Shown piece after piece: positions 1-64,000 of a stretch of 64,000 bases of DNA. This DNA comes from a virus. Position 1 is the first letter of the stretch. Each line of letters starts with the position of its first letter. The DNA is taken from positions 1-64,000 of IMG/VR virus record IMGVR_UViG_3300017987_000015; one strand, given 5' to 3'. The notes beneath the pieces are model-generated. The model saw nothing but the letters and a program-made list of their open reading frames with translations, did no database searches and had not been told where the DNA came from. A program made the position numbers and the translations under genes.

Positions 1-215
1 GCCGGCCTGGGCCGGGGTTCTCTCAACGGGGGCAGTTTGTGCATATTGCGCGCCAAGGCCAACTGCAGGTGGTTCCTTCCTACCACTCTGGCATTGCTCT
101 CAAGGGAGACCTCTTCGGCTTTACTCAGCAAGGTCTCCAGCCCCCGTGGGCCGTACCATCTCCTCAGGCTGCCATCGATAAATTGATTGGCGGAATCAGT
201 GAAAATGCGTGTCAT
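1..215 (-). CDS. Unknown protein, 3' part outside window
   Basis: An open frame of 71 codons starts with ATG at 215 and runs off the left edge without a stop. AGAGGGGAAAAGG sits just before the ATG as a ribosome site. It follows the helicase stop by 11 nt, so it belongs to the same leftward operon. The visible N-terminus (MTRIFTDSANQFIDGSLRRW) is charged and probably helical. I recognise no family, and too little is present to propose one. Confidence 0.6.
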   Translation of the reverse strand, partial: MTRIFTDSANQFIDGSLRRWYGPRGLETLLSKAEEVSLESNARVVGRNHLQLALARNMHKLPPLREPRPRP

Positions 216-226
216 CCTTTTCCCCT

Positions 227-1612
227 CTAGAATGGGATCTCTTCTTGTTCCTCTGGCAGGGGCCCCCGATCGAGCCCGGGCTCTCTATCCTTTACTTCTG
301 CGTGCTCCCCAAAGTAAGCATGCGCCCGGCCCAGTCTCCCTGTCAGCCGATTTTTGTCACAGATAATCTCCATGCTTCTGCCCTTGGGATTTGGTCTGCC
401 ATCGGAGGTGCTGGTGGCCAGGGCCTCCCTCCATAGAAGAAGCACGATATCGGCATCTTGGGCCAGCATGCCGGACCATTGGAGGTCTTCTTTTTTCGGG
501 CGTCGAACTCCCCGTTTTTTCTTGGCCTGGGTGTCGGATTCCCTTCTGAGCTGGTGGTTCGCGAATATGCACGCGTCTAATTCTCTGGACAGATGGAGCA
601 AGGACCCCGAAGCCGTGCCCAATTTTAACGGCCTGTGGTCGGAATCCCTGGGAACAAAACAGCCCAGATAATCGATCATCAGAATGTCCAGGCCTTCCTT
701 TGCCTTCCTTTGATATGCCAGGCTTCGTATGTCGCCCACAGTAGAGCAAGAAGCATCCATCCAGATGGGCAGCTCCCCCATGATCTCCGCTGCTGCACTT
801 ACACGGGCCCATTGCTCTGAATTCAAGCCCCGTTTCATTTCTATGAGGCTCACTTGGGCGATGGAGGACAACATTCTGACCAGCAATTGGTCAACGGACA
901 TCTCGCCCGTGACGAAGCAGGCCCGATATCCCTTGCTGGCGATATTCAACAGAAGCTGCAGGGCAAAGGCGGTTTTGCCGATAGACGTTTGCCCACCGCA
1001 AAGAACCAGGGACGGCTCCAGTCCCCCCAGCATTCTGTCCAGGCTGCCGATGCCGGTGGGAATGCCCCTCACCTCCCCGGGTTTCAAGGGCTTTTCTCTC
1101 CACCCGGATATTCTTTCCACAGCAGCAGGGAGGGAGATGCTTGGGGGTCCAGAGGTGGCACCAAACTTGTCGGATCCACCCAGCAAATCGGAGCAAATCC
1201 GATGAACGATCGGGTGAGCATCCTCCGATTGGTTGTGGGCAGCCACGGCCAGACGACTGGCCTCTTGTAATAGGTTCCTTCTGTAGGAGCAGTCCTTAAC
1301 TATTCGGGCGTGAGATCCGACAGCCTGTGAGCTGGGGGTCTGATTGATTAGTTCGGTCAATCGAGCCATCCCACCGATTGGGGCTAGCTGTCCCTTCCTC
1401 CTCAGGAATTCGGAAATGGTAAGGAGATCGGTGGTCTCCCCCTCTTTGAATAGTGCCTGAAGGGCTGCCATCACCCAGGCATTCTCCTGCACCGAGAAAT
1501 CCTCCGGAGACAACAGCCGGCCGACCCTGGGGATAGCCCCAGGGTCGATTAGGCAAGCTCCCAATACGGCGCATTCCGCCTCCAAACTGGCAGGTGGGGG
1601 CGGGGAGGTCAT
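227..1612 (-). CDS. dnaB: Replicative DNA helicase, DnaB type
   Basis: A 461-aa protein with the two DnaB parts: an N-terminal helical domain (about residues 1-100) and a RecA-like ATPase. The Walker A motif is GGQTSIGKT at residues 206-214, and the Walker B motif is LDILMIDYLG near residue 310. The length is typical of the family. By family it would unwind DNA at the phage fork as a hexamer. I place the start at ATG 1612, which overlaps the upstream stop as ATGA, rather than at a longer frame that runs back into the upstream gene. The neighbouring wHTH gene is a likely initiator or helicase loader. Confidence 0.93.
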   Translation of the reverse strand: MTSPPPPASLEAECAVLGACLIDPGAIPRVGRLLSPEDFSVQENAWVMAALQALFKEGETTDLLTISEFLRRKGQLAPIGGMARLTELINQTPSSQAVGSHARIVKDCSYRRNLLQEASRLAVAAHNQSEDAHPIVHRICSDLLGGSDKFGATSGPPSISLPAAVERISGWREKPLKPGEVRGIPTGIGSLDRMLGGLEPSLVLCGGQTSIGKTAFALQLLLNIASKGYRACFVTGEMSVDQLLVRMLSSIAQVSLIEMKRGLNSEQWARVSAAAEIMGELPIWMDASCSTVGDIRSLAYQRKAKEGLDILMIDYLGCFVPRDSDHRPLKLGTASGSLLHLSRELDACIFANHQLRRESDTQAKKKRGVRRPKKEDLQWSGMLAQDADIVLLLWREALATSTSDGRPNPKGRSMEIICDKNRLTGRLGRAHAYFGEHAEVKDREPGLDRGPLPEEQEEIPF

Positions 1613-2220
1613 TCGTACACCGGGTAGTCCGGCTCTTGATCGTCCTGCCATGCCATGGCCCGACCCCATTCGGATCTGACCTGGGAAGGATGGGGGGCAT
1701 ACCCCTTCAGCCCCCTCCAGTCCTGGTCATACCAGTAATCCCGGAACAGGCACACATCCTCCGGTGTAGCCCCTGCCTCCCTCAGAACCCGGGCCGCTTG
1801 GTTCAGCTTCCCCCTGTCCCCAGCAGTTATCGTGGCAGCATCAATCTCGCAGATTTCCGCCAATGCAGCAAACAGGGCCCGGTGCTGGTCCTGCAGAGGC
1901 ACCCTGGTGGGTGCTGTTCCAGGGAGCTTCTCATTCGGGTGGGCCGTCAGGGTGTATTCCGATGTTTTCCCAGGTCGCAATGTCTTGTCAATGTAGCCGG
2001 TCTCCTCCAACGTGCTCAAGGCCCGGCGCACTACCCGGCTATTGGTTCCCAGCTCGGTAGCAACCTGCTTGACTCCCGGCCAGTCTGCATATGTCGATCT
2101 CCACCAACTGAGATACGCAAATACCCGGATTTCTATCCCTCCCACCCGGCTATCCGTGATCAGGTAGATCGGGACGGTGGCCATCGTCCACCCATCTCTC
2201 ACTCGTTCCTGTTTTGCCAT
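1609..2220 (-). CDS. Winged-helix replication protein (initiator or helicase loader-like)
   Basis: A 203-aa protein. Residues about 15-90 read as a helix-turn-helix or winged helix (SWWRSTYADWPGVKQVATEL, then a recognition helix with SRVVRRALSTLEETGYI). The C-terminal part ends in a conserved-looking PHPSQVRSEWGRAMAW segment, as in phage replisome organisers that recruit DnaB. It sits directly upstream of dnaB with an ATGA overlap, which supports a replication role. The start at 2220 follows GAGGAGGGAGGC. The family assignment is inference; it could instead be a regulator. Confidence 0.65.
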   Translation of the reverse strand: MAKQERVRDGWTMATVPIYLITDSRVGGIEIRVFAYLSWWRSTYADWPGVKQVATELGTNSRVVRRALSTLEETGYIDKTLRPGKTSEYTLTAHPNEKLPGTAPTRVPLQDQHRALFAALAEICEIDAATITAGDRGKLNQAARVLREAGATPEDVCLFRDYWYDQDWRGLKGYAPHPSQVRSEWGRAMAWQDDQEPDYPVYE

Positions 2221-2230
2221 GCCTCCCTCC

Positions 2231-2851
2231 TCAATCCGCTATGCGGAAGTCATCGATCCACAAGGGTGTTCCCACCTTGTCTCTCCAGATGTGGGCTTCG
2301 ATACCAAGGTCTCTGGTGTCATACTTCGTGCCGGGCTCCATTTTCTCCACTTTGGCCCCCAAAGACCCCAGCAATTCCCCGAATTCGTCCGTTTTATCAC
2401 TGTGGACGGCCAGGCCGGCCTGCTGGAATCCGGGCCCGTACACCCGCCAACCGGTTTCCCCATCTCTATCAAACATGGATATCTGGCCGATCCGAACAAA
2501 GGCATCGGGATCTGCGGCCGACTTCTTGGGTTCGGGCCCTCGTCTGGCCTTCCTCTTGGCCCTCTTCTTGGCCGGCTGGGCCGGCGCGCTCTTCAGTAGG
2601 GGTGCCAATTGGGTCTTGACCTGTTCGACGGCGTATTCCCACATCATGGCCACACCTTCGTCCAGATCGTCCTCGTCGGTGATGTCTGCCCAAAGCCTGA
2701 ATTCCAAATCGGCGCTACTCCAATTCCCCAGGTTGACTTTCCTGCCGTATGCCAGGGATACCGTCTTGATATGAGGCATTCCCTCTGGGGATTTTACCAG
2801 AGCCTCCACCCGTTCGGGGGCTTCGGCTTGCCCGTTCTCTGTGTCTGTCAT
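2231..2851 (-). CDS. Conserved-looking phage protein, unknown
   Basis: A 206-aa protein in two parts. The N-terminal half contains AYGRKVNLGNWSSADLEFRL followed by an acidic helix. A Lys/Arg/Pro/Ala-rich linker (about residues 90-110) then leads to a C-terminal domain with many aromatic and charged residues. The start at 2851 is preceded by GGAGGAGGCAGT. It lies in the replication operon just upstream of the initiator-like gene. A DNA-associated role is conceivable from the basic linker, but I recognise no domain. Confidence 0.7.
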   Translation of the reverse strand: MTDTENGQAEAPERVEALVKSPEGMPHIKTVSLAYGRKVNLGNWSSADLEFRLWADITDEDDLDEGVAMMWEYAVEQVKTQLAPLLKSAPAQPAKKRAKRKARRGPEPKKSAADPDAFVRIGQISMFDRDGETGWRVYGPGFQQAGLAVHSDKTDEFGELLGSLGAKVEKMEPGTKYDTRDLGIEAHIWRDKVGTPLWIDDFRIAD

Positions 2852-2863
2852 ACTGCCTCCTCC

Positions 2864-3217
2864 TTAAATGCTGCCCAAAGCCAACACGATCACGATAATC
2901 GCTGCTAGGGCGACGATCAAAGCCCGTTCCAATCGATCGAGCGCTTCCAGTTTATTCCGTTTATGCTGCCCCCAAGAATTGGCCGCCACAACCAGCATGC
3001 TCAGTCTTGACCAAGCCTCCCAGTTCGACTCTATCTCCAGCAGCCTGTGGTCCATGGGGCCGGGCGTGCTCCATTCCGGGATATCCAGATAGGCAATGGG
3101 CCGCCCTTTTTCATCTTTCACGGTGAAGCGCAACTCGTCGTATTCTGCATGCAGGGTATACAAGCGTATCGCCTCCTTGAGGCTGTTAAAGGAGTGGAGG
3201 AGGTCGGCCCCCTCCAC
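2864..3217 (-). CDS. Small tail-anchored membrane protein, unknown
   Basis: A 117-aa protein from a GTG start at 3217. The first 95 residues are hydrophilic and mixed charge. The last about 19 (ALIVALAAIIVIVLALGSI) form one membrane segment at the extreme C-terminus, so the protein is probably tail-anchored with its N-terminus in the cytoplasm. It has no recognised domain. Phage proteins of this shape can act at the host membrane, for example in exclusion, but nothing here shows that. Confidence 0.6.
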   Translation of the reverse strand: MEGADLLHSFNSLKEAIRLYTLHAEYDELRFTVKDEKGRPIAYLDIPEWSTPGPMDHRLLEIESNWEAWSRLSMLVVAANSWGQHKRNKLEALDRLERALIVALAAIIVIVLALGSI

Positions 3218-3223
3218 TCGCCC

Positions 3224-3379
3224 TCACGACCCTTCGCTGTTGCTGCCCTCGTCCTCCCCGTCTTCTTCAGGGAAGCACACAATTGTGCCGATCTCCTCTG
3301 GCGGCACGGGGTCTACTCCAACCAAATCCTCAGGCGTGACGATGGCCACCTCCGGGTCTTCGTGGAAACACGGGCGCAT
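3224..3379 (-). CDS. Small acidic protein of 51 aa
   Basis: A short frame from ATG 3379 to TGA 3224 encodes 51 residues, starting MRPCFHEDPEVAIVTPEDLV and ending in a Glu/Asp/Gly/Ser tail. Its ribosome site, AAGGAGGTGATTTC, is a near-perfect complement of the 16S 3' end and among the strongest in the window. It is the main reason to call this gene. It is flanked closely by genes on both sides. Function unknown. Confidence 0.65.
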   Translation of the reverse strand: MRPCFHEDPEVAIVTPEDLVGVDPVPPEEIGTIVCFPEEDGEDEGSNSEGS

Positions 3380-3416
3380 ACGAAATCACCTCCTTTGGCG
3401 CGCTCCCTCCAGGGGA

Positions 3417-4019
3417 TTACTCCTGCTTACTCCATACAATCTCGACATTGACATCGATTGCGGTCTTGGAAACTGCTGCCAGCATCTCCAGTTCACGGCG
3501 GACATGGCCGGTCAGATCCTCTCTGAACTCCTCAATCAAGCCATGCTCCTTGCGGAAAGCGCTGGCCAGGTCCTCTTCTGCACGCGCACTCTTGGGAATC
3601 CCGATGCTGACATGGAAACTGGGCATCCCCTCCCGTTTCTCCTGCTCAGCCTTGTGCTGCTTGTAGGTGCCATTTAGGCAGTCCTCACACCAACCTCTGA
3701 GATAGGCGCTGCCATTGGGAGTGTGCATCTCCTTGCAAAGCACCGCCGGGGACTCTTTGCACCGATAGCAAGTCACCTCCTCCCCATCAGGCACAGGCTC
3801 CAGAGTGCTGACATCTACTTTGCTCTTGCGTCCGGCTATCGGTCTCCTCCTCTCTGGACCGTTGCCCTCCAGGCAATCCCCACACCAACCGCGCGGGTAT
3901 TTGGACCCATTGGGGGTTTTCATCCACCTGAACTCATCGGCTGGATTGACCCTGCAGCGATAACAGACTAGATCCATGTCGTCGGGAACCGGTTGCAGCT
4001 TACTCCTGTCTATAGCCAC
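3417..4019 (-). CDS. Tandem zinc-finger early protein
   Basis: About 200 aa, first gene behind leftward promoter module P1. It contains two copies of one unit: xLxPVPD, CYRC, TPNGSxYxRGWC, then xDCL. The CxxC pairs in each copy would bind one zinc. A C-terminal helical part follows. I place the start at GTG 4019, 7 nt after GAGGAGG; a TTG at 4034 lies inside that ribosome site and is unlikely. Same leader type as the other first genes of the modules. Function unknown; possibly a regulator or nucleic-acid binder. Confidence 0.7.
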   Translation of the reverse strand: MAIDRSKLQPVPDDMDLVCYRCRVNPADEFRWMKTPNGSKYPRGWCGDCLEGNGPERRRPIAGRKSKVDVSTLEPVPDGEEVTCYRCKESPAVLCKEMHTPNGSAYLRGWCEDCLNGTYKQHKAEQEKREGMPSFHVSIGIPKSARAEEDLASAFRKEHGLIEEFREDLTGHVRRELEMLAAVSKTAIDVNVEIVWSKQE

Positions 4020-4067
4020 CGTGTGCCTCCTCAAGGCCGCGCTCTAGATCGTGCAGCCCAATCCTCG

Positions 4068-4090
4068 GTGTGGGGCTTCCCCCACACCCC
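4068..4090 (-). other. 5'-end hairpin of the P1 transcript
   Basis: GGTGTGGGG and CCCCACACC form a 9-bp stem with a 4-nt loop, starting within a few bases of the expected transcription start of P1. The leader after it (4019-4067) is nearly identical to that of the transcript from P4. Probably a structured RNA 5' end. Confidence 0.6.
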
Positions 4091-4091
4091 C

Positions 4092-4160
4092 ATTAAACCA
4101 CATCGGGAGGCTCTGCACAAATGTCGGGTGTCATACACTCGGGGTGACACTTATCATATT
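4092..4160 (-). promoter_or_regulatory. Leftward promoter and operator module P1
   Basis: On the minus strand: a -35-like TTGTGC (4115-4120), a 17-nt spacer, and -10 TTTAAT (4092-4097) preceded by TGTGG, which gives an extended -10. Upstream is an inverted repeat GTGTCA-N11-TGACAC (4128-4150) and ATATGATAAGTGTCA. The same block occurs at 10503, 20195 and 27984. It would drive the zinc-finger gene ending at 3417 and genes beyond. The operator overlaps the stop of the next gene upstream. Confidence 0.8.
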
Positions 4161-4540
4161 GCTTCCCAGACCCCCTCTGGAAGCACCCTCTGTAGCCACC
4201 GGTTCCTAATAACCAATGGGTCGTCATTATCCCTTGCCACGATGAAGAACTGTTCAATCTCCTCTTCTGACAACTCCCACTCCTTTCCCATGGGAAGATG
4301 CCGTATCACCGCCCCCTTCAATTTCCTGAACAGCTCTGGGGCAGCCTCCCCTGTGTGCCGGCCCGCGCCGTGCAACACGGCCCAGGCTACCCGATCGACC
4401 CGGGTAGGGGGACCGCCCGCCACAATCCGTAGTTCGATCTCTTGCGCTGCATCACGGAACAAAAGGGGAATTCGTTCCTCCTCCCTTCCCTCGTCCTGAA
4501 CATACAAGCAGTCGGCTTTCCAGAGATATCGTTCCGGCAT
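4154..4540 (-). CDS. Unknown protein
   Basis: A 128-aa protein starting at ATG 4540 behind AGAAGGAGACAAAG; an in-frame start farther upstream lies within an intergenic hairpin and is less likely. It has mixed charge with an acidic C-terminal third (EWELSEEEIEQFF). It is the last gene before promoter P1, and its 3' end overlaps the P1 operator. I recognise no domain. Confidence 0.65.
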   Translation of the reverse strand: MPERYLWKADCLYVQDEGREEERIPLLFRDAAQEIELRIVAGGPPTRVDRVAWAVLHGAGRHTGEAAPELFRKLKGAVIRHLPMGKEWELSEEEIEQFFIVARDNDDPLVIRNRWLQRVLPEGVWEAI

Positions 4541-4554
4541 CTTTGTCTCCTTCT

Positions 4555-4580
4555 GAGGGGGCCCCACCCGGGGCCCCCTC
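4555..4580. other. Perfect 11-bp GC hairpin between genes
   Basis: GAGGGGGCCCC and GGGGCCCCCTC flank a 4-nt loop. It lies in the 50-nt gap downstream of the dUTPase fusion gene. No T-tract follows on either strand, so it is not a classical intrinsic terminator. It may be an RNA processing or stability element, or a terminator type used by GC-rich hosts. Confidence 0.6.
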
Positions 4581-4590
4581 GACATCGGCC

Positions 4591-5571
4591 CTATTTCCCG
4601 GTGGAACCGAAACCGCGCTCTCCTCGTTCGGAAATCGGGAGCTCATCCAGTTGTGCCAATGGTGGGGTGACTCCAGGGAGCAAGACCAACTGTGCCACAC
4701 GCTCCCCAGCTTCCAACTCTAGAGGCTCGTCTCCAACGTACAGAGCGAAGGCATACAACGGGCCCCTGTATCCTGAATCTACCACAGATTGCATTACCAG
4801 GAACCCTTTGGCGATCATGCTGGATCTTGGAAGGAAGGTGCCCCAGTATCCATCTGGGATGGCCAACCTCAGTGGCATGTTCCTCGTCACCGACCCAAGC
4901 TCCAGGCGGACAAAATCGCCGGGTTGGATAATGGCTGGATTCCACAGCGTGACGTCATATCCTACATCACCCTCCAATTTGGGCTCCGCAATCGCCTGTG
5001 CGGTAGTAGTATACAGCGCTGCGTCTGGGTCGCTGTATCCCACGCTATACCCAAGCGTCTGGGTCTGGGGGCCGGCTTCTAATGCCCCCGGCGTCTGAAC
5101 GATTTCCTCAGGCAGGGCGGCCAGCAGATCCTCCACCCGGAGTGGGCTGCCGCAGATTCCCCGTTTCCTCTTTAGCAGCAGCTCTGCCATCAACAGGCAG
5201 GCCTCCTCCAGATCCCACTTGATAGGTCGGTCTGCGAAGTACGGCGGAACGAGCATTTCCCTGTCCGGCTTCCATAGGACGGTTGGCATGTGCTCGATGC
5301 CGGCCAAGAACAACTCAACCGGTGTGCCCCAACTGGGGACGGGCTGCACAGCAGCCAAAACCCCAGAGCATTGAAGCATGACTTCCAGATTGATGCTTTT
5401 GAGTGTAGCAGGTGCCATTTCGGCCACATCAGGATTGAAAGGCCCAGCAGGGTCGTAGGTGCAGATGCCCATCTCTCCAAGAAGTCGCTTGGCTTCATGT
5501 CTCCAGTCCCTGCAGTCAACGCCGGCGTAATCAATCGGGCCGGCCAGATACACTACGCGCTCGTTATTCAT
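4591..5571 (-). CDS. Nucleoside deoxyribosyltransferase-like domain fused to dUTPase
   Basis: A 326-aa protein with two domains. Residues 1-125 resemble the nucleoside 2-deoxyribosyltransferase family: VVYLAGPID near the start and WGTPVELFLAG around the usual catalytic Glu (E86). Residues about 185-326 carry all five trimeric dUTPase motifs: DVGYDV (202), PRSSM (248), VVDSGYRG (263), GERVAQLVLLP (289) and RGERGFGSTG (316). The second domain should convert dUTP to dUMP. The first may cleave or exchange deoxynucleoside bases. The fusion suggests coupled nucleotide control during phage DNA synthesis. The stop-start junction with the upstream gene is TAA-ATG. Confidence 0.88.
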   Translation of the reverse strand: MNNERVVYLAGPIDYAGVDCRDWRHEAKRLLGEMGICTYDPAGPFNPDVAEMAPATLKSINLEVMLQCSGVLAAVQPVPSWGTPVELFLAGIEHMPTVLWKPDREMLVPPYFADRPIKWDLEEACLLMAELLLKRKRGICGSPLRVEDLLAALPEEIVQTPGALEAGPQTQTLGYSVGYSDPDAALYTTTAQAIAEPKLEGDVGYDVTLWNPAIIQPGDFVRLELGSVTRNMPLRLAIPDGYWGTFLPRSSMIAKGFLVMQSVVDSGYRGPLYAFALYVGDEPLELEAGERVAQLVLLPGVTPPLAQLDELPISERGERGFGSTGK

Positions 5572-5973
5572 TTAGTGTCCTCCTGTCTCCTCCGATAGGG
5601 GCAAAGACCACCAACCAAACTCCAGCAACAGGCAGATGATAAAGTAGTTTGCCCCATCTATTAGGTCATCCTGTAAACTTTCCCCTTCCCCCAGCTCCAG
5701 AGGAACCAGCTCGTCGATCGTGCCCTGATTGATGCCCCTTCTAGCCAGGCGCTCTCTGAGGTCCAAGGTCTCTACAGAGCGCTGTATGCGGGCCATTTTG
5801 TCTTCGGTGACCCGGGTAACCACCCCGTACAGGCCCTGCCTGCTGATGTTCTCGTGTCCTCTGAGCCTCCGCTTCGACAGCATGATGTCCAAGGTCAGAG
5901 AATTCACCAAAGCGATGGCCTCTTCTAGGGTTTTGGGATTGCCCCCAGAGATATCTATGGGCATCTGGGTCAC
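5572..5973 (-). CDS. DUF1599-like (nucleotide modification associated) protein
   Basis: A 133-aa protein with the pattern GHENISRQGLYGVVTRVTED, KMARIQ, then DDLIDGANYFIICLLLEFG near the end. This matches my recollection of the DUF1599 / nucleotide modification associated domain 1 family seen in phages. It is helical, with acidic residues that could bind Mg, as in MazG-like nucleotide pyrophosphatases. The GTG start overlaps the upstream stop as GTGA; ATG 5964 is an alternative. Its place between dUTPase and a PurA-family gene supports a role in nucleotide metabolism; the reaction is not known. Confidence 0.7.
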   Translation of the reverse strand: MTQMPIDISGGNPKTLEEAIALVNSLTLDIMLSKRRLRGHENISRQGLYGVVTRVTEDKMARIQRSVETLDLRERLARRGINQGTIDELVPLELGEGESLQDDLIDGANYFIICLLLEFGWWSLPLSEETGGH

Positions 5974-6107
5974 TCCCCCTCGGCTTGGGCCGGCGTTATG
6001 TCCTCGGCCGGCTCGGGAGCCGGGGCATCTCCATCACCATACGCGCTCTCCACGACGTCTTCACGCCCATCTACCATGTCCTGGTAGGCATCTCGTTTGC
6101 ATAGCAT
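5970..6107 (-). CDS. Small acidic protein of 45 aa
   Basis: ATG 6107 follows GGAGGATAATAGG, and the frame stops at 5970, overlapping the next start. The product is MLCKRDAYQDMVDGREDVV followed by an Asp/Glu/Pro/Ala-rich tail. It fills the gap between the PurA-family gene and the DUF1599-like gene. Function unknown. Confidence 0.55.
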   Translation of the reverse strand: MLCKRDAYQDMVDGREDVVESAYGDGDAPAPEPAEDITPAQAEGE

Positions 6108-6111
6108 CCTA

Positions 6112-7203
6112 TTATCCTCCCGGCATCTTCCGCAGGATGAAATCTGCGTAGTTGGGCCCAGTGCCGATGAAGAACACAGGGGCCTGACAGGCAGTCTCGA
6201 CATCCCGAACCAGCATCTTGGATCGATCCGATAGATGGGCCCACGAGGTCTTACCCAGATCGTCGTACCGCCACCAGTCCAGGAAAGTGAGGGCCACGTG
6301 AGTGGCCCCATTGAGCTTGGCCGCGTAGTCCAACTCTCTCAAGGATACGCTGAACGGCCGCTCCACACCGCCGGCCCCATCGCCGGCCCCGGCCACACCC
6401 CCAGGGGTCTGGTGGATCTCCTCGTACGGGCGGCCGGCCCTCAGGCACACCTCTTCCCAGGTGAGCTCTTTACCCCCTGTGGGCCCGCTATTGCCCGGTA
6501 CCCTGGTTGGGACTGCCTTGACGACCATGATCACATTCCGAACGTTGGTGTGGTTCAGACCCGCGTCGGATATGGCCCCAGGGGCCGTCATATTGCGCGA
6601 TGTGCAGTGCGGGTAATGCCCATGGTCCAGCGACAGCATGGTACCCTGACTGGACTCGATCAGCACGGGGCGGCCGGCATGGACAGTGTGCTGTAGATGC
6701 TTCGCTGCGTTGACCGTCCCGACGTGCAGCTCTCTGAGATCCTCTCCCACATCTGCAGCGATAGGGCAGCCCCCAGCCCGTCTGACTTTGGCTGCCATCG
6801 TGGCCCCGACTCCCAAGAAGGTAGACCCGCGTTTCTCTGCAGCCTCCCTGCCGGCTTCGATCAGTTCCGAAGTCACGATAGCTGCGTTGCGATCAACCAT
6901 AACCCTGGGAGCTCGACCAACCAGCTCCCTTACCTGTTCGATCTCTCTCTCCAGCATCTCCAGCCCGAAGGTCATGCCGGCTGTCAAAATGCAGGTTGGG
7001 CCTGGGTTCTGAGATACGGAGCCAACGGGCAGAACGTGATGCACACTGGTTCGTCCATCTTCGAGCTGGACCCGATGCTCCGCATTCTGGCCCCCCACAC
7101 GGGCGTACTTGGCATACTTGATGTGATTGGCGAGGAATAGGGCAATCCTGCCCTTCCCCTCGTCTCCATATTGCCCACCCACTACGACATCTACCATTCT
7201 CAC
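6112..7203 (-). CDS. Adenylosuccinate synthetase family enzyme (PurA/PurZ-like)
   Basis: A 363-aa protein with the family P-loop GGQYGDEGKGR (residues 9-19), NAEHRV (40-45), YPHCTSRNMT (197-206) and TRVPGNSGPTGGKE (233-246). The length fits the short archaeal PurA and phage PurZ group rather than bacterial PurA (about 430). PurA makes adenylosuccinate from IMP; PurZ makes N6-succino-2-amino-dAMP from dGMP, the first step to 2-aminoadenine DNA. Asp14, the PurA catalytic base, is kept. LTFLD (near 305-309) resembles the guanine-recognition segment, with Lys replaced by Phe. Start GTG 7203 has AAGGAG 9 nt upstream. Which substrate it uses cannot be decided by eye. Confidence 0.85.
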   Translation of the reverse strand: MRMVDVVVGGQYGDEGKGRIALFLANHIKYAKYARVGGQNAEHRVQLEDGRTSVHHVLPVGSVSQNPGPTCILTAGMTFGLEMLEREIEQVRELVGRAPRVMVDRNAAIVTSELIEAGREAAEKRGSTFLGVGATMAAKVRRAGGCPIAADVGEDLRELHVGTVNAAKHLQHTVHAGRPVLIESSQGTMLSLDHGHYPHCTSRNMTAPGAISDAGLNHTNVRNVIMVVKAVPTRVPGNSGPTGGKELTWEEVCLRAGRPYEEIHQTPGGVAGAGDGAGGVERPFSVSLRELDYAAKLNGATHVALTFLDWWRYDDLGKTSWAHLSDRSKMLVRDVETACQAPVFFIGTGPNYADFILRKMPGG

Positions 7204-7234
7204 TTGAGCATTCTCCTTTGGGGTTGCTGTTCCC

Positions 7235-7771
7235 CTATTCGGCCAGAGCGCGTTCGAGCTCTGGGTGCTGATACAGGACCCATTCCCACACCACAGCGAT
7301 GGGGATATCCCCCCCGCTTCTGGGCATGGCGCAGACTACGTCCCTCTTGAAATCGTGGTGCATTTCCCAAGACAGGTCGAAGCAGCTCCCTTCGTAGGTG
7401 CCCATCCTGGATCCCTCGAATCCCTTCATCTTTAGAACCTTCTCGATGATATTCAAGGCCAAATCGGACGGCCCGCTGCCCCCATAACCCCATTCGAATC
7501 CGCTGAGGCTGTGCTCCACACACAGGTGGGGGACATTGGTGTGCGCCCCATCCTGGTCTCTACGCAGGATAAAGACCCCCTCCTGTTCCACAGGGCGATC
7601 GACGATCATCTGGTCTGCAAATCCTTCTGTGGCATCCGGGCCCAATCCCCCTGGATGCAGTTTCGTCCAACACACAGGCCCGTATCCCCGCTGCATGCTC
7701 TCCGGGTTGGACAGTGGGCGGCGGCATCTTTGGCACCGGGTAACTGGAATGTCCCCAAATAACGTGTTCAT
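7235..7771 (-). CDS. Zinc-binding protein, DUF6011-like N-terminus
   Basis: A 178-aa protein. Residues about 12-45 (CQRCRRPLSNPESMQRGYG, then PVCWTK) match a small zinc-binding motif common in phages (DUF6011-like). The middle contains FEWGYGGSGPSDLALNII, a signature I associate with the DUF6166-like family. The ribosome site AAAGGAGGTGAAAC is near perfect, suggesting high expression. It lies upstream of the PurA-family gene. Biochemical role unknown. Confidence 0.7.
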   Translation of the reverse strand: MNTLFGDIPVTRCQRCRRPLSNPESMQRGYGPVCWTKLHPGGLGPDATEGFADQMIVDRPVEQEGVFILRRDQDGAHTNVPHLCVEHSLSGFEWGYGGSGPSDLALNIIEKVLKMKGFEGSRMGTYEGSCFDLSWEMHHDFKRDVVCAMPRSGGDIPIAVVWEWVLYQHPELERALAE

Positions 7772-7787
7772 TCTGTTTCACCTCCTT

Positions 7788-8048
7788 TCAAAAGCGATAT
7801 AAATGCGTGCATAGACAAAAGGGCGTCTCATAGGTCGTGGCCCACACATGGCCGGCACAAACCGGCTTACCCTCTATCAGCACAGTGCGGGCCAACAGGC
7901 TCTCGGTCTTGATAAACCTCCAGGCGGTGCCGTCTGCAAACCAGAACACCGCGCTATCGTAGTACAGCCTAACAGCGACTGCCCTCCTGGTTGCCTCACG
8001 GAACACTCGCCCCATCTCCTCGATCGAGCGCCTTTGCTCCTCCAGCAT
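7788..8048 (-). CDS. Unknown protein
   Basis: An 86-aa protein starting at ATG 8048, immediately after the TAG of the upstream gene (TAGATG), so translation is probably coupled. The N-terminus is a charged helix (MLEEQRRSIEEMGRVFREAT). It is followed by a beta-rich part with aromatic residues and two Cys near the C-terminus. No domain recognised. Confidence 0.55.
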   Translation of the reverse strand: MLEEQRRSIEEMGRVFREATRRAVAVRLYYDSAVFWFADGTAWRFIKTESLLARTVLIEGKPVCAGHVWATTYETPFCLCTHLYRF

Positions 8049-8258
8049 CTATGCCGCCCTGGGCTTCCCCTTTTCGGAGAATGCCCTGACCCGCCACCTT
8101 TTATAGCCGGATATGGCTTTATTGGCATAATCGCATTGCGCTCGGGCCACCCCTAGATGGGTAGTATGAAAGATCTCCCCCGTCCCCAAGCGGAACCACT
8201 CCCCGAAACTGGCCGTGGTGCTGTCTGCCCATACTCCGTACATTGCTGCCTTGTCCAA
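8049..8258 (-). CDS. Unknown small protein
   Basis: About 69 aa. A TTG at 8258 just after GGGGGTGAGA is one start; ATG 8243 is another. The sequence has a basic C-terminus (YKRWRVRAFSEKGKPRAA). It sits between two small unknown genes in a tight leftward run. No family recognised. Confidence 0.5.
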   Translation of the reverse strand: MDKAAMYGVWADSTTASFGEWFRLGTGEIFHTTHLGVARAQCDYANKAISGYKRWRVRAFSEKGKPRAA

Positions 8259-8268
8259 ATCTCACCCC

Positions 8269-8574
8269 CTATTGCTCTATCCAATACCAACCGGCCGCAT
8301 TGTGCCAGAGCTTGAAGGATTCGCTGCTGACGATGTTGCGTTGGCGACCGACTACCACCTCCCGCTCTTGGCCTTCGAACCCATGCCGGTATTCCCGCCT
8401 GGTTTCGGTGATGGTCTCCTCCTCAACGGTCTCGACCACCACCACATCCCCCCGGCGGAGCCCGTAATGCACAAGCCATCGGGGGTCCAAACCCAAGATG
8501 CCTTCAACTTCGTGATCGAAGCTGGTCAATATGACGTTTCCCACTACCACTTGCCGGTATCGTTCGCTGGCCAT
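8269..8574 (-). CDS. Unknown protein
   Basis: A 101-aa protein with a well-placed ribosome site (GGGGGGAGGAGGACTAG). The sequence is beta-rich with RRGDVVVVETVEEETI and a stretch of charged residues, and it ends in Trp/Tyr-rich LWHNAAGWYWIEQ. No recognised family; first gene after the hairpin at 8596. Confidence 0.6.
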   Translation of the reverse strand: MASERYRQVVVGNVILTSFDHEVEGILGLDPRWLVHYGLRRGDVVVVETVEEETITETRREYRHGFEGQEREVVVGRQRNIVSSESFKLWHNAAGWYWIEQ

Positions 8575-8595
8575 CTAGTCCTCCTCCCCCCATTT

Positions 8596-8626
8596 CCTCC
8601 CCCCAGGCCCTCCACCTGGGGGGAGG
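8596..8626. other. Perfect 12-bp GC hairpin between genes
   Basis: CCTCCCCCCAGG and CCTGGGGGGAGG enclose a 7-nt loop. It is located in the 72-nt gap below the large TOPRIM gene. No T-run follows on either strand. It could mark an mRNA 3' end or a processing site, limiting expression of the next gene. Confidence 0.6.
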
Positions 8627-8646
8627 ATGGTGAATTAGCCAATCCT

Positions 8647-10431
8647 CTACCGATCGAATTCCAGACCGTGTGCCTGCAGAATATCGAATACGTTCTGGAG
8701 ATCCTGCAGCAACGGCTCCTGGTCGATCATTCCTGCCAATTTGCTGAGCTCGTCCCCTCGGTCCTCCCAGTACACCTCTGAGGCTGCGGTCGTGGCCCGC
8801 TGCTCGTCCACCGGCCTCCAGGGGGCCCGCCCATCTGCGACGTGTCTGGCGAAGTCATCCATGTCGATTTCCTCCGCCTCGTCTGCCAGAGCATCTTGGA
8901 TGGCCTCGTCCACGTGGGGCTGGGTCCGCCAATAGGATAACTCACTATCAGGCCTCAGGTCCTCTTTGACCGTGTCTACGATCTGGGCCCGCTGCTCGTA
9001 GAGCTGGCCCTTGACCCACTGCTCCATGGTCTGCAGCCGTTGGAGCAATTCGCTGAGTGCGACTGCGCTTGCAACTGCTTCGCCTTGGACTCCATACCAA
9101 TCGGGCTCCGCAAACTGCATCAGCTTGTCCCTGAGGACCTCGTCCCCACCAACCGCTTCGATGATGGCCGCTACCAGATCCTCCACAAAGCAACTGGGCT
9201 CCAGGGCCTCAACCTCGATAGCGTAGCAGGTCTCCCCAACCCAGACGCCGTGGACGTCTGCCCATTCTTCGGTGGCTCTGTTGTAGTCCACCTCGAATTC
9301 GTACCCCGCCTGAACCGGTGACCGTCCTTGTCCCCTGAGCTGCTCTGGGGTAATGCCCACTCGATGCACCACCACCGCTCCTGGGAGATAGCGCTCGAAT
9401 TGCTGGGCCGCCCCATCCTGGACGGGCACGAATCCATAATAATCGTGGTCGCTGATTACGAACAAGTGCAGCGGATTCTCTGGGGTGGGGGAGTATCGCC
9501 CTTCCCAAGATCTGAACCGATCGTTCAGCACTGCCTCCACTGCCGAGAAGGCGTTGACCCCAGACATCGCCATAAGCATCGGAACCCCGGCTGCCTTGCA
9601 GATCCCCTGGAAGTGCTCGAACAGGCCCTCCTTCTCCAGAAGGATCACGCCATGGAGATCATCAACGATCGGGGAGAATCTGGCCACATCCCTGCTGGCG
9701 TCTCGTACCCAGAGCTCATCGTAGGTCAAGCCATCCCGTACGAGATCGGCCAGGATGGAGCTTTGCGCCTGGGCATAGGATCGGCCCCAACCCGTCTTGG
9801 GCCACGTGTGGATTCTGGGTTTGCGCCCCAGCTCCTCCTCCAGGGCCCTCTTCTGGGCCTTGTTCCAGTCGCTCTTGAACACCACCCTTTGGGCCCCCTG
9901 CTCCAACGCTCGATTGGAGGATCTATGCCCATCTACCAGCACCACATCCGCCGATCGAATCAGGTAGGCTTCCAGTGCCTGGGAGGCGAATTTCCAGCCC
10001 ATAGCGCCTGGACTCTTGGAGAAGTACCAACGCTGGCGGATGGTTCCCAGCTCACCCGTTCCAACCGGGCCATCGAGAGGATTCAAGCAGGCTGTCTGAC
10101 ACAGCGCGTATGCCCGCAAAACCACGCTCTTGTTGGGCGTCGAGCCCCTCCAAATGTGGGGCTTCAGCCCCTCGGCCAGCTCAATCCCCCGGCTCATTGC
10201 CTCACGGAACCGGCCCCCCTCTTCTGGAGTCATCTCTCCAGCAGCGACGGCCCGCTCGATCTCTTCATCGGATAGCGGGTTCAGCCCTGCCAATGCCTCC
10301 CAGACCGGGTTGTGGGAAGTGGAAATCTCGGCTATCCCATTCGGGTCGAGATCCCGAAGAACAGCCTGTTCTCCCTTCCTCAGGAATTGCCCCAACCTGG
10401 TCGGACTCGCTCCCTGCTTTTGCCTGGCCAT
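8647..10431 (-). CDS. Topo VI-A/Spo11-like TOPRIM protein
   Basis: A 594-aa protein, first gene behind promoter P2. Residues about 255-365 read as a TOPRIM domain of the Topo VI-A type: VILLEKEGLFEHFQGI with E266, VFVISDHDYYG-like LFVISDHDYYG with D328 and D330, then VVHRVGITPEQL. Upstream, GTIRQRWYFSKS (129-140) resembles the winged-helix segment that carries the catalytic Tyr in Topo VI-A (candidate Y136). The C-terminal 200 residues are acidic and unrecognised. No B subunit (ATPase) is present. Short A-like proteins without B are known from mobile elements. Likely a DNA-cleaving or DNA-binding protein in replication or recombination; activity not shown. Confidence 0.65.
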   Translation of the reverse strand: MARQKQGASPTRLGQFLRKGEQAVLRDLDPNGIAEISTSHNPVWEALAGLNPLSDEEIERAVAAGEMTPEEGGRFREAMSRGIELAEGLKPHIWRGSTPNKSVVLRAYALCQTACLNPLDGPVGTGELGTIRQRWYFSKSPGAMGWKFASQALEAYLIRSADVVLVDGHRSSNRALEQGAQRVVFKSDWNKAQKRALEEELGRKPRIHTWPKTGWGRSYAQAQSSILADLVRDGLTYDELWVRDASRDVARFSPIVDDLHGVILLEKEGLFEHFQGICKAAGVPMLMAMSGVNAFSAVEAVLNDRFRSWEGRYSPTPENPLHLFVISDHDYYGFVPVQDGAAQQFERYLPGAVVVHRVGITPEQLRGQGRSPVQAGYEFEVDYNRATEEWADVHGVWVGETCYAIEVEALEPSCFVEDLVAAIIEAVGGDEVLRDKLMQFAEPDWYGVQGEAVASAVALSELLQRLQTMEQWVKGQLYEQRAQIVDTVKEDLRPDSELSYWRTQPHVDEAIQDALADEAEEIDMDDFARHVADGRAPWRPVDEQRATTAASEVYWEDRGDELSKLAGMIDQEPLLQDLQNVFDILQAHGLEFDR

Positions 10432-10502
10432 CTCCTGTGCCTCCTCTAATGGCTCTGAGATCGCTCCGTCTGTTCCCTGGTGGGGATTCCCCCCACACCC
10501 TA

Positions 10503-10570
10503 ATTAAACCACATCGGGAGGTTCTGCACAAATGTCGGTCGTCATACGCTTGGGGTGACATTTATCATAT
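10503..10570 (-). promoter_or_regulatory. Leftward promoter and operator module P2
   Basis: Minus-strand -35 TTGTGC (10526-10531), 17-nt spacer, -10 TTTAAT (10503-10508) preceded by TGTGG. Upstream half-sites GTCA and TGAC with 11 nt between them (about 10541-10559) and ATATGATAAATGTCA match module P1. A GTGGGG/CCCCAC hairpin follows the -10. It drives the TOPRIM gene; the operator abuts the methyltransferase stop. Confidence 0.8.
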
Positions 10571-12193
10571 CCCGGCGAACAGGGGCAGGGAGGACAGGCC
10601 GTCTTCCTCTGGGTCTGTCTGTATACCCCCCTCCTTTCCCATCTCCGCCTTTTTAAGGTTCAGCGTCTTGGCCGCGTGCTCCTGGAGATATTCCTCGCTG
10701 AGATCGACGCCTACAAAGGAGATCGGGCCCTTGACTCTGCGGGCGGCTGCACCCGTTCTGGCGGTTCCGGCGAATGGGTCCAGGACAATTGAGGGAGCAA
10801 CCGGCCATTCGTCGATGTTGTCCGGCCAGATGTCGCCCTCGATCACCCCTTCACCGCCACATTTTGGGCAGGGCTCCCCCGTTTCGACAGGTGGGACGTT
10901 GCTGAGCCCTCCCCTGCTGTCCCGCTGCGGCTGTCCATCCTTGGCGGTTCCGCTGGTCCAATCCTGGCCCCCCCGCAAGTACTTCATTCCTTTCCCCGTC
11001 CCCCCGCATTTGGTGCAGGGGACAGGGCCCCGCTCGGGATGCCCATAGCACCCACAACCCGGAACCCAGCCGGCTGTCTGCGCCTGCCGAATGTCCCCCT
11101 GGCGGTACCCGACAAAATTCAGCGCTTGGCCTCTCTTCGGTTGTCCCTCACTGTATGGGGCCGCCCCCCGCTGGTCCAGCATTTCTCTGGTCGTGGGGCC
11201 CCGCTTCTCTACCACTCGTTCCCAGGGAGTGCCGCATTCAGGACAGACCCCCCGTTTGGACAGGCTAGCTCGCAAACACAGCTCCGGAAGTCCTGTGGGA
11301 AAAGACGCGAAATGGGAGCCGGAGTAGGGCTCGGGGGGTATGATCCACACGCTCCTGAGATCGTGGGACCTGTTGCGCTTTTCCGGGTTCTTTTCGCTCC
11401 AGTCGATCCAATGGGCCCGTACCGCCTGCTCGTCATAGTGGTATTGTGGTCTCTTGGTAAGCATCAACACCTGCTCGTGGGTGAGGGTGGGGGCATCTGT
11501 GCGGCTCATAGGCATAGCGCTGCCGTACCCGTCATCCCCCACATCCCCATCTCTGCCCTTTGCCCAGATATTGCAAATGCGCAGATACCAACCATCCGCC
11601 TGCAGGGCAAAGGCTGCCCTCCAGGGGACGCCCACCAAGTCCTTCTCCTTGAGGCCGGGGGGGACGTTTCTTGCTATATCTGAACTCATGGATCTTACAT
11701 TGGTCTGGGACACTTGATGGCTTCGGTTGGCTGCGTAGGTGTCTCCCAGGTTTAGCCAGTAAATGCCATCGTCGCGCAATACTCGCCAGAATTCACGGGA
11801 GATGGCTACCAGGTGGGCGATGTACATCTGTGGGGAGGGCTCTTGGCCCAGATGGCCCGACCATCCCCAGCACTTTTGGCAAAATCGGCCGGTAGAGACA
11901 TCCATTACTCTCCCCCGATCGGGCTGGAGGTCCCCCTCCTTCCTGGGCCCCCTCAGATGGAGCTTGCCCACATCTCCCCATTCGTGCTCGCATTCTGGGT
12001 CACAGCCGTGGATGTCGAATCGATCCAGCCCCGGCATCGGGCAGAAGTTCGGAACAGAGGGCCAGGCCCTGGGAGGCACTAGATACTCTCGGTGGGCCAG
12101 ATATGGGGGAGAGGTACAAATGGCGTGTACACTTTTGTCGGCCAGGCCCAAGCGCAGGCTGTGGCCCTGTAGCAGCACTCGGTCAGTTAGCAT
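10565..12193 (-). CDS. DNA amino-methyltransferase with zinc-finger inserts
   Basis: A 542-aa protein. The catalytic motif CTSPPYL is near residue 28, and the AdoMet-binding motif LDPFAGTARTG near residue 472. This gives the beta-type order of N4-cytosine or N6-adenine methyltransferases. Between them are several Cys clusters (FCQKCW, CPECG, CTKCGG, CPKCGG), some spaced as DnaJ-like CxxCxG repeats, which likely bind zinc and may read DNA. No restriction enzyme is adjacent, so it probably protects or marks phage DNA. The start overlaps the polymerase stop by 11 nt. Confidence 0.88.
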   Translation of the reverse strand: MLTDRVLLQGHSLRLGLADKSVHAICTSPPYLAHREYLVPPRAWPSVPNFCPMPGLDRFDIHGCDPECEHEWGDVGKLHLRGPRKEGDLQPDRGRVMDVSTGRFCQKCWGWSGHLGQEPSPQMYIAHLVAISREFWRVLRDDGIYWLNLGDTYAANRSHQVSQTNVRSMSSDIARNVPPGLKEKDLVGVPWRAAFALQADGWYLRICNIWAKGRDGDVGDDGYGSAMPMSRTDAPTLTHEQVLMLTKRPQYHYDEQAVRAHWIDWSEKNPEKRNRSHDLRSVWIIPPEPYSGSHFASFPTGLPELCLRASLSKRGVCPECGTPWERVVEKRGPTTREMLDQRGAAPYSEGQPKRGQALNFVGYRQGDIRQAQTAGWVPGCGCYGHPERGPVPCTKCGGTGKGMKYLRGGQDWTSGTAKDGQPQRDSRGGLSNVPPVETGEPCPKCGGEGVIEGDIWPDNIDEWPVAPSIVLDPFAGTARTGAAARRVKGPISFVGVDLSEEYLQEHAAKTLNLKKAEMGKEGGIQTDPEEDGLSSLPLFAGI

Positions 12194-13985
12194 CTGGTGG
12201 GTACCACCTTTCCCAGTCTACAACCATCCTGACCGGTGGGTCTGTTCTCTTGGATAGCCACGCGGGGTACGCATCGATCATCGCCTGGGCGATCTCCTCC
12301 TTGATGCCCCTGTCGAGATCCTCTCTGGATAGCTCGCCCTCTATGCTGTCGTGGATCTGCAAAAGAAGCCGGCTGCTGGTTCCGGCCATCAACCGATCCA
12401 CGGCCAACATGGCGTCCTTCATCATCTCTGCCACACCGCCCTGAATCAATTGATTAAAGGCCTTATACGCTCGATCCTTCTCATTGCCCCCCAGCCATCT
12501 CCTCCTGCCAGATAGCAATTTCAGCCAACCCCTGTCTACCCACACCCTCTCGGTGGTTCTCTGAGCGTGGGCTATTCCGGGAAAGGCCCGGCGGTGGCGT
12601 CTGATCACCTCTTTGGCATCCTCGTACGGCAGCCCCGTGGATACAGACAGGGCCCCGGCCCCTCCACCGTAAGAAATAGTGTAGTTGGCACCTTTGCCGT
12701 ATTGTCGTTTTATCCTATCGATCTCCTCACCGGGCCACATCTCTCTGGCGGTTTCCTTGTGGACGTCCTTGCCCTTGTGGAAAGATTGTGCCATGACCGC
12801 GCTCTGGGCATATGAGGTGAGCATCCGAAGCTCAGCCTGCCCATAATCCACTGCCCACAACTCCGACCCACCCGGGGCCAGAAACAGGCCCCCCATGCTG
12901 CCAAAGCTGGCTCCCCTGTCGCTCATGGGGATAGCCTGGAGATTGGGGCTCCTGCAGCTCAAGCGTCCGCTGATGGTGCCGGCCGCGTGGAATCGGGGAT
13001 GCAGCCGGCCATCGTCCGCCACCTTGTCGAGGAACCCCTCCAGCCAAGTGGAGATGGCTTTATCGAAACCCCTCCACTCCAAAAGAACCCCGGCCAGGGG
13101 ATCATCCAAAGACACTAAGGAGTCCTCGTCTATGCGGGGATTTCCCTTCTCTGTCAGAGGTAGTTTGGCTCCCCTGTCACGGAATAGGGAAATCACCTCC
13201 GATCGAGAAGCCGGGTTCTGCAATCCTTCCCCTTTTAGTCTGGCAGCCGCCTCCTCCCTCTTTCGGGTCAGAATGCCCATCTGCTCCTGCACCCATCCGG
13301 AATTCAAGAGAATGCCCGTTAACTGCATCCTGGTTAGAAGCTTCCCAAAGGCGGACTCTCTGCGCAGTAGGTGACTCAAGGTGTCTGGTTCATCGTAGGC
13401 CTTGGCCGCCTCCTCCAGGAGAACGAGGCCCAAGCGCAGGGTGTATTCAGCATCTGCCCGTCCGTAGCGCTCCACCTTCTCAGCGGGCATCATAGCAAAT
13501 TGCCCTCGATTGTTCTTCATCGAAGCCACATCGGCCGGCATTCCACCCAGGAGCCTGGCAGACAGATGCTTCAACGAGGTGGACTCTTTGTGATTGAAAG
13601 GAACGGCGATACGAGATAGGGTTTGGGTATCCACCAGTTGGCTGTCGGAGGGCCATTCCCCAGGCTGCATGTAGTCCCAACGGGCCAGACGCTCTAGATC
13701 GAATAGCGCGTTGTGCATAAAGAACCGCTCGGGGTTTCTGGCAGCCTGGATTATCGCCCGAATTCCTTCAAGGGGGTGCCTGGGAAAGAACAGCGATGGG
13801 GGATGCCCCGCGTTCAGGTACAGGCTGTCTATCTCCCCCTCTTTCAACCAGCTAATGCCGATGCCAAGTATCCGATCGTCGAAATCCAGACCCGTGGTTT
13901 CTGTGTCTACTGCTACTGCGTCGGCCCCAGAGATTTCAGTTATCAGCTCTGGGGTTATCCCCCTGTGATCTATGCTCTCTAGCAC
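12183..13985 (-). CDS. polA: DNA polymerase, family A with 3'-5' exonuclease
   Basis: A 600-aa protein. The exonuclease domain has DTETTG (D27, E29), an NALFDLERL segment and YGRADAEYT. The polymerase domain has motif A VDYGQAELR near 380, motif B RIKRQYGKGANYTISYG near 430, and motif C QIHDSIEGE near 545. In motif B a Tyr replaces the Phe of E. coli Pol I F762, as in T7 polymerase. No 5'-nuclease domain is present, as is usual in phages. GTG start 13985 follows GAGGAGGAGACAG. It should be the phage replicative polymerase, working with the DnaB helicase. If the phage uses 2-aminoadenine, this would be the DpoZ counterpart. Confidence 0.95.
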   Translation of the reverse strand: MLESIDHRGITPELITEISGADAVAVDTETTGLDFDDRILGIGISWLKEGEIDSLYLNAGHPPSLFFPRHPLEGIRAIIQAARNPERFFMHNALFDLERLARWDYMQPGEWPSDSQLVDTQTLSRIAVPFNHKESTSLKHLSARLLGGMPADVASMKNNRGQFAMMPAEKVERYGRADAEYTLRLGLVLLEEAAKAYDEPDTLSHLLRRESAFGKLLTRMQLTGILLNSGWVQEQMGILTRKREEAAARLKGEGLQNPASRSEVISLFRDRGAKLPLTEKGNPRIDEDSLVSLDDPLAGVLLEWRGFDKAISTWLEGFLDKVADDGRLHPRFHAAGTISGRLSCRSPNLQAIPMSDRGASFGSMGGLFLAPGGSELWAVDYGQAELRMLTSYAQSAVMAQSFHKGKDVHKETAREMWPGEEIDRIKRQYGKGANYTISYGGGAGALSVSTGLPYEDAKEVIRRHRRAFPGIAHAQRTTERVWVDRGWLKLLSGRRRWLGGNEKDRAYKAFNQLIQGGVAEMMKDAMLAVDRLMAGTSSRLLLQIHDSIEGELSREDLDRGIKEEIAQAMIDAYPAWLSKRTDPPVRMVVDWERWYPPDAN

Positions 13986-14469
13986 CTGTCTCCTCCTCGA
14001 TATAGCCCTCTAATTCTGCTGCTGCTGCTTTGACTTCCTCAGACCCTCCAGGCAAAATGGTGGGGAGGTACCACCGTTCCCTCCTCTCCTCCCATTCTTG
14101 CACTGCTTGGAGTATGGCCCATACCCTCAAGCTCCCCAATATGGGAGAAGGCCCCACTCCACCTCCACTGCAGGTTCCCTTCCTCAACCCACCAAGATGG
14201 TCGGGCCCACTTGGGTGGGAAGCATCCGATGGCCAAACGTGGATAGTGCAGGAGCATCCATCTGTGGGGTCTATCCATGTCCCCACAACCTGGAAGGCCC
14301 AGCCAATTTCGGCGGATGCACGGCGCACTTGGGCTCTTCTGGCCCTAAATTGGCGGCCCCTAATAATGATGCTGGCCCCCGCGTTTGATAGAGGAACCAC
14401 CGAATCGCCGGGCTGCAGGATTCCCGAGATCTCAATGGGCAGGGGGCCTTTAGTTTGAGAATGACCCAT
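13936..14469 (-). CDS. Unknown protein overlapping the polymerase start
   Basis: A 177-aa protein. ATG 14469 is preceded by GGGAGGCGGCC. Its last 50 nt overlap the polymerase gene in another frame. The N-terminal half is beta-like (PLPIEISGILQPGDSVVPLS), and the C-terminal half has WEERRERWYLPTILP and an acidic helical tail. Its position just upstream of polA suggests coupled expression. No family recognised. Confidence 0.55.
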   Translation of the reverse strand: MGHSQTKGPLPIEISGILQPGDSVVPLSNAGASIIIRGRQFRARRAQVRRASAEIGWAFQVVGTWIDPTDGCSCTIHVWPSDASHPSGPDHLGGLRKGTCSGGGVGPSPILGSLRVWAILQAVQEWEERRERWYLPTILPGGSEEVKAAAAELEGYIEEETGAREHRSQGDNPRADN

Positions 14470-14827
14470 CGGCCGCCTCCCATTGGTGTGCTTCCAGATC
14501 CGACTGTAGCCGGCCCTGCTCAGCCGAGGCGGCGACCTCGACCATCAACCGTTTCAACCCCGTCCAATCTCGATGGTTGACCAAGCTGTCGGGGGCTTTG
14601 TCCAGAATCTCCCTGGCCCTGATAAATGCCTGCCTGGCCAAGCCATTGAATGATAGAACCCGCAACGCATCGTCATCTCTGGCCAGGGCCATGGCCCTCT
14701 CTATCTCTCCCTGCAGTCTCTCCGGGCCCGCGACGCGCTCGTGGCCCTCCTCATGCTGCTTCATCCAGGCCTCTGATTCCGACAATTCCCCGCACACCCC
14801 GCATCGGTATGCCACAATCTGTTTCAT
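14450..14827 (-). CDS. Small C2H2-like zinc-finger protein
   Basis: A 125-aa protein from ATG 14827. Residues 8-30 have CGVCGELSESEAWMKQHEEGH, a C-x2-C-x12-H-x4-H zinc pattern. The rest is helical. The start is chosen because GGAAGGGAGCC lies ahead and because a longer frame would overlap the whole start of the upstream gene. Function unknown, possibly nucleic-acid binding. Confidence 0.65.
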   Translation of the reverse strand: MKQIVAYRCGVCGELSESEAWMKQHEEGHERVAGPERLQGEIERAMALARDDDALRVLSFNGLARQAFIRAREILDKAPDSLVNHRDWTGLKRLMVEVAASAEQGRLQSDLEAHQWEAADGSFSN

Positions 14828-15255
14828 CGCTCGGCTCCCTTCCTGCCTCCCATCCCCTTCGGCCAATCCGGGATGTACTCCACCCTGATGCCCCGGCCGA
14901 TGGTTCCCCAACGCTTGGCAGTCTCAAAGTCCACCTCCGCCACAATGCCGCCACCTACCATCCATTCCCAACCGGATCTGGGGTCCTGCTCACTCTGATG
15001 GTCGCTCCTGCTGGCACAATCTATCACCAAGAATCTTTCCCAGGTCTGGGCCCCCTCCGGTCTTAGAAGCCAAATTCCACCGATGTCGGGGCATTCCCTC
15101 ACAGCGATGAACCCGTCAACCTCGGGGAGGTTGGCTGGGAGAGTGGCCGCAGTCCTGCCCCCTTGTCGAACAGCGATAACCCGCTCCGCTACCCCTGGGC
15201 CGTATTGGGACGCCCAGCCCGTCAGAATCAGGAAGGCCAGGGCCGCCTCTTTCAC
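14824..15255 (-). CDS. Protein with N-terminal signal or membrane segment, unknown
   Basis: A 143-aa protein. GTG 15255 overlaps the upstream stop as GTGA and has GGGAGCTGGAGC before it. The N-terminus VKEAALAFLILTGWASQYG is hydrophobic and could be a signal or anchor. The rest is beta-rich (DGFIAVRECPDIGGIWLL, FLVIDCAS, GIVAEVDFETAKRWGTIGRG). The VIDCA and AEVDFETAKRWG segments recall secreted double-psi beta-barrel proteins, which is a weak suggestion. Likely envelope-located. Confidence 0.55.
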   Translation of the reverse strand: MKEAALAFLILTGWASQYGPGVAERVIAVRQGGRTAATLPANLPEVDGFIAVRECPDIGGIWLLRPEGAQTWERFLVIDCASRSDHQSEQDPRSGWEWMVGGGIVAEVDFETAKRWGTIGRGIRVEYIPDWPKGMGGRKGAER

Positions 15256-15521
15256 CGCTCCAGCTCCCACAGCAACTCGCTTCCCTTCTCCCATTCTTCA
15301 GGCATGTTCGCACTATCTGGGAACTGCCATAGGAATAAACGCACTTGATCCCCCAATCGGCGGAGCTCTGCCCGTTGCAACCCCCGTGCCCGACCCGCAG
15401 TTGGGGTATAAAACGTGGCCTGAATGCCCAGAGCCTCATGGCCCTCGATCGGTTCAATATCCAGAATAGCCGGCCATCCACTGCCCACCCGGACGTGATC
15501 GAAGTCTACATAGCTAGCCAT
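15252..15521 (-). CDS. Unknown protein
   Basis: An 89-aa protein with a clear ribosome site GAGGAGGACACGCAAG. The N-terminus MASYVDFDHVRVGSGWPAIL and the phrase EGHEALGIQATFYTPTAGRA look like a compact beta fold. The C-terminus is helical. It overlaps genes on both sides by a few bases. No family recognised. Confidence 0.6.
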   Translation of the reverse strand: MASYVDFDHVRVGSGWPAILDIEPIEGHEALGIQATFYTPTAGRARGLQRAELRRLGDQVRLFLWQFPDSANMPEEWEKGSELLWELER

Positions 15522-15627
15522 CTTGCGTGTCCTCCTCTATCGTCGCCTCAACAATCTCCGAGACTTCCATTATGGCCTCTGCCAGAGCATTGGCATACTC
15601 CAGCTCCGCCACGATCTCTTGAACCAT
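15514..15627 (-). CDS. Very small helical acidic peptide
   Basis: The likely start is ATG 15627 after CCGGAGGAGACGG, giving 37 aa (MVQEIVAELEYANALAEAIM and an acidic end). A start at ATG 15690 would give 58 aa but has no ribosome site and would overlap the upstream gene. The stop overlaps the next start. Function unknown. Confidence 0.45.
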   Translation of the reverse strand: MVQEIVAELEYANALAEAIMEVSEIVEATIEEDTQDG

Positions 15628-15661
15628 TTGCGCCGTCTCCTCCGGAGTGGGGCCCGGAGGA

Positions 15662-15895
15662 TCACCGACGGCACAGCATAAAAGCAGCATGGCCGGGTTT
15701 GACAAAGGTATTAGCAGAGGTTGGGTGTGGGCGGAAACCCAACTTTTGCAGCCGGGCAAGGACAAATTCCCTGCTCGTTTGATGCCCCTTTCCCACAACT
15801 CTAGTAGTGCGGATGGGGATCTTGCCCAATACGCTAATAGTCTTTTGCTTCCCGGTGGGCAGGCCCTTCGGCCTCCGTGCCAATTGTCTATGCAT
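15662..15895 (-). CDS. Small basic protein, unknown
   Basis: A 77-aa, strongly basic protein (MHRQLARRPKGLPTGKQKTI at the start). ATG 15895 is preceded by CAGGAGCAAAACG and overlaps the upstream stop by 8 nt. The C-terminal segment FVLARLQKLGFRPHPTSANT followed by FVKPGHAAFML vaguely recalls HicA-type small RNA-binding folds, but this is not firm. No antitoxin partner is evident. Confidence 0.5.
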   Translation of the reverse strand: MHRQLARRPKGLPTGKQKTISVLGKIPIRTTRVVGKGHQTSREFVLARLQKLGFRPHPTSANTFVKPGHAAFMLCRR

Positions 15896-16130
15896 CGTTT
15901 TGCTCCTGTAAGAATGTCAACGTGCTCCCTAGGGCTGCAATCAGGTGAGATTTGCAAACGATAATCCCCCCAGACTGCATGGCCAATTGCTCTGCAGTGC
16001 GGGCAGCAGCAATCAGCTCCTCCGGCGACAGACCGCCTTCCAGTTTGCTCAGAATCCAGCGGGCGTCTCTGGTTACGGGAAGGTCTAAGTTATCTATGCC
16101 CCCAACAGGCTCTTGATTCTGCTCAGCCAT
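15888..16130 (-). CDS. Unknown small protein
   Basis: An 80-aa protein beginning MAEQNQEPVGGIDNLDLPVT, with two predicted helices. It starts inside the end of the upstream gene, with AAGGGGGCCAAA as ribosome site. No family recognised. Confidence 0.5.
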   Translation of the reverse strand: MAEQNQEPVGGIDNLDLPVTRDARWILSKLEGGLSPEELIAAARTAEQLAMQSGGIIVCKSHLIAALGSTLTFLQEQNDA

Positions 16131-16663
16131 TTTGGCCCCCTTGTCTCTTCCTTCGGCAGTAGAGCGCTTTCGGCCGCCAATTTCCGGATGACTTCTAGCA
16201 TCAACCTCCCGGTGGATGCCTGCGGAGCGTCTATCTCCAGCTCTTCGCTTAGGGCCAGGCGTTCAGCGGATGCCTCCTCCGGAACCGGATCGAGGTCTCG
16301 ATGCTCCCGCCCCATCCGCCTTAGTCCCTCCTCAATGTGGCCCTTAGATACCGCCCCCGACCCATCCTCAGCGGATGCCGACGTTGCCCACTCTACAATG
16401 GCCATTAGACTATTCCCGGAAAAGTGGCTTCGGATGGTGTCCAGGAGCATCTGGGCAGACCCAGACAGTTCCCGCTCCTGGAGCCTTCTGGTGGCCCCCC
16501 CTGAGGGAGATACGCGCACTCGTTCTCCCTTGCGGCGGTTTCCATTCTCTTGGGCCATCTGCTCCATCTCTTTCGACCTGGTAATGGTCCAACGGGCCCC
16601 ATCATCCGCCACCCATTCCAAAGACACGGCCTCCTGTTTGGCTCTCCGTGCTCCTGTCACCAT
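16094..16663 (-). CDS. Unknown protein
   Basis: A 189-aa protein. I choose ATG 16663 because GGGAGGTGATACAG lies directly before it; a start 10 codons upstream has no such site. The N-terminal 60 residues are basic with a beta part, and the rest is helical with acidic segments. No motif recognised. It is followed closely by a chain of small overlapping genes. Confidence 0.55.
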   Translation of the reverse strand: MVTGARRAKQEAVSLEWVADDGARWTITRSKEMEQMAQENGNRRKGERVRVSPSGGATRRLQERELSGSAQMLLDTIRSHFSGNSLMAIVEWATSASAEDGSGAVSKGHIEEGLRRMGREHRDLDPVPEEASAERLALSEELEIDAPQASTGRLMLEVIRKLAAESALLPKEETRGPKWLSRIKSLLGA

Positions 16664-16668
16664 CTGTA

Positions 16669-16866
16669 TCACCTCCCGTATGTCTCGAAACATCTGTCTA
16701 TGCAGTCACACCAATCCCATGGCGCGTCATACGCATCGCACGACCCCTTGCACGACTCCAGGTCATGCACCCCCGGCGCTCCGGGCCCTCCCCTTGGCAC
16801 GCCACAGGCAGTCAATAGTGCCAGCAGCGCCAACAGTGTGACCAGGGCCTTAGTCAAAGTTTTCAT
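16669..16866 (-). CDS. Small Cys-rich lipoprotein
   Basis: A 65-aa protein with a lipoprotein signal: MKTLTKALVTLLALLALLTAC with lipobox LTAC, so Cys21 would be the lipid-modified residue. The 45-residue mature part has six more Cys (ESCKGSCDAYD, DWCDCIDRC), probably disulfide bonded outside the membrane. The ribosome site is GGGGGGAAAATTGGA. Phage lipoproteins often block superinfection, but the role here is unknown. Confidence 0.7.
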   Translation of the reverse strand: MKTLTKALVTLLALLALLTACGVPRGGPGAPGVHDLESCKGSCDAYDAPWDWCDCIDRCFETYGR

Positions 16867-17170
16867 TCCAATTTTCCCCCCTCCATCCGTTCAGAGGAAC
16901 CGAGAGCTTGGCCCCAAGCACCAACAAACAGCACTGCGCCTGGTATCTGTTGCCGTATCCATCGACCACCCAATCGAACTGTCCAGGGATGCCCCGATTG
17001 ATCTCCAAGCTGCACACGATCACATCCTTGATTGGGCCAGCGGCCCCTCTATACTGGCAAACCCGCTGGTCGTACCCGTCATCATCCAGATATCCGTACA
17101 CAGCAACGGCATCATATAACCAGATAGCATTCCCGATCAGATCCACGGCGTACTCTCGAAAGATGCCCAT
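16850..17170 (-). CDS. Unknown protein
   Basis: A 106-aa protein, Tyr/Asp-rich in the N-terminal half (AIWLYDAVAVYGYLDDDGYD), with four Cys (VCQYRG, VIVCSLE, QCC). ATG 17170 follows AAGGTGAGAC. Its last 17 nt overlap the start of the lipoprotein gene, so the two are likely translated together. No family recognised. Confidence 0.55.
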   Translation of the reverse strand: MGIFREYAVDLIGNAIWLYDAVAVYGYLDDDGYDQRVCQYRGAAGPIKDVIVCSLEINRGIPGQFDWVVDGYGNRYQAQCCLLVLGAKLSVPLNGWRGENWNENFD

Positions 17171-17173
17171 GTC

Positions 17174-17401
17174 TCACCTTGTGGGAGTCAGATCTCGACG
17201 GTAGACATATCCCAGCTTCTCCGCCTGTTGCCTGCACTCTTGGGCAGTTACGCTGTTGCCCTCAGAGTCTGTCCCGATATGACACACACGAATCCGGTAG
17301 GGCTTGACGTTTCCGTCCTCTGCACGGATATCTGCCCCCGGCCCCAAGGTGTAGACGGGCATGGGGTGATACTGGAATCCACAGAAATAGCACTCATCCA
17401 T
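17174..17401 (-). CDS. Small Cys-containing protein
   Basis: A 75-aa protein from ATG 17401 after AGGGGGGAATTATCG. It starts MDECYFCGFQYHPMPVYTLG; the CxxC and later VCHIG may bind a metal. The C-terminal helix contains TAQECRQQAEKLGYVYRRD. No family recognised. Confidence 0.55.
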   Translation of the reverse strand: MDECYFCGFQYHPMPVYTLGPGADIRAEDGNVKPYRIRVCHIGTDSEGNSVTAQECRQQAEKLGYVYRRDLTPTR

Positions 17402-17414
17402 CGATAATTCCCCC

Positions 17415-17696
17415 CTAACGGTGGCCGTACATCGAATTGGCCACCCTGGCATAATGCTTCAACGTGCCGGCAATAACCCTGACATCGCTAAAAGCCAGGG
17501 TGCCGCGTGGGATGAGAACCACGCCCTTTGCAAAGTCTATGGTGACAGTGCGTATCTCCGGGAGCCCGGCTGGGGTCGCCGCCCAATCTTGGAGACTGAC
17601 GCTTGCCTCCCCCAGAATCGGCACTTGTATCTGGCCCCCGTTATCCTCCAGTCTGCGGTGTTGGGCCTCCAGCTCGAGATCAGTGGGATCCGTCAT
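17415..17696 (-). CDS. Unknown protein
   Basis: A 93-aa protein with a good ribosome site (TGAGGAGGATC). The N-terminal 20 residues are acidic and helical. The remainder is beta-rich (GLPEIRTVTIDFAKGVVLIP). It overlaps the start of its neighbour by 17 nt. No family recognised. Confidence 0.55.
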   Translation of the reverse strand: MTDPTDLELEAQHRRLEDNGGQIQVPILGEASVSLQDWAATPAGLPEIRTVTIDFAKGVVLIPRGTLAFSDVRVIAGTLKHYARVANSMYGHR

Positions 17697-17838
17697 GATC
17701 CTCCTCAGTCAACCAATCCACTATTTGGTCTGCTAATTCCTCCGCCGTCCCGATACCGGCACTGACGAAGAAGCCGGCCGCGATCAGGAGGAGTATAATA
17801 ACAACGAGCCCCAGCCCGAAAGCATCCCCTCCCATCAT
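17680..17838 (-). CDS. Single-span membrane peptide of 52 aa
   Basis: Starts at ATG 17838 behind GTAGGAGGGCG, overlapping the upstream stop. The N-terminus MMGGDAFGLG is followed by one hydrophobic span (VVIILLLIAAGFFVSAGI) and an acidic C-terminus. One of several small membrane peptides in the early arm. Role unknown. Confidence 0.55.
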   Translation of the reverse strand: MMGGDAFGLGLVVIILLLIAAGFFVSAGIGTAEELADQIVDWLTEEDHDGSH

Positions 17839-18029
17839 CGCCCTCCTACGGTTGGCAAATCCGGGCGACCCCCTGTATTTGCCGATGCCGAAGCGGCTGC
17901 AGCTTCCCATTTGCTCCTGGAATCCGGGCGGGACGGGTCGTCAAAATATCCATTGCCCCTCAACCTGTCCAGCGTTGCTCTATGCTGGCCGAATTCTGCC
18001 AATGCTCTTTTGGCATCCTGAATGTTCAT
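17835..18029 (-). CDS. Unknown small protein
   Basis: A 64-aa protein starting MNIQDAKRALAEFGQHRATL; helical N-terminus and a Ser/Ala/Arg-rich C-terminus. The ribosome site is weak (GAGAGCAGATAG). It overlaps genes at both ends by 4 nt. No family recognised. Confidence 0.45.
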   Translation of the reverse strand: MNIQDAKRALAEFGQHRATLDRLRGNGYFDDPSRPDSRSKWEAAAASASANTGGRPDLPTVGGR

Positions 18030-18523
18030 CTATCTGCTCTCCTCTGTAGATCCTGACACTTCGGATAGTCTGCCCCAACCAATGCCATGCCGGCCAGAAT
18101 CTGCGCGAAATACACGCGGGGGTTGCTGGCCCACCAGGGCGGAAGGTGGCTCCGTTCGATCACAAGGGGGTGCCTATTCAGGAACGACAATAGCTCTGCG
18201 TCTGTCATGCGACGTACCAGCAGACCATTCGTTCTCAGTGGGCCGATTCGCCTAGAGATGGCCGGCCGCGATGGCCATGCCCCGGCCCGAATCCAACGGA
18301 AAGATCGCTCGATCTTGTGCTTGGCCACCACCAGTGAAGCGGCCACGAAGCTGTAGCGCAGGCGTCCCTTGCGATACACGCGCACTCGATAGCCAATGGG
18401 ATGGGTTCGCAAATCGAAGCTGAGCTCCCCGCTCCCCCGTGGGGTGACGGTGGCCCGCGCTCCTTCTGTGGTAACTTCCCAACAGCGGCGCTGTAATGCC
18501 AATCTGGTCCACTTGATATCCAC
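18026..18523 (-). CDS. Unknown protein, paralogue of the late gene at 41262
   Basis: A 165-aa protein. GTG 18523 follows AAGGAGGATTGACT and lies just after the upstream stop. Residues 1-90 contain DIKWTR, WEVTTEG, GKLRYSF-like GRLRYSF, and IRAGAWPSRP. The same ordered landmarks occur in the 243-aa late protein at 41262 (DIRWTR, WTVEAE, GRLRYDE, IQAGVLPSRP). This indicates a shared domain encoded in both arms. The C-terminal 70 residues are different. Function unknown. Confidence 0.65.
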   Translation of the reverse strand: MDIKWTRLALQRRCWEVTTEGARATVTPRGSGELSFDLRTHPIGYRVRVYRKGRLRYSFVAASLVVAKHKIERSFRWIRAGAWPSRPAISRRIGPLRTNGLLVRRMTDAELLSFLNRHPLVIERSHLPPWWASNPRVYFAQILAGMALVGADYPKCQDLQRRADR

Positions 18524-18525
18524 AG

Positions 18526-18891
18526 TCAATCCTCCTTCATCTCCACCGTATAATGCGGGTCGAAATGCGGGGGACACCCATCTGGAGCTTCCGTCACAGA
18601 CAGCCGGCTCCTCAAGGTGAGGGCCAACACACTGGTGAATTTCCAAGCGAGATACGTCTGCACGGGCTCCTTGACAAGCTGCGCCCGACGCATTACCACC
18701 TGGCCCCGACAGTCCCCCACCTGAGGGTGCCCCCAAGTGAATCGTACCAGGCGGGTGTACGCACTAGCGGGGCCTTGCCCATCGTTCAAGAGCACGCTCA
18801 CCTCCAGGCGTATTTCCGGTGGGGGCAAATGCCAGGTGAACCGGGCCGCCATGCCCCGCTCGATCTCTTTAGCTATCTCGTCATCTTTCAT
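18526..18891 (-). CDS. Unknown protein
   Basis: A 121-aa protein from ATG 18891 after GTAGGGGACGAGC. Helical acidic N-terminus (MKDDEIAKEIERGMAARFTW) and a beta-rich body. It ends two bases before the start of the next gene. No recognised family. Confidence 0.55.
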   Translation of the reverse strand: MKDDEIAKEIERGMAARFTWHLPPPEIRLEVSVLLNDGQGPASAYTRLVRFTWGHPQVGDCRGQVVMRRAQLVKEPVQTYLAWKFTSVLALTLRSRLSVTEAPDGCPPHFDPHYTVEMKED

Positions 18892-18918
18892 GCTCGTCCC
18901 CTACGTGCTGCTCCTCGT

Positions 18919-19170
18919 TTAGATTGTGATAGTCACGGTTGCACCGTTTGCAAGCCTATATTCTTTTAGCCAATTCAGCATGTGCTTGAGAGTGGAATCG
19001 TAGCCGAATCGGCCGAAATTGTGTGCGCTTCGCCCTTTGAGTTTCAAGCAAGGCGTTATTAATCCCCATCCCGAACAACGACGAAGGCTAAGCGTGTATG
19101 TTATGTCATTGTGCTCAACCTTACCAATCACTCTGGTCTGCTGACCGTTAAGTGCCTGTTCGAGTGTCAT
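18919..19170 (-). CDS. AT-richer small gene, likely recent acquisition
   Basis: An 83-aa protein (MTLEQALNGQQTRVIGKVEH and on) with ribosome site CTAAGGAGAAA. The gene is clearly less GC-rich than its neighbours and uses codons such as TTA, ATA and AAT more. It is separated by about 30-nt spacers instead of overlaps. These are signs of a transferred cargo gene. Function unknown. Confidence 0.6.
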   Translation of the reverse strand: MTLEQALNGQQTRVIGKVEHNDITYTLSLRRCSGWGLITPCLKLKGRSAHNFGRFGYDSTLKHMLNWLKEYRLANGATVTITI

Positions 19171-19200
19171 TTTCTCCTTAGATGGCTGGGCTCTGCCTTG

Positions 19201-19395
19201 CTAACCCAACGGAACCGTAGCCCGCCGTCTCCACCAGTGCCTGACTGGCCGGCCGGGTACCTCCACTGTCTCGCCCATCCCGGCATCGTGGGTCCCGCTA
19301 CCGCTCCCATGGGCAATCTGGTGGGCATCGCGGGCAGCCTGCTCCTCGTCAGCAGACGCCTGCATCTCGTCCAGCATCTCGTCCCAATCCATCAT
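19201..19395 (-). CDS. Unknown small protein, acidic then basic
   Basis: A 64-aa protein from the double ATG at 19395 behind GGAGGTGGA, starting MMDWDEMLDEMQASADEEQA and ending in a Trp/Arg-rich VRHWWRRRATVPLG. The frame is open farther upstream, but that region is the structured spacer and lacks a start with a ribosome site. No family recognised. Confidence 0.5.
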   Translation of the reverse strand: MMDWDEMLDEMQASADEEQAARDAHQIAHGSGSGTHDAGMGETVEVPGRPVRHWWRRRATVPLG

Positions 19396-19565
19396 TCCAC
19401 CTCCTGTGCCCGATCCCGGTGTATTCGGTCCTCCTTGTCCGCCACCCAGGGATTCGAACCCTGAGCTCCCGGCAACCTGCCTAGCGGATGGGGGGGACCC
19501 AATTGGGGAAGCGGGGAAAGGGACAAGCGCCCCCTTCCCTGCTCCCCTTGTGGGATCACCTCCTT
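19396..19565 (-). ncRNA. Structured non-coding spacer with tRNA T-arm-like hairpin
   Basis: A 170-nt gap in a region where genes otherwise overlap. On the minus strand it holds a long imperfect hairpin (about 19505-19548), a CCCAATTGGG palindrome, and a hairpin CAGGG-TTCGAAT-CCCTG (19447-19463) that is identical in form to a tRNA T-arm. CTTGTCC and GGACAAG could close the last two into one domain. No convincing acceptor, D or anticodon arm can be folded, so it is not an intact tRNA. It may be a 5' UTR structure, a tRNA remnant or an attachment-type sequence. Confidence 0.4.
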
Positions 19566-20138
19566 CTACTCTTTGATTGTAAATGGCCCGTCTTCCCTGG
19601 CCAAGTCCACCCCAAAACGCCCCTCGAAGTGCCTCCGAATGGTTGGCCACCGATCGTCCTCCAGGATGGCCTTGCAGACCGCTTCGCGCTGCTCGTCGTT
19701 CCAGGGCATGTCCCCGACCACCAGGTCGAAGAGGAAGGCCTCCACTTGCCCCCGGCAGGGCTCGGGCAGCCCGCTCTCGATCACGATCTCCAGTTCGCCC
19801 AGGACGAGATCGTGCCAGTTGCGGTGGGGGTCCAATGGATGCAAGCTGGCGGACAACGCGTCGATCTTGTCGCTGACGCTGAGCTGGCCGAAGGCGCAAT
19901 CCGGGCAAACCTCGATGCAATTGATCGCATCATCGACATCGCACTCGCCGTAGGACAGGAAGTCCACCCGGAGCGTGTCGGTCACCGCCTGGAGCGTGAT
20001 CTCGAACTCCTCCCCGCACATTCTGCAGCGACCGGTGGGGGGGTCGTTCTTGATCTCCTGGACCCGTCCATTGAGAGCCGTCGCCACCGCCATGTTGATC
20101 CGTCCTTCCAAATTCCGGCTTCTAACGTTCCTATTCAC
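19566..20138 (-). CDS. Zinc-binding early protein behind P3
   Basis: A 190-aa protein, first gene behind promoter module P3. GTG 20138 follows GAGGAGGCACACA, the same leader end as in P1 and P4. It has two Cys pairs (CRMCGEEF near 38, CPDC near 77) that likely bind zinc, then a helical acidic region. The layout recalls the protein at 27360. Function unknown; its promoter-proximal place suggests early, high expression. Confidence 0.7.
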   Translation of the reverse strand: MNRNVRSRNLEGRINMAVATALNGRVQEIKNDPPTGRCRMCGEEFEITLQAVTDTLRVDFLSYGECDVDDAINCIEVCPDCAFGQLSVSDKIDALSASLHPLDPHRNWHDLVLGELEIVIESGLPEPCRGQVEAFLFDLVVGDMPWNDEQREAVCKAILEDDRWPTIRRHFEGRFGVDLAREDGPFTIKE

Positions 20139-20194
20139 TGTGTGCCTCCTCTTAAGGTTCGATCGTTCTCGATTCCGCCCGTTCCTTCACCCCC

Positions 20195-20262
20195 ATTAAA
20201 CCACATGGGAAGGCCCCGCGCAAATGTCGGATGTCATATGCTTGGGGTGACATTTGTCATAT
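20195..20262 (-). promoter_or_regulatory. Leftward promoter and operator module P3
   Basis: Minus-strand -35 TTGCGC (20218-20223), 17-nt spacer, -10 TTTAAT (20195-20200) preceded by TGTGG. The operator repeat is ATGTCA-N11-TGACAT, where both arms differ from P1 (GTGTCA, TGACAC) in a matched way. ATATGACAAATGTCA lies farther upstream. It drives the zinc protein at 19566. Confidence 0.8.
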
Positions 20263-20302
20263 GCTTCCCGTCCGCCCCCGCGCGCCCCCGCGCGCCAGGG
20301 GG

Positions 20303-20911
20303 TCATCTAGGAAGGGGCGGGGGTTCCGGTGGGGGCGGACTCTTGGGGCCCTGGGGGAAGGATCGATCCCCCTCCCGGTTGGGCCTCGGTTGGGCCCCGG
20401 GTTTTGGCCTCTTGCCCAGAGCTGCAAGGATAGACTGCGCCCGTAGAAATTCCAGGGCGGCCATGCCCATCTCCCGCGCTTGCCATTGCGTAAAGGGGAC
20501 GTTGATCACGGTGGTTGGTTCCCCGGCGGGTTTGACGGCCCCTTGCCCGATGACCTTCCCAGGCCCGGATTCCAGGCGGACCCATACCTTCCCATCCTTT
20601 CCCGATCGAACCTTGAGCACCCTGCTGACCGGTTTCCCTTCTGGGCCTCGGGGACTGCCCTTGAATTCACAGTAGTCGATGGCGGCCTGGCCTGCAGACA
20701 GGTCGGAAAACAGAACCCTGGCGCTGTCCAGATCGATGAAGTGGGCGGCTGTCGCTTGGGCCCCCTCTCCCCGCTGGTATTTCCCAGCGAACACCCGGAC
20801 TTTGTCGATGTCGAGGGCATCCTCCAGGTGCAGAAATGCGCTCCTCGTCATAAACTGATAGAATTGCTCCCTCTGTGGGGCATTGCCGTTACCGTTTGTT
20901 CCGTTAGCCAT
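20303..20911 (-). CDS. Unknown protein with Pro-rich tail
   Basis: A 202-aa protein. Residues 15-165 form a mixed alpha/beta domain (FYQFMTRSAFLHLEDALDID, VFAGKYQRGEG, FIDLDSARVLFSDL, TTVINVPFTQWQAREMGMAA). The last 35 are Pro/Arg-rich (SPPPPEPPPLPR). The shape, a folded core with a disordered tail in an early operon, would suit a single-stranded DNA-binding protein. I see no diagnostic motif, so this is only a guess. No other SSB candidate was found. Confidence 0.6.
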   Translation of the reverse strand: MANGTNGNGNAPQREQFYQFMTRSAFLHLEDALDIDKVRVFAGKYQRGEGAQATAAHFIDLDSARVLFSDLSAGQAAIDYCEFKGSPRGPEGKPVSRVLKVRSGKDGKVWVRLESGPGKVIGQGAVKPAGEPTTVINVPFTQWQAREMGMAALEFLRAQSILAALGKRPKPGAQPRPNREGDRSFPQGPKSPPPPEPPPLPR

Positions 20912-20919
20912 CCTTCCTC

Positions 20920-21120
20920 CTATGCCTCCCCAATCTTAGGGAGTCTATAGATGATCAACCAATCTGTGACAGCCATCCCGCTCATTCTCGGATCAGCAAA
21001 CCCCTTCAAGGGGGCTATGGTAGAAATCTCGAATCCGGAATCCAGCAAGATCTCCACTGTCTCCAGCAGCTTGGAGCGATCGGCCATGTACAGCATCTTT
21101 ATACTCTGCTTGCGCGGCAT
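20920..21120 (-). CDS. Small unknown protein
   Basis: A 66-aa protein from ATG 21120 after AAGGGGGAGGATAAGACG, starting MPRKQSIKMLYMADRSKLLE, with a helix and an alternating beta pattern. Longer upstream codons in this frame belong to the antisense of the neighbouring zinc protein. No family recognised. Confidence 0.55.
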   Translation of the reverse strand: MPRKQSIKMLYMADRSKLLETVEILLDSGFEISTIAPLKGFADPRMSGMAVTDWLIIYRLPKIGEA

Positions 21121-21124
21121 CGTC

Positions 21125-21547
21125 TTATCCTCCCCCTTCCGTCTGTGTGGCTTTGAGTTTGCCGTCTGGCATCCGGCCCAGCCAATAACCCCCTCTGTCC
21201 CAGCACCGGCATTCGGGCTCTGGTGGAAGGCAATCGGGGCTCTCCTCCCTCCACCCGCATTCCGGGCAAGCAACCGGATCTCCAGTGAAGTCATTGCTAT
21301 CCCACACCTGCTGTCCACAGCGGGGGCAAATTCCCCGCTCCAAGCAATCGGGGCAGGGATCACAAAACACCAGCGAGCCCGATGACAGGCTGATGCCGGC
21401 CGGCGATGGGTCCTCTGTCCAGCACGTATTTCCCGCGCCACAGCAGGTTCTACAATAATTGGACCAAAGAGAGATATAGGCCCCCCTCCGGGCCAGATGC
21501 TCTTCGTGTGTCTGTTTACACCCTTCGGTATGCTCGAAATTCTCCAT
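21125..21547 (-). CDS. Cys-rich zinc protein
   Basis: A 140-aa protein from ATG 21547 (AAAGGATAAGG before it). It has at least 14 Cys in pairs (CRTCCGAGNTC, CDPCPDC, CPRCG, CPECG, CRCWDRGG), so it probably binds several zinc ions with little hydrophobic core. It is a zinc-ribbon-type protein in the early operon; the target is unknown. Confidence 0.65.
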   Translation of the reverse strand: MENFEHTEGCKQTHEEHLARRGAYISLWSNYCRTCCGAGNTCWTEDPSPAGISLSSGSLVFCDPCPDCLERGICPRCGQQVWDSNDFTGDPVACPECGWREESPDCLPPEPECRCWDRGGYWLGRMPDGKLKATQTEGGG

Positions 21548-21549
21548 CC

Positions 21550-21951
21550 TTATCCTTTCCCGACGGGGGTCCAATCCGGGTCTCGCTCGTTCATGAACTC
21601 GCGCATGGTGGTGATCATAACCCGGCCGTCCCCGGCAACAGCTAGCATAAAGTCTATGGGAAACCCAAACCCTGCATCAGTGGCGCTGAGCATTACCCTC
21701 GGCGGTTCTTTAGGTGGGGCCAATGGGTCCTCGATCTCGGAAAGCATGCCGGCCAAGTCCTCTCTTTCCACAACCAGCAGCCCACCCCCCTTCACCCCAG
21801 CAGCCATCACGTCCGCAGGGGGAGCCACCAATAGGTTCCCTTCCGATACCAGGTTGTAAGCTACCGAGATGTCCTTCTGCACCAACCACCGCAGGAGGAG
21901 GTGCACTAGTCTGGCCCTGACAAGCAGGCAGGCCCGCCTAATCCTCTTCAT
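21550..21951 (-). CDS. Unknown protein
   Basis: A 133-aa protein with a basic, hydrophobic N-terminus (MKRIRRACLLVRARLVHLLL) that may associate with the membrane. A domain follows with NLLVAPPADVMAAGVKGGGL and acidic segments. GAGGAGGAACCCA precedes the ATG. It overlaps the upstream stop by 14 nt. No family recognised. Confidence 0.55.
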   Translation of the reverse strand: MKRIRRACLLVRARLVHLLLRWLVQKDISVAYNLVSEGNLLVAPPADVMAAGVKGGGLLVVEREDLAGMLSEIEDPLAPPKEPPRVMLSATDAGFGFPIDFMLAVAGDGRVMITTMREFMNERDPDWTPVGKG

Positions 21952-22486
21952 TGGGTTCCTCCTCGAACACGGCCGCCAGCACCCGGTCCCCCAGATCAGT
22001 GAGCTCCTCCATGATTGCGTCGAGTCGGCCCCACAGTCTCTCTGTATAATCGGCGTAGATCCAGATGCCCGTGTAGTTCTCCAGGACAGCCGGGGTTAGA
22101 ATAAGCTTGGTCTTTCGATCGATGGATGTCGAGGGCACGTGGGGCCCATTTGACAGAGCAATCCAGGGCTCCTCTCCTAGGATATCTCTGGTCACCCAGC
22201 CCACTCCCTTGATATAGGAGAATTGCTTCCTACTATACATCAACGATGCGGAGCCGGCATAGCCTGCCACAGCAACCCGGATAGCGATCAGGCTTTGCCA
22301 ATCCTTCTCTGACAGGGCAAGGGCCTCTTGGGCAGCACGGTTGGCCCTATTTATCACCGTGCACCCCTCGGCGTCCCTGATGGTCTTGCCGCAGTATTCG
22401 AGTTCGAACTCCAGAGTCTCGTAGTCCAGCTTCAATTCTGCAGGGGTACCATCCACGAGCCCGATCTCTTTGACTTTTCTGGCCAT
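21938..22486 (-). CDS. Unknown protein
   Basis: A 182-aa protein with ribosome site GAGAGGAGATAGCC. Residues 1-60 are beta then helix (LKLDYETLEFELEYCGKTIR). The middle has Tyr/Ser-rich segments, and the C-terminus is an acidic helix. Just downstream of the methyltransferase. No family recognised. Confidence 0.6.
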   Translation of the reverse strand: MARKVKEIGLVDGTPAELKLDYETLEFELEYCGKTIRDAEGCTVINRANRAAQEALALSEKDWQSLIAIRVAVAGYAGSASLMYSRKQFSYIKGVGWVTRDILGEEPWIALSNGPHVPSTSIDRKTKLILTPAVLENYTGIWIYADYTERLWGRLDAIMEELTDLGDRVLAAVFEEEPNEED

Positions 22487-22489
22487 TGG

Positions 22490-23329
22490 CTATCTCCTCT
22501 CCCATTGAATGGCGAATATCTCCTCGGTCTCGAAGAACACTGCCCCCAGTTTGGTGAATCGGGCAGCATCCAGGTGTCTTCTCCCTGCACGGGCCCGATT
22601 GCCCTCGATATTTTTGACGACATGCGCCTTGAGCACTGGCGTCCGTCTATCGCCCCCTCTGGTAGACATCATATGGACTGCCCGATTGAACACGGCAGAA
22701 GCCAATGGGCAATGCCCATATGGGTCTCCAGTTTTTCTGGCCTGTTCCCGCGTGATCCACACGTCCCCACAGACGATAACCAGGTATCCGCCCTCCTCCA
22801 GGTGATAGACCACATTCCAGACGGCATCCTCCCACCTGCAAAGGAAGTTCTTGATGCCGTCCCCATTCTCTAGAGCGGATGGGTCCTCCGAGAATTGGAT
22901 CGTGTTATAGTAAGGCGGGTGCAACACGATCAGATCAAATTGGAAGGGATCGGCATCTTGGGGCATTGGGCATTCAAGGGAAGGGGTCAGATGGCTCTTT
23001 CCATCGATGCTCAATTTGCGGGCCCAGGGCAGGGCCGTGGTGGCGTCCGCCTCGTAGATCTCCGGTAGCCGGGGGGAAATGTCGGACAGTAGGCAGTGCC
23101 GGCCCAATTCGACGGCTTTCTGACCGGTGGTTCCTGAGCCGGCCATAGGATCCCAGACCCAATCCCCTGGTTTGGACCATCTGCGGAGGATGCCCTCGGC
23201 CACCTCCGGGATGAATGCCCCGTGAAAATCCAGGGCCCCGGCGCTTTCCCCTCGTTCTAGCAACCACAGGGATGACAACCACCCCCCCTCCAGCAAGTCC
23301 ATCCATCCGCTTGATTCAGTCTGTATCAT
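22490..23329 (-). CDS. DNA methyltransferase, second copy type
   Basis: About 279 aa. The AdoMet motif DPMAGSGTTG is at residues 60-69, and the catalytic motif VLHPPYYNT near residue 137. The motif order is the reverse of that in the enzyme at 10565, so the two are different classes of amino-methyltransferase (N6-adenine or N4-cytosine). Several close ATGs exist (23341, 23332, 23329). I prefer 23329 or 23332 because of GGAGGGG just upstream. No cognate nuclease is next to it; likely used to mark or protect phage DNA. Confidence 0.85.
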   Translation of the reverse strand: MIQTESSGWMDLLEGGWLSSLWLLERGESAGALDFHGAFIPEVAEGILRRWSKPGDWVWDPMAGSGTTGQKAVELGRHCLLSDISPRLPEIYEADATTALPWARKLSIDGKSHLTPSLECPMPQDADPFQFDLIVLHPPYYNTIQFSEDPSALENGDGIKNFLCRWEDAVWNVVYHLEEGGYLVIVCGDVWITREQARKTGDPYGHCPLASAVFNRAVHMMSTRGGDRRTPVLKAHVVKNIEGNRARAGRRHLDAARFTKLGAVFFETEEIFAIQWERR

Positions 23330-23765
23330 CATCCCCTCCATATGGATATTTGTCTTCGTCCGCCCAGTCTGACTGCAACACCGGTTCCCCTCTTCGCCAC
23401 CGGCAATAACTACACTGACACTCGGCCTCCAGCCATGCCTCAACCTCTCCCCCATCCACTGGAGAGAACCAATGGGGGATGTCCCCAGCGCCATTGCAGG
23501 TCGGGCAGGGAGAATAGAGACAGTGGCATCCGGGCCATTCCCGATCCAGCCCTCGATATAGCTGGGGCAGGGGGGCATCCGCAGGAAGTTTGCAGCGCTC
23601 TCGATCCCAAACTTCCATCCCATAGGTGCTGCCGCAATGCTTGCAGGTATGCCGGCCCAGAGTCAGACACGAGTCCAATGCGGCCAGTCTCCCCTCCAGG
23701 CTGTCGAGCTCTTCTCTCAGCATTCCTTCCCTACGGTAGACATGGCCACAATCCAGATTAGGCAT
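23316..23765 (-). CDS. Zinc-binding protein with CxxC clusters
   Basis: A 149-aa protein from ATG 23765 after AAAAGGAGGGTGACG. It contains CKHCGSTYG, CHCLYSPCPTCNGAG and CQCSYCRWRRGE; the PCPTCNGAGD part is like DnaJ-type zinc repeats. The acidic tail ends DKYPYGGDDDTD. It overlaps the start of the methyltransferase. Probably a nucleic-acid or protein-binding accessory factor. Confidence 0.6.
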   Translation of the reverse strand: MPNLDCGHVYRREGMLREELDSLEGRLAALDSCLTLGRHTCKHCGSTYGMEVWDRERCKLPADAPLPQLYRGLDREWPGCHCLYSPCPTCNGAGDIPHWFSPVDGGEVEAWLEAECQCSYCRWRRGEPVLQSDWADEDKYPYGGDDDTD

Positions 23766-24069
23766 CGTCACCCTCCTTTTCCCACACCACACGGCCGCGG
23801 CACCCATCCCATTCGATATCCCCCTCTGCCATAGCCCCGCCGGGGCCGAGTATGGTAATGCGATCAGGCCTGAATTCCAATGGGGGGGAAAATTGGATGG
23901 CGACCACTGCCCCCTCCGGGATTTCGTCAGACACGATTATTGGGTAACCCAGCGGGGTCTCCGTCTCCGGCAAAACGGGCTGGGGCCTATACTTCACACG
24001 GTCACGGTCTATCCCTCTCTCCAGAGCTAGGGCGATCTGCATTAGCTCGATGTTGTCGTTATCGTTCAC
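23758..24069 (-). CDS. Unknown protein
   Basis: A 103-aa protein. GTG 24069 overlaps the lipoprotein stop as GTGA. The sequence has a helix (NIELMQIALALERGIDRDRV) followed by a beta-rich part (PLGYPIIVSDEIPEGAVVAI, RITILGPGG). No family recognised. Confidence 0.55.
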   Translation of the reverse strand: MNDNDNIELMQIALALERGIDRDRVKYRPQPVLPETETPLGYPIIVSDEIPEGAVVAIQFSPPLEFRPDRITILGPGGAMAEGDIEWDGCRGRVVWEKEGDDA

Positions 24070-24488
24070 TGCAGATATGCCCCCGAGATATCCGCCGTGT
24101 CTGGGAGCACAAACAAGCCCCACCCAGTGCAGCTCTCTCCCGGCTCGATGTAGGGGCTGCAGGTTTTGGCAAATCTGGCACGCCCAGGATGCCCGGCCCA
24201 GCCGGCATATTTGTCGGGATATAGCCGCCCTCCCACAGCCAATTTGGGGAGTGCGGCAGGGCAGCGGCGTTCTGTGTTACTGCAATAAATGTGCACTTGA
24301 ACCCATACGAGCTTCGACCCGCCCTGAGCGACCTTGGCCTTGCCGGCGGTATCAATGTAGCTGCGGCCCTCTTCGATGCCCGCGATGCTCAGCTCCACAC
24401 CTTCCCTGGGTGTACTTTCACAGGCTGTTAGCGCCAAAAGGACGGCCAGTAGCGTTACTAATGCTGCACGTTTTCCCGAGTTCCTCAT
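24066..24488 (-). CDS. Lipoprotein, unknown
   Basis: A 140-aa protein with a lipoprotein signal: basic start MRNSGKRAALVTLLAVLLAL, lipobox LTAC, so Cys23 would carry the lipid. The mature part is about 118 residues with four Cys and a beta-rich look. GGAAGGAGAGGAGTCAA precedes the start. The protein should be anchored to the outer face of a membrane during infection. A role in superinfection exclusion is known for other phage lipoproteins but not shown here. Confidence 0.7.
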   Translation of the reverse strand: MRNSGKRAALVTLLAVLLALTACESTPREGVELSIAGIEEGRSYIDTAGKAKVAQGGSKLVWVQVHIYCSNTERRCPAALPKLAVGGRLYPDKYAGWAGHPGRARFAKTCSPYIEPGESCTGWGLFVLPDTADISGAYLQ

Positions 24489-24538
24489 TTGACTCCTCTC
24501 CTTCCGGCTCTTCGGCCGGGTGCTCGATCTCAGTTGTG

Positions 24539-24778
24539 CTATCCCCGATAGTGCCTTCCCGAATGCCGCATCACACAGAACAGCGGCTCAGCCTGTTTCT
24601 TCAGCAGTTTGTCCCCACTCCGTGCAACCCGTTCATCGCTCCAATCGGACGGCCCGATATAGGCTGCCCAATCGCCACCGTATCCGGCCACCGCTATGAT
24701 CTTGACCGCAAAGGCGTCGTTGTCTTGCACATCACTGGGGGCTGTCGTAACGGGATTCCTGAATTTATATGTGGGCAT
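24539..24778 (-). CDS. Small unknown protein
   Basis: A 79-aa protein from ATG 24778, behind CCCAGGAGGATAGCG, starting MPTYKFRNPVTTAPSDVQDN. The upstream part of the open frame overlaps the neighbouring gene and has no ribosome site. The C-terminus is basic. No family recognised. Confidence 0.5.
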   Translation of the reverse strand: MPTYKFRNPVTTAPSDVQDNDAFAVKIIAVAGYGGDWAAYIGPSDWSDERVARSGDKLLKKQAEPLFCVMRHSGRHYRG

Positions 24779-25103
24779 CGCTATCCTCCTGGGGGCCCAG
24801 AACGACACGGACCCATTTACTTCTGTTTTCTCGTATCCCCTGGATTTGATCAGGGTCCAGGTACCCGCACTTCCGGCACCACGGCCCCCCCGATGTCTCT
24901 TCGATGGGATTCCCCGCACAGTGGGGGCATATGTCCGGCATGCTCTGGATTGCAACCCCGGAGTGCAGGGTTCCGCCCATTTGAAGCAGTCTCTCTGCAA
25001 GCCCCGGATCGAATCCCTGTGTGGGCAGCAGAGTTTTCCCGAATTCTGCCAGCACGTCCTTGAGTAGCCTTGCGCTCTCCTCGACGAATTCAGCCCCTGT
25101 CAT
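24765..25103 (-). CDS. Zinc-ribbon protein
   Basis: A 112-aa protein. Helical first half (FVEESARLLKDVLAEFGKTL), then a zinc ribbon CPHCAGNPIEETSGGPWCRK plus CG. The start is one of three consecutive ATGs after GAGGAGG; I take the third (25103). Function unknown. Confidence 0.55.
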   Translation of the reverse strand: MTGAEFVEESARLLKDVLAEFGKTLLPTQGFDPGLAERLLQMGGTLHSGVAIQSMPDICPHCAGNPIEETSGGPWCRKCGYLDPDQIQGIRENRSKWVRVVLGPQEDSDAHI

Positions 25104-25536
25104 CATCATCCTCCTCAGATGGGCCGGCCCCAGCGCGCTCCGCTTGCAGAATCTGGTGGATCTCTTCGCCCTTCCTCTTACATTCCTCCAGAAAGCTCGG
25201 CCTATCGTGCAGTACCAGCACAGCGACAAGATCCCCGGCCAACTCCCTGGCCGCTTCCGGACTGAACACGATCGCGCCGATGGGCCCCTCCTCGGGGGTA
25301 ATCGCCACATTGTTCCCGTAGTGGCAAGTGATGATGTCTTCTTTGTCCAATTTGATGATTACAAGCATTGGTTCTTTTGCCTCCTCGTCTACAATTAGGG
25401 AGACCACCAGCAGCCCCCCTACCACGAAGAGCAGCAGGGCTGCCTCTGCGGGGCCGAATCTCTCCAGGATCCCCCCTACCAGAAACCCGGCAAGCACTAG
25501 GGCTATACGAATAAAAATGTCCCAAGCTCTGCACAT
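25090..25536 (-). CDS. Membrane protein with two N-terminal spans
   Basis: A 148-aa protein from ATG 25536 after CAGAGGAGCGCTT. Two hydrophobic segments (about residues 8-25 and 33-52) are followed by an about 90-residue acidic cytoplasmic domain with KRKGEEIHQILQAERAGAG and a poly-Asp end. No family recognised. It could act at the host membrane during early infection. Confidence 0.55.
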   Translation of the reverse strand: MCRAWDIFIRIALVLAGFLVGGILERFGPAEAALLLFVVGGLLVVSLIVDEEAKEPMLVIIKLDKEDIITCHYGNNVAITPEEGPIGAIVFSPEAARELAGDLVAVLVLHDRPSFLEECKRKGEEIHQILQAERAGAGPSEEDDDDRG

Positions 25537-25802
25537 AAGCGCTCCTCTGTATCCCACGCCTCGGCGGCCCGGATCCTGGCCCGGTCCAGACGCAATCGAG
25601 CATCGATGGCCCCTATCGGATCGTCCAAAATACGGGCATTCTCCACGGCCAACATCTCCTCGACAGTGCGGCCAGCAATGAACCGGGCATACTTGGCATC
25701 CAGCCGGCACCGCTTGTCTATTTCCATAACAGTCTGGAGCTCTCCCCCATTTAGGCAGGGCTCGACCAGACGATCGACCCATTCCCTCAAACCGCCATTC
25801 AT
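25503..25802 (-). CDS. Unknown helical protein
   Basis: A 99-aa protein. ATG 25802 overlaps the upstream stop as ATGA, with GGAGGGGGAATGC as ribosome site (inside the preceding small gene). Mostly helical, with paired charges (DAKYARFIAGRTVEEMLAVE). No family recognised. Confidence 0.55.
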   Translation of the reverse strand: MNGGLREWVDRLVEPCLNGGELQTVMEIDKRCRLDAKYARFIAGRTVEEMLAVENARILDDPIGAIDARLRLDRARIRAAEAWDTEERLCAELGTFLFV

Positions 25803-25915
25803 CTTAGCATTCCCCCTCCAAATAACAACACAGCTAGGAGGCCCAGGGTGAGACCGGCCAGCACCACAAGTGCCAAGGGCCCGCAACCGCAACCAGAATA
25901 GCCCTGCTGTGCCAT
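25799..25915 (-). CDS. 38-aa membrane peptide
   Basis: A short frame from ATG 25915 to TGA 25799 encodes MAQQGYSGCGCG followed by a hydrophobic span (PLALVVLAGLTLGLLAVLLF) and a short end. It fits exactly between two genes with a 3-nt gap upstream and an ATGA overlap downstream. Its Gly/Cys start and single span resemble tiny bacterial membrane peptides. Function unknown. Confidence 0.5.
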   Translation of the reverse strand: MAQQGYSGCGCGPLALVVLAGLTLGLLAVLLFGGGMLR

Positions 25916-25918
25916 ATC

Positions 25919-26278
25919 TCATAACCCCACTTCTGTTCCCGATTTAGCCGATGTGGGCTCTCCCACCAGCTCCCTCAAAGCACACCAAGGGCAGTTCATG
26001 CCAACGCACACGCTACGCCCACAGACCGGGCAGGTCTGGATGCCCCCGCCTGGGTGCAGCATCTCTTTTATGGCCTCTTGAATTGCGGGGCAGTCGTCAT
26101 CAGGCTCGGCCAGACAGATAAAGATGGTCTGTGTCCTCCTGGTGATCCGGCCGCTTTCCAGCTTTGTGATTTCACACCTGCAGAGATGCGGGCAGTTTTC
26201 GCAGGGCGGCATCCGGTCTGGGTCCGGCCCTCCCACATCGGTTGCCTCTGGGGGGCTCAGTGGCTGTGGCTTGCACAT
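25919..26278 (-). CDS. Cys-rich zinc protein
   Basis: A 119-aa protein with CENCPHLCRCE near residue 26 and CPVCGRSVCVGMNCPWC near residue 83, enough for two zinc sites. GAGGAGGGCGGATAA precedes the start. Part of the series of small zinc proteins in the early arm; target unknown. Confidence 0.6.
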   Translation of the reverse strand: MCKPQPLSPPEATDVGGPDPDRMPPCENCPHLCRCEITKLESGRITRRTQTIFICLAEPDDDCPAIQEAIKEMLHPGGGIQTCPVCGRSVCVGMNCPWCALRELVGEPTSAKSGTEVGL

Positions 26279-26291
26279 TTATCCGCCCTCC

Positions 26292-26561
26292 TCAAATTGG
26301 GGCGTACTCCCGATCCACCTGTCCACCAGACACATCCTCCGATTTGGTGAATCCCCTGGAATTGGATTCCAGAACCTCGGCCCCATCCACCGACTCGAGG
26401 ATAGCATCTTTGCACTCGCGGCACACGGGGATGGTGGCCTCATACCCATTGTCGTCGAAGAAATGGACAATGTGCTTGGCTACCCGCCCGCAAATCTTCT
26501 TGTTCCTATAGTGCCGGCATCTCGCTTTTCGATGGGGACGTCTGCGCCCAATGGTATTCAT
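26292..26561 (-). CDS. Small basic Cys/His protein
   Basis: An 89-aa protein. ATG 26561 overlaps the upstream stop as ATGA and follows AGGAAGTGCG. Basic N-terminus (MNTIGRRRPHRKARCRHYRN) and CRECKD in the middle, so possibly metal- and nucleic-acid-binding. No family recognised. Confidence 0.55.
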   Translation of the reverse strand: MNTIGRRRPHRKARCRHYRNKKICGRVAKHIVHFFDDNGYEATIPVCRECKDAILESVDGAEVLESNSRGFTKSEDVSGGQVDREYAPI

Positions 26562-26851
26562 ACGCACTTCCTATCTAGTTGTAGGGCCAGAGTGCTGGCC
26601 GTAATCAAAGCCACCCCGAGTTGGGCAGCCTCGTCCGCCGGCATCGGTCCAAAGGCATAGTAGTTGACTTCCGCCGGGGGCTGCTCCTTCCCGGCTATCG
26701 CTTCGGAGAGATTCTCCCGCTTGCGGACCCAGATGTGCTCCTTGAACCCTTCATCCTCGGGCTCCCGGTAGGCGTCGATCGAAATAAGGGTAATACGGAG
26801 GGAGCTCCCTTCCCTATCTGTGCCTAGGTTTTCGGTTTTTTGCACCTTCAT
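26558..26851 (-). CDS. Unknown protein
   Basis: A 97-aa protein from ATG 26851 after CAGGAGGAGCACAG. Mixed alpha/beta with SLRITLISIDAYREPEDEGF in the N-terminal half and an Ala/Leu-rich C-terminal helix. No family recognised. Confidence 0.55.
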   Translation of the reverse strand: MKVQKTENLGTDREGSSLRITLISIDAYREPEDEGFKEHIWVRKRENLSEAIAGKEQPPAEVNYYAFGPMPADEAAQLGVALITASTLALQLDRKCV

Positions 26852-26877
26852 CTGTGCTCCTCCTGGATGGTGTTCCT

Positions 26878-26991
26878 TTAGTCGTCGTCGTCGTCGCTTC
26901 CAAACATCGCCTCGTCGGCCGCGGCAATGGTCTCTTCGGCTGACTAGATCTCAGCCTGTAGCTCGTCATTTGTTGGTGGATCCGGCAGCAC
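26878..26991 (-). pseudogene. Small acidic reading frame interrupted by an in-frame TAG
   Basis: GTG 26991 lies directly after the TAG of the upstream gene and behind a GGGGGTGAT-type ribosome site. It reads VLPDPPTNDELQAEI, then TAG (26944-26946), then 21 codons (SAEETIAAADEAMFGSDDDD and D) to TAA at 26878. Both halves are acidic and helical, as if one 37-codon gene had been broken. TAG serves as a normal stop elsewhere (for example dnaB), so code change is unlikely. Read-through, decay or a sequence error are the options. Confidence 0.45.
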
Positions 26992-27363
26992 CTATATCAC
27001 CCCCTTTCCTAACCCCTCTTTGGATCGATCCTTCACCTGCAGGCACTTGTACAGAAGCTTGGGGATATCGTATCCCACCTCCTGTCCGCCGATGCGGAAC
27101 CAGAGGGCATACTCGTCTTTGGGATTCTTAAGTTTGGCGTAGCAGCCCCCGCGCTTGCGTCTGGAGAAATGCCTCACGCTGTGGCGTTTGTAGAGGATGT
27201 CATCAATGTGGCGATCAATGAATGCCCGCAAGGCCATGGTGCCTTCTGAGAAGACATAGAATCTGAGCAATGCCTTCTTCAGTTGGCCGGCCTGACGGGC
27301 ACTCAGTACATCCAGATCCAGCAGGGCGTCCAGGCCCCTAGGTGTTCCGTTGGGATCACTCAC
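26992..27363 (-). CDS. Basic protein, unknown
   Basis: A 123-aa protein. GTG 27363 overlaps the upstream stop as GTGA, second gene behind promoter P4. It has a helical N-terminus (DALLDLDVLSARQAGQLKKA) and a strongly basic middle (RHSVRHFSRRKRGGCYAKLK). It may bind nucleic acid. No family recognised. Confidence 0.6.
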   Translation of the reverse strand: MSDPNGTPRGLDALLDLDVLSARQAGQLKKALLRFYVFSEGTMALRAFIDRHIDDILYKRHSVRHFSRRKRGGCYAKLKNPKDEYALWFRIGGQEVGYDIPKLLYKCLQVKDRSKEGLGKGVI

Positions 27364-27914
27364 AGCAGCGGCCCGTAACCCGAGTCGTTCAGATCGTCCA
27401 TTACGTCGTCGTAGGCGCTAATGGCCCATTTTTGGGTTCGTCCTCGATCGGTCACGGTCCTCAAAACCCGGTCGCGGGCAATGCCCAGACCGATAGCCGC
27501 AGTGATCCATCCGTAGATGGCATCCCACTTCGCACGCTTGACTGCGGGCAGGGTGCCTCCGGAGCACTCCGGGCAGGTGTCTACGCTCAACACGGCCCCG
27601 ATGACATCAACTGTGGGGCGGTTCTCCTTCAGGAAGGCATCACACAAAGCGCTGAGTGCATGATCGTGGTCGAGCACGAACTCACGCCCGCACTCTTTGC
27701 ACTGGCACTCAATGCCCTCCTCCCTCGACTGCCGCAAGAAGTCCACGGCGTTGACGAATTCGCCTACCGTGTCTGCCATAGAGCGGGTCTCCTCGTCGAA
27801 CTCGGCAGCGTCGCCCCGAAACCCGCAAGTACCACAAGCCCAATCCTGGTGGAGATTGTTGGTCTCTCTGACGTTCGCGCTCTTGCACTTCGGGCAGCTT
27901 ATCTTGCTCATCAT
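27360..27914 (-). CDS. Zinc-binding early protein behind P4
   Basis: A 184-aa protein, first gene behind promoter module P4. It begins with a zinc ribbon (CPKCKSANV, CGTCGFRG) and has a second Cys set (CQCKECGRE, CPECSGG). The remainder is helical and acidic. GAGGAGGCAC precedes the double ATG. Its leader is nearly identical to that of the gene behind P1, and its layout recalls the gene behind P3. Probably among the first proteins made; function unknown. Confidence 0.7.
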   Translation of the reverse strand: MMSKISCPKCKSANVRETNNLHQDWACGTCGFRGDAAEFDEETRSMADTVGEFVNAVDFLRQSREEGIECQCKECGREFVLDHDHALSALCDAFLKENRPTVDVIGAVLSVDTCPECSGGTLPAVKRAKWDAIYGWITAAIGLGIARDRVLRTVTDRGRTQKWAISAYDDVMDDLNDSGYGPLL

Positions 27915-27962
27915 GTGCCTCCTCAGGGCCGTGCTCTAGATCGTGCAGCCCAATCCTCGATG

Positions 27963-27982
27963 CGGGATCTCTCCCACACCCC
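27963..27982 (-). other. 5'-end hairpin of the P4 transcript
   Basis: On the minus strand, TGTGGGA and TCCCGCA pair around GAGA. Compared with the P1 hairpin, one G-C pair is replaced by A-U and another by a G-U wobble. Pairing is thus kept in the RNA but not on the DNA plus strand. This supports a real RNA structure at the start of the transcript. Confidence 0.55.
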
Positions 27983-27983
27983 T

Positions 27984-28052
27984 ATTAAACCACACCGGAG
28001 GGCCCCGCACAAATGTCGGGTGTCATACGCTGGACATAACAGGTATCATATG
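27984..28052 (-). promoter_or_regulatory. Leftward promoter and operator module P4
   Basis: Minus-strand -35 TTGTGC (28007-28012), 17-nt spacer, -10 TTTAAT (27984-27989) preceded by TGTGG. The near operator half-site GTGTCA is kept, but the far arm is degenerate (TAACAG). ATATGATACCTGTTA lies farther upstream. This is the first leftward promoter at the switch between arms, facing P5. Confidence 0.8.
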
Positions 28053-28069
28053 TGCCATGTTATGGTTGG

Positions 28070-28116
28070 AAGGGTGTCATGTGACACTTGCGCTTCGAGT
28101 TGGGCTGTGGTTTAAT
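28070..28116 (+). promoter_or_regulatory. Rightward divergent promoter P5 with operator
   Basis: -35 TTGCGC (28088-28093), 17-nt spacer, -10 TTTAAT (28111-28116) preceded by TGTGG, the same form as the leftward modules. A palindrome GTGTCA-TG-TGACAC (28074-28087) abuts the -35. A GGGGGG-AGCAA-CCCCCC hairpin (28118-28134) follows the -10. It drives the winged-helix and MazG-like genes. Confidence 0.8.
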
Positions 28117-28171
28117 GGGGGGGAGCAACCCCCCGGCCCTGATCGGGCCCAAAATGAACAAGGAGGAGGCT

Positions 28172-28546
28172 GTGGCATCTGACGAGTTTAATTTCACCTG
28201 GGGTCTACACCTCCTGGACGAGCTGGGGTACGTGCAGCTATTTGTATTCATGCTGCGGGCATACTCTCAGCTCGGGATTACCAGGACGGAGATGCTGCTC
28301 TTGAGCCATCTTGCCAGTTATCACTACAACAGTCCGGCGGGAGAGAGCCGGCCGTCGCTGACGACGGTAGCAAGGGAGATGGGCTACAGGAGCAGGGTTT
28401 CCGTTTCCAGGTTAGTGTCATCCCTGAAGGAGAAGGGAATGCTAGTGGTACACGAACGACCGGGGAAGCCGTCGATCTATGATGCCTCCCCGTTCGCCAG
28501 AGCAGCGTTGCGCAAATTTCTCAGGCTGCACAAGGAGGAGCTATGA
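28172..28546 (+). CDS. Winged-helix DNA-binding regulator
   Basis: About 124 aa from GTG 28172, which has AAGGAGGAGG ahead; ATG 28154 would add six residues but lies before that site. Residues about 35-110 form a winged helix: ITRTEMLLLSHLASYHY, a recognition helix area SLTTVAREMGYRSRVSVSRL, then a wing KGMLVVHERPGKPSIYD. It is the first gene behind P5 and sits beside the operator palindromes. It is thus the best candidate for the protein that binds the repeated TGTCA/TGACA sites, including its own promoter. This link is inference. Confidence 0.7.
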   Translation: MASDEFNFTWGLHLLDELGYVQLFVFMLRAYSQLGITRTEMLLLSHLASYHYNSPAGESRPSLTTVAREMGYRSRVSVSRLVSSLKEKGMLVVHERPGKPSIYDASPFARAALRKFLRLHKEEL

Positions 28547-29169
28547 CCGAAGATACCGCGAGTACCAAGGAGAGGGCGGCAAAGGTTCTGCGCGTTTTGG
28601 CCCGATCGATGAAGCAGGGGACCCTCTGCCTATCGGTGTGCAATAGTGTCTCCCCCCTGAACCAATTGGGAGAAACCGCCGGGGGCATAGAAGAAATAGC
28701 CGGCTTGCTGGAGGAAGGATGCCCCCACAAGGACGAGACGGCCGCACTGCTGCACGAAGCTGCCGATCTCCTAAATGTGCTCATCCTAAAGGAACGAGTG
28801 GAGGAGGGGGATCAGGAGAACAGGGCCCGATCCCTGATGTACCGGCTCCGGAAAAGGGCAAAGCGCGGGGGAGGGCGAGATCACGGAACTATTTCCAAGA
28901 CCACCGGGCAGGGGCAGCCTGTTGCGTCGATGGAGCGGGTGCTATCGCTGGTTCGCGAGGAGCGGGCCAGACAGGTGCACCTATGGGGCGATGAAGACCG
29001 ATCGGACGGTTGGTGGAGGATGATTCTGGACGAGGAACTGGGGGAGGCGGCTAGGATATGGCTGGAGGAAACCTATGATGCCCAGCCGGCCGCGTGGTTC
29101 AGGGAGATGGTCCAGGCAGCGGCTGTCCTGGTGGCGTGGTTGGAGCACAGACTCAATCGGGCTGGATAG
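28543..29169 (+). CDS. MazG-like nucleotide pyrophosphohydrolase
   Basis: A 208-aa protein. The N-terminal about 110 residues are helical and charged and unrecognised. Residues about 133-205 match the phage MazG-like pattern: VREERARQVHLWGDED, ILDEELGEAARIWLEE, MVQAAAVLVAWLEHRL. The EExxE helix should bind Mg, and the reaction would be NTP or dNTP to the monophosphate. In Z-genome phages a MazG-family enzyme (MazZ) makes dGMP for PurZ, so this is a candidate partner of the PurA/PurZ-like enzyme. The ATG overlaps the regulator stop and has GGAGGAGCT before it. Confidence 0.7.
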   Translation: MTEDTASTKERAAKVLRVLARSMKQGTLCLSVCNSVSPLNQLGETAGGIEEIAGLLEEGCPHKDETAALLHEAADLLNVLILKERVEEGDQENRARSLMYRLRKRAKRGGGRDHGTISKTTGQGQPVASMERVLSLVREERARQVHLWGDEDRSDGWWRMILDEELGEAARIWLEETYDAQPAAWFREMVQAAAVLVAWLEHRLNRAG

Positions 29170-29172
29170 AGG

Positions 29173-29214
29173 TGTATACTCCCGTATACAATAGGTGTAT
29201 ACTCCCGTATACAC
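29173..29214. promoter_or_regulatory. Two tandem perfect palindromes, likely operators
   Basis: TGTATAC-TCCC-GTATACA (29173-29190) and GTGTATAC-TCCC-GTATACAC (29195-29214) have 7- and 8-bp perfect arms, identical spacers and centres 23 bp apart, about two helical turns. This suits cooperative binding of a dimeric repressor or activator just before the next gene. In RNA they could also form two hairpins. Confidence 0.65.
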
Positions 29215-29221
29215 GAAGAAC

Positions 29222-29530
29222 ATGAAAAAGAATCCGATTCTTCACCGAAGAAATCGCCCCCTTACGGGGGAATCTTTCCAAGCGCTGCCCCTGCTGGAGA
29301 TAGATATAGAGCTTGCAGACCGGTTTGGGCCGATGGCCTTGCAGATGGCCAAACTGGCCGGTGGGTGTGGCCTATCAGAGGAGGGCCGGCAAGCAGTCCT
29401 GGAGATCGTAGACGGCTTACACCCTGGTACAGCGGCCGCCGCTCAGCTCCTCGTTGAGTGGGTCGGCTCCTCTAAGGAAATCCTCCCGCTGCCTCTGGAG
29501 GACCAGAAGGAGGGGTATCTGAATACTTGA
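29222..29530 (+). CDS. Unknown protein between the operators and late promoter
   Basis: A 102-aa protein from ATG 29222 (weak GAAG site). A GTG start at 29195 would lie inside the palindrome and is unlikely. Basic N-terminus MKKNPILHRRNRPLTGESFQ, then a helical hydrophobic body (GPMALQMAKLAGGCGLSEEG). Its stop overlaps the -35 box of P6. It might be the regulator that binds the tandem palindromes, but no DNA-binding motif is clear. Confidence 0.5.
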   Translation: MKKNPILHRRNRPLTGESFQALPLLEIDIELADRFGPMALQMAKLAGGCGLSEEGRQAVLEIVDGLHPGTAAAAQLLVEWVGSSKEILPLPLEDQKEGYLNT

Positions 29531-29555
29531 CAAAGAGGCCGAGCTGTGGTATAAT
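29527..29555 (+). promoter_or_regulatory. Consensus sigma70 promoter P6 for late genes
   Basis: TTGACA (29527-29532), 17-nt spacer, TATAAT (29550-29555): a perfect match to the bacterial consensus, with TGTGG before the -10 as in P1-P5. It lacks the TGTCA/TGACA operator of the others. It is the only good rightward promoter seen before the terminase and the 34 kb of late genes. Confidence 0.88.
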
Positions 29556-29821
29556 GGGGGTACCCTGAGGCCGGCCCGTCCTCAGGGTGGCTCGGAGAAG
29601 CTTCGCGCTTGATTCCGTGTCTCCTCCTGGACGGGGGCCCGGGGCCTTTAAACCGTCCCGGGCCCCTGACAGAGCGGATGGGCGAGGACTTTTTTGAAAA
29701 GAGTGTGGGTGCGCTGCGATAGACAAAGGGTGCAGCGTTTGGCAGGTCTGGTGGGAAGGCCAGCCGGGAAGTAACACCTCGTGGCGGATTCGGCCCTGAT
29801 CGTTGGGGAAATGGAGACTCG
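29556..29821 (+). other. Structured 5' leader of the late transcript
   Basis: Non-coding 266 nt between P6 and the terminase. The expected start is followed at once by a hairpin ACCCTGAGG/CCTCAGGGT (29562-29588). A second is GGGGCCCGGG/CCCGGGCCCC (29634-29666), and a T6 run lies at 29690-29695. A 14-codon frame (29679-29723) has no good ribosome site. The arrangement could be an antitermination or attenuation leader; nothing else coding is visible here. Confidence 0.5.
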
Positions 29822-30424
29822 GTGGCCCTTTGGAGGGAAGACCGGCCCCTAGATCGGATACGGGGAACAGATGAGCGCAGAGGGGAGACAAGGAGAGCCA
29901 ACGCGGCGCTCCGTGAGTATGCGCTTATGGGTCCCGGCAGGTCTCTACTGAAGCTGCATGCCAGATTCCGGGCTATCCCCAAGAAGAATGCCCCTCAACC
30001 GCCCACGCGTCGTCTGTCAACTCTCAAACTGTGGTCAACCAAATATGACTGGGTTGCCAGGGTCAACCGGTGGGGCAAAATCCGCTGGGAGACCCGGCGT
30101 CGTGCTATACTCGAATCCGATTGGGAGGATGGGAGGGCCCTGAGGGAGAAGGCCCTGAAACTGTTAGAGGGTATAGATGGGAGCTCCCTTTCCCAGGTTG
30201 TGGAAGCGATCCAGGTTGCCAGCAAACTGCAGCGCATGGCCACCGATGAGCCGACAGACAAGGTGGAGGTGGCCCTGACTGGGCAGGCCCTGGATGGGGT
30301 GATTGAGAGAGAGATAGCCCGGCTTCTGGAGGAAATGGGTGATGGATTGGGTGTAGAGGTGAGCCTAGAGGATGTCTTACCAGGGGGGAACAACCGCGAT
30401 ATCTCCAAACTATCGACCGGGTGA
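29822..30424 (+). CDS. terS: Terminase small subunit
   Basis: A 200-aa protein. After a basic N-terminus comes a helix-turn-helix-like part with LSTLKLWSTKYDWVARVNRW, the pattern common at the end of the DNA-binding domain of small terminases. Long helices (ALREKALKLLEGI, LSQVVEAIQVASKLQRMATD) and an acidic tail follow. GTG 29822 has GGAGACTC upstream. It overlaps the large terminase by 53 nt. The protein should recognise the packaging site and form a ring that feeds DNA to TerL. Confidence 0.75.
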   Translation: MALWREDRPLDRIRGTDERRGETRRANAALREYALMGPGRSLLKLHARFRAIPKKNAPQPPTRRLSTLKLWSTKYDWVARVNRWGKIRWETRRRAILESDWEDGRALREKALKLLEGIDGSSLSQVVEAIQVASKLQRMATDEPTDKVEVALTGQALDGVIEREIARLLEEMGDGLGVEVSLEDVLPGGNNRDISKLSTG

Positions 30425-32003
30425 TTGGCATCGATGGCCGACAGAGGATAAGCGGGCGCTACTGCAGAGACTCAGAGAGATAAGGAGGGCCGGACGGGCT
30501 GGATTTAGACGGGGGACCCTTCAAGCACGAGGGAATTTTCTGTCCTTTATCAATTACACATTCCCTAACTATGTGCCAGATCCGGCTCACGAGCTGATCA
30601 CAGACGTGCTGACCGAGGTTTTGCGCGGGAACCTGAAGCGGGTGATGCTATTTGCTCCCCCACAGCATGGAAAGAGCGAGATCGTTTCCGTTCGGTTTCC
30701 TGCTTTCTGGTTTGCGCACAGGCCCAATGATCCGGTTATCTTGTGTAGCTATGCTGCGTCTTTGGCCACGAGCAAATCCTGGGAGGCCCGATCGGTTGTG
30801 GAGAGCCCAGAGTATCGGGCTCTATTTCCGGGCATCGATACCGATCGATCTAGCAGGGCCAAGGATGAATGGAGAATCAAGGGGTATCGGGGAGAGCTGG
30901 TGGCTGCGGGTGTTAGGGGCCCGATTGCTGGTCACGGCGCACTGTGTGGAATCATCGATGATCCGTTCAAGAATCGCCAGGAGGCCTTCTCCAGGGTTCG
31001 TAGGGAGGAGGTCTGGAATTGGTGGCGCTCGACATTCCGCCCGCGAATCTGGGAGGGCGGGGCAGTTGTTATCGTCACGACCCGGTGGCACGAGGACGAT
31101 CTGGCCGGCCGGCTGCTGCAAGGACAGCGGGATAAATGGAAGGTGATCCGGCTCCCTGCACTGGCGGAATCCCAGGAGGACCGGGACAAGGCCAATACTC
31201 GTATTGGGCTGGAATCTGGTGTGCCCGATCCGTTGGGAAGGGAACCCGGAGAGGCCCTTTGCCCTCAGCGCTTTAGCCGGGCGGCGCTCCATGAGACTAA
31301 GGAGGACGTCGGGAATTATGTCTGGTTCTCCCAGTTTCAGGGCTCCCCCAAGCCTCCAGAAGGGGGCAGGATTAAGCGGGTCTGGTTTGAGATCGTGGAC
31401 CGGGTTCCGGATATCGAGGGGGTCTTGTGGTGCAGGTATTGGGATAAAGCTGGCACTGAGGGAGGCGGGGCCTTCTCTTGTGGCACGAGAATGGCGGCCG
31501 TCCCTCTGGAGGGCAGCGCGTCTTACGGGAATCCCACCAAGTGGCACTTTTACGTTGCAGACATTCGCAGAGGCCAATGGTCTTCTGGTACCAGGGAAGC
31601 TAGGATCATCCAGGCAGCCAAAGACGATGCGATCTTGGATTGGAAGGATGAGGGGGAGTATGAGATTCTCGATCCGGGCCCCCCGATTTGGGTGGAGCAG
31701 GAGCCGGGCAGTGGGGGCAAGGAGTCTGCCGAGGCCACGATTTCCCGTCTTATTGGATTCGATGCCCACCTTGACAGGGTAACTGGGGCAAAGGAGCTGA
31801 GATGGGAGCCGTTTATTGCGGCTTCCGAGAATGGGCGGGTGTTTCTGGTTCGGGGGCCCTGGGTGTGGGATTGGCTGGACGAGGTATGCGCTGTCCCATT
31901 CGGGACATTCAGAGACCAAATAGACTCAGGGTCTGGGGCTTTTGCAAAGCTGGTGGCCAAGACTAGGCGTAAGAAGAAAAAGGCCTACCACGGCCTGGTG
32001 TGA
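30372..32003 (+). CDS. terL: Terminase large subunit
   Basis: A 543-aa protein with an N-terminal ATPase: Walker A FAPPQHGKSE near residue 94, and a Walker B-like CGIIDDPF near 192, followed by VVIVTTRWHEDDLAG. A C-terminal RNase H-like nuclease begins with WCRYWDKAGTE near residue 354. The length is usual for TerL. It should translocate DNA into proheads and cut the concatemer, docking on the portal encoded at 42503. The portal is unusually far away, with lysis and small unknown genes between. Confidence 0.93.
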   Translation: MSYQGGTTAISPNYRPGDWHRWPTEDKRALLQRLREIRRAGRAGFRRGTLQARGNFLSFINYTFPNYVPDPAHELITDVLTEVLRGNLKRVMLFAPPQHGKSEIVSVRFPAFWFAHRPNDPVILCSYAASLATSKSWEARSVVESPEYRALFPGIDTDRSSRAKDEWRIKGYRGELVAAGVRGPIAGHGALCGIIDDPFKNRQEAFSRVRREEVWNWWRSTFRPRIWEGGAVVIVTTRWHEDDLAGRLLQGQRDKWKVIRLPALAESQEDRDKANTRIGLESGVPDPLGREPGEALCPQRFSRAALHETKEDVGNYVWFSQFQGSPKPPEGGRIKRVWFEIVDRVPDIEGVLWCRYWDKAGTEGGGAFSCGTRMAAVPLEGSASYGNPTKWHFYVADIRRGQWSSGTREARIIQAAKDDAILDWKDEGEYEILDPGPPIWVEQEPGSGGKESAEATISRLIGFDAHLDRVTGAKELRWEPFIAASENGRVFLVRGPWVWDWLDEVCAVPFGTFRDQIDSGSGAFAKLVAKTRRKKKKAYHGLV

Positions 32004-32013
32004 AGGGGGACGG

Positions 32014-32349
32014 ATGTCGGAATTGTATCAAGCTCTAGTGGATGGGCGGGTGACGCTGGATGGTCTTAAGGCGGAGGCCGACCCGGAGCCCAAGCAGCGG
32101 GGGAGCCAGAATCAGCAAGGGGCTCCCAAAAGTGGGGGCATGCGCAGGTTCCGCTTGAACCGCAAGCAGGACGAGAGCGGAGTTTCGGGGGAGGGCATTG
32201 TCGCCGAGGGAGTGGCGTTCTCCAATGGGCAGTGCGCCCTGCATTGGCTGGGGGATCTCTCCTCGATTGTTCTGTACGACGATATGCAGACGTTAGAATC
32301 GGTACACGGCCACGGCGGGAAAACCGAAGTGCTGTGGATGGACAATTAA
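32014..32349 (+). CDS. Small protein with N-terminal type B tag
   Basis: A 111-aa protein from ATG 32014. The N-terminus MSELYQALVDGRVTLDGLKA plus EAD aligns without gaps with the start of the protein at 51198 (ALASGWVTFDQLKAGGD). After a Gln/Gly linker comes a compact domain (IVAEGVAFSNGQCALHWLGD, SIVLYDDMQTLESVHGHGGK, TEVLWMDN). I know similar small domains from other phages but not their function. First of five small genes between terminase and holin. Confidence 0.65.
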   Translation: MSELYQALVDGRVTLDGLKAEADPEPKQRGSQNQQGAPKSGGMRRFRLNRKQDESGVSGEGIVAEGVAFSNGQCALHWLGDLSSIVLYDDMQTLESVHGHGGKTEVLWMDN

Positions 32350-32359
32350 GGAGTGTAGC

Positions 32360-32986
32360 ATGAAGATGAGTTCCAGAGTGGCGCAGAGGATAGCCGATCG
32401 AATCACGGACGGTCTGCTGGTATCCGGACGGGGGCGAGCAGCCAATGCCAAGGCCGGTGGCGATGACTTTACCGATTTCGTCCGGACTCTAACGAGAGAC
32501 CTGAGCCGGTTTCAGAGAGAGATATTTAGCACCGTTGACCGGGTGTGTAAAAGATTCGGTGTCGAGACCCCATCTGCTATCCGCGGCATAATTGTGGAGG
32601 ATCTCGGCGAGCTCGTTGCTTACGTTCAGGCAGCAGCGGCCCGGGGCTCTTATCGATCAATTGCCGGGTTGGCGACTAACCCGGTTGCTCCTATCAGATA
32701 TCTTGCTGATGACCCTGAGGAGCTGTTGGAGGAGATAGATGCAGCGACCACTTATCTGGAGAGACGGAGGGGTGAGCTGGTGAAGCTGAGTGGGGGTATC
32801 GCCCTGTCGAGCCGCACTTTCAAGCGCCTGTTGCATGTGACGGCCGGGGGGCGGGACGAGGCATCTAGGGAGCTGGCCAGGCATATAAAAGGGATATCGG
32901 AGGAGGTGGCCGCGGCATTCTCTGCAACCCATGAGGCTCTGGATAGGGTAGAGCGGGCGTTGTCCTCTCTGGAAAGGATTCGATGA
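32360..32986 (+). CDS. Helical protein with N-terminal type A tag and KAGGD
   Basis: A 208-aa protein. N-terminal tag RVAQRIADRITDGLLVSG, then KAGGD at residues 31-35, then long helices to the end (ALDRVERALSSLERIR). The same tag pattern (xxIxxRIxxGL and KAGGD) begins the protein at 33348. Probably a virion or prohead-associated helical protein; the tag might be a cleaved leader. No enzymatic motif. Confidence 0.65.
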   Translation: MKMSSRVAQRIADRITDGLLVSGRGRAANAKAGGDDFTDFVRTLTRDLSRFQREIFSTVDRVCKRFGVETPSAIRGIIVEDLGELVAYVQAAAARGSYRSIAGLATNPVAPIRYLADDPEELLEEIDAATTYLERRRGELVKLSGGIALSSRTFKRLLHVTAGGRDEASRELARHIKGISEEVAAAFSATHEALDRVERALSSLERIR

Positions 32987-33351
32987 TGAGTGGGGCACTA
33001 CAGCAATTTCTGAAGAGTGGGGGCGCGTTCGATGATCTGAAAGGCAACGATGGTTCCTCTCCCCCCGTTAAGGCAGGGGGAGATTTGGATTGGCTACAGG
33101 GCCGGCTGCAGGGTTCCCAGCGCGAATTGGGTGGGCTGATGCGCAGGGTACATAACCTGTCCGGGGATGTGGTCCAAGTCGGTCTGGACTTGGCCCCTGT
33201 CGGGCAGCGGGCAGAGCGGGCGGGATTCGACGATATCTTCAGTACAGCCGCCGATGCCTTCGACCACATCGCCGATGCCAGGGAGCTTCTGGACTCCGCC
33301 GAGAAGGCCCTCAAGCAGGCGGAGAGGGTGTTGAATAGGGGAACTAGATGA
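32983..33351 (+). CDS. Helical protein with type B tag and KAGGD
   Basis: A 122-aa protein overlapping the upstream stop as ATGA. Starts MMSGALQQFLKSGGAFDDLK, then a short linker and VKAGGD with KAGGD at residues 30-34. The rest is a helical bundle ending DSAEKALKQAERVLNRGTR, very like the ends of its neighbours. Unknown function; grouped with the tagged family. Confidence 0.65.
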   Translation: MMSGALQQFLKSGGAFDDLKGNDGSSPPVKAGGDLDWLQGRLQGSQRELGGLMRRVHNLSGDVVQVGLDLAPVGQRAERAGFDDIFSTAADAFDHIADARELLDSAEKALKQAERVLNRGTR

Positions 33352-33863
33352 GCAACCGACCAGTAGCACAAGAGATCGCCTCCCGTATTGCCGAGGGACT
33401 AGCGGGTGGGCCAATCAAGGCCGGCGGTGACGTTGCCAGATTAGAGAGGGAGCTGGAGACCGAGTTTGGTGCATTGGCCCGTCAGGTGAAGAGCCGGGTG
33501 GAGAATGTGTGTGGCCGGTTCGGCATTTCTTTGGGGCCCAAACTGCAGCGGTGGATAGACAGAGCATTCAGAGATTTGCATATTCGGATTTCAGACACCG
33601 TTGGGTATATGATGGAGGAAGCCGGCATGCTGTCCTTGCCCGACTCCCGGCTTCCGGCTGTCAAGTTCGGCTCCAATGAGAAGCTCCTCAAAGAGGCCTC
33701 CCAGCATCTGGAGCGGGCCTACCGGGTGGCGGACATGGCGTCCAAGTCACTCAGGCGGACTGATCCCTCTACTTCGGATCTAATCGATCGAGCTACTCGC
33801 AAGATGGCTGCTGCCAATGGAGAGATCCGGGGGGCGAAAGACCGGTTGGGAGGATACCCGTGA
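33348..33863 (+). CDS. Helical protein with type A tag and KAGGD
   Basis: A 171-aa protein whose ATG overlaps the upstream stop. Tag RPVAQEIASRIAEGLAGGPI followed by KAGGD at residues 24-28, then helices with LERELETEFGALARQVKSRV and QHLERAYRVADMASKSL. Related in layout to the protein at 32360. Unknown function; likely travels with the virion if the tag is a prohead-targeting leader. Confidence 0.65.
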   Translation: MSNRPVAQEIASRIAEGLAGGPIKAGGDVARLERELETEFGALARQVKSRVENVCGRFGISLGPKLQRWIDRAFRDLHIRISDTVGYMMEEAGMLSLPDSRLPAVKFGSNEKLLKEASQHLERAYRVADMASKSLRRTDPSTSDLIDRATRKMAAANGEIRGAKDRLGGYP

Positions 33864-34474
33864 GCACCTATCGGCACAGGCCGTATCGAGCAGCAACCAG
33901 CGTCCCACGCCTCGTCCGACAGGTGGACGATGCAATCAAGGAGATCGACGGCATCAAGAAGGAACTAGACACGGCCGGTACTCATTCGGCCAGGCTCAAA
34001 ACCAAATTGCTAGCACTGGCCAGAGATGCCGCCGAATTCGGGGCCGAAGAAATCGCTGTTGCTGCGCGGTTCCTGTCCAAAAATGTTTTGCGCGACATGA
34101 ACAGCGCAGATTCCAACCTGATCGAGGCCAAACACCAACTGGAGCAAGCGGCGCGCCGGCTGGAATCCCGTGAAGAGAAGGCATATCCGCATATCCCGTC
34201 ACCGGTCAAGGCAGGGCCTCTGGAGCCGTTCCCTACAGTGCTGAAGAACCATTGGAGATCGGTGTCCAGGATATTGAATGGGGATCTCAGCAGACAGCCC
34301 GGTGCTCTTAGGGCCAGAGCATCTGAGATAAAGAATGAGAACGGTGGGGCCCCCGATCGGCATACTGAGGCCCTATACCAGGCGGCCGACAAGGTGGACG
34401 ATGCCTTGAAGGCTCTGGATAATGCCCGGTCGGTTCTGGGCAGGGCCGGGACCATCCTGCAGCGGGCGGGATAG
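33860..34474 (+). CDS. Helical protein of the same cluster
   Basis: A 204-aa protein with a GTG start in a GTGA overlap. The N-terminal half is helical (QVDDAIKEIDGIKKELDTAG). A PSPVKAGPL segment sits mid-protein, and the C-terminal helices end KVDDALKALDNARSVLGRAG. The VKAG segment joins two helical halves, as though two units of this family were fused. Unknown function. Confidence 0.6.
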   Translation: MSTYRHRPYRAATSVPRLVRQVDDAIKEIDGIKKELDTAGTHSARLKTKLLALARDAAEFGAEEIAVAARFLSKNVLRDMNSADSNLIEAKHQLEQAARRLESREEKAYPHIPSPVKAGPLEPFPTVLKNHWRSVSRILNGDLSRQPGALRARASEIKNENGGAPDRHTEALYQAADKVDDALKALDNARSVLGRAGTILQRAG

Positions 34475-34563
34475 GAGGTAACGGGGGGGGAGATTTCTGG
34501 GTAAAAGAGGGCGGCGGCATCTGAGCTGGCACGATTTCAACCATATACTTGAGGAGAAAACCA

Positions 34564-35106
34564 ATGACTTCTGAAGGAATGAGTGGTACGCGCAACAAAA
34601 TGACGGGGGCCCTGATCGTTGGGGCCCTGCTTCCGGTTTTGCTTCCAGCGCTTCTGGTGATCCCGGTGGGCACGAGCCCAGAGGAAGTTTGGGAGGCCAT
34701 CCTGGCCTTCCTCACCATGGTCTGGACCTATGATGGGGTCAAGTGGATCGTGTTTCATGTCCTGCTGAACACCGTTGCAGCTTTGGCGGTTTCGATCTAC
34801 ACCGGTGAGTTCATCTTGGGGAAGTTCTTCGAGTTTCTGTATCGGAAACTCCTGCCCTACGTGTTGCTCTACTATGTGGCCAAGCTGGTGGGGATGGAAG
34901 TTGGCCAGGAGTGGATCGCCCCTGCTTGTTGGGCCATCATCGGGGCTACCCTGCTGGGCGATCTGGCCGACAATGCCCTGAAGCTGAACCTCCCATTACC
35001 AGAGAAGGTCAAGATGGCTCTGTCCTGGTTCGTGAAGATGGTCAAGGCCAATCCCAGCATGCAGGCCAGGGAGGCCTACCTCCGGCACTACAGGAGCAAG
35101 TTCTAG
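34564..35106 (+). CDS. Holin-like membrane protein
   Basis: A 180-aa protein from ATG 34564 after GAGGAGAAAACC. About four hydrophobic segments: GALLPVLLPALLVIPVG (near 20), WIVFHVLLNTVAALAVS (near 65), LLPYVLLYYVAKLVG (near 100) and WAIIGATLLGDLADNAL (near 128). A charged C-terminus follows. It stands directly before a coiled-coil membrane protein and a glycosidase-like gene, the usual order of a lysis cassette. Holin is therefore the best call, though not proven by motif. Confidence 0.65.
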   Translation: MTSEGMSGTRNKMTGALIVGALLPVLLPALLVIPVGTSPEEVWEAILAFLTMVWTYDGVKWIVFHVLLNTVAALAVSIYTGEFILGKFFEFLYRKLLPYVLLYYVAKLVGMEVGQEWIAPACWAIIGATLLGDLADNALKLNLPLPEKVKMALSWFVKMVKANPSMQAREAYLRHYRSKF

Positions 35107-35142
35107 AGCCGAAGCCGGCCAGATAGGAGCGCACACTGATGA

Positions 35143-35622
35143 ATGGGCCAAACGGTGAATAGCACTTTAACAACCATCTTGATATCTCTGATCTCGGGGA
35201 GCGCCCCGTCTATTGTCTTGTGGCTGCTTACCAGACGCAAATACGAGGCAGAAGTTGGCAAGCTGAAGGCGGAAACAGAGAAGCTGGAAAGCGACGCTGC
35301 AGCGCTACTGACGGAGGCTGCATCCGGATTGGTGGGGGATCTTCGCTCCGAGGTGGATGCGCTCAAAGAGGACAAGCGGGGCCTGGAGAAGCGGGTTTCC
35401 CAGTTGGAGGAATTGGGCGGTAGACAATCAGCCACCATTGCCAATCTGAAAATAGCTCTATCCAGGGCGGAGGGCAAGATCTATCAGTTGGAGTGTGAGA
35501 ACAGGACTCTGAGAGAGACCAATCACCGTTTGGCCCAGCATTTGGCAGATATGACGGGGGGAGACACAGGCCCCCTAGACATACTGGGAGAGGAGCCTTG
35601 TGAAGGCGAGGACGAGAGCTGA
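35143..35622 (+). CDS. Spanin-like membrane-anchored coiled-coil protein
   Basis: A 159-aa protein with one N-terminal membrane segment (TILISLISGSAPSIVLWLL), then a long charged coiled coil (about residues 35-135) and an acidic end. The topology is that of inner-membrane spanins (Rz type), which help break the outer membrane at lysis. The cassette context supports this. No separate Rz1-like lipoprotein was found inside or next to it, which weakens the call. Confidence 0.5.
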   Translation: MGQTVNSTLTTILISLISGSAPSIVLWLLTRRKYEAEVGKLKAETEKLESDAAALLTEAASGLVGDLRSEVDALKEDKRGLEKRVSQLEELGGRQSATIANLKIALSRAEGKIYQLECENRTLRETNHRLAQHLADMTGGDTGPLDILGEEPCEGEDES

Positions 35623-37586
35623 TGACTGAGCGCGACTACCTTGAAAATCCAGGGTTCAATGTGCCGTGGGAGGCAGAGGAAAGCCACAGGTACCTGGTCG
35701 TCCCGCTGGAGGACGGGCGGCCGCCGTTTTTCACGCAGGCCGGCATTATTCACGCTCCCCCACGCTGGACACCCTGGTGTATAGTGGACGAGGAGAGTGG
35801 GTGGGACCACCCAGAGGTTCATCTCAGATCGAGGGAGCAATTTCCGGAGCGAGTGTGCGAAGGAGAGCGGTCTGCTATGCTGTTTACCTTCTTCAGGCGG
35901 CATGATGCAGGATTCCAGCAGACGCTTCGGGTCCCGGCAGGGACTCTGATCAGACTCACTGCTAGAGCCCATGCCTGGAGCAACCATCTGGATGGGGAGC
36001 ACCCGGACGATCCGAGGTGGAGTGAGGGGGCGGGGTACGGAGCCGGGTTCTTGTCGGCCGGCTTGGCCCCCAACGATGAATGGGCAAATTTCACCTTCTG
36101 GGTGGGCATAGACCCAACTGGGGGGAACGACCCACTATCCGATTCGGTGGTCTGGGGACACGGGGCCCACATCTATAACGAGTTTGCGGATGTCCCCCCA
36201 GTGGAGGTGATGGCCGGCGACAGTCCGATCACGGTGTTTCTGAGATCGAGAACGGCCTATCCTTTCAAGCATAATGATGCCTATTGGGATGATGCCCATC
36301 TTCTGGAGGTCCCCGTTGAGCCGGAGATCGAGGGGGGATCGACAAAGCTTGGGGCCCATGTTCTGAGGACAGCAGCGGATTTGGGAGGGTATATCGATGC
36401 CGGCCCGGCTGTGGTCAAATTCGTGGGAGATTGGGGGATGGCGGAGCAGGTCCCGGAGGGGGTCCTGGTTGTCGGCAGAAAGCACATGTCGGAGTATGAT
36501 GCCCAGCAGCAGCGGGCATCCGGTCAGGGCCCGGACGATGCAGCCCGGCAATTCATTGAGGATCAGAGGGGAGTTTATCAGTCCAATCCTGGTATCAAGT
36601 ACTGGGAGGGGCACAATGAGCCTGTGTGGAACTCTGTGGAGGATATGACCTGGTATGCCCGGTTCGAGATCGAACGGATGCGCCTGATGGCGGATCTAGG
36701 CCTCAAGTGTGTGATTGGCAATTTTGCCACAGGCACCCCTGCACTCAACCTCTGGCCGGCATTCGTTCCGGCTTGTAGGGTGGGCAAACAGAGAGGGGCC
36801 CTGCTGGGCCTGCACGAGTATAGTTGCCCCTGGATGTGGTGGATGACTGGAGCGTATCAGATAGACCCGACCGAGGATGAGGGGGACGAGGGCTGGACTA
36901 CATTGCGATACAGAAAGGTCTATCGGCAGCACCTAATACCAAGCGATGCTGTTATCCCTTTGGTGATCACCGAGTGCGGGATAGACGGACTCGTTAGGCC
37001 GTTGCCACCCGGAGTAGATGGGGGGGCCTGGAGCGACCTGGGGGACTTTTGGCGCGACCACGACCAGGAGCCGGACAAGGAGGACTACTACTTCAGGCAG
37101 CTTGTCTGGTATGATCGGGAATTGCAGAAGGATGAGTATGTGGTGGGTGCTACGGTGTTCGCTTGGGGAAATTTCGGGCCGCCATGGGATGCATTCGATA
37201 TAGCGGGAACGGGGGTATCCGAGAAATTGACTCAGTATACCATAGAGCATCCGGCTGAGGGGTTCGATCCAGGAGGTTCGGGCAGGGGGACCCCACGAAT
37301 CCAGTACAATAGGACCTATGTTCTTTTGCCCCCCGATTGTGGGGCCGAGTGGGCTGCGGCCGTGATTGCTGCAACCTGGGAGGAACACCGCTTCACGATC
37401 GGTGGAAGTGCGGATGATGCTGGCATCGGGGATCTCGACTATCGCCGAGTCGTTGCGGTCAACCCGGAGCAGTGGCGCTCCGATCTGGAAGGATTCTATC
37501 AGCGGCATTACCCGAAGGTGATTTTCCGGCCGATAACGGCGGAATCCCCTGAAGAACTGGGGGTGGCGCTTCGTGCTCTGGAGTGA
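35622..37586 (+). CDS. Glycoside hydrolase-like TIM-barrel protein
   Basis: A 654-aa protein. The N-terminal about 240 residues are beta-rich, with a carbohydrate-binding look (FQQTLRVPAGTLIRLTARAH). A TIM-barrel-like domain follows, with YWEGHNEPVW (acid/base candidate E333) and LVITECGIDG (nucleophile candidate E451). A 118-residue gap between the two Glu is typical of clan GH-A. It lies in the lysis cassette, so cell-wall glycan hydrolysis is likely, but it could also act on a capsule as part of the virion. The substrate cannot be read from sequence. Confidence 0.7.
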   Translation: MTERDYLENPGFNVPWEAEESHRYLVVPLEDGRPPFFTQAGIIHAPPRWTPWCIVDEESGWDHPEVHLRSREQFPERVCEGERSAMLFTFFRRHDAGFQQTLRVPAGTLIRLTARAHAWSNHLDGEHPDDPRWSEGAGYGAGFLSAGLAPNDEWANFTFWVGIDPTGGNDPLSDSVVWGHGAHIYNEFADVPPVEVMAGDSPITVFLRSRTAYPFKHNDAYWDDAHLLEVPVEPEIEGGSTKLGAHVLRTAADLGGYIDAGPAVVKFVGDWGMAEQVPEGVLVVGRKHMSEYDAQQQRASGQGPDDAARQFIEDQRGVYQSNPGIKYWEGHNEPVWNSVEDMTWYARFEIERMRLMADLGLKCVIGNFATGTPALNLWPAFVPACRVGKQRGALLGLHEYSCPWMWWMTGAYQIDPTEDEGDEGWTTLRYRKVYRQHLIPSDAVIPLVITECGIDGLVRPLPPGVDGGAWSDLGDFWRDHDQEPDKEDYYFRQLVWYDRELQKDEYVVGATVFAWGNFGPPWDAFDIAGTGVSEKLTQYTIEHPAEGFDPGGSGRGTPRIQYNRTYVLLPPDCGAEWAAAVIAATWEEHRFTIGGSADDAGIGDLDYRRVVAVNPEQWRSDLEGFYQRHYPKVIFRPITAESPEELGVALRALE

Positions 37587-37589
37587 GAG

Positions 37590-37787
37590 ATGGCCCGCGA
37601 TAATAGGTGCTATCTGCGCGGCTGGACACCTCTAGGGCTGTTCAACTCGTTGGTGGGGTGTCTGTTCAATCGGGTGCTGGTGAAAGTTGAGGACAGCAGA
37701 ACCGGGAGGACAGTGCGACGATATTGGGATAGGGCGTCAGCCCACCCAGGGGGAAAAGATGGCCAGTATACAACCAACCGAGAGTAA
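37590..37787 (+). CDS. Small basic protein, unknown
   Basis: A 65-aa protein starting 3 nt after the hydrolase stop (MARDNRCYLRGWTPLGLFNS). Basic with two Cys. The ribosome site is weak (GAGTGAGAG). It overlaps the next gene by 29 nt in another frame, so it may not be real. Confidence 0.4.
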   Translation: MARDNRCYLRGWTPLGLFNSLVGCLFNRVLVKVEDSRTGRTVRRYWDRASAHPGGKDGQYTTNRE

Positions 37788-38055
37788 TGGGTCTTCTACC
37801 CCCCCACTGACCCCCCTGCCGGATAGTCAGGCGTGGGCGGCCCTGAGAGAGTGGAACCGCAGAGCCATTGCCGGGGCCCTGAGCGTTCCGGTGGAGGTCT
37901 TGTGGGGCAAGGACCTCTGGGATGCCATCAGGGATGGTTTGGATCGGGCAGACCGGGCAATCGACGATGTCTGCGAAAAGTGCAATATCGATAGGACAGA
38001 GATCGAGAAAGAGGCCCAGAAAGCAGACGCCGATGCCGGGGAGGATGGGGAATGA
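37759..38055 (+). CDS. Small helical acidic protein
   Basis: A 98-aa protein from ATG 37759 after GGGGGAAAAG. Ser/Thr/Pro-rich start, then helices (WAALREWNRRAIAGALSVPV) and an acidic C-terminus (AQKADADAGEDGE). No family recognised; lies in the lysis region. Confidence 0.55.
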   Translation: MASIQPTESNGSSTPPLTPLPDSQAWAALREWNRRAIAGALSVPVEVLWGKDLWDAIRDGLDRADRAIDDVCEKCNIDRTEIEKEAQKADADAGEDGE

Positions 38056-38438
38056 GCACTATGGCACTGGTTGACCGGATAGCCGAGAGGGTGGCGGCCG
38101 GCCTGAAGGGATACGGAAGTCAGTGGCGGGTATGCGATTACAAGGGGAAGCTGGCAATCACGCTTCCGGCAGCCCCAGACTGGAATGAGCCGTTTATGGT
38201 CAAGCCGTACCACGTCTCTAATATCCCGGTCAGTCAATATCGGGAGCTGCTAGATTGCCCGGTTCGTAACCTCCGTGGGAATGTGGGGACGGTTGCCCCG
38301 ATCGGTGGGAGACCCAAACGCCTGGATACTTCGGGGTGGAAAAGAATCGAGGAGAAGAAACGAGTACGCAAGCCCCCCAAGGGCAGGGATTACGACTATG
38401 TGTGGGAGCGGGGGGAATGGAGGAAAGAGTGGGTATAG
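38052..38438 (+). CDS. Small protein with type A tag
   Basis: A 128-aa protein, ATGA overlap with the upstream gene. The N-terminus STMALVDRIAERVAAGLKGY matches the RIxxxIxxGL tag seen at 32360, 33348, 46492 and 54134, but without KAGGD. The body is beta-rich with a basic C-terminus (KRIEEKKRVRKPPKGRDYDY). Function unknown. Confidence 0.6.
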   Translation: MSTMALVDRIAERVAAGLKGYGSQWRVCDYKGKLAITLPAAPDWNEPFMVKPYHVSNIPVSQYRELLDCPVRNLRGNVGTVAPIGGRPKRLDTSGWKRIEEKKRVRKPPKGRDYDYVWERGEWRKEWV

Positions 38439-38665
38439 GAGGAGACAGGCCGGATCTGATGCAGGATGTCCTGGACTCGCTTGAGAAGCTGGCAGAACAG
38501 AAGCAGGAGGCTGTGGCCCTTTGTAGAGAGCTGCTTGGTGTGCTCGAGCGGATCCATGAGGGATTCGATGAGAGGGATTCAGAGAAGGCATCGAGCGTCC
38601 TGGGACGGAGCTTAATCGATGCCTGGTCAAAGAAGATCGAGGGGCTGAGTCATGCGAAAGATTGA
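38429..38665 (+). CDS. Small coiled-coil protein
   Basis: A 78-aa protein from GTG 38429 after GGAGGAAAGA. It is almost wholly helical (MQDVLDSLEKLAEQKQEAVA and on). It overlaps both neighbours by about 10 nt. ATG 38459 is an alternative start. Function unknown. Confidence 0.55.
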   Translation: MGIGGDRPDLMQDVLDSLEKLAEQKQEAVALCRELLGVLERIHEGFDERDSEKASSVLGRSLIDAWSKKIEGLSHAKD

Positions 38666-39470
38666 CCGGGTTCTGGAGGAGATGAATGGCGGCCTGGTGG
38701 GGTTCCGTGTTAGAGACCAGCGGGTGCTGTTCAAAGCGGTAGCAAGGACTGTCACGCCGGCTTCTGGGTGGATCTCGGACGATGGTACCGATGTGGATTT
38801 CATCATCCTCACCCGCAAATGGAGGGCCCAAGTGCAGGAGGTGGGAACCCGGATTCCTCCAGTGTTCCTGCAGACCGATGAGCGGTGGGCCGATCTAAGG
38901 TACTCGCCAGAGAGCCGGCTGACCTTCGACCAGGCCGGCTGTCTGGTATGCACTGCAGCTTCATTGGCGGCCTGGGCAGGGTATGACGTGGACCCGGTAT
39001 CCTTTGCTGGGGCCATTGCTGAGAAGGGGGCTTTCTCTGGCGGGAATTTGGGGCATCCCTCAGCAGTGGCGCGGGCGTTTCCGAAGTTGACATGGCATTT
39101 GGCAGGGGATCGGGTGTACTGGTCTCCCAAATATCAACAAAGGGAGACCAGTCGCATTGATTGGGGGGACAGACCGGCGGACGTTGGGTGCTTGGGGCCC
39201 ATCCTGGAAGCCCAGCCCGTTCCGATCAAGGTGGACTACAAGCCGAATACCAGACCGATCGATCAGCACTTTGTCTTGGCGTATTGTTATATTCCAGACC
39301 CAAACGGAGGGCTGAACGATGATCTGTTGGTGATGGACCCAATGTCTGGGAGGACGTCTGCACTGACGTATTTCAACCCAGATTGGTTGAACGATTGGAT
39401 GAAACGGGAAGGCGTAACGCGTGTGGAGCGGCTCCTGATGGGGGCCAGGGTTTGGGACATACAAGACTAG
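38652..39470 (+). CDS. C39-like cysteine peptidase, possible endolysin
   Basis: A 272-aa protein. Residues about 70-255 match the C39-like papain fold: PVFLQTDERWADLRY, then DQAGCLVCTAASLAAWAG (Cys97 as candidate nucleophile), HFVLAYCY (His) and LLVMDPMSG (Asp). The order C-H-D and spacing fit the family. It lies in the lysis region with the glycosidase-like gene, so it may cut peptidoglycan cross-links. The N-terminal 65 residues could bind the wall or the virion. Confidence 0.7.
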   Translation: MRKIDRVLEEMNGGLVGFRVRDQRVLFKAVARTVTPASGWISDDGTDVDFIILTRKWRAQVQEVGTRIPPVFLQTDERWADLRYSPESRLTFDQAGCLVCTAASLAAWAGYDVDPVSFAGAIAEKGAFSGGNLGHPSAVARAFPKLTWHLAGDRVYWSPKYQQRETSRIDWGDRPADVGCLGPILEAQPVPIKVDYKPNTRPIDQHFVLAYCYIPDPNGGLNDDLLVMDPMSGRTSALTYFNPDWLNDWMKREGVTRVERLLMGARVWDIQD

Positions 39471-39511
39471 GGGCCCCATAGAGAGGGCCAATCCAAGTGG
39501 AGGGATGAAAG

Positions 39512-41179
39512 ATGAATAGCAAGATCAGCAGGGTTTTCAGTGTTCTGGCGCTCGTTTCCTTGTTGCTGGTGCTGGCGGGATGCGAAGAAGGGACCCCGTG
39601 GGATATCGGCATTGGGGGAGAACCGGCGGACGAGGAAATGCCGGCCGCGCGGTCAACCTACCAGTGCGCTGTTCATACAGAGCAGGGATGCGCTAAGCTC
39701 GTCGTCGAATCCGGCGGTGAGATCGAGGTCCAATCTGGCGGCACGGTTGACTTTCAGGATGGGGTCACCGTTGATCTCTCCAGCGGTGTTGACCTGGACG
39801 GGTCCACTCTGACTTGGGACGCAGATGGGGACACAACCGCTGTGGCGTCAGACGACGATGTGGTCAGCATGACTGTCGGGGCAAGCACCGGCTACTTTAA
39901 CGTTCTCACTGGGAATCTCAAGGTGGGGGACGGCAGCCCGGATACCTCCCTCAACGGGGAGGATCTTTATGTGGAGGGTACCATCGAGGTCGATGGGGCA
40001 GCAGATTTCGATGGGGCTGTCGATATGGCCAGCACTCTCAACCTGCTTGGGGCCCTCAGTGACAGTGGGGGGGCGCTCACTTTCGAGGACAACACGCTGA
40101 TCGATGGCCAGTCAGATGCCGTCCAACTGACAATTCAGGGCCATACTACCCAGACGTCCAGTTCGTTTGTCGTGGAACAAAGCGACGGCACCGACAAATT
40201 CACCATTAACGACTTTGGGCAGGTAACGATCTCCCCAGAGATGGACGACGATGGGGCAAACTATGACACGTGGGTCGGAATCGATGGCACTGTCACTGGA
40301 ACCGGAACCAAAGATCGGGTTCGAGCCCTGGAGGTCGAGTTTGAGCGCCCGGCCGGCCAAGAGCTTACCAGTGGGGACCATGATGACGTGGGCATCAAGG
40401 TGGCTGTTAAAACCAAAGCCATTACCACGACCACCGGCACAGTGCTCCGAGGGATTGACTGTGAGGCGAAGGCCGACAATCCCAGCGGGACGGTCACCAA
40501 CCTCTATGGTGGTCTGTTCACGTCCAAGAGCGATACCGGCGCTGGCGATGTCTCCGAGATGATCGCCCTGAGCAGCAACGTCCACAATAACGCGGCTGTG
40601 AACACGACGCTCCTATCTGCGGATTTCCGTCTGTATAGGCAAGCGGCTACAGAGCCCACTACGGAGGGGGTCGTCAGGGTTCGCAACGGCAGCACGTCTG
40701 GGACGGGATGCGATTACGGTGTGGGGATTGTCTCGGATGGCAGCGGGGAGACTGACGATTTCGACTATGGGCTGGATATGTCCGGCGCTGATATCGACGA
40801 TGCCGACATCCGGTTCTCCAATGGAACGACTCTTTATGAGACAACCGATACCGTACTGACTTTCGGCGAATTTCTGGCTGCCGAGGAGCAGTCTGCAGTC
40901 ACCCTGGGCGATGGTGAGACGATCACGGCGACCGGCACTTTCCAGCCAATCACCTCGTCCGGAAATGTCACCTGCAGCACTTCAACGTGTATTGTGGACG
41001 GCGTGGTCGATGGCCAGTTGCTGATTCTACAAAACGTGGGGTCCGACAACATCGTCATCGACGGCACGGGGGGCAATGTTGAATGCAAGAACGACGTCAC
41101 CCTGGACGACAATGACACCTTGATGTTGCTCTGGAACGGCTCGGACTGGTTCTGCATCGCCAATTACGATAACAGCTAG
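39512..41179 (+). CDS. Large repetitive beta lipoprotein
   Basis: A 555-aa protein with a lipoprotein signal: MNSKISRVFSVLALVSLLLV then lipobox LAGC (Cys24). The mature part is rich in Gly, Ser, Thr and Asp with short beta repeats (GGEIEVQSGGTVDFQDGVTV, VDGAADFDGAVDMASTLNLL). It ends in a C-terminal domain with paired Cys, resembling tail-fibre or adhesin stalks. A lipid anchor on such a protein in the late operon is unusual. It may decorate the host surface or be a captured host gene. GGAGGGATGAAAG precedes the start. Confidence 0.7.
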   Translation: MNSKISRVFSVLALVSLLLVLAGCEEGTPWDIGIGGEPADEEMPAARSTYQCAVHTEQGCAKLVVESGGEIEVQSGGTVDFQDGVTVDLSSGVDLDGSTLTWDADGDTTAVASDDDVVSMTVGASTGYFNVLTGNLKVGDGSPDTSLNGEDLYVEGTIEVDGAADFDGAVDMASTLNLLGALSDSGGALTFEDNTLIDGQSDAVQLTIQGHTTQTSSSFVVEQSDGTDKFTINDFGQVTISPEMDDDGANYDTWVGIDGTVTGTGTKDRVRALEVEFERPAGQELTSGDHDDVGIKVAVKTKAITTTTGTVLRGIDCEAKADNPSGTVTNLYGGLFTSKSDTGAGDVSEMIALSSNVHNNAAVNTTLLSADFRLYRQAATEPTTEGVVRVRNGSTSGTGCDYGVGIVSDGSGETDDFDYGLDMSGADIDDADIRFSNGTTLYETTDTVLTFGEFLAAEEQSAVTLGDGETITATGTFQPITSSGNVTCSTSTCIVDGVVDGQLLILQNVGSDNIVIDGTGGNVECKNDVTLDDNDTLMLLWNGSDWFCIANYDNS

Positions 41180-41208
41180 GCTTCATCTCCTTACTCTCCT
41201 TGTGGTGT

Positions 41209-41238
41209 GGGGGGAGGGATTGTCGGGATCCCTCCCCC
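41209..41238 (+). other. 10-bp GC hairpin after the lipoprotein gene
   Basis: GGGGGAGGGA (41210-41219) pairs with TCCCTCCCCC (41229-41238) around a 9-nt loop, 30 nt after the stop. No T-run follows. It probably marks a transcript 3' end or partial terminator below a highly expressed gene. Confidence 0.6.
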
Positions 41239-41261
41239 TGAGGGGAGATTGAAGGGATACT

Positions 41262-41993
41262 ATGGATATTCGGTGGACCAGAGCAGGGCCCAGGGGCGAG
41301 TACTGGACGGTTGAGGCGGAGCGTGTCGGTGTGTCTGCCCAAATAACCCCGATGGAAGGTGGGGGGTTCCGTCTGCAGATCAAGCGCAATGGGCGGCTCA
41401 GATACGACGAGCCGGTCAGGGGGACTCTTAGGGACGCCAAGCAGGCGTTTGCTGGGTTTCTGCGGAGGATACAGGCCGGCGTTTTGCCATCCAGACCTGT
41501 ATTTGCCCGGTCTTTGGCTGCAGGGGCCGTCTGGACCGGGAACCAGGGAGACTACGCCGAAGGCACCTGGCCGCAGGGCTGGGCTAAGGTCGAGTGGGTG
41601 AGTTCTCTGGGGGCCTGGAGGATTCAAGTTCGTTTGTTCCGTCGCCCGATTCAACGGGCGCAGGTGGAGGGCCTGGATAATCTGGATATGGCCAAGCAAA
41701 AGGCAGAGGAAATGTACAGGAAGGAACAACAGCGGATGGGCAAAAGATCGATGCCCCTTTGGAGGCTGCCGGCCCAATGGAAAGCGGTAGTATCTGGGGC
41801 CCGTGAGGTCTCTGTGGGCCTGTCTGAAATCGCTAGAGGTGTGGGCAAGGTCCAACGAGGGGTGCTGGCGGCTGTGCAGGAAACGGATCTGGTGGATTTG
41901 AACAGGGCTTTCACCAAATTCCAGAAGGCTGTTCTCAAGGCCATGGATGACTTCCAGGGGGACAGCTCCCGTATCTTAGAGGGAGGGGCTTGA
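41262..41993 (+). CDS. Late protein with domain shared with 18026
   Basis: A 243-aa protein. Residues 1-80 share ordered landmarks with the early protein at 18026 (DIRWTR, WTVEAE, GRLRYDE, IQAGVLPSRP). A second, weaker copy may follow (WAKVEWVSSLGAWRIQVRLF, then AKQKAEEMYRKEQQRMG). The C-terminus is helical like the tagged family (VLKAMDDFQGDSSRILEGG). TGAAGGGATACT precedes the ATG. Function unknown. Confidence 0.6.
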   Translation: MDIRWTRAGPRGEYWTVEAERVGVSAQITPMEGGGFRLQIKRNGRLRYDEPVRGTLRDAKQAFAGFLRRIQAGVLPSRPVFARSLAAGAVWTGNQGDYAEGTWPQGWAKVEWVSSLGAWRIQVRLFRRPIQRAQVEGLDNLDMAKQKAEEMYRKEQQRMGKRSMPLWRLPAQWKAVVSGAREVSVGLSEIARGVGKVQRGVLAAVQETDLVDLNRAFTKFQKAVLKAMDDFQGDSSRILEGGA

Positions 41994-42349
41994 TGGGGAA
42001 CAAGGTTCAGGCTTTCGAGCATACCTTTCATAGCGGAACCAAGACAACAGGGAACGGCACCGCCATGGATGTTGGGGGTCTATCTGGCGTGGCTGTCCAG
42101 ATCAGCGGCATTTCTAGCGACACCATTACCTGGGAGGCTACCATTGACGGCAGCAATTGGGTTGCAGTGCGGGCGATGAATGCTAACGATGGGGCGGTTG
42201 CAACCACTGCCACCGCCGACGGGATCTACATCGTCCCGGTTGCCGGCCTCGACCAGCTCAGGGCCCGTGTAAGTACCCATGGATCCGGCACGATCAATGC
42301 TGTGGGGAAGGGCGTCACCAATGCGGTATCTGTGGGGTTGAAGACATGA
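41993..42349 (+). CDS. Small beta-rich virion-type protein
   Basis: A 118-aa protein from ATG 41993 after GAGGGAGGGGCTTG. The pattern SSDTITWEATIDGSNWVAVR, GIYIVPVAGLDQLRARVSTH is common in small phage structural proteins (decoration or fibre-associated). It lies just before the portal. The exact role is not known. Confidence 0.6.
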   Translation: MGNKVQAFEHTFHSGTKTTGNGTAMDVGGLSGVAVQISGISSDTITWEATIDGSNWVAVRAMNANDGAVATTATADGIYIVPVAGLDQLRARVSTHGSGTINAVGKGVTNAVSVGLKT

Positions 42350-42489
42350 CGGAATGGGAAAGCGATCCGGCTTTCATATTGTACTCGGCATTCGGGTGTG
42401 TAGTGGGATTCATTCTGCTTGTGCTATTGATTCGCTGGGGCGTCGAGTGGGCCATAAAGATTCTGGCTCGGCTAATAAGCGGGTGGTAG
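42346..42489 (+). CDS. 47-aa membrane peptide
   Basis: A short frame from ATG 42346 (ATGA overlap) to TAG 42489 encodes MTEWESDPAFILYSAFGCVV and continues through one hydrophobic span to RLISGW. It fills the gap before the portal exactly. It might be an additional lysis or membrane peptide. Function unknown. Confidence 0.5.
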   Translation: MTEWESDPAFILYSAFGCVVGFILLVLLIRWGVEWAIKILARLISGW

Positions 42490-42502
42490 GGGGAGACAGC
42501 CT

Positions 42503-45169
42503 GTGGCCAATAGACTGGCAAAGATAGCCGGCCAACTCGGCGCGGCTGTCGGCACCTTTCAAAAGAATAGGATGCAAGCTGTGCGGGGGAAACGGGCCCC
42601 GTTTCTGGCATCTATGGCTCAGCAGGGCAAATGGCGGGGGAGCGGCAGCGGATCAACCCGCCAAGCCCAGCGTCGGGCAGTCCAGAACAGTTGGGTGTTT
42701 GTGGCTTGCTCCTTCATATCTCGACAGGTCAGTGCTGCGGAATTCCAGGTATTCAAGCACCAGAAGGGGAAAAAGGACCCGGTGCGGGTGCCCGGCCATC
42801 CTCTGGAGGTTGTACTGCGCAGGCCCAACCCCTGGATGGGTAGCTCGTATATGTGGCAATACTCGGCCTGGTGGCAGCAACTGAATGGAAACTCCTATTG
42901 GTATTTGGGGCTGGACCGGGGAGGGGAGCTGGCAGAAATCTGGCCCATGCCGTCGGAGGATGTGGAACCGTTCCCAGGAGACGAAGAACGGTTTGTGGAC
43001 TTCTATCGTTACACGGTGGGGGGGCATGCCTATGATATCCCGGCCGAGTATGTGGTTCACACTAAGCTGGTTAACCCCTTCGATGTCTTTCGGGGGATGA
43101 GCCCCCTGAAAGCAGCCATTTTGCCATCGGACGTGGATCTGTTCATGTCGAGGTGGAATGCGGCATTTTTCGGTAGAGACAACACTATGCCCTCTGCCAT
43201 TATCAACATTTCGAGTGAGGACCCAGAACATCCTCTGGAAGATTCGGACATAGCGGCCCTGAAGGAGGATCTTAGGCAGGATTACCACAGCATCAAGCGC
43301 AAGGCCGCCATCGTCAGCGCGGCCAAGCTGGAGGTGGAGCTCCTGGGGTGGAATCCCAAGGATTTAGATTTTATCCAGGGCAGACAGTTTACCAGAGAGG
43401 AAATTTATGAGATATACGGCATTCCCCCTGGATTGCTGGACAAGAATGCCACCTATGCCAATAGCGCTAATGCTCGAATGGTCTTTAACAATTACACACT
43501 TTGGCCCCTGCTGGTTCTGACAGCGGAGCAGCTAACGGCGGAGCTCGTTTGGCCCTTATACGGGGAATCGTTCTCGGCCGGGTTCATCGATGTTAGGGAG
43601 ACCAATAGGGAAACAGAGCTTCAAGAATTGGGCTCAGCCGGCCCCTACCTAACAATCGACGAGATCCGGGCCAAATTCTGGAAATTGCCCCCTCTACCCG
43701 ATGGCCGGGGAGAGATCACTGCCGATGAATCACAGCGCGGGGATCTGGGCGGGGGCGGGGACAACCTGTTCGGCAGGGAACCGCCGGCGGGGCGGCCACC
43801 CGAAGGCCCCCCATCTGAGAGCCCACCGCCCAGCGATAAAGATCGGAGCCTGCCCCTTCGGGAGCCGCCAGCAGGGCAGCCCCTCCTCGAACCCGGGCCC
43901 GCAGATGAGCCCCCCAAGGGCAGCGCCAGCAATGAGCTGAGAGAGAGAATCGGCCGGCAGGATCTCCGGAATTGGAGAACCAAGGCAATTCGCAGTGTAT
44001 CTAATGGGGAACCACTGCCAGTGGGCTTTCGTAGCAAGTTCCTGCCGGGGGAAGCCAAGACTGCAGTCTCCTCTGGGCTAAGGGCGCTGCAGGCCGTGCG
44101 CGGGGCTGCCGCGGACGATGTGGTGTTGAATTCTGTGAAGGCCCTATTTCAGGAGGTCAAGGTAAAACACTACCCTTTTGATCGGGGGGGTGCAACGGCC
44201 CCCATGAAGGCAGGGAGCAGCCGCCCATGGGATAGATTGGAAAGAACCGTACGCAAGCAAGTCAAGGAGGCGTTGGAGAGACAGGTTGGGCGTATCCTGG
44301 ACCGAATTACAAAGGACGGGGAGGCCGTCGTAAATGATGAGGCCTTCTGGACCGAGCATCGACAATCTATCCTGGATTCTTTAATGAACAGCCTGTCCAG
44401 GATCACCGAATTGGGGGTTGATAAAGCCCGCAGTAAGGTGAGGAGGGATGTAAGGGATTCGATCGATTGGGACCTTGTCAATAAGAGAGCCGAGGATTGG
44501 GCCAGGCAGCATGCCGCCGATCTGGTGACCCAGGTCACAGAGACTACCAGGGAGGAAATGCGCAGGGCTGTGGGGGATTGGATCAACTACGGGGAAGCCC
44601 TCCCAGACCTACAGAGGCGCATAGAGGGCATCCTGAAGGAGGCCGAGGGGGACGCAAGAGAGGTTGCCGACAGGATCAAGAGGATGGTAGAGGAGCTGAA
44701 GGATAGGCTCCCAGATGAGACAGAAGAGGCTATCCTCCAGGCCATCCAGAGGGCGGGTGGTGATGTGGCCAGGTTGCGACGGGAATTGGGCAAAGTGGTA
44801 GGCAAGCTGGATGTGCCGTCATTGGTGGAGGTCCTAAAGCCCAGGGTAGCAGACCCAGCCAAGATCAAAGAACGGGCCCGCTTGATTGCGCAGACCGAAT
44901 CGACGGGGGCGTATGCCTCGGGGAATGCGGAGGCGTGGCAAGAGGCTGGAGCGAAACCGGCTGTATTCAAACCGCCGGCCCATCCGGGATGCCGCTGCTA
45001 TCTGCAACCAAAGAAGCTGGGGGATATTTGGGTGATGGTTTGGTACACTGCCCGTGATGAGCTGGTATGCGAAGCTCCGATCGATACGCCTTGGGGCAAG
45101 GTCAATGGGTGCAAAGCACTGCACCGAGTGGTGGTGTCTGAGGGGCCCAAATTGGGCCGAAGGGTGTGA
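42503..45169 (+). CDS. Portal protein fused to MuF-like head morphogenesis domain
   Basis: An 888-aa protein. Residues about 55-400 are an HK97-type portal (VQNSWVFVACSFISRQVSAA, VVLRRPNPWMGSSYMWQYSA, YEIYGIPPGLLDKNATYANS). A Pro/Gly-rich linker covers about 420-480. Residues about 600-850 are helical and end in the SPP1 gp7/Mu F signature: ARLIAQTESTGAYASGNAEA then HPGCRCYLQP near 826. In most phages these are two genes. GTG 42503 follows GGGGGAGACAGCC. A TAPMKAGSS site at the join may be a processing point. The portal forms the DNA entry ring; MuF proteins are minor head or ejected proteins. Confidence 0.9.
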   Translation: MANRLAKIAGQLGAAVGTFQKNRMQAVRGKRAPFLASMAQQGKWRGSGSGSTRQAQRRAVQNSWVFVACSFISRQVSAAEFQVFKHQKGKKDPVRVPGHPLEVVLRRPNPWMGSSYMWQYSAWWQQLNGNSYWYLGLDRGGELAEIWPMPSEDVEPFPGDEERFVDFYRYTVGGHAYDIPAEYVVHTKLVNPFDVFRGMSPLKAAILPSDVDLFMSRWNAAFFGRDNTMPSAIINISSEDPEHPLEDSDIAALKEDLRQDYHSIKRKAAIVSAAKLEVELLGWNPKDLDFIQGRQFTREEIYEIYGIPPGLLDKNATYANSANARMVFNNYTLWPLLVLTAEQLTAELVWPLYGESFSAGFIDVRETNRETELQELGSAGPYLTIDEIRAKFWKLPPLPDGRGEITADESQRGDLGGGGDNLFGREPPAGRPPEGPPSESPPPSDKDRSLPLREPPAGQPLLEPGPADEPPKGSASNELRERIGRQDLRNWRTKAIRSVSNGEPLPVGFRSKFLPGEAKTAVSSGLRALQAVRGAAADDVVLNSVKALFQEVKVKHYPFDRGGATAPMKAGSSRPWDRLERTVRKQVKEALERQVGRILDRITKDGEAVVNDEAFWTEHRQSILDSLMNSLSRITELGVDKARSKVRRDVRDSIDWDLVNKRAEDWARQHAADLVTQVTETTREEMRRAVGDWINYGEALPDLQRRIEGILKEAEGDAREVADRIKRMVEELKDRLPDETEEAILQAIQRAGGDVARLRRELGKVVGKLDVPSLVEVLKPRVADPAKIKERARLIAQTESTGAYASGNAEAWQEAGAKPAVFKPPAHPGCRCYLQPKKLGDIWVMVWYTARDELVCEAPIDTPWGKVNGCKALHRVVVSEGPKLGRRV

Positions 45170-45696
45170 TGCCTGACGCTTTCGAGATCCATGGCGTAGA
45201 CGAGCTGAAGCAGTTCGTGGACCATTTTGTCAGCACTGCGTATCTGACAGCAGCCAAGATGGGAATGGAACACGCCTTGATGTTGCTGCACGGCCGGCTC
45301 CCTGAGTATCCTCCGCCCCCAGAGAAGGGGGAAGCATCGAAGCACTGGACAGATAAGCAGCGGCGGTGGTTTTTCTGGGCCCTGAAGAAGGGCTTAATAG
45401 AGGCGGAATACAAACGGACTGGGACTCTGGGCAGGAAATTCACGACCGAGGTCCGGGTCGAGGGGGTGGACATCAGTGGGTCTTTTGGCAATGACTGCCC
45501 GTACGCCCCGTGGGTAGTGGGTCCGCCGGAATCCGAGCCCCTAACGTTTGGTGGGGTGATAATGTTTCAGGCCCCTATCCATCGGGGGAGATGGTGGCAA
45601 TTCTTCGACGAGGTGAAGAAGAACCTGCCGGACGCAGAGAAGGAGCTCGTATCTGTGGTGTGGACGGAGATCGGAAAAGCCTGGGAGACCGCGTGA
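45169..45696 (+). CDS. Head-tail or tail completion-type protein
   Basis: A 175-aa protein starting in an overlap with the portal stop. It has an N-terminal helical part (FVDHFVSTAYLTAAKMGMEH) and a later PYAPWVVGPPESEPL segment with Trp-rich IHRGRWWQFFDEVKKNLPDA. This is the layout of small morphogenesis proteins next to portal genes (HK97 gp10 or virion morphogenesis type). The call is from layout, not a firm motif. Confidence 0.5.
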   Translation: MPDAFEIHGVDELKQFVDHFVSTAYLTAAKMGMEHALMLLHGRLPEYPPPPEKGEASKHWTDKQRRWFFWALKKGLIEAEYKRTGTLGRKFTTEVRVEGVDISGSFGNDCPYAPWVVGPPESEPLTFGGVIMFQAPIHRGRWWQFFDEVKKNLPDAEKELVSVVWTEIGKAWETA

Positions 45697-46490
45697 TGGC
45701 AGGGATGGCGGCGATTCGACTCCCTGGGTCTTTAATAGCGGCCTGCAGGGCCTATGTCCGGGAAATAAAGAGAATAGAGCGCGAATTCGAGCGCTACTAC
45801 CCCAAATTGCCGGCGGGATCTCTCACGGTGATAGAGAGGGATCGACGCAGATTGCACGATCGGGTCATCGCTGAGTTGCGAAAGATCGGGGCCAGATCCC
45901 TGGAGAGAGCAGACGCTACTCTATTGGCATACGCCATAGTCGACGGCCAGTACACGGGGCAAGAAGACCCAAAAGAGTGGCTGAAGAGGGAGGGCTGGTT
46001 GGTGGATGCCCCACAGCATTCCAAGGCCGCATTATTGGAGGACATCATCGTTGACGAAGTTGCCCGATCTCTGAAAGCCCTGGGGATCCGAGTTGTCTCG
46101 GTCAAGGCCAGGGGCCAATTGTTTCGGGAGCTCCAGGCTTTGCGGGGGAGAATGGCCAGGGCGGCCCAACGGGTCTATGACCGGTGGCAGCCTGGAGACT
46201 ATGGCGGTGGCGGTGCCTGTGACGACATAGCGGGCGCGCTCCTCGATGTGGCCCTAGATGCTAGGAGTGCGGACGGGGGGCGGGTAGCCGGTTGGGCAGC
46301 AGATCACGCTTTCGCTCTGGTCTGGAGCGATGAATTGGGAGAGGCATGCAGAGTTGACATCTCACCCTACACCTACGAGACCGGTGGAGGTTACAATTGG
46401 GACAAGATCGAGGGGGTTCGATTCTCTTCAGGCGATGTCTATGTCGAGGACATCTCTGAGGATATCGAGCACATAAAAGGGGGGCATTGA
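45696..46490 (+). CDS. Protein with putative Cys-His hydrolase-like C-domain
   Basis: A 264-aa protein from ATG 45696. The N-terminal 170 residues are helical and basic. The C-terminal domain has GDYGGGGACDDIAGALLDVA, DHAFALVW and CRVDISPYTYETGGGYNW. The order Cys-His-Asp recalls papain-like or NlpC-like folds that are frequent in phage head-gene clusters. It may be a virion peptidoglycan-cutting or processing enzyme. Catalysis is unproven. Confidence 0.5.
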   Translation: MAGMAAIRLPGSLIAACRAYVREIKRIEREFERYYPKLPAGSLTVIERDRRRLHDRVIAELRKIGARSLERADATLLAYAIVDGQYTGQEDPKEWLKREGWLVDAPQHSKAALLEDIIVDEVARSLKALGIRVVSVKARGQLFRELQALRGRMARAAQRVYDRWQPGDYGGGGACDDIAGALLDVALDARSADGGRVAGWAADHAFALVWSDELGEACRVDISPYTYETGGGYNWDKIEGVRFSSGDVYVEDISEDIEHIKGGH

Positions 46491-46491
46491 G

Positions 46492-46857
46492 ATGGGAAGG
46501 AATCGAATGGCCGAAGGATTGGTCAACAGGATAACTGCCCAAATTGTTGGCGTACGCTACCCGGCCAGTGGGCTAAAGGCCGGATTTGGGTCTGTGGAGG
46601 GCCTAATCCAGGCGATGAAGCGGGCCGGCTGGAGAAACGTGACAGAATCTGGGGACGCGGTTATTGGAGAGGCCCGCACTTCTGCCGGCGAATTCAGCAT
46701 AGAGGCTGTGCAAGCGGTGAACAATGGCGGTGAACCCAACTTCTGGAGTGTGTTCGGCATCATCGATGACCTTGATGCTGAGGTTCACATGCGATACTCC
46801 TTGGGGCGGGTTCCCGGGCCCAGGGATGTGGAGAGAGTGATCGAGCGGGAGCTGTAG
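46492..46857 (+). CDS. Small protein with type A tag and LKAG
   Basis: A 121-aa protein; ATG 46507 (MAEGLVNRITAQIVG) with GGAAGGAATCGA upstream is a likely alternative start. The tag is followed by SGLKAGFGS. The rest is a mixed alpha/beta domain (LIQAMKRAGWRNVTESGDAV, FWSVFGIIDDLDAEVHMRYS). Just before the protease-capsid gene. Function unknown. Confidence 0.6.
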   Translation: MGRNRMAEGLVNRITAQIVGVRYPASGLKAGFGSVEGLIQAMKRAGWRNVTESGDAVIGEARTSAGEFSIEAVQAVNNGGEPNFWSVFGIIDDLDAEVHMRYSLGRVPGPRDVERVIEREL

Positions 46858-46869
46858 AGGGAACGGCCG

Positions 46870-49686
46870 ATGCCATATGGTGTATTCAAAACCGGTTCCG
46901 GAAGTGACCCCTACTGTGTCTACAAGACTGATGGTGACGGGCACAGAATGGGGGAGGCATTCGGGTGTCACCCCTCAGAAGAAGAAGCAAGGGGGCAGAT
47001 TATGGCTATAGGGGCTAGATCCCATACCAGGGCGTCGGTTGGGGATTTTCTGTTATCGGTTAAGGCCAATGTGGGCGGCCTGATGGAGGGCCAAATCCAT
47101 CAGGTGTTTTCCGTCATCGCCGATCAGCTCTTGCAATTGGGCGTGATTGACAGAGACCAGCGTATAGAGCTGTCGTCAGCCATTGGGGATTCATTGGACA
47201 GCTTGCACAAGGTCATCGAGAAGCACGGCCTGGACAACACCGAACTGTCTGCTGAGGCAGTGGAAACCCTGATGGGCGGCCGGCTCCTGGGGGGTGGGGA
47301 GGATAAGGGAGCTCCTCCTCCAGCCGAACGACAGCCCCAGCCGTCAGCACAGCGTCCCCAAGAAGAGCAGGCGGCTAGGGCCCTGACGCTTGAGGAAACC
47401 CTGGTTTCATCGGGTAGCGGTCTTAAGGCTGTGGGCGATGGCTGGGTAGAGGGATATCTAGTAGTTTGGTCTCCCAACAAGCAGCGGGATCTGGGAGGCG
47501 ACTATTTCGATGACAAAACAGATCTCGGCTGGGAAGGGCGGGAAAGCAGAACCGCACTTTACCACCACGGCCTGGATCACACGATGGGCAAGAAATCTCT
47601 AGGAAGCGGCTGGGAATTTGTGCGGCGCGACGATGTGGGCTTGTGGGTTCGCACACAGTTGGACATGCGCGATCGTTACGAGAGTGCTATCTACAAACTG
47701 TGCGAGATGGGCAAGATGGGGCTCAGTAGTGGAACGGCATCGCACATGATAGTCCGTGAGGACGACGGCCGCATGGCTAGATGGCCGATCGTTGAGGGCA
47801 GCTTTACCCCTGCCCCGATGGAACCACGAACGATGGTCTCCCCTCTGGGTGAAATCGCGGGTAGAGCGGTTCCGTTTAAGTCTTTGCTGTCAGAACTCGA
47901 AGGCGGTGTTATAGGGGCACCTAACGCTAGAGGGCCCGAGAACACTCGCGGGGGGATGGGCAATGACGATTGGATTAGTTGGTACCTTGGCATACTGGAT
48001 CGGGAGGTAAAAGCGATGACAGTAGATGAATTGATTGGGACCCTCAGAGAGTTGGTCCCGGAACTGAACGATGACCAGCTACAGCAGATCCAGTCTATCC
48101 TCCAGTTGGGAATGGGCGAGACCCCAGTGGGGGGAGACGAGGAAATGCGAGCGTGGACGGGCGGCGGCTACATCGACCCATGGAAAGCCGCTGCTGAGCT
48201 GGACACTATCCTGGACACTATCCAGAGCGTGGTTCAGCTCGATGACGACAAGCTGGCCAAGATCACTTCTGTTCTTCAGTTGGCCCTGCAGGGAGCGGCC
48301 GAGGAGGCTGGAGAAGGGAGCTATATGGAGGACTACGAGGACGAGGTCGTGGCTCCCATGGCTGAAGAGGTGGTCGCTGGTGAGGAGGTAACAGAGGAGG
48401 AAATTCGATCGATCGTCAGTGATGCGGTGTATGGAGCGATGGGCAGCGGCCCGAGAGTGAGACCCCGCCGTCGGGCAGTCTCTCGTCCCCCGTATGCTTT
48501 CACTCCGTCCGCACGCGTTGGAGGTAACGATATGTCAGCAGGCAAAGCGGCCCAGGTTCTTCGCTATGGGCATCCGGATGCGGCGGTCAAGGCCATCGCC
48601 ACAGACTTGTACGGCGGCAATTACGAAGCGCTGCGGTATAAACAGCACAAGGCCTTCGGGGCATTCTTGAGACACGGTGAGCGGGCCCTGAGTGATGACT
48701 ACCAGCGGGCTATGAAGACCGTTGTACTCACTCCTACCCAGTTGAAGGCATTCGCCTTGAGTGGGGTCGATGTTTCGTCCTTCAAGACCGAGATGTCGGA
48801 AGTCGTGGACGATCTGGGTGGGTGGTTGGCCCCAGAGGATTTCCGCACGGACATGATCGAGCGGCTGCCCGGCTTGACAGTGGTTCGGCGTCGGGCGGAT
48901 GTGCTGCAGACTGGGTCAGACATGATGTCCCGCGTCAAGGTGACCGGTGGGGGTGATCGATATACCTCCGCAGTCCGGGTGACTTGGGTTGGAGATGTGC
49001 CTTCCGAGGGAGACGCTGATACCAATCCCACCTTCGGCGTTGAGCGCACGCCGATCCACATTGCCAAAGCAGTTGTGTACGTCCCCATGTCCTTGCTGGA
49101 GGATACGCCCTTCCCGCTGGTGGAGAAGATCAACCAGTGGGTTTCTGAGGCGTATGCCCTCGACGAGGATGAGCAGTTTCTGGTGGGCGATGGCATCGCC
49201 AAGCCCGAGGGCATCCTGCCCGACGAGGGCAACGGCAACGATCTGGAAAGCGTGGCCTCTGGGGATGCCGACACTGTCACGTTCGACGGATTGGTAGGCA
49301 TGCGCTATGGGATTGGCCGCCAGTATCGGCAAGGTGCATGCTGGACCATGAACGACTCTACCGCCAGCGTGATCGCCAAACTGAAAGATGGAGACGGGCG
49401 GTACCTGTGGCAAACCAGCAATCAGGAAGGCGAGCCGGACCGCATGCTGGGCTACCCGGTGGAAACCTCCGAGGCCATGCCAGATGTAGCGGCCGGTGCC
49501 TTCCCCGTTACCTTTGGGAATTACAACCAGGGCTACCAGATTGCCGATCGTATCGGCATGAGCGTGGTTCGGGATGATGTCACCAAGGCGGAGGAGGATC
49601 TGGTCAAATTCATCTTCCGGCGTCGGCTCGGTGGTCAGCTCAAGGCTGAGTGGGCCTTCTGCGTGATGGAGATTTCGGCCAGCTAG
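46870..49686 (+). CDS. Prohead protease-scaffold-major capsid single frame
   Basis: 938 codons without a stop. Residues 1-55 have a small CVYKTDGDGHRMGEAFGCHP domain seen in phage head proteins. Residues about 190-320 are an S78-type prohead protease: VEGYLVVWSP, YHHGLDH (His), MGLSSGT (Ser) and WPIVEGSFTPAPMEP (Glu). Residues about 380-550 are helical, acidic and scaffold-like. Residues 555-938 are an HK97-fold major capsid protein. Two strong internal ribosome sites with in-frame ATGs (48016, 48532) suggest that scaffold-capsid and capsid are also made alone. The fusion would place one protease per long chain inside the prohead. Confidence 0.88.
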   Translation: MPYGVFKTGSGSDPYCVYKTDGDGHRMGEAFGCHPSEEEARGQIMAIGARSHTRASVGDFLLSVKANVGGLMEGQIHQVFSVIADQLLQLGVIDRDQRIELSSAIGDSLDSLHKVIEKHGLDNTELSAEAVETLMGGRLLGGGEDKGAPPPAERQPQPSAQRPQEEQAARALTLEETLVSSGSGLKAVGDGWVEGYLVVWSPNKQRDLGGDYFDDKTDLGWEGRESRTALYHHGLDHTMGKKSLGSGWEFVRRDDVGLWVRTQLDMRDRYESAIYKLCEMGKMGLSSGTASHMIVREDDGRMARWPIVEGSFTPAPMEPRTMVSPLGEIAGRAVPFKSLLSELEGGVIGAPNARGPENTRGGMGNDDWISWYLGILDREVKAMTVDELIGTLRELVPELNDDQLQQIQSILQLGMGETPVGGDEEMRAWTGGGYIDPWKAAAELDTILDTIQSVVQLDDDKLAKITSVLQLALQGAAEEAGEGSYMEDYEDEVVAPMAEEVVAGEEVTEEEIRSIVSDAVYGAMGSGPRVRPRRRAVSRPPYAFTPSARVGGNDMSAGKAAQVLRYGHPDAAVKAIATDLYGGNYEALRYKQHKAFGAFLRHGERALSDDYQRAMKTVVLTPTQLKAFALSGVDVSSFKTEMSEVVDDLGGWLAPEDFRTDMIERLPGLTVVRRRADVLQTGSDMMSRVKVTGGGDRYTSAVRVTWVGDVPSEGDADTNPTFGVERTPIHIAKAVVYVPMSLLEDTPFPLVEKINQWVSEAYALDEDEQFLVGDGIAKPEGILPDEGNGNDLESVASGDADTVTFDGLVGMRYGIGRQYRQGACWTMNDSTASVIAKLKDGDGRYLWQTSNQEGEPDRMLGYPVETSEAMPDVAAGAFPVTFGNYNQGYQIADRIGMSVVRDDVTKAEEDLVKFIFRRRLGGQLKAEWAFCVMEISAS
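48002..48018 (+). promoter_or_regulatory. Internal ribosome site and ATG for scaffold-capsid
   Basis: GGGAGGTAAAAGCG stands before in-frame ATG 48016, which begins MTVDELIGTLRELVPELNDD, the scaffold-like part. The site is as strong as those of separate genes. It suggests a nested product of 556 codons starting here. Confidence 0.6.
48532..49686 (+). CDS. Major capsid protein from internal start
   Basis: ATG 48532 is in frame with the long gene and is preceded by GGAGGTAACGAT, an excellent ribosome site. The product of 384 aa begins MSAGKAAQVLRYGHPDAAVK and covers the HK97-fold capsid. Landmarks are an N-terminal arm, VVDDLGGWLAPEDFRTDMIE, FLVGDGIAKPEGILPDEGNG, and a C-terminal FRRRLGGQLKAEWAF. 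An independent start would supply the high copy number capsids need, as with nested scaffold genes in lambda. VKAIATDL near residue 19 could be a maturation cut. The hairpin at 49701 follows. Confidence 0.75.
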   Translation: MSAGKAAQVLRYGHPDAAVKAIATDLYGGNYEALRYKQHKAFGAFLRHGERALSDDYQRAMKTVVLTPTQLKAFALSGVDVSSFKTEMSEVVDDLGGWLAPEDFRTDMIERLPGLTVVRRRADVLQTGSDMMSRVKVTGGGDRYTSAVRVTWVGDVPSEGDADTNPTFGVERTPIHIAKAVVYVPMSLLEDTPFPLVEKINQWVSEAYALDEDEQFLVGDGIAKPEGILPDEGNGNDLESVASGDADTVTFDGLVGMRYGIGRQYRQGACWTMNDSTASVIAKLKDGDGRYLWQTSNQEGEPDRMLGYPVETSEAMPDVAAGAFPVTFGNYNQGYQIADRIGMSVVRDDVTKAEEDLVKFIFRRRLGGQLKAEWAFCVMEISAS

Positions 49687-49700
49687 TTTGGAGAAACCCC

Positions 49701-49735
49701 TGCTGGGGGGATGGCCAGCACTTCTCCCCCCAGCA
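49701..49735 (+). other. 10-bp GC hairpin after the capsid gene
   Basis: TGCTGGGGGG (49701-49710) pairs with CCCCCCAGCA (49726-49735), 15 nt after the capsid stop. No T-run. Same type as the hairpins at 41209 and 50231; it may stabilise capsid mRNA or end part of the transcripts. Confidence 0.65.
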
Positions 49736-49761
49736 TACGATAGATAAATGGAGGATAAACG

Positions 49762-50205
49762 ATGAACGTTCACACACCGAGTGATAGCGTACTCACCAAG
49801 CAGGCCCTGGCCCCACAGGACATTGGCACGGGCGCTACCGTCAACGGAACCGGCGTTGATTGTCTGGGGCATGAGGTGGCCGTGCTAGAAGTCAACGCGG
49901 GGGCCATCGATTCTGGGGCCAACAAGAGCGTGACGGTCAAGCTGCAGGAGAGCTCAGATGACGGAGACTCCGATGCCTATGCGGACGTCACCGACGCCAC
50001 GACGGGGGCCATCGACAACGACGGGCAGAACGAGCCCTATCTGATCGAGGTCAACCTGTCTGAGCGCGAGCGGTATCTGCGTGCTGTGGCCACCGGGGGC
50101 AGCGCCGATGGCGGCCTGGTCGGGGCAGTTCTCAACCTGTATCGATCTCGTCACAATCCGCCCACCCAGGATAATACCGTGGTTCAGATCGGCTTCTCTT
50201 CGTAG
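49762..50205 (+). CDS. Head decoration-type protein
   Basis: A 147-aa protein from ATG 49762 after GGAGGATAAACG. It is beta-rich, with VAVLEVNAGAIDSGANKSVT and VKLQESSDDGDSDAYADVTD, a pattern common in small phage head or decoration proteins placed after the capsid gene. It is flanked by two strong hairpins, so it is probably expressed at a high level with the capsid. Confidence 0.65.
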   Translation: MNVHTPSDSVLTKQALAPQDIGTGATVNGTGVDCLGHEVAVLEVNAGAIDSGANKSVTVKLQESSDDGDSDAYADVTDATTGAIDNDGQNEPYLIEVNLSERERYLRAVATGGSADGGLVGAVLNLYRSRHNPPTQDNTVVQIGFSS

Positions 50206-50230
50206 GGCCTGTCAACACGAATAATCGTGG

Positions 50231-50259
50231 GCACACGGGGGGCATCGCTCCCCGTGTGC
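50231..50259 (+). other. 10-bp hairpin after the decoration gene
   Basis: GCACACGGGG (50231-50240) pairs with CCCCGTGTGC (50250-50259) around a 9-nt loop. No T-run follows; the next gene starts 16 nt later. Probably an mRNA 3' or attenuating element separating high from lower expression. Confidence 0.65.
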
Positions 50260-50274
50260 TCCTGGAGAACAACC

Positions 50275-51126
50275 ATGAATCGTGCACGGCTTATGCTAGA
50301 GGCCAGCAGGATGCCCGCACATATGAAGGCTGTAACCAGGGAGGGCCCCTTTCTCAGAAGGGTTACTAGAACCAGGGGTATCCTCAGTGCTCAGATTCGC
50401 GGGGATCTGGTAGATGTGGCTTTCGATCCCCGCGAGATAAGGATCGGGACAGTTGACAATCTCCTGTTTAACGCGGCGGGGGACCAGGGCCTGTCTTCTG
50501 AACGCGTATCCGGGCCGAAGAGATCTGCTAGAGCATATCAGCTAACTGCCACGTACCGGGTAGAAGCTGGGGGGAAGGCGATCAATGAGGATCTGACACT
50601 CCACGATGCCCGCACTCTGTCCAGCGGAACTATCGCCACCTTGACCGGGCTGAACAAATACAGCGATCTGGATAAAGTGCAGGGGGCATTCGTGGATTTT
50701 GTGGAGGAAAGTGGGCCCGGGAAATTTCCCAATTGGCAAGCGGCGTGGCGGGCTTTCGAGGTGGAATTAAAGCGTGGCAAAGCCGGTAGAGCGCTCAGCA
50801 GAGAGTTGAGCCAACCGATGCGCCTGAAAGCCTCGCGGCTTCTGCTATCTGACTCGGCCCGGATTTCCCCGCTGAAGTATGAGATCACCCCAGAGATCGA
50901 GGGGTGGATGCAAGATGCTGTGGACGATCTGGACGGCATTTGCAGAACGTTTGCTGCCCTGGTTAGGGAGTTGACCCACTTACAATCTGCAGCCCCCATA
51001 TCCGCCCGAAGAATCGGGCATTACGAAGGATTGGCCGAGGCGGTGCAGAAGGCCGCCGAAGCCATCAGGCTTCTTCGCAGGGAGCAGCGCCATATGGGGG
51101 AGGACCTGCAGACATACGGCAAATGA
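50275..51126 (+). CDS. Unknown structural-region protein
   Basis: A 283-aa protein from ATG 50275 after CTGGAGAACAACC. Beta-rich N-terminal half (SAQIRGDLVDVAFDPREIRI, SARAYQLTATYRVEAGGKAI) and a helical C-terminal half ending in a charged coiled coil. An AHMKAVTREG segment near residue 16 may be a cut site of the KA type. No family recognised; in the head-tail gene order it may be a connector or internal protein. Confidence 0.55.
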   Translation: MNRARLMLEASRMPAHMKAVTREGPFLRRVTRTRGILSAQIRGDLVDVAFDPREIRIGTVDNLLFNAAGDQGLSSERVSGPKRSARAYQLTATYRVEAGGKAINEDLTLHDARTLSSGTIATLTGLNKYSDLDKVQGAFVDFVEESGPGKFPNWQAAWRAFEVELKRGKAGRALSRELSQPMRLKASRLLLSDSARISPLKYEITPEIEGWMQDAVDDLDGICRTFAALVRELTHLQSAAPISARRIGHYEGLAEAVQKAAEAIRLLRREQRHMGEDLQTYGK

Positions 51127-51197
51127 TGCGCCCGATCCACCAGAGGTCTCTCGGAGGATTGCCGCAGTCGTGTTATGGGAGATGGGAGACACAATTA

Positions 51198-51503
51198 ATG
51201 CCCAATTTGGACTACGCTTTAGCATCCGGATGGGTGACATTTGACCAGCTAAAGGCAGGCGGAGACGTCAATGTCAAGCCTCAGATCGATAGATTGGTTA
51301 GGGCAGAATACCAGAAGTACAATGCCCTGCTTGCCGATATGCAGATCGCCCGTGGGGCCCGGCTCAGGAAGTTGGAAAGGCTGCAGGGGCAATGGTCCAG
51401 ACACATGGGTGAGGTGGACAAGATCGGGAGGAAGGAAAGGCCGGAGTATGTGGATCTGCGGATGCTGCAGGGCTTGATCAGAGGTCGTCCCCCAACCGCA
51501 TAG
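51198..51503 (+). CDS. Small protein with type B tag and KAGGD
   Basis: A 101-aa protein from ATG 51198 after GGGAGACACAATTA. The start MPNLDYALASGWVTFDQLKA plus GGD puts KAGGD at residues 19-23, the same positions as KAEAD in the protein at 32014. The remainder is one basic helical segment. Strong support for a shared leader module. Function unknown. Confidence 0.65.
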   Translation: MPNLDYALASGWVTFDQLKAGGDVNVKPQIDRLVRAEYQKYNALLADMQIARGARLRKLERLQGQWSRHMGEVDKIGRKERPEYVDLRMLQGLIRGRPPTA

Positions 51504-51522
51504 AGAAACAAGGAGGGAAACG

Positions 51523-51978
51523 GTGGCAAAAGGGACTAAGGTTGCGGTGTTGGTTCCGGGAAAATACAACGACCAGCATGGCTGCGCGATGAAAAGGAAT
51601 GTGGGAGATGTTTTCTCCACCCGGCACTGGTATGCCCTCAAGCTGGAGGAGCGGGGATTGGTGGAGGTCCAGCGGGTCGGGGAGAGCGGGAAATCGCCCT
51701 CAGCTCTGGCGACTGCATTGGCGGAAAGGAAAACCGAAGAGCCGGAACCGGAGCCGGAGGAGACTACAGAGGAGGACCCGGGGCCCAGGGGTTTGTCGTC
51801 TGAGCTATTGGAGGACGCCGGCCTTTCGCCCAAATTGCTGTATGAGGTGATGCAGCGGTGGTCTACTCTAGGAGATGTGGCTGATGCCACAGACAGCCGG
51901 CTGTGCAGCATTCGTGGGATTGGCCGGGCCACAGTATCTGATATCCGTCAGTTCTTGGAGGAGCAGGGGATAGAATAA
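51523..51978 (+). CDS. Protein with C-terminal helix-hairpin-helix domain
   Basis: A 151-aa protein from GTG 51523 after AAGGAGGGAAACG. An N-terminal beta domain (TKVAVLVPGKYNDQHGCAMK) is followed by a Glu/Pro linker and a C-terminal helical part with LCSIRGIGRATVSDIRQFLE, which is a helix-hairpin-helix-type DNA-binding or protein-interaction motif. The same pairing of a small beta domain and HhH is seen near head-tail connectors in phages. Role unproven. Confidence 0.55.
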   Translation: MAKGTKVAVLVPGKYNDQHGCAMKRNVGDVFSTRHWYALKLEERGLVEVQRVGESGKSPSALATALAERKTEEPEPEPEETTEEDPGPRGLSSELLEDAGLSPKLLYEVMQRWSTLGDVADATDSRLCSIRGIGRATVSDIRQFLEEQGIE

Positions 51979-51979
51979 G

Positions 51980-52906
51980 GTGCACTACGCAACCCTATAT
52001 CAAGTCAGGCAATATCTGAAGCTTGCGGATTCGGAAACTGGGGACGACGAACTGCTGAAGCGGTTTGTTCGTGAAGCTGTCAACGCAATCGACGAACGAT
52101 GCCGGCGCAGATTCGATATTCGGTATGACACGCTAAGCTTTGACTATCCCCTGCCCAGACGGGACCGGGTAGGGGTCTATAGGGTCGATGACTTTGTGAC
52201 CCAAATGACTGCGGTGGCGGATTGGACCAAGCAGCTATTGCGCCTGGACAAAGACCTGCTGGAGGCCACGACCATCACCAATGGCGACGATACTTCCGTA
52301 TCGTTGGATGATGTGGTTTTCAAACCGCCCAATTCCTACCCCAAGATCTCGGTGGAGATCAAGCCCGGATCTGGAGAGAGATGGGAGTATGAGGATGACG
52401 GCAATAGGCTGCAGGTGATCCAAATTGCAGGGTATTGGGGGTACCATACCAGATATGGGGATGCCTGGAGCGATTCCCTGGATTCGGTGCAGGATAATCC
52501 ATTGACCGATAGCGCCACATCATTGACCGTGAGTGACGTCGGTGGCACAGACAGTGACGCACTCTCCCCCAGGTTCCAGGTAGGGCAGATGCTGAAGATC
52601 GAGGATGAGTTTTTATTTGTCGTGGCCAGGAATACTACCACAGATGTTATGACGGTGGTTAGAGGGTACAACGGAACCACAGCGGCACAGCACGCCAAGA
52701 GCACGACGGTCTACGTATACCGCCCCATGGATAAAATAGTGCGGGCTTGTTCCCGATTAGTGGTGTGGGCCTACCGCCAGAAGGACACAGACGCCTTCGA
52801 TAAAGCCACCATTTTGGGCTCCGGTGTGGCCATCACCCCGTCCACGATGCCGGCTGACGTCCGAGAGCTGTTGCCCAAGCCCAAACCGCCGAGACTAAAC
52901 GATTAG
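51980..52906 (+). CDS. Head-tail connector (gp6-like) protein
   Basis: A 308-aa protein. Residues 1-60 have YQVRQYLKLADSETGDDELL and FVREAVNAIDERCRRRFDIR, the helical signature of gp6-type adaptors that bind below the portal. The rest is beta-rich with an inserted knob (VGQMLKIEDEFLFVVARNTT, VVRGYNGTTAAQHAKSTTVY), and the C-terminal helix is again adaptor-like. The GTG start at 51980 has GGGGATAGAATAAG upstream. Confidence 0.7.
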   Translation: MHYATLYQVRQYLKLADSETGDDELLKRFVREAVNAIDERCRRRFDIRYDTLSFDYPLPRRDRVGVYRVDDFVTQMTAVADWTKQLLRLDKDLLEATTITNGDDTSVSLDDVVFKPPNSYPKISVEIKPGSGERWEYEDDGNRLQVIQIAGYWGYHTRYGDAWSDSLDSVQDNPLTDSATSLTVSDVGGTDSDALSPRFQVGQMLKIEDEFLFVVARNTTTDVMTVVRGYNGTTAAQHAKSTTVYVYRPMDKIVRACSRLVVWAYRQKDTDAFDKATILGSGVAITPSTMPADVRELLPKPKPPRLND

Positions 52907-52916
52907 GGGGAGAATA

Positions 52917-54116
52917 ATGGCCAAAGAGCCGTGGCAAAGACAAGCGGGAACCATAACCCGGAATCTCGTTAGGACTCTTCGTGATTGCAGGAAGGACATA
53001 GAGGCAGCTATCAAGCTCATTCCAGGCAGCCGCAGTAAGGACACTATGTCACAGATACTGGCCGAGGGAGATTTGCATCTGGCTAGGTGTATCAGAAGCA
53101 TCGAGGATGTGGCCTATGTCATGGCCAGTGGGCCCTACACTCCTGTTCGATCAGCCGGGCAGGGGGGGCTGTTGGGGGCTCTGAACTCGGGGGAGGTCTC
53201 GTTTGATAGCCTGAAATACGAACGTGACGGGCCCACTATGACCCACTGGCAGGATTCAGCGGGCAATCGTATCACGATCGGGGATGTGGTCTCCTTTAGA
53301 CACCACGGCAAGGATTTCCAAGGCGAGATCATCGACTCTGGGCATTACAACCCGATAGTGCGGGTTGGTCTGACTGCTTACGAGGTCTCTCCCAGGGCAT
53401 TGGCCTTGAAGAGGCGGGGTGTGGGAAAGGCCATCCCTGGGAAAGCGAGAATCAGGCCGGGCGGCAGGGTTCGGGTACTGCAGGGCAGGCACGCCGGCGA
53501 ATCCGGACGGGTAACGGCGGTAATGTCCGGCGGCATTCCCGAGGCGAATGTGGAGTTAGACAGCGGTCTGCGCAGGACATTCCGGCTCGATGATCTGACT
53601 ACCGATATGGAGGCCTCACTGGGTAAGGCTGCCCCCGTGGGATCGATGAGGATCAAACCGGGCCAACCGGTGGTGATAAAGCGAGGAAGGTTTGCCGGCC
53701 AACCGGGCAGGGTTGTGGCAGTGTGGAGAAGGACCGGGGATGCCACAGTACGCCTGCACAGGGGAGGACAGGAGATCTTCTGTTTTGACAATCTGGACAC
53801 CAACGTGGCCCCGCAGAGATCCTTGAGCACGGGGAGAATGTCCAGGGAGCAAGCCAGAGGAACAGCCGAAGAGCTGCTAGGACAATATCGGTGGCGGTTG
53901 GGCCACATCGATCGAGCAGGGAGGGGTTGGGCCGTCACCTCGGAGGGGGTGGGTATAGGCAGGGGGGTAGTTGTCTCGATATCCTTCCAGATGGATGACA
54001 CCGGAGAGCCCAGCAGCCCGATAACTATTTATGGGTTCGATGCCAACGGCAACGAAATGAGCGGCACGTCGCATTCCATGCTAAGCCCAAGCCGGGCGGC
54101 CAAGCAGGTAAGGTAG
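52917..54116 (+). CDS. Protein with repeated KOW/SH3-like domains
   Basis: A 399-aa protein. Residues 1-80 are helical. Residues about 83-105 repeat the type B tag internally (GALNSGEVSFDSLKYERDG). An SH3-like segment (ITIGDVVSFRHHGKDFQGEI) follows near 118. Then come two KOW-like units, RIRPGGRVRVLQGRHAGESG near 178 and RIKPGQPVVIKRGRFAGQPG near 244, each followed by a similar beta segment ending in a DDL or DNL. KOW domains usually bind RNA polymerase or ribosomes. Here they lie in a structural operon and may simply be small beta-barrel adaptors. Function unknown. Confidence 0.6.
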   Translation: MAKEPWQRQAGTITRNLVRTLRDCRKDIEAAIKLIPGSRSKDTMSQILAEGDLHLARCIRSIEDVAYVMASGPYTPVRSAGQGGLLGALNSGEVSFDSLKYERDGPTMTHWQDSAGNRITIGDVVSFRHHGKDFQGEIIDSGHYNPIVRVGLTAYEVSPRALALKRRGVGKAIPGKARIRPGGRVRVLQGRHAGESGRVTAVMSGGIPEANVELDSGLRRTFRLDDLTTDMEASLGKAAPVGSMRIKPGQPVVIKRGRFAGQPGRVVAVWRRTGDATVRLHRGGQEIFCFDNLDTNVAPQRSLSTGRMSREQARGTAEELLGQYRWRLGHIDRAGRGWAVTSEGVGIGRGVVVSISFQMDDTGEPSSPITIYGFDANGNEMSGTSHSMLSPSRAAKQVR

Positions 54117-54133
54117 AAATCGGGAGATTGCGA

Positions 54134-54529
54134 ATGGCGATGCGGCAGAGTGCCCTTATAGACAGAATCTCGGGGGGCATAATCAAGTCCTTAACCGGAA
54201 AAGAGTGGGACACTCCCAAGAATTATGGCCCGGAAGCGGAAGCCGCCAAGCGGGCGATCCGTGAGGGATGGAACAGCCCAGCCCGATTCTCTGTGAAGGA
54301 GCAGAGATGGAAGCCGAGGATGAGCACTAGTCAGGACGTCGCCATGAAGCTCATGGCAGAAGCTTGGGCCCACCATCGATCCGGTGGGCTTCGAGAGATA
54401 CCTCTGCGGCCAATTAACAGATCCACGCTTAGAAGTCTGCAATCTAGAGGATGGGTGGATAGCAGACTGCCAAAGCTGACGGCTCTGGGACTGGCCGTAG
54501 TGCGGGAATTCTGGCCGGCATACTTGTGA
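54134..54529 (+). CDS. Small protein with type A tag
   Basis: A 131-aa protein from ATG 54134 after GGGAGATTGCGA. The N-terminus RQSALIDRISGGIIKSLTGK matches the RIxxxIxxxL tag. The C-terminal part, LREIPLRPINRSTLRSLQSR and LTALGLAVVREFW, looks like a winged helix. Function unknown. Confidence 0.55.
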   Translation: MAMRQSALIDRISGGIIKSLTGKEWDTPKNYGPEAEAAKRAIREGWNSPARFSVKEQRWKPRMSTSQDVAMKLMAEAWAHHRSGGLREIPLRPINRSTLRSLQSRGWVDSRLPKLTALGLAVVREFWPAYL

Positions 54530-54539
54530 TGATGGGTCG

Positions 54540-54986
54540 ATGAGTGTATCAACAGTTCCCCCAGCGATCGTGGCTTTGGATTGGTCATCTGCTGGTATCA
54601 CTACAGCAGAGGACCCGCCCCCGCCATCCATCGAGACAGCCCAAATACCGATGCTGTATGTCCTGACCGGTGAAGCGGACTTTGACTGGGCAGACATCGA
54701 TCAGGGTTGGGAGACCAGAATATACCGGGTCCAGGTGGCTGTAATACCTACTACGTTGGCAACACCGGAAACTAGGGAAACCAGGTGCCGGCCCGTCCTG
54801 GTTGGGGTACGTGGGGTGCTCGATTCGGCCCCCCAGTTGGGCCAGACGCGCTATATTCAGAGTGCGACGATCGTGGGGGATAGCGGGATAGCCATCTTGC
54901 CGGAGTATAACAGCAAGTATGTCGGATTCGAAATCCGCTTGCAGGTGATAGAGGTATTCGCCCGCGATTTTTCCAGCGGAGAATGA
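54540..54986 (+). CDS. Tail completion-type protein
   Basis: A 148-aa protein: first VPPAIVALDWSSAGITTAED, then IYRVQVAVIPTTLATPETRE and YVGFEIRLQVIEVF. The beta-alpha-beta layout and position before the tail tube gene fit the tail terminator or completion group. No decisive motif, so the call rests mainly on gene order. Confidence 0.5.
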   Translation: MSVSTVPPAIVALDWSSAGITTAEDPPPPSIETAQIPMLYVLTGEADFDWADIDQGWETRIYRVQVAVIPTTLATPETRETRCRPVLVGVRGVLDSAPQLGQTRYIQSATIVGDSGIAILPEYNSKYVGFEIRLQVIEVFARDFSSGE

Positions 54987-54995
54987 GGAGGAAAC

Positions 54996-55280
54996 ATGAA
55001 GGCAATCGACCCAGTTGGAGTGGACGGTGGGGGGGGCATCCCCGAGATCACGGTTCTATGCCCGTACTGTGGGGAACCGGTGCTGATGAAACGGCACCCG
55101 GATAGGCCGTGGAGATTGGTGGCGGCAGCGGGCTGCAAGGGCAGCAAGCCCCTGCCATTCCTAGAAACCAACATTCCTGTGGACATCGAAGAAGGGGAGG
55201 AGGAACCGGTAGGTCTTTCAGTGGGGGAGCCGCTTGAGGAGCAGCCTGAGGAGGGGGAAGCAGAGAGTGAAACTATATAG
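54996..55280 (+). CDS. Small protein with zinc-type CxxC and acidic tail
   Basis: A 94-aa protein from ATG 54996 after GAGGAGGAAAC. VLCPYCGEPVLMKRHPDRPW has a CxxC pair with a third Cys later (AAGCKG). The second half is nearly all Glu/Pro/Gly. It overlaps the start of the sulfotransferase-like gene. Function unknown. Confidence 0.6.
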   Translation: MKAIDPVGVDGGGGIPEITVLCPYCGEPVLMKRHPDRPWRLVAAAGCKGSKPLPFLETNIPVDIEEGEEEPVGLSVGEPLEEQPEEGEAESETI

Positions 55281-56673
55281 CATTATTACGGGCACTGGCA
55301 GGTGCGGCACATCCTATGCTGCCAAATTGCTGACCGAGGCCGGCATGCAGTGTACGCATGAACGAGTATGGGGGTTCCACGATGCCGATTGGGAAAACCC
55401 TGAGGAACCGGCGGAGTCTAGCTGGGTGGCTGCCCCATTCCTGAATGGGCCGCTGGCCAAGGATGCCAGGGTGATCCACCTGGTACGGCATCCTAAGCAT
55501 GTTATTGAATCCTTGGTGAGGACCAACTTCTTTGATGAGAATACGGGGCGTAGGGATTGGCCGTACACCCAGTTCGTGTACGACAGAATGCCGGACCTGC
55601 TGAACATGGAATCGCAGATCGACCGAGCTGCAGCGTTTTACGTTCGATGGAACCGGATGATCGAGGATTCAAGGCCGGACGCGACCAGGGTACCCGTGGA
55701 AGCCGCGGAGCCGGTCTGGGAACAACTACCAAACCCCGATTGGCGCATTGATGAGTTGGGAATGGAGCAGGGCAAGAGGTATCTCTTGACCGGTGATCCT
55801 GGGGCCCTGCTGAAGGAGTACGGTCTCGAAGCCCCAGAAGACATTCGGGTCTCTAATAGAGAGAACCGGCATGGGGGCGTTTGGAGAAAAGTCCCGCTGA
55901 ACCAGATACCGGATGTGGAGATCCGGAGTGATGTAGTAGAGATGTGTAAGGAGTACGGATACGATCCCTGTCTCGGAGAGGACCCCAGGGCATTTTGGGC
56001 GGTATTGCTAGAGCGGAACGTGCAATGGAATTCGATCGATGCCCTGTTCGATCTGGCTAATGGGGCTACAATGGGGGGGCATACCAGAATATCAATCCCG
56101 TATGGCAGGACGGATACTTCCAGGAACCACATCGTCCGCTGTTTCCAGGAATTGGCCCAGAGCCCGAACGACATGATCATCATGTTGGATTGCGATCATG
56201 TTCATCCTCCCAATACGATAGACCGGCTGTTCAGACACGACCCAACGTTGGGAGTAGTGGCAGCTCTGGCCTTCAGAAGGGGGCCTCCCTACGACCCGAT
56301 GTTTTTTGTTTGGGAGGAGAATGGGAGGAGAAGCAGGTTTGTTGCTCCCGCAGAGTGGAGACGGGGGGCCCTATATGAGTGTGATGCGATAGCCACCTGT
56401 GCTATAGGCATTCGCCAGTGGGTGTTTGTGGAGCTGGACGAAGCGGGATCTCCATTCCCGTATTTTCGATACTCATATGAGCGCGGCTATCAGATGACGG
56501 AGGACATCTTCTTTGCCATGAGCTGTATGCGGGCCGGCATTTCGCAGTACTGTGATACCTCCCTGGTGACCCCACATCTATCCACGATTGGTGTGGACGA
56601 GAACACGTGGGAGGAATTCAAGCAGAAGAACCCCTCTATCCTGAGTTCTCAGGGAAAGGAAATCGATCGATGA
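55267..56673 (+). CDS. Sulfotransferase-like and glycosyltransferase family 2 fusion
   Basis: A 468-aa protein from GTG 55267 after GGAGGGGGAAGC. The N-terminal about 230 residues look like a sulfotransferase: P-loop IITGTGRCGTSYAAKLL at residues 6-22 for PAPS, and IHLVRHPKHVIESLVR near 69, the 3'-phosphate region. The C-terminal part, about 240-468, is a GT-A glycosyltransferase, with GHTRISIPYGRTDTSRNHIV and the metal motif MLDCDHVHPP near 306. The pair would sulfate and glycosylate a substrate, perhaps a tail or capsid protein or the cell surface. The place directly before the tail tube gene points to a virion target. Confidence 0.75.
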   Translation: MKLYSIITGTGRCGTSYAAKLLTEAGMQCTHERVWGFHDADWENPEEPAESSWVAAPFLNGPLAKDARVIHLVRHPKHVIESLVRTNFFDENTGRRDWPYTQFVYDRMPDLLNMESQIDRAAAFYVRWNRMIEDSRPDATRVPVEAAEPVWEQLPNPDWRIDELGMEQGKRYLLTGDPGALLKEYGLEAPEDIRVSNRENRHGGVWRKVPLNQIPDVEIRSDVVEMCKEYGYDPCLGEDPRAFWAVLLERNVQWNSIDALFDLANGATMGGHTRISIPYGRTDTSRNHIVRCFQELAQSPNDMIIMLDCDHVHPPNTIDRLFRHDPTLGVVAALAFRRGPPYDPMFFVWEENGRRSRFVAPAEWRRGALYECDAIATCAIGIRQWVFVELDEAGSPFPYFRYSYERGYQMTEDIFFAMSCMRAGISQYCDTSLVTPHLSTIGVDENTWEEFKQKNPSILSSQGKEIDR

Positions 56674-57497
56674 CAGCACCAAATGCAGCGCGTAGTGGAG
56701 TTGGCTTTAGATCCATTCGGGTGTTCGCTTTAAACTCTGACGGCTACCTCGATGCAGAAAGCACCAACGTGGCGTACGAGGGTGTGGCCATCACCGGAGC
56801 CCGGGCCCTCACCTTGAATGATCCAGAGCCCCAGCAGATTGTCCATCGCGGCGATGATCGGGTGTTCGCCCTGGATACCCTGCCCCCAACCGATCCAATC
56901 AGTGGAGAGATGCGGGTCGGCAAGACCAGTGACACCGTAGATGCCGTCCTCACCGATGATAAGGCCTTCTATGTCAAGAGTGGTGCAGCACGTCTGTTCG
57001 GCATCGGCACAGACAATCGGGGGGACGAAAGTCAGGTTGGTGTGCTGGCCTATCGGCAAGCCCTGGATACAGACCCGGACGGCACCGATTTCGGTGTCAG
57101 GCGTTGGGAATTCCGCATATTCCCCAAGGCCTACATTATCCCCAGGGAGGGAGGTCTAGTAGATACCCCAGAGGAACGGGCATATACTGTCCGCCCGTTG
57201 TTCGTCAAGGAGCATCTGTGGGGTGTGGCCTTCTCGACCAGCACTGAGGGATTCGAGCAAGCGCAGGGCCTACGGGGCATAGCCAAGAACAAGCCCAAGG
57301 TCATCGCCTATCAAGGAGACAACACCGTCACGACTTTTGCCCTGGACCCGGTGGCTGTCAATACAGACAATATCGGGGTATGGGTGAACGGGGTGGATTA
57401 TTCTGGCACGGCCACCCTAGCCACAAACCAGGTCGACTTTGGTACCTCTCCCCCAACCACCAGTGCCAACATCACCATTTTCTACGAACATGCATAG
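56670..57497 (+). CDS. Major tail (tube) protein
   Basis: A 275-aa protein from ATG 56670 after AAAGGAAATCG. Beta-rich: SIRVFALNSDGYLDAESTNV, ALTLNDPEPQQIVHRGDDRV, GVRRWEFRIFPKAYIIPREG, and a C-terminal Ig-like part ending in SANITIFYEHA. Size, composition and position before the frameshifted chaperone gene and tape measure fit a siphovirus tail tube subunit. Confidence 0.75.
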   Translation: MTAPNAARSGVGFRSIRVFALNSDGYLDAESTNVAYEGVAITGARALTLNDPEPQQIVHRGDDRVFALDTLPPTDPISGEMRVGKTSDTVDAVLTDDKAFYVKSGAARLFGIGTDNRGDESQVGVLAYRQALDTDPDGTDFGVRRWEFRIFPKAYIIPREGGLVDTPEERAYTVRPLFVKEHLWGVAFSTSTEGFEQAQGLRGIAKNKPKVIAYQGDNTVTTFALDPVAVNTDNIGVWVNGVDYSGTATLATNQVDFGTSPPTTSANITIFYEHA

Positions 57498-57553
57498 CAG
57501 AGAGGGCATATGACGAAGTAAAGGGGGTCATGAGACCCCCAGGAGGCAAATCG

Positions 57554-57850
57554 ATGTTAGTGAGAGCGAGAGACCGCAGGGGCCGGCCGCGGCTGGTTCG
57601 GGTGTCCCCGATAAAAGCCGGGCGCGCATACAGTTCGCGTAGTGGGCTCAGGGCCCAAAAGGAAAAGGCCCCAAAGGAGCTCAGTGATGCGGCCAAGTCT
57701 GTTCATCAGGCAGAGCGGGGGATCAGCAGCCTGGCCGGCAGCGCCACCAGCAAAGAAGGGGCCCGGTATTATAAGGATCTGGAGAAAGCCCTGCAGGATG
57801 CCAACCGCGCCATCATTCAGATCTTGAGAGTCAACGGTTGGAGGATATGA
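57554..57850 (+). CDS. Small protein with IKAG and helical C-terminus
   Basis: A 98-aa protein from ATG 57554 after CCAGGAGGCAAATCG. Basic start MLVRARDRRGRPRLVRVSPI, then KAGRA, then helices (ELSDAAKSVHQAERGISSLA, LEKALQDANRAIIQILRVNG). Possibly another member of the tagged helical family, inserted between tail tube and chaperone. Function unknown. Confidence 0.55.
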   Translation: MLVRARDRRGRPRLVRVSPIKAGRAYSSRSGLRAQKEKAPKELSDAAKSVHQAERGISSLAGSATSKEGARYYKDLEKALQDANRAIIQILRVNGWRI

Positions 57851-58122
57851 TGCCAATGAGAAGAGGGCGCAGAGTTTTGGTTCGGATACGCCGGCCGGCG
57901 CTGAAGGACTGGCGGCAGGATCAAACATACGGGCCCAGAACCAAGGACCTGGTGCACAGTCTTGGTCAATCGAAACGGCACATAGAGCGAGCGTGGGCTC
58001 AGGCCAATGCCCTGGGTGCGGCAGTTCGCAGAGAGGGAGTGGTCCCAAGCGGGTTGCCCGGCGAATTGCTGTCTGCCCTACAGACGGCCATTCGTATCAT
58101 CGAGGAGTTGGAGGGCTTCTGA
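57847..58122 (+). CDS. Small basic helical protein
   Basis: A 91-aa protein; the ATG overlaps the upstream stop, with GGAGGAT before it. Starts MMPMRRGRRVLVRIRRPALK; the rest is helical (HIERAWAQANALGAAVRREG, LQTAIRIIEELEGF). Similar in plan to the preceding gene. Function unknown. Confidence 0.5.
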   Translation: MMPMRRGRRVLVRIRRPALKDWRQDQTYGPRTKDLVHSLGQSKRHIERAWAQANALGAAVRREGVVPSGLPGELLSALQTAIRIIEELEGF

Positions 58123-58133
58123 CAGGAGGGACG

Positions 58134-58508
58134 ATGGCTCTCAAAGAGGGGACGGTAGTATACGAGAAGGGCGAAATCCGGATAGAGCTGTTGGTTGGGG
58201 AGGCTTCTGTCCTAATGGGCATGCGCAGAACCAGGCTCAGGATGGAGGGCCGCAGGGCAGAGGAGGAGGACCCCGATCGGGCCCTGCTGCGGGTATTTTC
58301 CTACCCGGACATGCTGGCCGCCACCAAGACAGCGGAGGGCATCCCGTGGCCCCTGGGCTTCGAGGAATTTCTGGCTCTGCCTGAGGGACTACTAGTCATG
58401 TGGGAAGAAGCCGTATACGAGCTGAACCCCAATTGGCTGATTACCGATCAAGTGGGGGGAGATGAGGAGCAGACAAAAAAAGTAGCGCAGAGCTCTACCG
58501 ACGATTAA
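58134..58508 (+). CDS. Tail assembly chaperone, short product (gpG-like)
   Basis: A 124-aa protein from ATG 58134 after CAGGAGGGACG. Beta-helical small protein (EKGEIRIELLVGEASVLMGM, GFEEFLALPEGLLVMWEEAV). Near its 3' end is the slippery run A-AAA-AAA (58475-58481), and a second frame continues downstream. This two-product arrangement directly before the tape measure gene is diagnostic of siphovirus tail chaperones. Confidence 0.85.
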   Translation: MALKEGTVVYEKGEIRIELLVGEASVLMGMRRTRLRMEGRRAEEEDPDRALLRVFSYPDMLAATKTAEGIPWPLGFEEFLALPEGLLVMWEEAVYELNPNWLITDQVGGDEEQTKKVAQSSTDD

Positions 58509-58723
58509 CATGCTGGCACAAGAGGGAATCCCCCGGCGAGGAGGACTTCCCAGACATCCCCCTGCACGACCCGGACGAAAGCTGGAGAGTCTGGACCCTC
58601 CTTGAAGCAATAAGCTGGAGATGGCCCCCAGACGTTCTGCTGAGGCAGCCGGAGCAGCTTATGGAGGATCTGGTGGCAATATCGTTTGCGTCATCCCGAG
58701 TGAGGGAGCGATTGAGTGAATAA
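58134..58723 (+). CDS. Tail assembly chaperone, -1 frameshift product (gpGT-like)
   Basis: Translation slips back one base on A_AAA_AAA at 58475-58481 and continues in the -1 frame as SSAELYRRLTCWHKRESPGE and on to TAA 58721, giving about 196 aa. The downstream part is open for 80 codons, rich in Trp, Pro and Glu, and has no start codon with a ribosome site. It therefore makes sense only as a frameshift extension. The two products together load the tape measure during tail assembly. Confidence 0.85.
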
Positions 58724-58726
58724 AGT

Positions 58727-58757
58727 GGGGGGCCAAACCGGCCCCCCTCTTTGCTTT
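58727..58757 (+). terminator. Hairpin with T-rich tail before the tape measure gene
   Basis: GGGGGGCC (58727-58734) and GGCCCCCC (58740-58747) form an 8-bp stem followed by TCTTTGCTTT. This is the nearest thing to an intrinsic terminator in the window. Its place just after the frameshift product suggests partial termination that lowers tape measure synthesis. Confidence 0.6.
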
Positions 58758-58767
58758 AGGAGAACCG

Positions 58768-61065
58768 ATGGCGAGAGAGAAACTTCTGCAGGCAATTCTG
58801 CGGTTGTCATTCGACAAGAGGACAGCCACAGAGGCCAAGCAGGGGGTGGTTTCAATAGAAGATGCCCTGGCCCGTCTTGAAGATAGGGCCAGCGCTACCC
58901 GCGATGCTCTGATAGAACTGCAGGAGGGGACGGAAATCCTGGCCGTGGCCGGGGAGCAGTTGGAGCAACTGGGACGGGGCATCGCCACACCCCTGAGGCA
59001 AGCCGCCGAAGAGTACGTGATGTACGCCGGCAGGGCGGATTCTGTGTCCAGAGAATGGCTGGACACGAGCAATGATCTGGCCAGCTCCCAGAGGAAGATT
59101 GGCAGGGCAGCAGCTCAGGCAGTCTTGCCCACGATGGATCGGGCAGCCAGACTGGCGGAGAAAGCATCTCGGTTTGCCGAAAGACACCCCGGCGTAGTCA
59201 GAGCGGCACTGAACGTCGGCACTGCCATGGCCACGCTGGGTGCCGTGGGGATGGCAGTAAGCAGGGGCATCCGCATATATGCAGATGTGAAAACTGCAGC
59301 AATGGCTGCCCAGCAGTTGCTGGCCGGCAAGCTGATGCAGAAGGCAGCCAAACAGCAGTTGGCTGCGGCAGGGGGAATGGCTGCAGGGAAGGGGGCCGGG
59401 GCGGCAGCGGGTGCTGGCGGGGCGGCAGCAGGTGCCGGTGGAGGAGCAGCAGCAGGTGGCCTGACCGTGGCCGGGGTTGGGGCAACGGTCTTGGGGGGGC
59501 TGCTGCTTGGCGGCGGCGTCAATGAACTGATAGCCCGATCGGACGTGGGGCAGAGGGCCGGCTTCCAGACATTCGGGAAATGGGCCAGTGTGGGAGCGTA
59601 CGGTGCCGGCAAGCTGGTAGGGGGAGAGGAGAAGGGGCAGGAGTGGCTTATGAAAGCGGCGGTGGCTCTCGGTGAAATCGAGGGCCAAGCTGAGGGCACA
59701 ACCGCTGCCCTGAATGAACAGACCTCTATGAGCAGAGATGCCCTGGAGGCTTACATCGAGCATACCCGATCGATGGCAGAGATGGAGGACCAGAGACAGA
59801 GAGAACTGGCCCGCATGCAGCAAGAGTATGGGCGGGAAGATACAATGATGGAGGAGCAGTACAATCGGCAGCGCATGCTGATGGCCAGAGACTTTGAGCG
59901 TGGCAGAGAGGAAATGGAACGGCAATACGCCAGACAGCGCCAGATAGAGGCGAAAGAGACTGCCCGCGAGGAAGCCCAAATAGACCAAGAGCATAATCGT
60001 GGTATGCTTAGGGAAGCCAAGGACTTTGTACGAGAAGAACGGGCGGAGATCGAGGCGTATTACCGTGAACGGGCCCAAATGGCTGCGGATTTCGGGCAGG
60101 AAATGGCCAGGGCCGAAGAGGACCATCAGCGCGAAATGCGCAGAATGCAGGAGGACCACGATCTGAGAATGCAGGAGCACATCCGATCGAGAGATGCTCT
60201 GGCCATGGTGGAGGAGGAGCGACAATACGAAACCGAGAGAGGCAGAGCAGAAGAGGACTACGGGGTCGACATGCAGCGCAGGAATGAAGACTTTGCAAAG
60301 CAGATGGCCCAAATGGAGGAGCAGTTTGCCCGTCAGAGGGAGCTCCGCCAAGAAGAACGAGAACGGATGATGGAGGAGCAGCAAGAAGACTTCGAATACC
60401 AGCGCCAGCTAAGGGAAGAGGAACGGCAATGGCGTATGGAGCAAGACCAGAAGGAATTCGAATACGAGCAAGAGCAGGAGGACAGAAGGTTCCAGAGAGA
60501 GATGGGAGATCTCCAAGAGGAGGAGCAATACGAGCGCAGTCTGAGAATGCAGGAAAGAACCTTCCGTGAAGAGATGGAACAGCAGATGTTTGAGGAGGAG
60601 CGGCAGTTAGCAGAGGAGAGATTGGCAGATCAGTTGCGCAGAATAGATGAGGACGCCGGCATCCTGGGAGAACGTGAGCGGCAAAAGAGGAACCAGTATT
60701 ACGATTTGATGATAGCGGATGCAGAGACATTTGTGGCCCGTTTGCGCAATACCCATCTCGGGTTCTATTACTCTATGCCCGGCATGCAGACTGGTGGATA
60801 TGTGGGCCCGGGGGTGTACAAGATGGGCGAACAAGGGCGGGAATTCGTTCTCAGCAATAGGACGACGGAAGCCCTGGAGAGGATGGCAGGCAGCCGCTTG
60901 ACACAGGAGAAGATGCTGGCGATAGCATCCACCGGGAGCAGGGGCCCAATGACATTGCAGCAGAATTTTACCTTTCACGGATCGATGAACGAATCCGAAA
61001 GACAGTGGTTCCGCCAAGAGGCTCATGATCAAGCATTGGCCGCTTTCGATCAAATAACGAGGTAA
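58768..61065 (+). CDS. Tape measure protein
   Basis: A 765-aa protein. Helical N-terminal third with an Ala/Gly-rich hydrophobic stretch (about residues 195-250). A very long, highly charged coiled coil of Glu/Arg/Gln (about 330-650) follows, then a conserved-looking C-terminus GGYVGPGVYKMGEQGREFVL. At about 1.5 angstrom per residue it would set a tail near 115 nm. The low-complexity coiled coil explains a long false open frame on the other strand. It is placed after the chaperones as expected. Confidence 0.9.
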   Translation: MAREKLLQAILRLSFDKRTATEAKQGVVSIEDALARLEDRASATRDALIELQEGTEILAVAGEQLEQLGRGIATPLRQAAEEYVMYAGRADSVSREWLDTSNDLASSQRKIGRAAAQAVLPTMDRAARLAEKASRFAERHPGVVRAALNVGTAMATLGAVGMAVSRGIRIYADVKTAAMAAQQLLAGKLMQKAAKQQLAAAGGMAAGKGAGAAAGAGGAAAGAGGGAAAGGLTVAGVGATVLGGLLLGGGVNELIARSDVGQRAGFQTFGKWASVGAYGAGKLVGGEEKGQEWLMKAAVALGEIEGQAEGTTAALNEQTSMSRDALEAYIEHTRSMAEMEDQRQRELARMQQEYGREDTMMEEQYNRQRMLMARDFERGREEMERQYARQRQIEAKETAREEAQIDQEHNRGMLREAKDFVREERAEIEAYYRERAQMAADFGQEMARAEEDHQREMRRMQEDHDLRMQEHIRSRDALAMVEEERQYETERGRAEEDYGVDMQRRNEDFAKQMAQMEEQFARQRELRQEERERMMEEQQEDFEYQRQLREEERQWRMEQDQKEFEYEQEQEDRRFQREMGDLQEEEQYERSLRMQERTFREEMEQQMFEEERQLAEERLADQLRRIDEDAGILGERERQKRNQYYDLMIADAETFVARLRNTHLGFYYSMPGMQTGGYVGPGVYKMGEQGREFVLSNRTTEALERMAGSRLTQEKMLAIASTGSRGPMTLQQNFTFHGSMNESERQWFRQEAHDQALAAFDQITR

Positions 61066-61067
61066 AG

Positions 61068-61658
61068 ATGCCCATCTACTCGTATGAGATTGGAGAGGAA
61101 TTCTCGGCCACAGGGCAAGCCACGTCCTCAGCCGCTTCCAAGGCTGTGGTTGGAAATGGCTCATCTTTTGAATCGGAATTCGCGGCCGGCTACTTGATAA
61201 TCATCTCTGGAGAGACCAGGGTTGTGGATGCTGTAACGGACGACACCCACCTGTCAGTCACAGAGAATTTCACTACGGGCTCGGGGGGAGATGTTAGTTT
61301 CACCGGTGCCAATCTGGTAAATCTGGAATCTCTGAGCACTGCGGTCAATCCCCCCAGGTCATCATTTAAGGAATACTCGCAGAGGGTAGGCCTGGGGGAT
61401 GGGAAGATCAGAGGGTTGGGGTGGGCCACGGCCAATTGGCGGTGGGGATTCCTATCCCAGGCGGAAAGGAACAAATTGAGGACCTTCTGCACCGGAGCAT
61501 CGAACCGGGTGTACATCCGTACCAGAAAGAACGACTCCAGCGATGCATACAATTACTATGAAGCTGTGATGGTCTGGGGCGAGGAGGAGAGGGACCACAG
61601 CATCAGATTGGACTTCGAGCTTGTGTTCAGGGATTTGTCTTTGGTGGAGGTGTCCTGA
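61068..61658 (+). CDS. Distal tail-type protein
   Basis: A 196-aa protein directly after the tape measure. Beta-rich with FAAGYLIIISGETRVVDAVT and VGLGDGKIRGLGWATANWRW, then a C-terminal part (LRTFCTGASNRVYIRTRKND, SIRLDFELVFRDLSLVEV). Position and size suit a baseplate or distal tail subunit that links tube to fibre. No specific family motif seen. Confidence 0.6.
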   Translation: MPIYSYEIGEEFSATGQATSSAASKAVVGNGSSFESEFAAGYLIIISGETRVVDAVTDDTHLSVTENFTTGSGGDVSFTGANLVNLESLSTAVNPPRSSFKEYSQRVGLGDGKIRGLGWATANWRWGFLSQAERNKLRTFCTGASNRVYIRTRKNDSSDAYNYYEAVMVWGEEERDHSIRLDFELVFRDLSLVEVS

Positions 61659-64000
61659 TGGCGCGGGCTCTCACAGCAGGGGAGTTGGCCAGTCTGCGAT
61701 CGGACGGGCAGCACTCTCGGCTATATCTAGCAGTCCCGGACTTCGAGACTGTGCTTGAAAGAAGGCTGAACGGCACTCCCTCGTCTGATGATAAGGCTGT
61801 GCAAATTACCTATGACGACCCAGACGGGGGGACTGGGGCATACGGCGATGTTGAGGCCGGCATGACACTCCTAGTAAGTGCTGAGGGCTACGGGGAATGG
61901 GAGAAGGGGATCTGTCGGATCCGAAAATCCCCAACTTCGGATACGATCTATATTGGGGAGATCTCGGACGTAGACTGGGCAGATAACGACTACCTGACTG
62001 TTCTTAGAGAGTTTGGGCTGTGGCCGCGTCACAACTACATCGACTCTGGCGGCACCAACTATATGGATTATGATGTGGCCTTTGATGATCCCTCAGAGAA
62101 CCCGCATGAGTATCCAGAACCGGTGCCCATCCTCGGCCCTGATGCTGTGGGTTGGTTGGAATCGGGAACCGTTGATATCCGCCTGGATGCCACAGACAGC
62201 TATTCGGTTGGTGGAGGCTCCATCAGCAGCTACTCTTGGTCGATAGAGCCATCTGCCAATACCTCTTTCGACAACTCCTCCTCTGGAACTCCAGTGCTGA
62301 CGATCACTGCAGCCGGCACGTACATCGTAAAATGCACTGTCACCTGGGACTACGGTGGGGGGCATACCGTATCGAAATCTGGATACCGGACGGCGTTCAT
62401 AGATGACCCTCTATCTATACAATCAACCACTTATTTCAATCTGAGCAACTGTTCAGGCGATTACAGCGCCGGGGGTTGGAGCTTTAGTGTAACCCTGTAC
62501 GATGAGGCCCTGACATCTGAGATCAGAGACCGGGGGCGCATCATTCTCTTCGCCAGAGACTGGTACGGCGATACAGAAGAGAGCATCGGCCCCATTAAGC
62601 CGGGCAGCTACACCCTGAGGGAAAACGTAATAGCGATGGGCTGGGTAGCCGGAGAATCGATTGAATGGAACCCGGAACAGGGCAGTGTCAGCTTCGATGT
62701 TCAGGGCCCCCATTATTGGTTGGGAAAGATGGAAGGATTTCCCGGAGGAATAGAGGATGCTGCCTCTACCCCCGCTGCCTGGACAGAGATGTCGGATCTG
62801 ACTGTACAGAAAGGGGCGTGGCATTTCCTAAACTGGCGCACTACCCTGTTGGCAGTCACCGATGCCTTTATCTTCCCTGACGCTCAGCTAGATGGGTCGG
62901 CTTTTTCTACAGAAGAGCGCCAAATAGCAGTCTATGATTCATCTCCAGGGACCCTGTGGAGCAAACTAAACACAGAGCCGTGGAATGCGGTCAGAGCTAA
63001 GCCCTGCTTCGATCGATACGGCCGTCTATTCCTTCAGAGGGATGCCAATGAATTGCCCTCAGCAGACAGGTCATCGATCCCAACGGTACAAACATTGAGC
63101 ACTCAAGATTGGAGGGGTAAAGTAGACATAGAGCGGGTGACTATACCTCCGGTCGGCCTGCTGGACTTGTCTGGGGTGGGATACAAAGACGCCTCGGGGA
63201 GTGCACTGTTTAGCCTATCCCCAGGCCATGTGTTCAAACGATACGGGCGCACAGAGACTATAGACAGATTGGCCCTATGGCCGGGGGCGTCCGCCCAGAC
63301 TCTAGCCAATGCTCTTTGTGGCGTGATATTGGGAAAGATGAACAATGAGTATCCCAGGCTGACCTTCCCATTGGCTAGCAATCACAGGTGCTTCGATATA
63401 TGCCCTTGGCAGTACGCCTCTGTTACTCTGTCTGCCAATGACACGCCGCGGGGAGTTTCTTGGTCTGCTGAACTGATCCCCCGACGAGTAACCTTCCAGT
63501 ACGATGCCGGTACGGGCATGCTACTAACAGATGTAGACTTCGAGGCAAGTACAGAAGTAGCGAGTGGAATAGACGGAGACCCTCCGCCTGATCCGCCTGA
63601 TCCGCCTGATCCGCCTGATCCGCCTGATCCGCCTGATATTCCTACTCCACCCGATGCCACACACGCAGTTCTGGCATATGTTCACGACATGCTTGGGCTA
63701 AGTACAGATTTCTTCGACGAAACAGACCCATCCTGGACGGACGTGTCATCTGGGATCACCGGTGACGTCAAAAAAGTAGTAGTAGGATCAGAAGGCCAGG
63801 CCTACGCAACCAGCTCCGATGGGGTATGGTACTGTTCTGATATTCTAGGAGTTAGCCCATCCTGGTCCCAGATCAAATCGCGAGCGTCGATGAGAAGCGA
63901 GACAGGGGATGCTGCTGGCGATTGTCTGTCTCTGGAGTTGAGCTCTTCTGGAACGATATACCTGGCATGGCATATTGGTTCGTATGCCCTAGGCGGCTAT
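61658..64000 (+). CDS. Large tail protein, 3' end outside window
   Basis: Open from ATG 61658, with GGAGGTGTCCTG before it, through the right edge: 781 codons and no stop. Residues 1-150 are a beta domain like those at the start of tail-tip proteins. Residues about 165-245 look PKD-like (VDIRLDATDSYSVGGGSISS, TITAAGTYIVKCTVTWDYG). Residues about 250-640 form a large mixed domain. Then come six PPD repeats (63584-63637) and the start of a beta-propeller-like part (AYATSSDGVWYC). Probably the tail-tip or receptor-binding protein. Confidence 0.75.
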   Translation, partial: MARALTAGELASLRSDGQHSRLYLAVPDFETVLERRLNGTPSSDDKAVQITYDDPDGGTGAYGDVEAGMTLLVSAEGYGEWEKGICRIRKSPTSDTIYIGEISDVDWADNDYLTVLREFGLWPRHNYIDSGGTNYMDYDVAFDDPSENPHEYPEPVPILGPDAVGWLESGTVDIRLDATDSYSVGGGSISSYSWSIEPSANTSFDNSSSGTPVLTITAAGTYIVKCTVTWDYGGGHTVSKSGYRTAFIDDPLSIQSTTYFNLSNCSGDYSAGGWSFSVTLYDEALTSEIRDRGRIILFARDWYGDTEESIGPIKPGSYTLRENVIAMGWVAGESIEWNPEQGSVSFDVQGPHYWLGKMEGFPGGIEDAASTPAAWTEMSDLTVQKGAWHFLNWRTTLLAVTDAFIFPDAQLDGSAFSTEERQIAVYDSSPGTLWSKLNTEPWNAVRAKPCFDRYGRLFLQRDANELPSADRSSIPTVQTLSTQDWRGKVDIERVTIPPVGLLDLSGVGYKDASGSALFSLSPGHVFKRYGRTETIDRLALWPGASAQTLANALCGVILGKMNNEYPRLTFPLASNHRCFDICPWQYASVTLSANDTPRGVSWSAELIPRRVTFQYDAGTGMLLTDVDFEASTEVASGIDGDPPPDPPDPPDPPDPPDPPDIPTPPDATHAVLAYVHDMLGLSTDFFDETDPSWTDVSSGITGDVKKVVVGSEGQAYATSSDGVWYCSDILGVSPSWSQIKSRASMRSETGDAAGDCLSLELSSSGTIYLAWHIGSYALGGY
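63584..63637 (+). repeat. Six tandem 9-bp repeats coding PPD
   Basis: CCGCCTGAT is repeated six times in frame and gives a Pro-Pro-Asp linker between two tail protein domains. All copies are identical at the nucleotide level, so the array is young or prone to length change. Confidence 0.9.

Follow-up and report, generated by a model that had tools for sequence, protein, structure and literature searches.

A question raised by the late region of this uncultured tailed phage is why small late proteins should repeatedly begin with short, recognizable elements, several of which lead into the string KAGGD. The window, that is, the whole stretch of 64,000 nucleotides analysed here, belongs to an IMG/VR virus record (IMGVR_UViG_3300017987_000015) of 68,964 bases in total, in which the early half is read leftward and the late half rightward from about 28 kb (Table 1). 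The initial annotation had regarded these elements as capsid-targeting propeptides of proteins injected with the DNA, and in what follows genes are named by their start positions.

Table 1. Genes, leaders and candidate cut sites in the window, and leaders in related viruses (positions in their own contigs); ↓ marks the predicted or candidate point of cleavage.
Feature	Position	Strand	Remarks
Terminase	30372		late half, rightward
Small late protein, type B leader MSELYQALVDGRVTLDGLK↓AEAD	32014..32349 (leader 32014-32070)	+	K at residue 19
Helical protein, type A leader SRVAQRIADRITDGLL, then AAK↓AGGD	32360..32986 (KAGGD 32450-32464)	+	paralogue of 33348
Helical protein, loose type B leader (GALQQFLKSGGAFDDLK) and PPVK↓AGGD	32983..33351 (33070-33084)	+	
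Helical protein whose type A leader is followed by PIK↓AGGD	33348..33863 (33417-33431)	+	
Helical protein without N-terminal leader	33860..34474	+	
PSPVK↓AG inside the 33860 protein, between two helical halves	K codon 34208	+	presumed candidate cut site
Small late protein, type A leader MALVDRIAERVAAGLK↓GY	38052..38438	+	
Portal fused to minor-head-like domain	42503..45169	+	Phage_portal match
Linker of portal/minor-head fusion, MK↓AG	K codon 44207	+	predicted cut site
Late protein, C-terminal domain (46080-46487) homologous to type-A-tagged L108 body	45693..46490	+	
VDEVARSLK↓A inside 45693, upstream of its C-terminal domain		+	
Small late protein with a weak type A helix followed by SGLK↓AGFG	46492..46857	+	
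Putative HK97-type prohead protease, scaffold region and major capsid protein, single frame	46870..49686	+	
Protease domain within 46870..49686	about 47377-47886	+	
Predicted maturation site FK↓TEMSEVV in the 46870 frame	K codon 48784	+	junction Lys invariant, six viruses
Small late protein, type B leader MPNLDYALASGWVTFDQLK↓AGGD	51198..51503 (KAGGD 51252-51266)	+	
Helical domain, internal type B leader GGLLGALNSGEVSFDSLK↓Y, then KOW-domain body	52917..54116 (leader 53163-53216)	+	K codon 53214
Small late protein, type A leader SALIDRISGGIIK↓SLTG	54134..54529	+	
Small helical protein, basic N-terminus, SPIK↓AGR	57554..57850 (K codon 57614)	+	compare L107:8680
Tape measure, among tail genes	58768		late half, rightward
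Type A leaders in L107	3463, 3732, 5207, 5694, 6361, 7095		
Type A leaders in L108	4641, 9494, 13476, 16591, 18760		
Type A leader in L113	3428		
Type B leader in L107	8383		
Type B leaders in L108	13977, 14669		

The 68,964-base record contains exactly four coding copies of KAGGD, all on the + (late) strand and each near the N-terminus of a small late protein, its Lys being residue 31 in 32360, 30 in 32983, 24 in 33348 and 19 in 51198. As 300 residue shuffles of the 96 late + strand ORFs yielded a mean of 0.02 copies and a maximum of 2, the assertion that four copies exceed chance stands. The four copies are written AAGGCCGGTGGCGAT, AAGGCAGGGGGAGAT, AAGGCCGGCGGTGAC and AAGGCAGGCGGAGAC; their third codon positions vary, and conservation is therefore at the protein and not at the DNA level. 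An exact DNA pattern for FDxLKAGGD was discarded as a probe of IMG/VR, since it matched 10 stretches against about 7 expected by our own estimate, and in the three read in frame the motif belonged to unrelated proteins.

Both types of leader are located where the initial annotation had placed them, and profile tests indicate that the two families are real. Type B follows the consensus ALxxGxVxFDxLK and is found at 51198 and 32014, with Lys as residue 19 in both cases, and inside 52917; 32983, also assigned to this type, matches only loosely before its second motif. Type A is present at 32360, 33348, 38052, 46492 and 54134, and in leave-one-out profiles 32360 and 38052 are clear, 33348 and 54134 are moderate (0.5% of controls score as high) and 46492, although found in its assigned place, is weak (8% of controls as high). 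Type A leaders form an amphipathic helix (combined z 5.8); in several of those in the window the helix does not end in LK and the K-A motif follows 6-12 residues later, and several window members carry an extra Pro/Gly-rich linker ahead of KAGGD. The N-terminus of 57554 might tentatively be taken as a third kind of leader. On the early strand of the window, no start scored above the 99.9th percentile of controls with the leader profiles.

Relatives of the phage were found with alignment-based searches of IMG/VR, in the case of L128 and L129 through the 51980 protein, while single-protein searches with the capsid fusion returned no relatives in viral or genome contigs, and no relative was carried by any of the bacterial and archaeal genomes searched as possible hosts. 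Identity amounts to 63-69% over the capsid region for L113, 54-63% for L107 and L108, 57% for L115, 56% for L121 and 53% for L025, and L128/L129 reach 46-47% in the 51980 protein. In L107, L108 and L113 the same leader families head other proteins. When a type B profile was trained on the window only, the type B leaders in both L107 and L108 outscored every one of 3,820 control gene starts. In the reverse direction, a profile trained on L107/L108 places 51198 and the internal leader of 52917 above all controls and 32014 near the top, beaten by 0.05% of them. Type A is more divergent than type B; most of its members pass leave-one-out, the window-trained profile places L107 3732 and 5207 and L113 3428 near the top of their own contigs, and a GLKGY ending is common to the 38052 leader and L108:4641. 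Some leaders lie inside longer frames (52917, L107:5207, 5694 and 8383, L108:16591), most of them with a ribosome-binding site and ATG; these could represent internal starts or polyprotein joints, their true N-termini being uncertain.

The head genes supply a candidate for the enzyme that would remove such leaders. In the window the putative protease lies just upstream of the capsid protein and in the same reading frame, whose capsid part matches Phage_capsid (E 8e-58). The stretch of 170 residues that precedes the scaffold has matches to TIGR01543 in six of eight family members (best 1.4e-4) and PF04586 (Peptidase_S78) also in six of eight (best 9e-6), the window's own protease giving a weak match to TIGR01543 (E 0.013, below the curated cut-off). 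H64 and S117-S118-G119 are invariant in the eight protease sequences. Alignment of the protease profile with hhalign to HK97 gp4 and others gave no match, and the AlphaFold model reached a pLDDT of 36, the alignment being too shallow. Judged by its family matches, the enzyme encoded upstream of the capsid protein is an HK97-like prohead protease (TIGR01543 proheadase_HK97, Peptidase_S78), in agreement with the prohead protease that the initial annotation had placed at 46870.

A common motif connects the presumed substrates of this enzyme. In all six close relatives, hydrophobic-Lys-(A/S/T)-(D/E)-M precedes the HK97 fold of the capsid protein directly, with an invariant Lys; the strings in the six viruses are FKT, IKS, LKA, IKT, LKT and VKT, and a hydrophobic-Lys-(A/T)-D junction is also present in L121 (LKA) and L128/L129 (LKT). 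The mature chain of HK97 begins at residue 104, and its cut, K103↓S104, falls at the place aligned with the junction Lys. Most leaders have a Lys at residues 16-19, preceded by a hydrophobic residue and followed by A, S, T or G, a count that is not independent because the profile was partly built on that feature; the capsid junction provides the independent evidence. In L107, the string LKAD occurs at the capsid junction and in two leaders. The linker of the portal contains the motif as MK↓AG in the window, VK↓AP in L108 and LK↓AP in L113, i.e., in each of the three viruses with leaders for which portal sequence was available, and it is absent in L025. Because the minor-head domain is a separate gene in L121 and L129, a cut in this linker would restore two products. 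Since the HK97 alignment gives K103↓S104, the leaders are likely cut after Lys (K↓A, K↓S, K↓T), rather than after the KA of KAGGD as first suggested, with KA↓G as an alternative point at which the enzyme might act. Among the sites not retained, LKA↓FALSG in the major capsid protein (48742) was dropped for FK↓TEMS, whose Lys is invariant and fits the HK97 spacing; LKAVGD at 47422 corresponds to the first strand of the protease domain and was not counted, and the VKAGG of a fibre-like protein (64668), near 65 kb, probably arose by chance.

Type B leaders also resemble the end of the capsid propeptide, at a level attained by 0.5-5% of controls for six of seven sequences and by 27% for one, the sequences not being independent; for example, ESGRTVAEIK↓A of L026 can be set beside KSGRLTMDQLK↓V of L107. 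This likeness is suggestive only, and for type A no resemblance to the propeptide end was found (combined p 0.38). L025, L115, L121, L128 and L129, known from partial contigs, share the capsid junction, and no type A or B leaders were detected in them. As these sister viruses have the same junction without detectable leaders, the distribution fits a scenario in which leaders were added onto a pre-existing protease specificity.

It could be argued that the leaders serve to dock the proteins to the prohead or connector and are never removed, and that the K-A motif is just a linker. The well-formed amphipathic helix of type A, the Pro/Gly-rich segment before KAGGD and the location of the genes among head and connector genes would all suit such tags. 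However, the leader ends match the predicted capsid maturation site in the same viruses (LK↓AD in L107) and the motif recurs in the portal linker, so that permanent docking appears unlikely.

The relationship between leaders and bodies is informative in a different way. The initial annotation had described the bodies as unrelated or loosely helical, yet 32360, 32983 and 33348 are not unrelated, their bodies being paralogous (28-31% identity, E about 1e-8 in single comparisons); of the bodies scanned for Pfam or PHROG families none gave a match except that of 52917, which contains a KOW domain (E 2.7e-8). The homology between 32983 (type-B-like) and 33348 (type A) extends from P-(V/I)-KAGGD onward. 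In addition, the body of 51198 (type B) shares 35% identity with L107:8680, a protein beginning MKALFRISIK↓AD, and the C-terminal domain of 45693 is 46% identical over 113 aa to L108:13476, which is led by type A. Since homologous bodies carry different leaders, leader and body are separate units. The paralogy of the three bodies could also suggest that the leaders are simply the conserved start of one duplicated, diverging family and part of its mature fold, but the exchange of leaders between homologous bodies, together with the presence of the same leader types on clearly different ones (the KOW protein, helical proteins and others without a match), makes this quite improbable. The C-terminal domain of 45693 was modelled at pLDDT 75, without a significant structural match. 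A Cys-His-Asp arrangement is conserved in two sequences; it is only a hint of a papain-like enzyme, which is not claimed.

The cargo itself is hypervariable, although its genes keep fixed positions between conserved ones. All 13 core head and tail genes tested have a homologue in L107 or L108 (29-64% identity), as does one of the nine leader genes, and several conserved core genes are as short as leader genes. The leader genes occupy gaps between conserved genes, the same gaps in different viruses, and are confined to the late cluster. It is conceivable that the leaders direct their proteins elsewhere (tail tube, membrane or host nucleoid) and that the likeness to the capsid junction is convergent, given that basic amphipathic helices in L107/L108 could bind membranes or nucleic acid and that some leader genes are close to tail genes. 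Nevertheless, a hydrophobic signal peptide is absent from the leaders, their genes are restricted to late head/connector slots, and the invariant Lys-small motif would be left unexplained, which renders another destination very improbable. Chance, or a likeness at the DNA level through shared regulatory or recombination sequence, could be considered only because the elements are short, and is practically eliminated by the shuffles, the cross-virus profiles and the differing third codon positions.

The most probable reading, to which we assign a probability of roughly three in four (0.74), is that the leaders are exchangeable capsid-targeting propeptides, trimmed by an HK97-type protease, whose cargo is packaged in the head. 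This retains the core of the initial proposal, through the recurrence in three relatives, the leader swaps and the motif shared with the capsid junction and portal linker, and departs from it in the position of the cut, in the kinship to T4 and in treating injection as a further, less direct step. A leader would be an element of 16-19 residues, an amphipathic helix in type A or similar to the capsid propeptide end in type B, that terminates in hydrophobic-Lys. During head assembly, it would bring its cargo into the growing prohead, where the HK97-type protease would cut after the leader Lys, before Ala, Ser, Thr or Gly; the capsid protein, at FK↓T, would be another substrate of this protease, and so, probably, would the portal/minor-head fusion, at MK↓AG. 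Once released, the small cargo would remain in the head and, by a further step of analogy with T4 and P1, would probably be ejected with the DNA. That the leaders target the prohead and are cleaved off, and that the cargo is ejected and acts in the new host, is what we infer from this arrangement; most simply, the cargo would serve counter-defence or early takeover, as T4 IPI* and P1 Dar do. More tentatively, and with some doubt, the leaders may constitute a plug-in export code, by which any protein provided with either of them, one being a copy of the capsid propeptide end, enters an HK97-type prohead and is trimmed by one and the same protease at the same Lys-small site; relatives would then have different, unrelated cargo in the same slots, and each virion would deliver its own set of effectors, possibly including a KOW-domain transcription factor.

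Several known systems can be compared with this arrangement. The internal proteins of T4, small and highly diverse, bear a short conserved N-terminal capsid targeting sequence (CTS), for which prohead targeting and removal by the prohead protease gp21 have been proposed (PMC3012670). The likeness, which consists in small proteins of great diversity being headed by one short conserved element, is functional only: there is no sequence similarity between the CTS and the leaders described here, no Glu-ending motif recurs at leader ends, the protease is of the HK97 type (S78) and not of the gp21 family, and, unlike in T4, there are two leader families, some of whose members lie inside longer frames. 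In P1, the scaffold resides in the N-terminus of the capsid protein and defence proteins are packaged via an N-terminal signal with cleavage of a propeptide, DarB having a 30-residue packaging signal and DarA being cleaved by Pro (PMC9024508; PMC12810830). The Dar N-termini share no consensus and belong to few proteins, some very large, whereas the present phages have many small proteins with recognizable, swappable leaders. In the phiKZ-like phage SPN3US, a single prohead protease, gp245, cuts the portal, the capsid protein and several packaged proteins, some of them with propeptides of 20-24 residues (PMC10052503). Its motif is AxE, the phage is a giant myovirus and most of the propeptides are long, unlike here. 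In head maturation HK97 (gp4/gp5) is a parallel: a protease of the HK97 family lies upstream of an HK97-fold capsid protein whose N-terminus is a scaffold, and the cut has Lys at P1 with a small residue at P1'. The known substrates of the HK97 protease are the capsid precursor and the protease itself, and to our knowledge no family of tagged cargo has been described for this phage. Cleavable capsid-targeting leaders are well described in T4 and in giant phages, as is a single packaging signal in P1. If the reading as capsid-targeting propeptides is true, the principle would reach the far commoner phages whose heads are of the HK97 type, the leaders would let sequence reveal which uncharacterised late proteins are head cargo, and the orphan cargo proteins would become candidate counter-defence or takeover factors.

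The minor-head domain of the portal fusion in the window carries an insertion of about 80 residues relative to that of the related virus L025, which includes RAGGDVARLRREL and is similar in this stretch to KAGGDVARLEREL of the helical late protein at 33348. In another relative, L113, the fused portal/minor-head gene harbors an intein splicing domain, which lies close to the end of the minor-head domain that is rich in Cys.

The orphan domain conserves Cys, His and Asp in the two sequences compared; its model (pLDDT 75) adopts an alpha plus beta arrangement, for which a search for structural matches found none, and it is possible that it represents a new enzyme. Between the connector genes lies a protein, kept in L107 and L108, whose N-terminal part is sulfotransferase-like and whose C-terminal part is glycosyltransferase-like. 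In small helical-hairpin proteins of the window, L110 and L115 the N-termini are strongly basic, and several of these proteins have K-A at around residues 10-30; the N-termini are perhaps a third kind of leader or DNA-binding arms.

Coordinates of the features (E, match to the named domain)
Feature	Location	E
2'-5' RNA ligase/LigT-like 2H phosphoesterase domain	L025:8543-9031	7e-12
2'-5' RNA ligase/LigT-like 2H phosphoesterase domain	L115:450-1199	1e-11
Portal/minor-head gene with intein domain	L113:246-3431	1.2e-10 (Pfam)
Minor-head insertion	window, about 44640-44880	
Orphan domain	window 46080-46487	
Sulfotransferase/glycosyltransferase-like protein	window 55234-56673	
Basic helical-hairpin proteins	window 57554-58122	
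Basic helical-hairpin proteins	L115:3964-5017	

In the two relatives L025 and L115, the N-terminus of the prohead protease is fused to a 2H phosphoesterase domain, which through this fusion would enter the head. It is possibly a packaged counter-defence enzyme; the L115 domain further matches the anti-CBASS protein Acb1 (E 3e-5).
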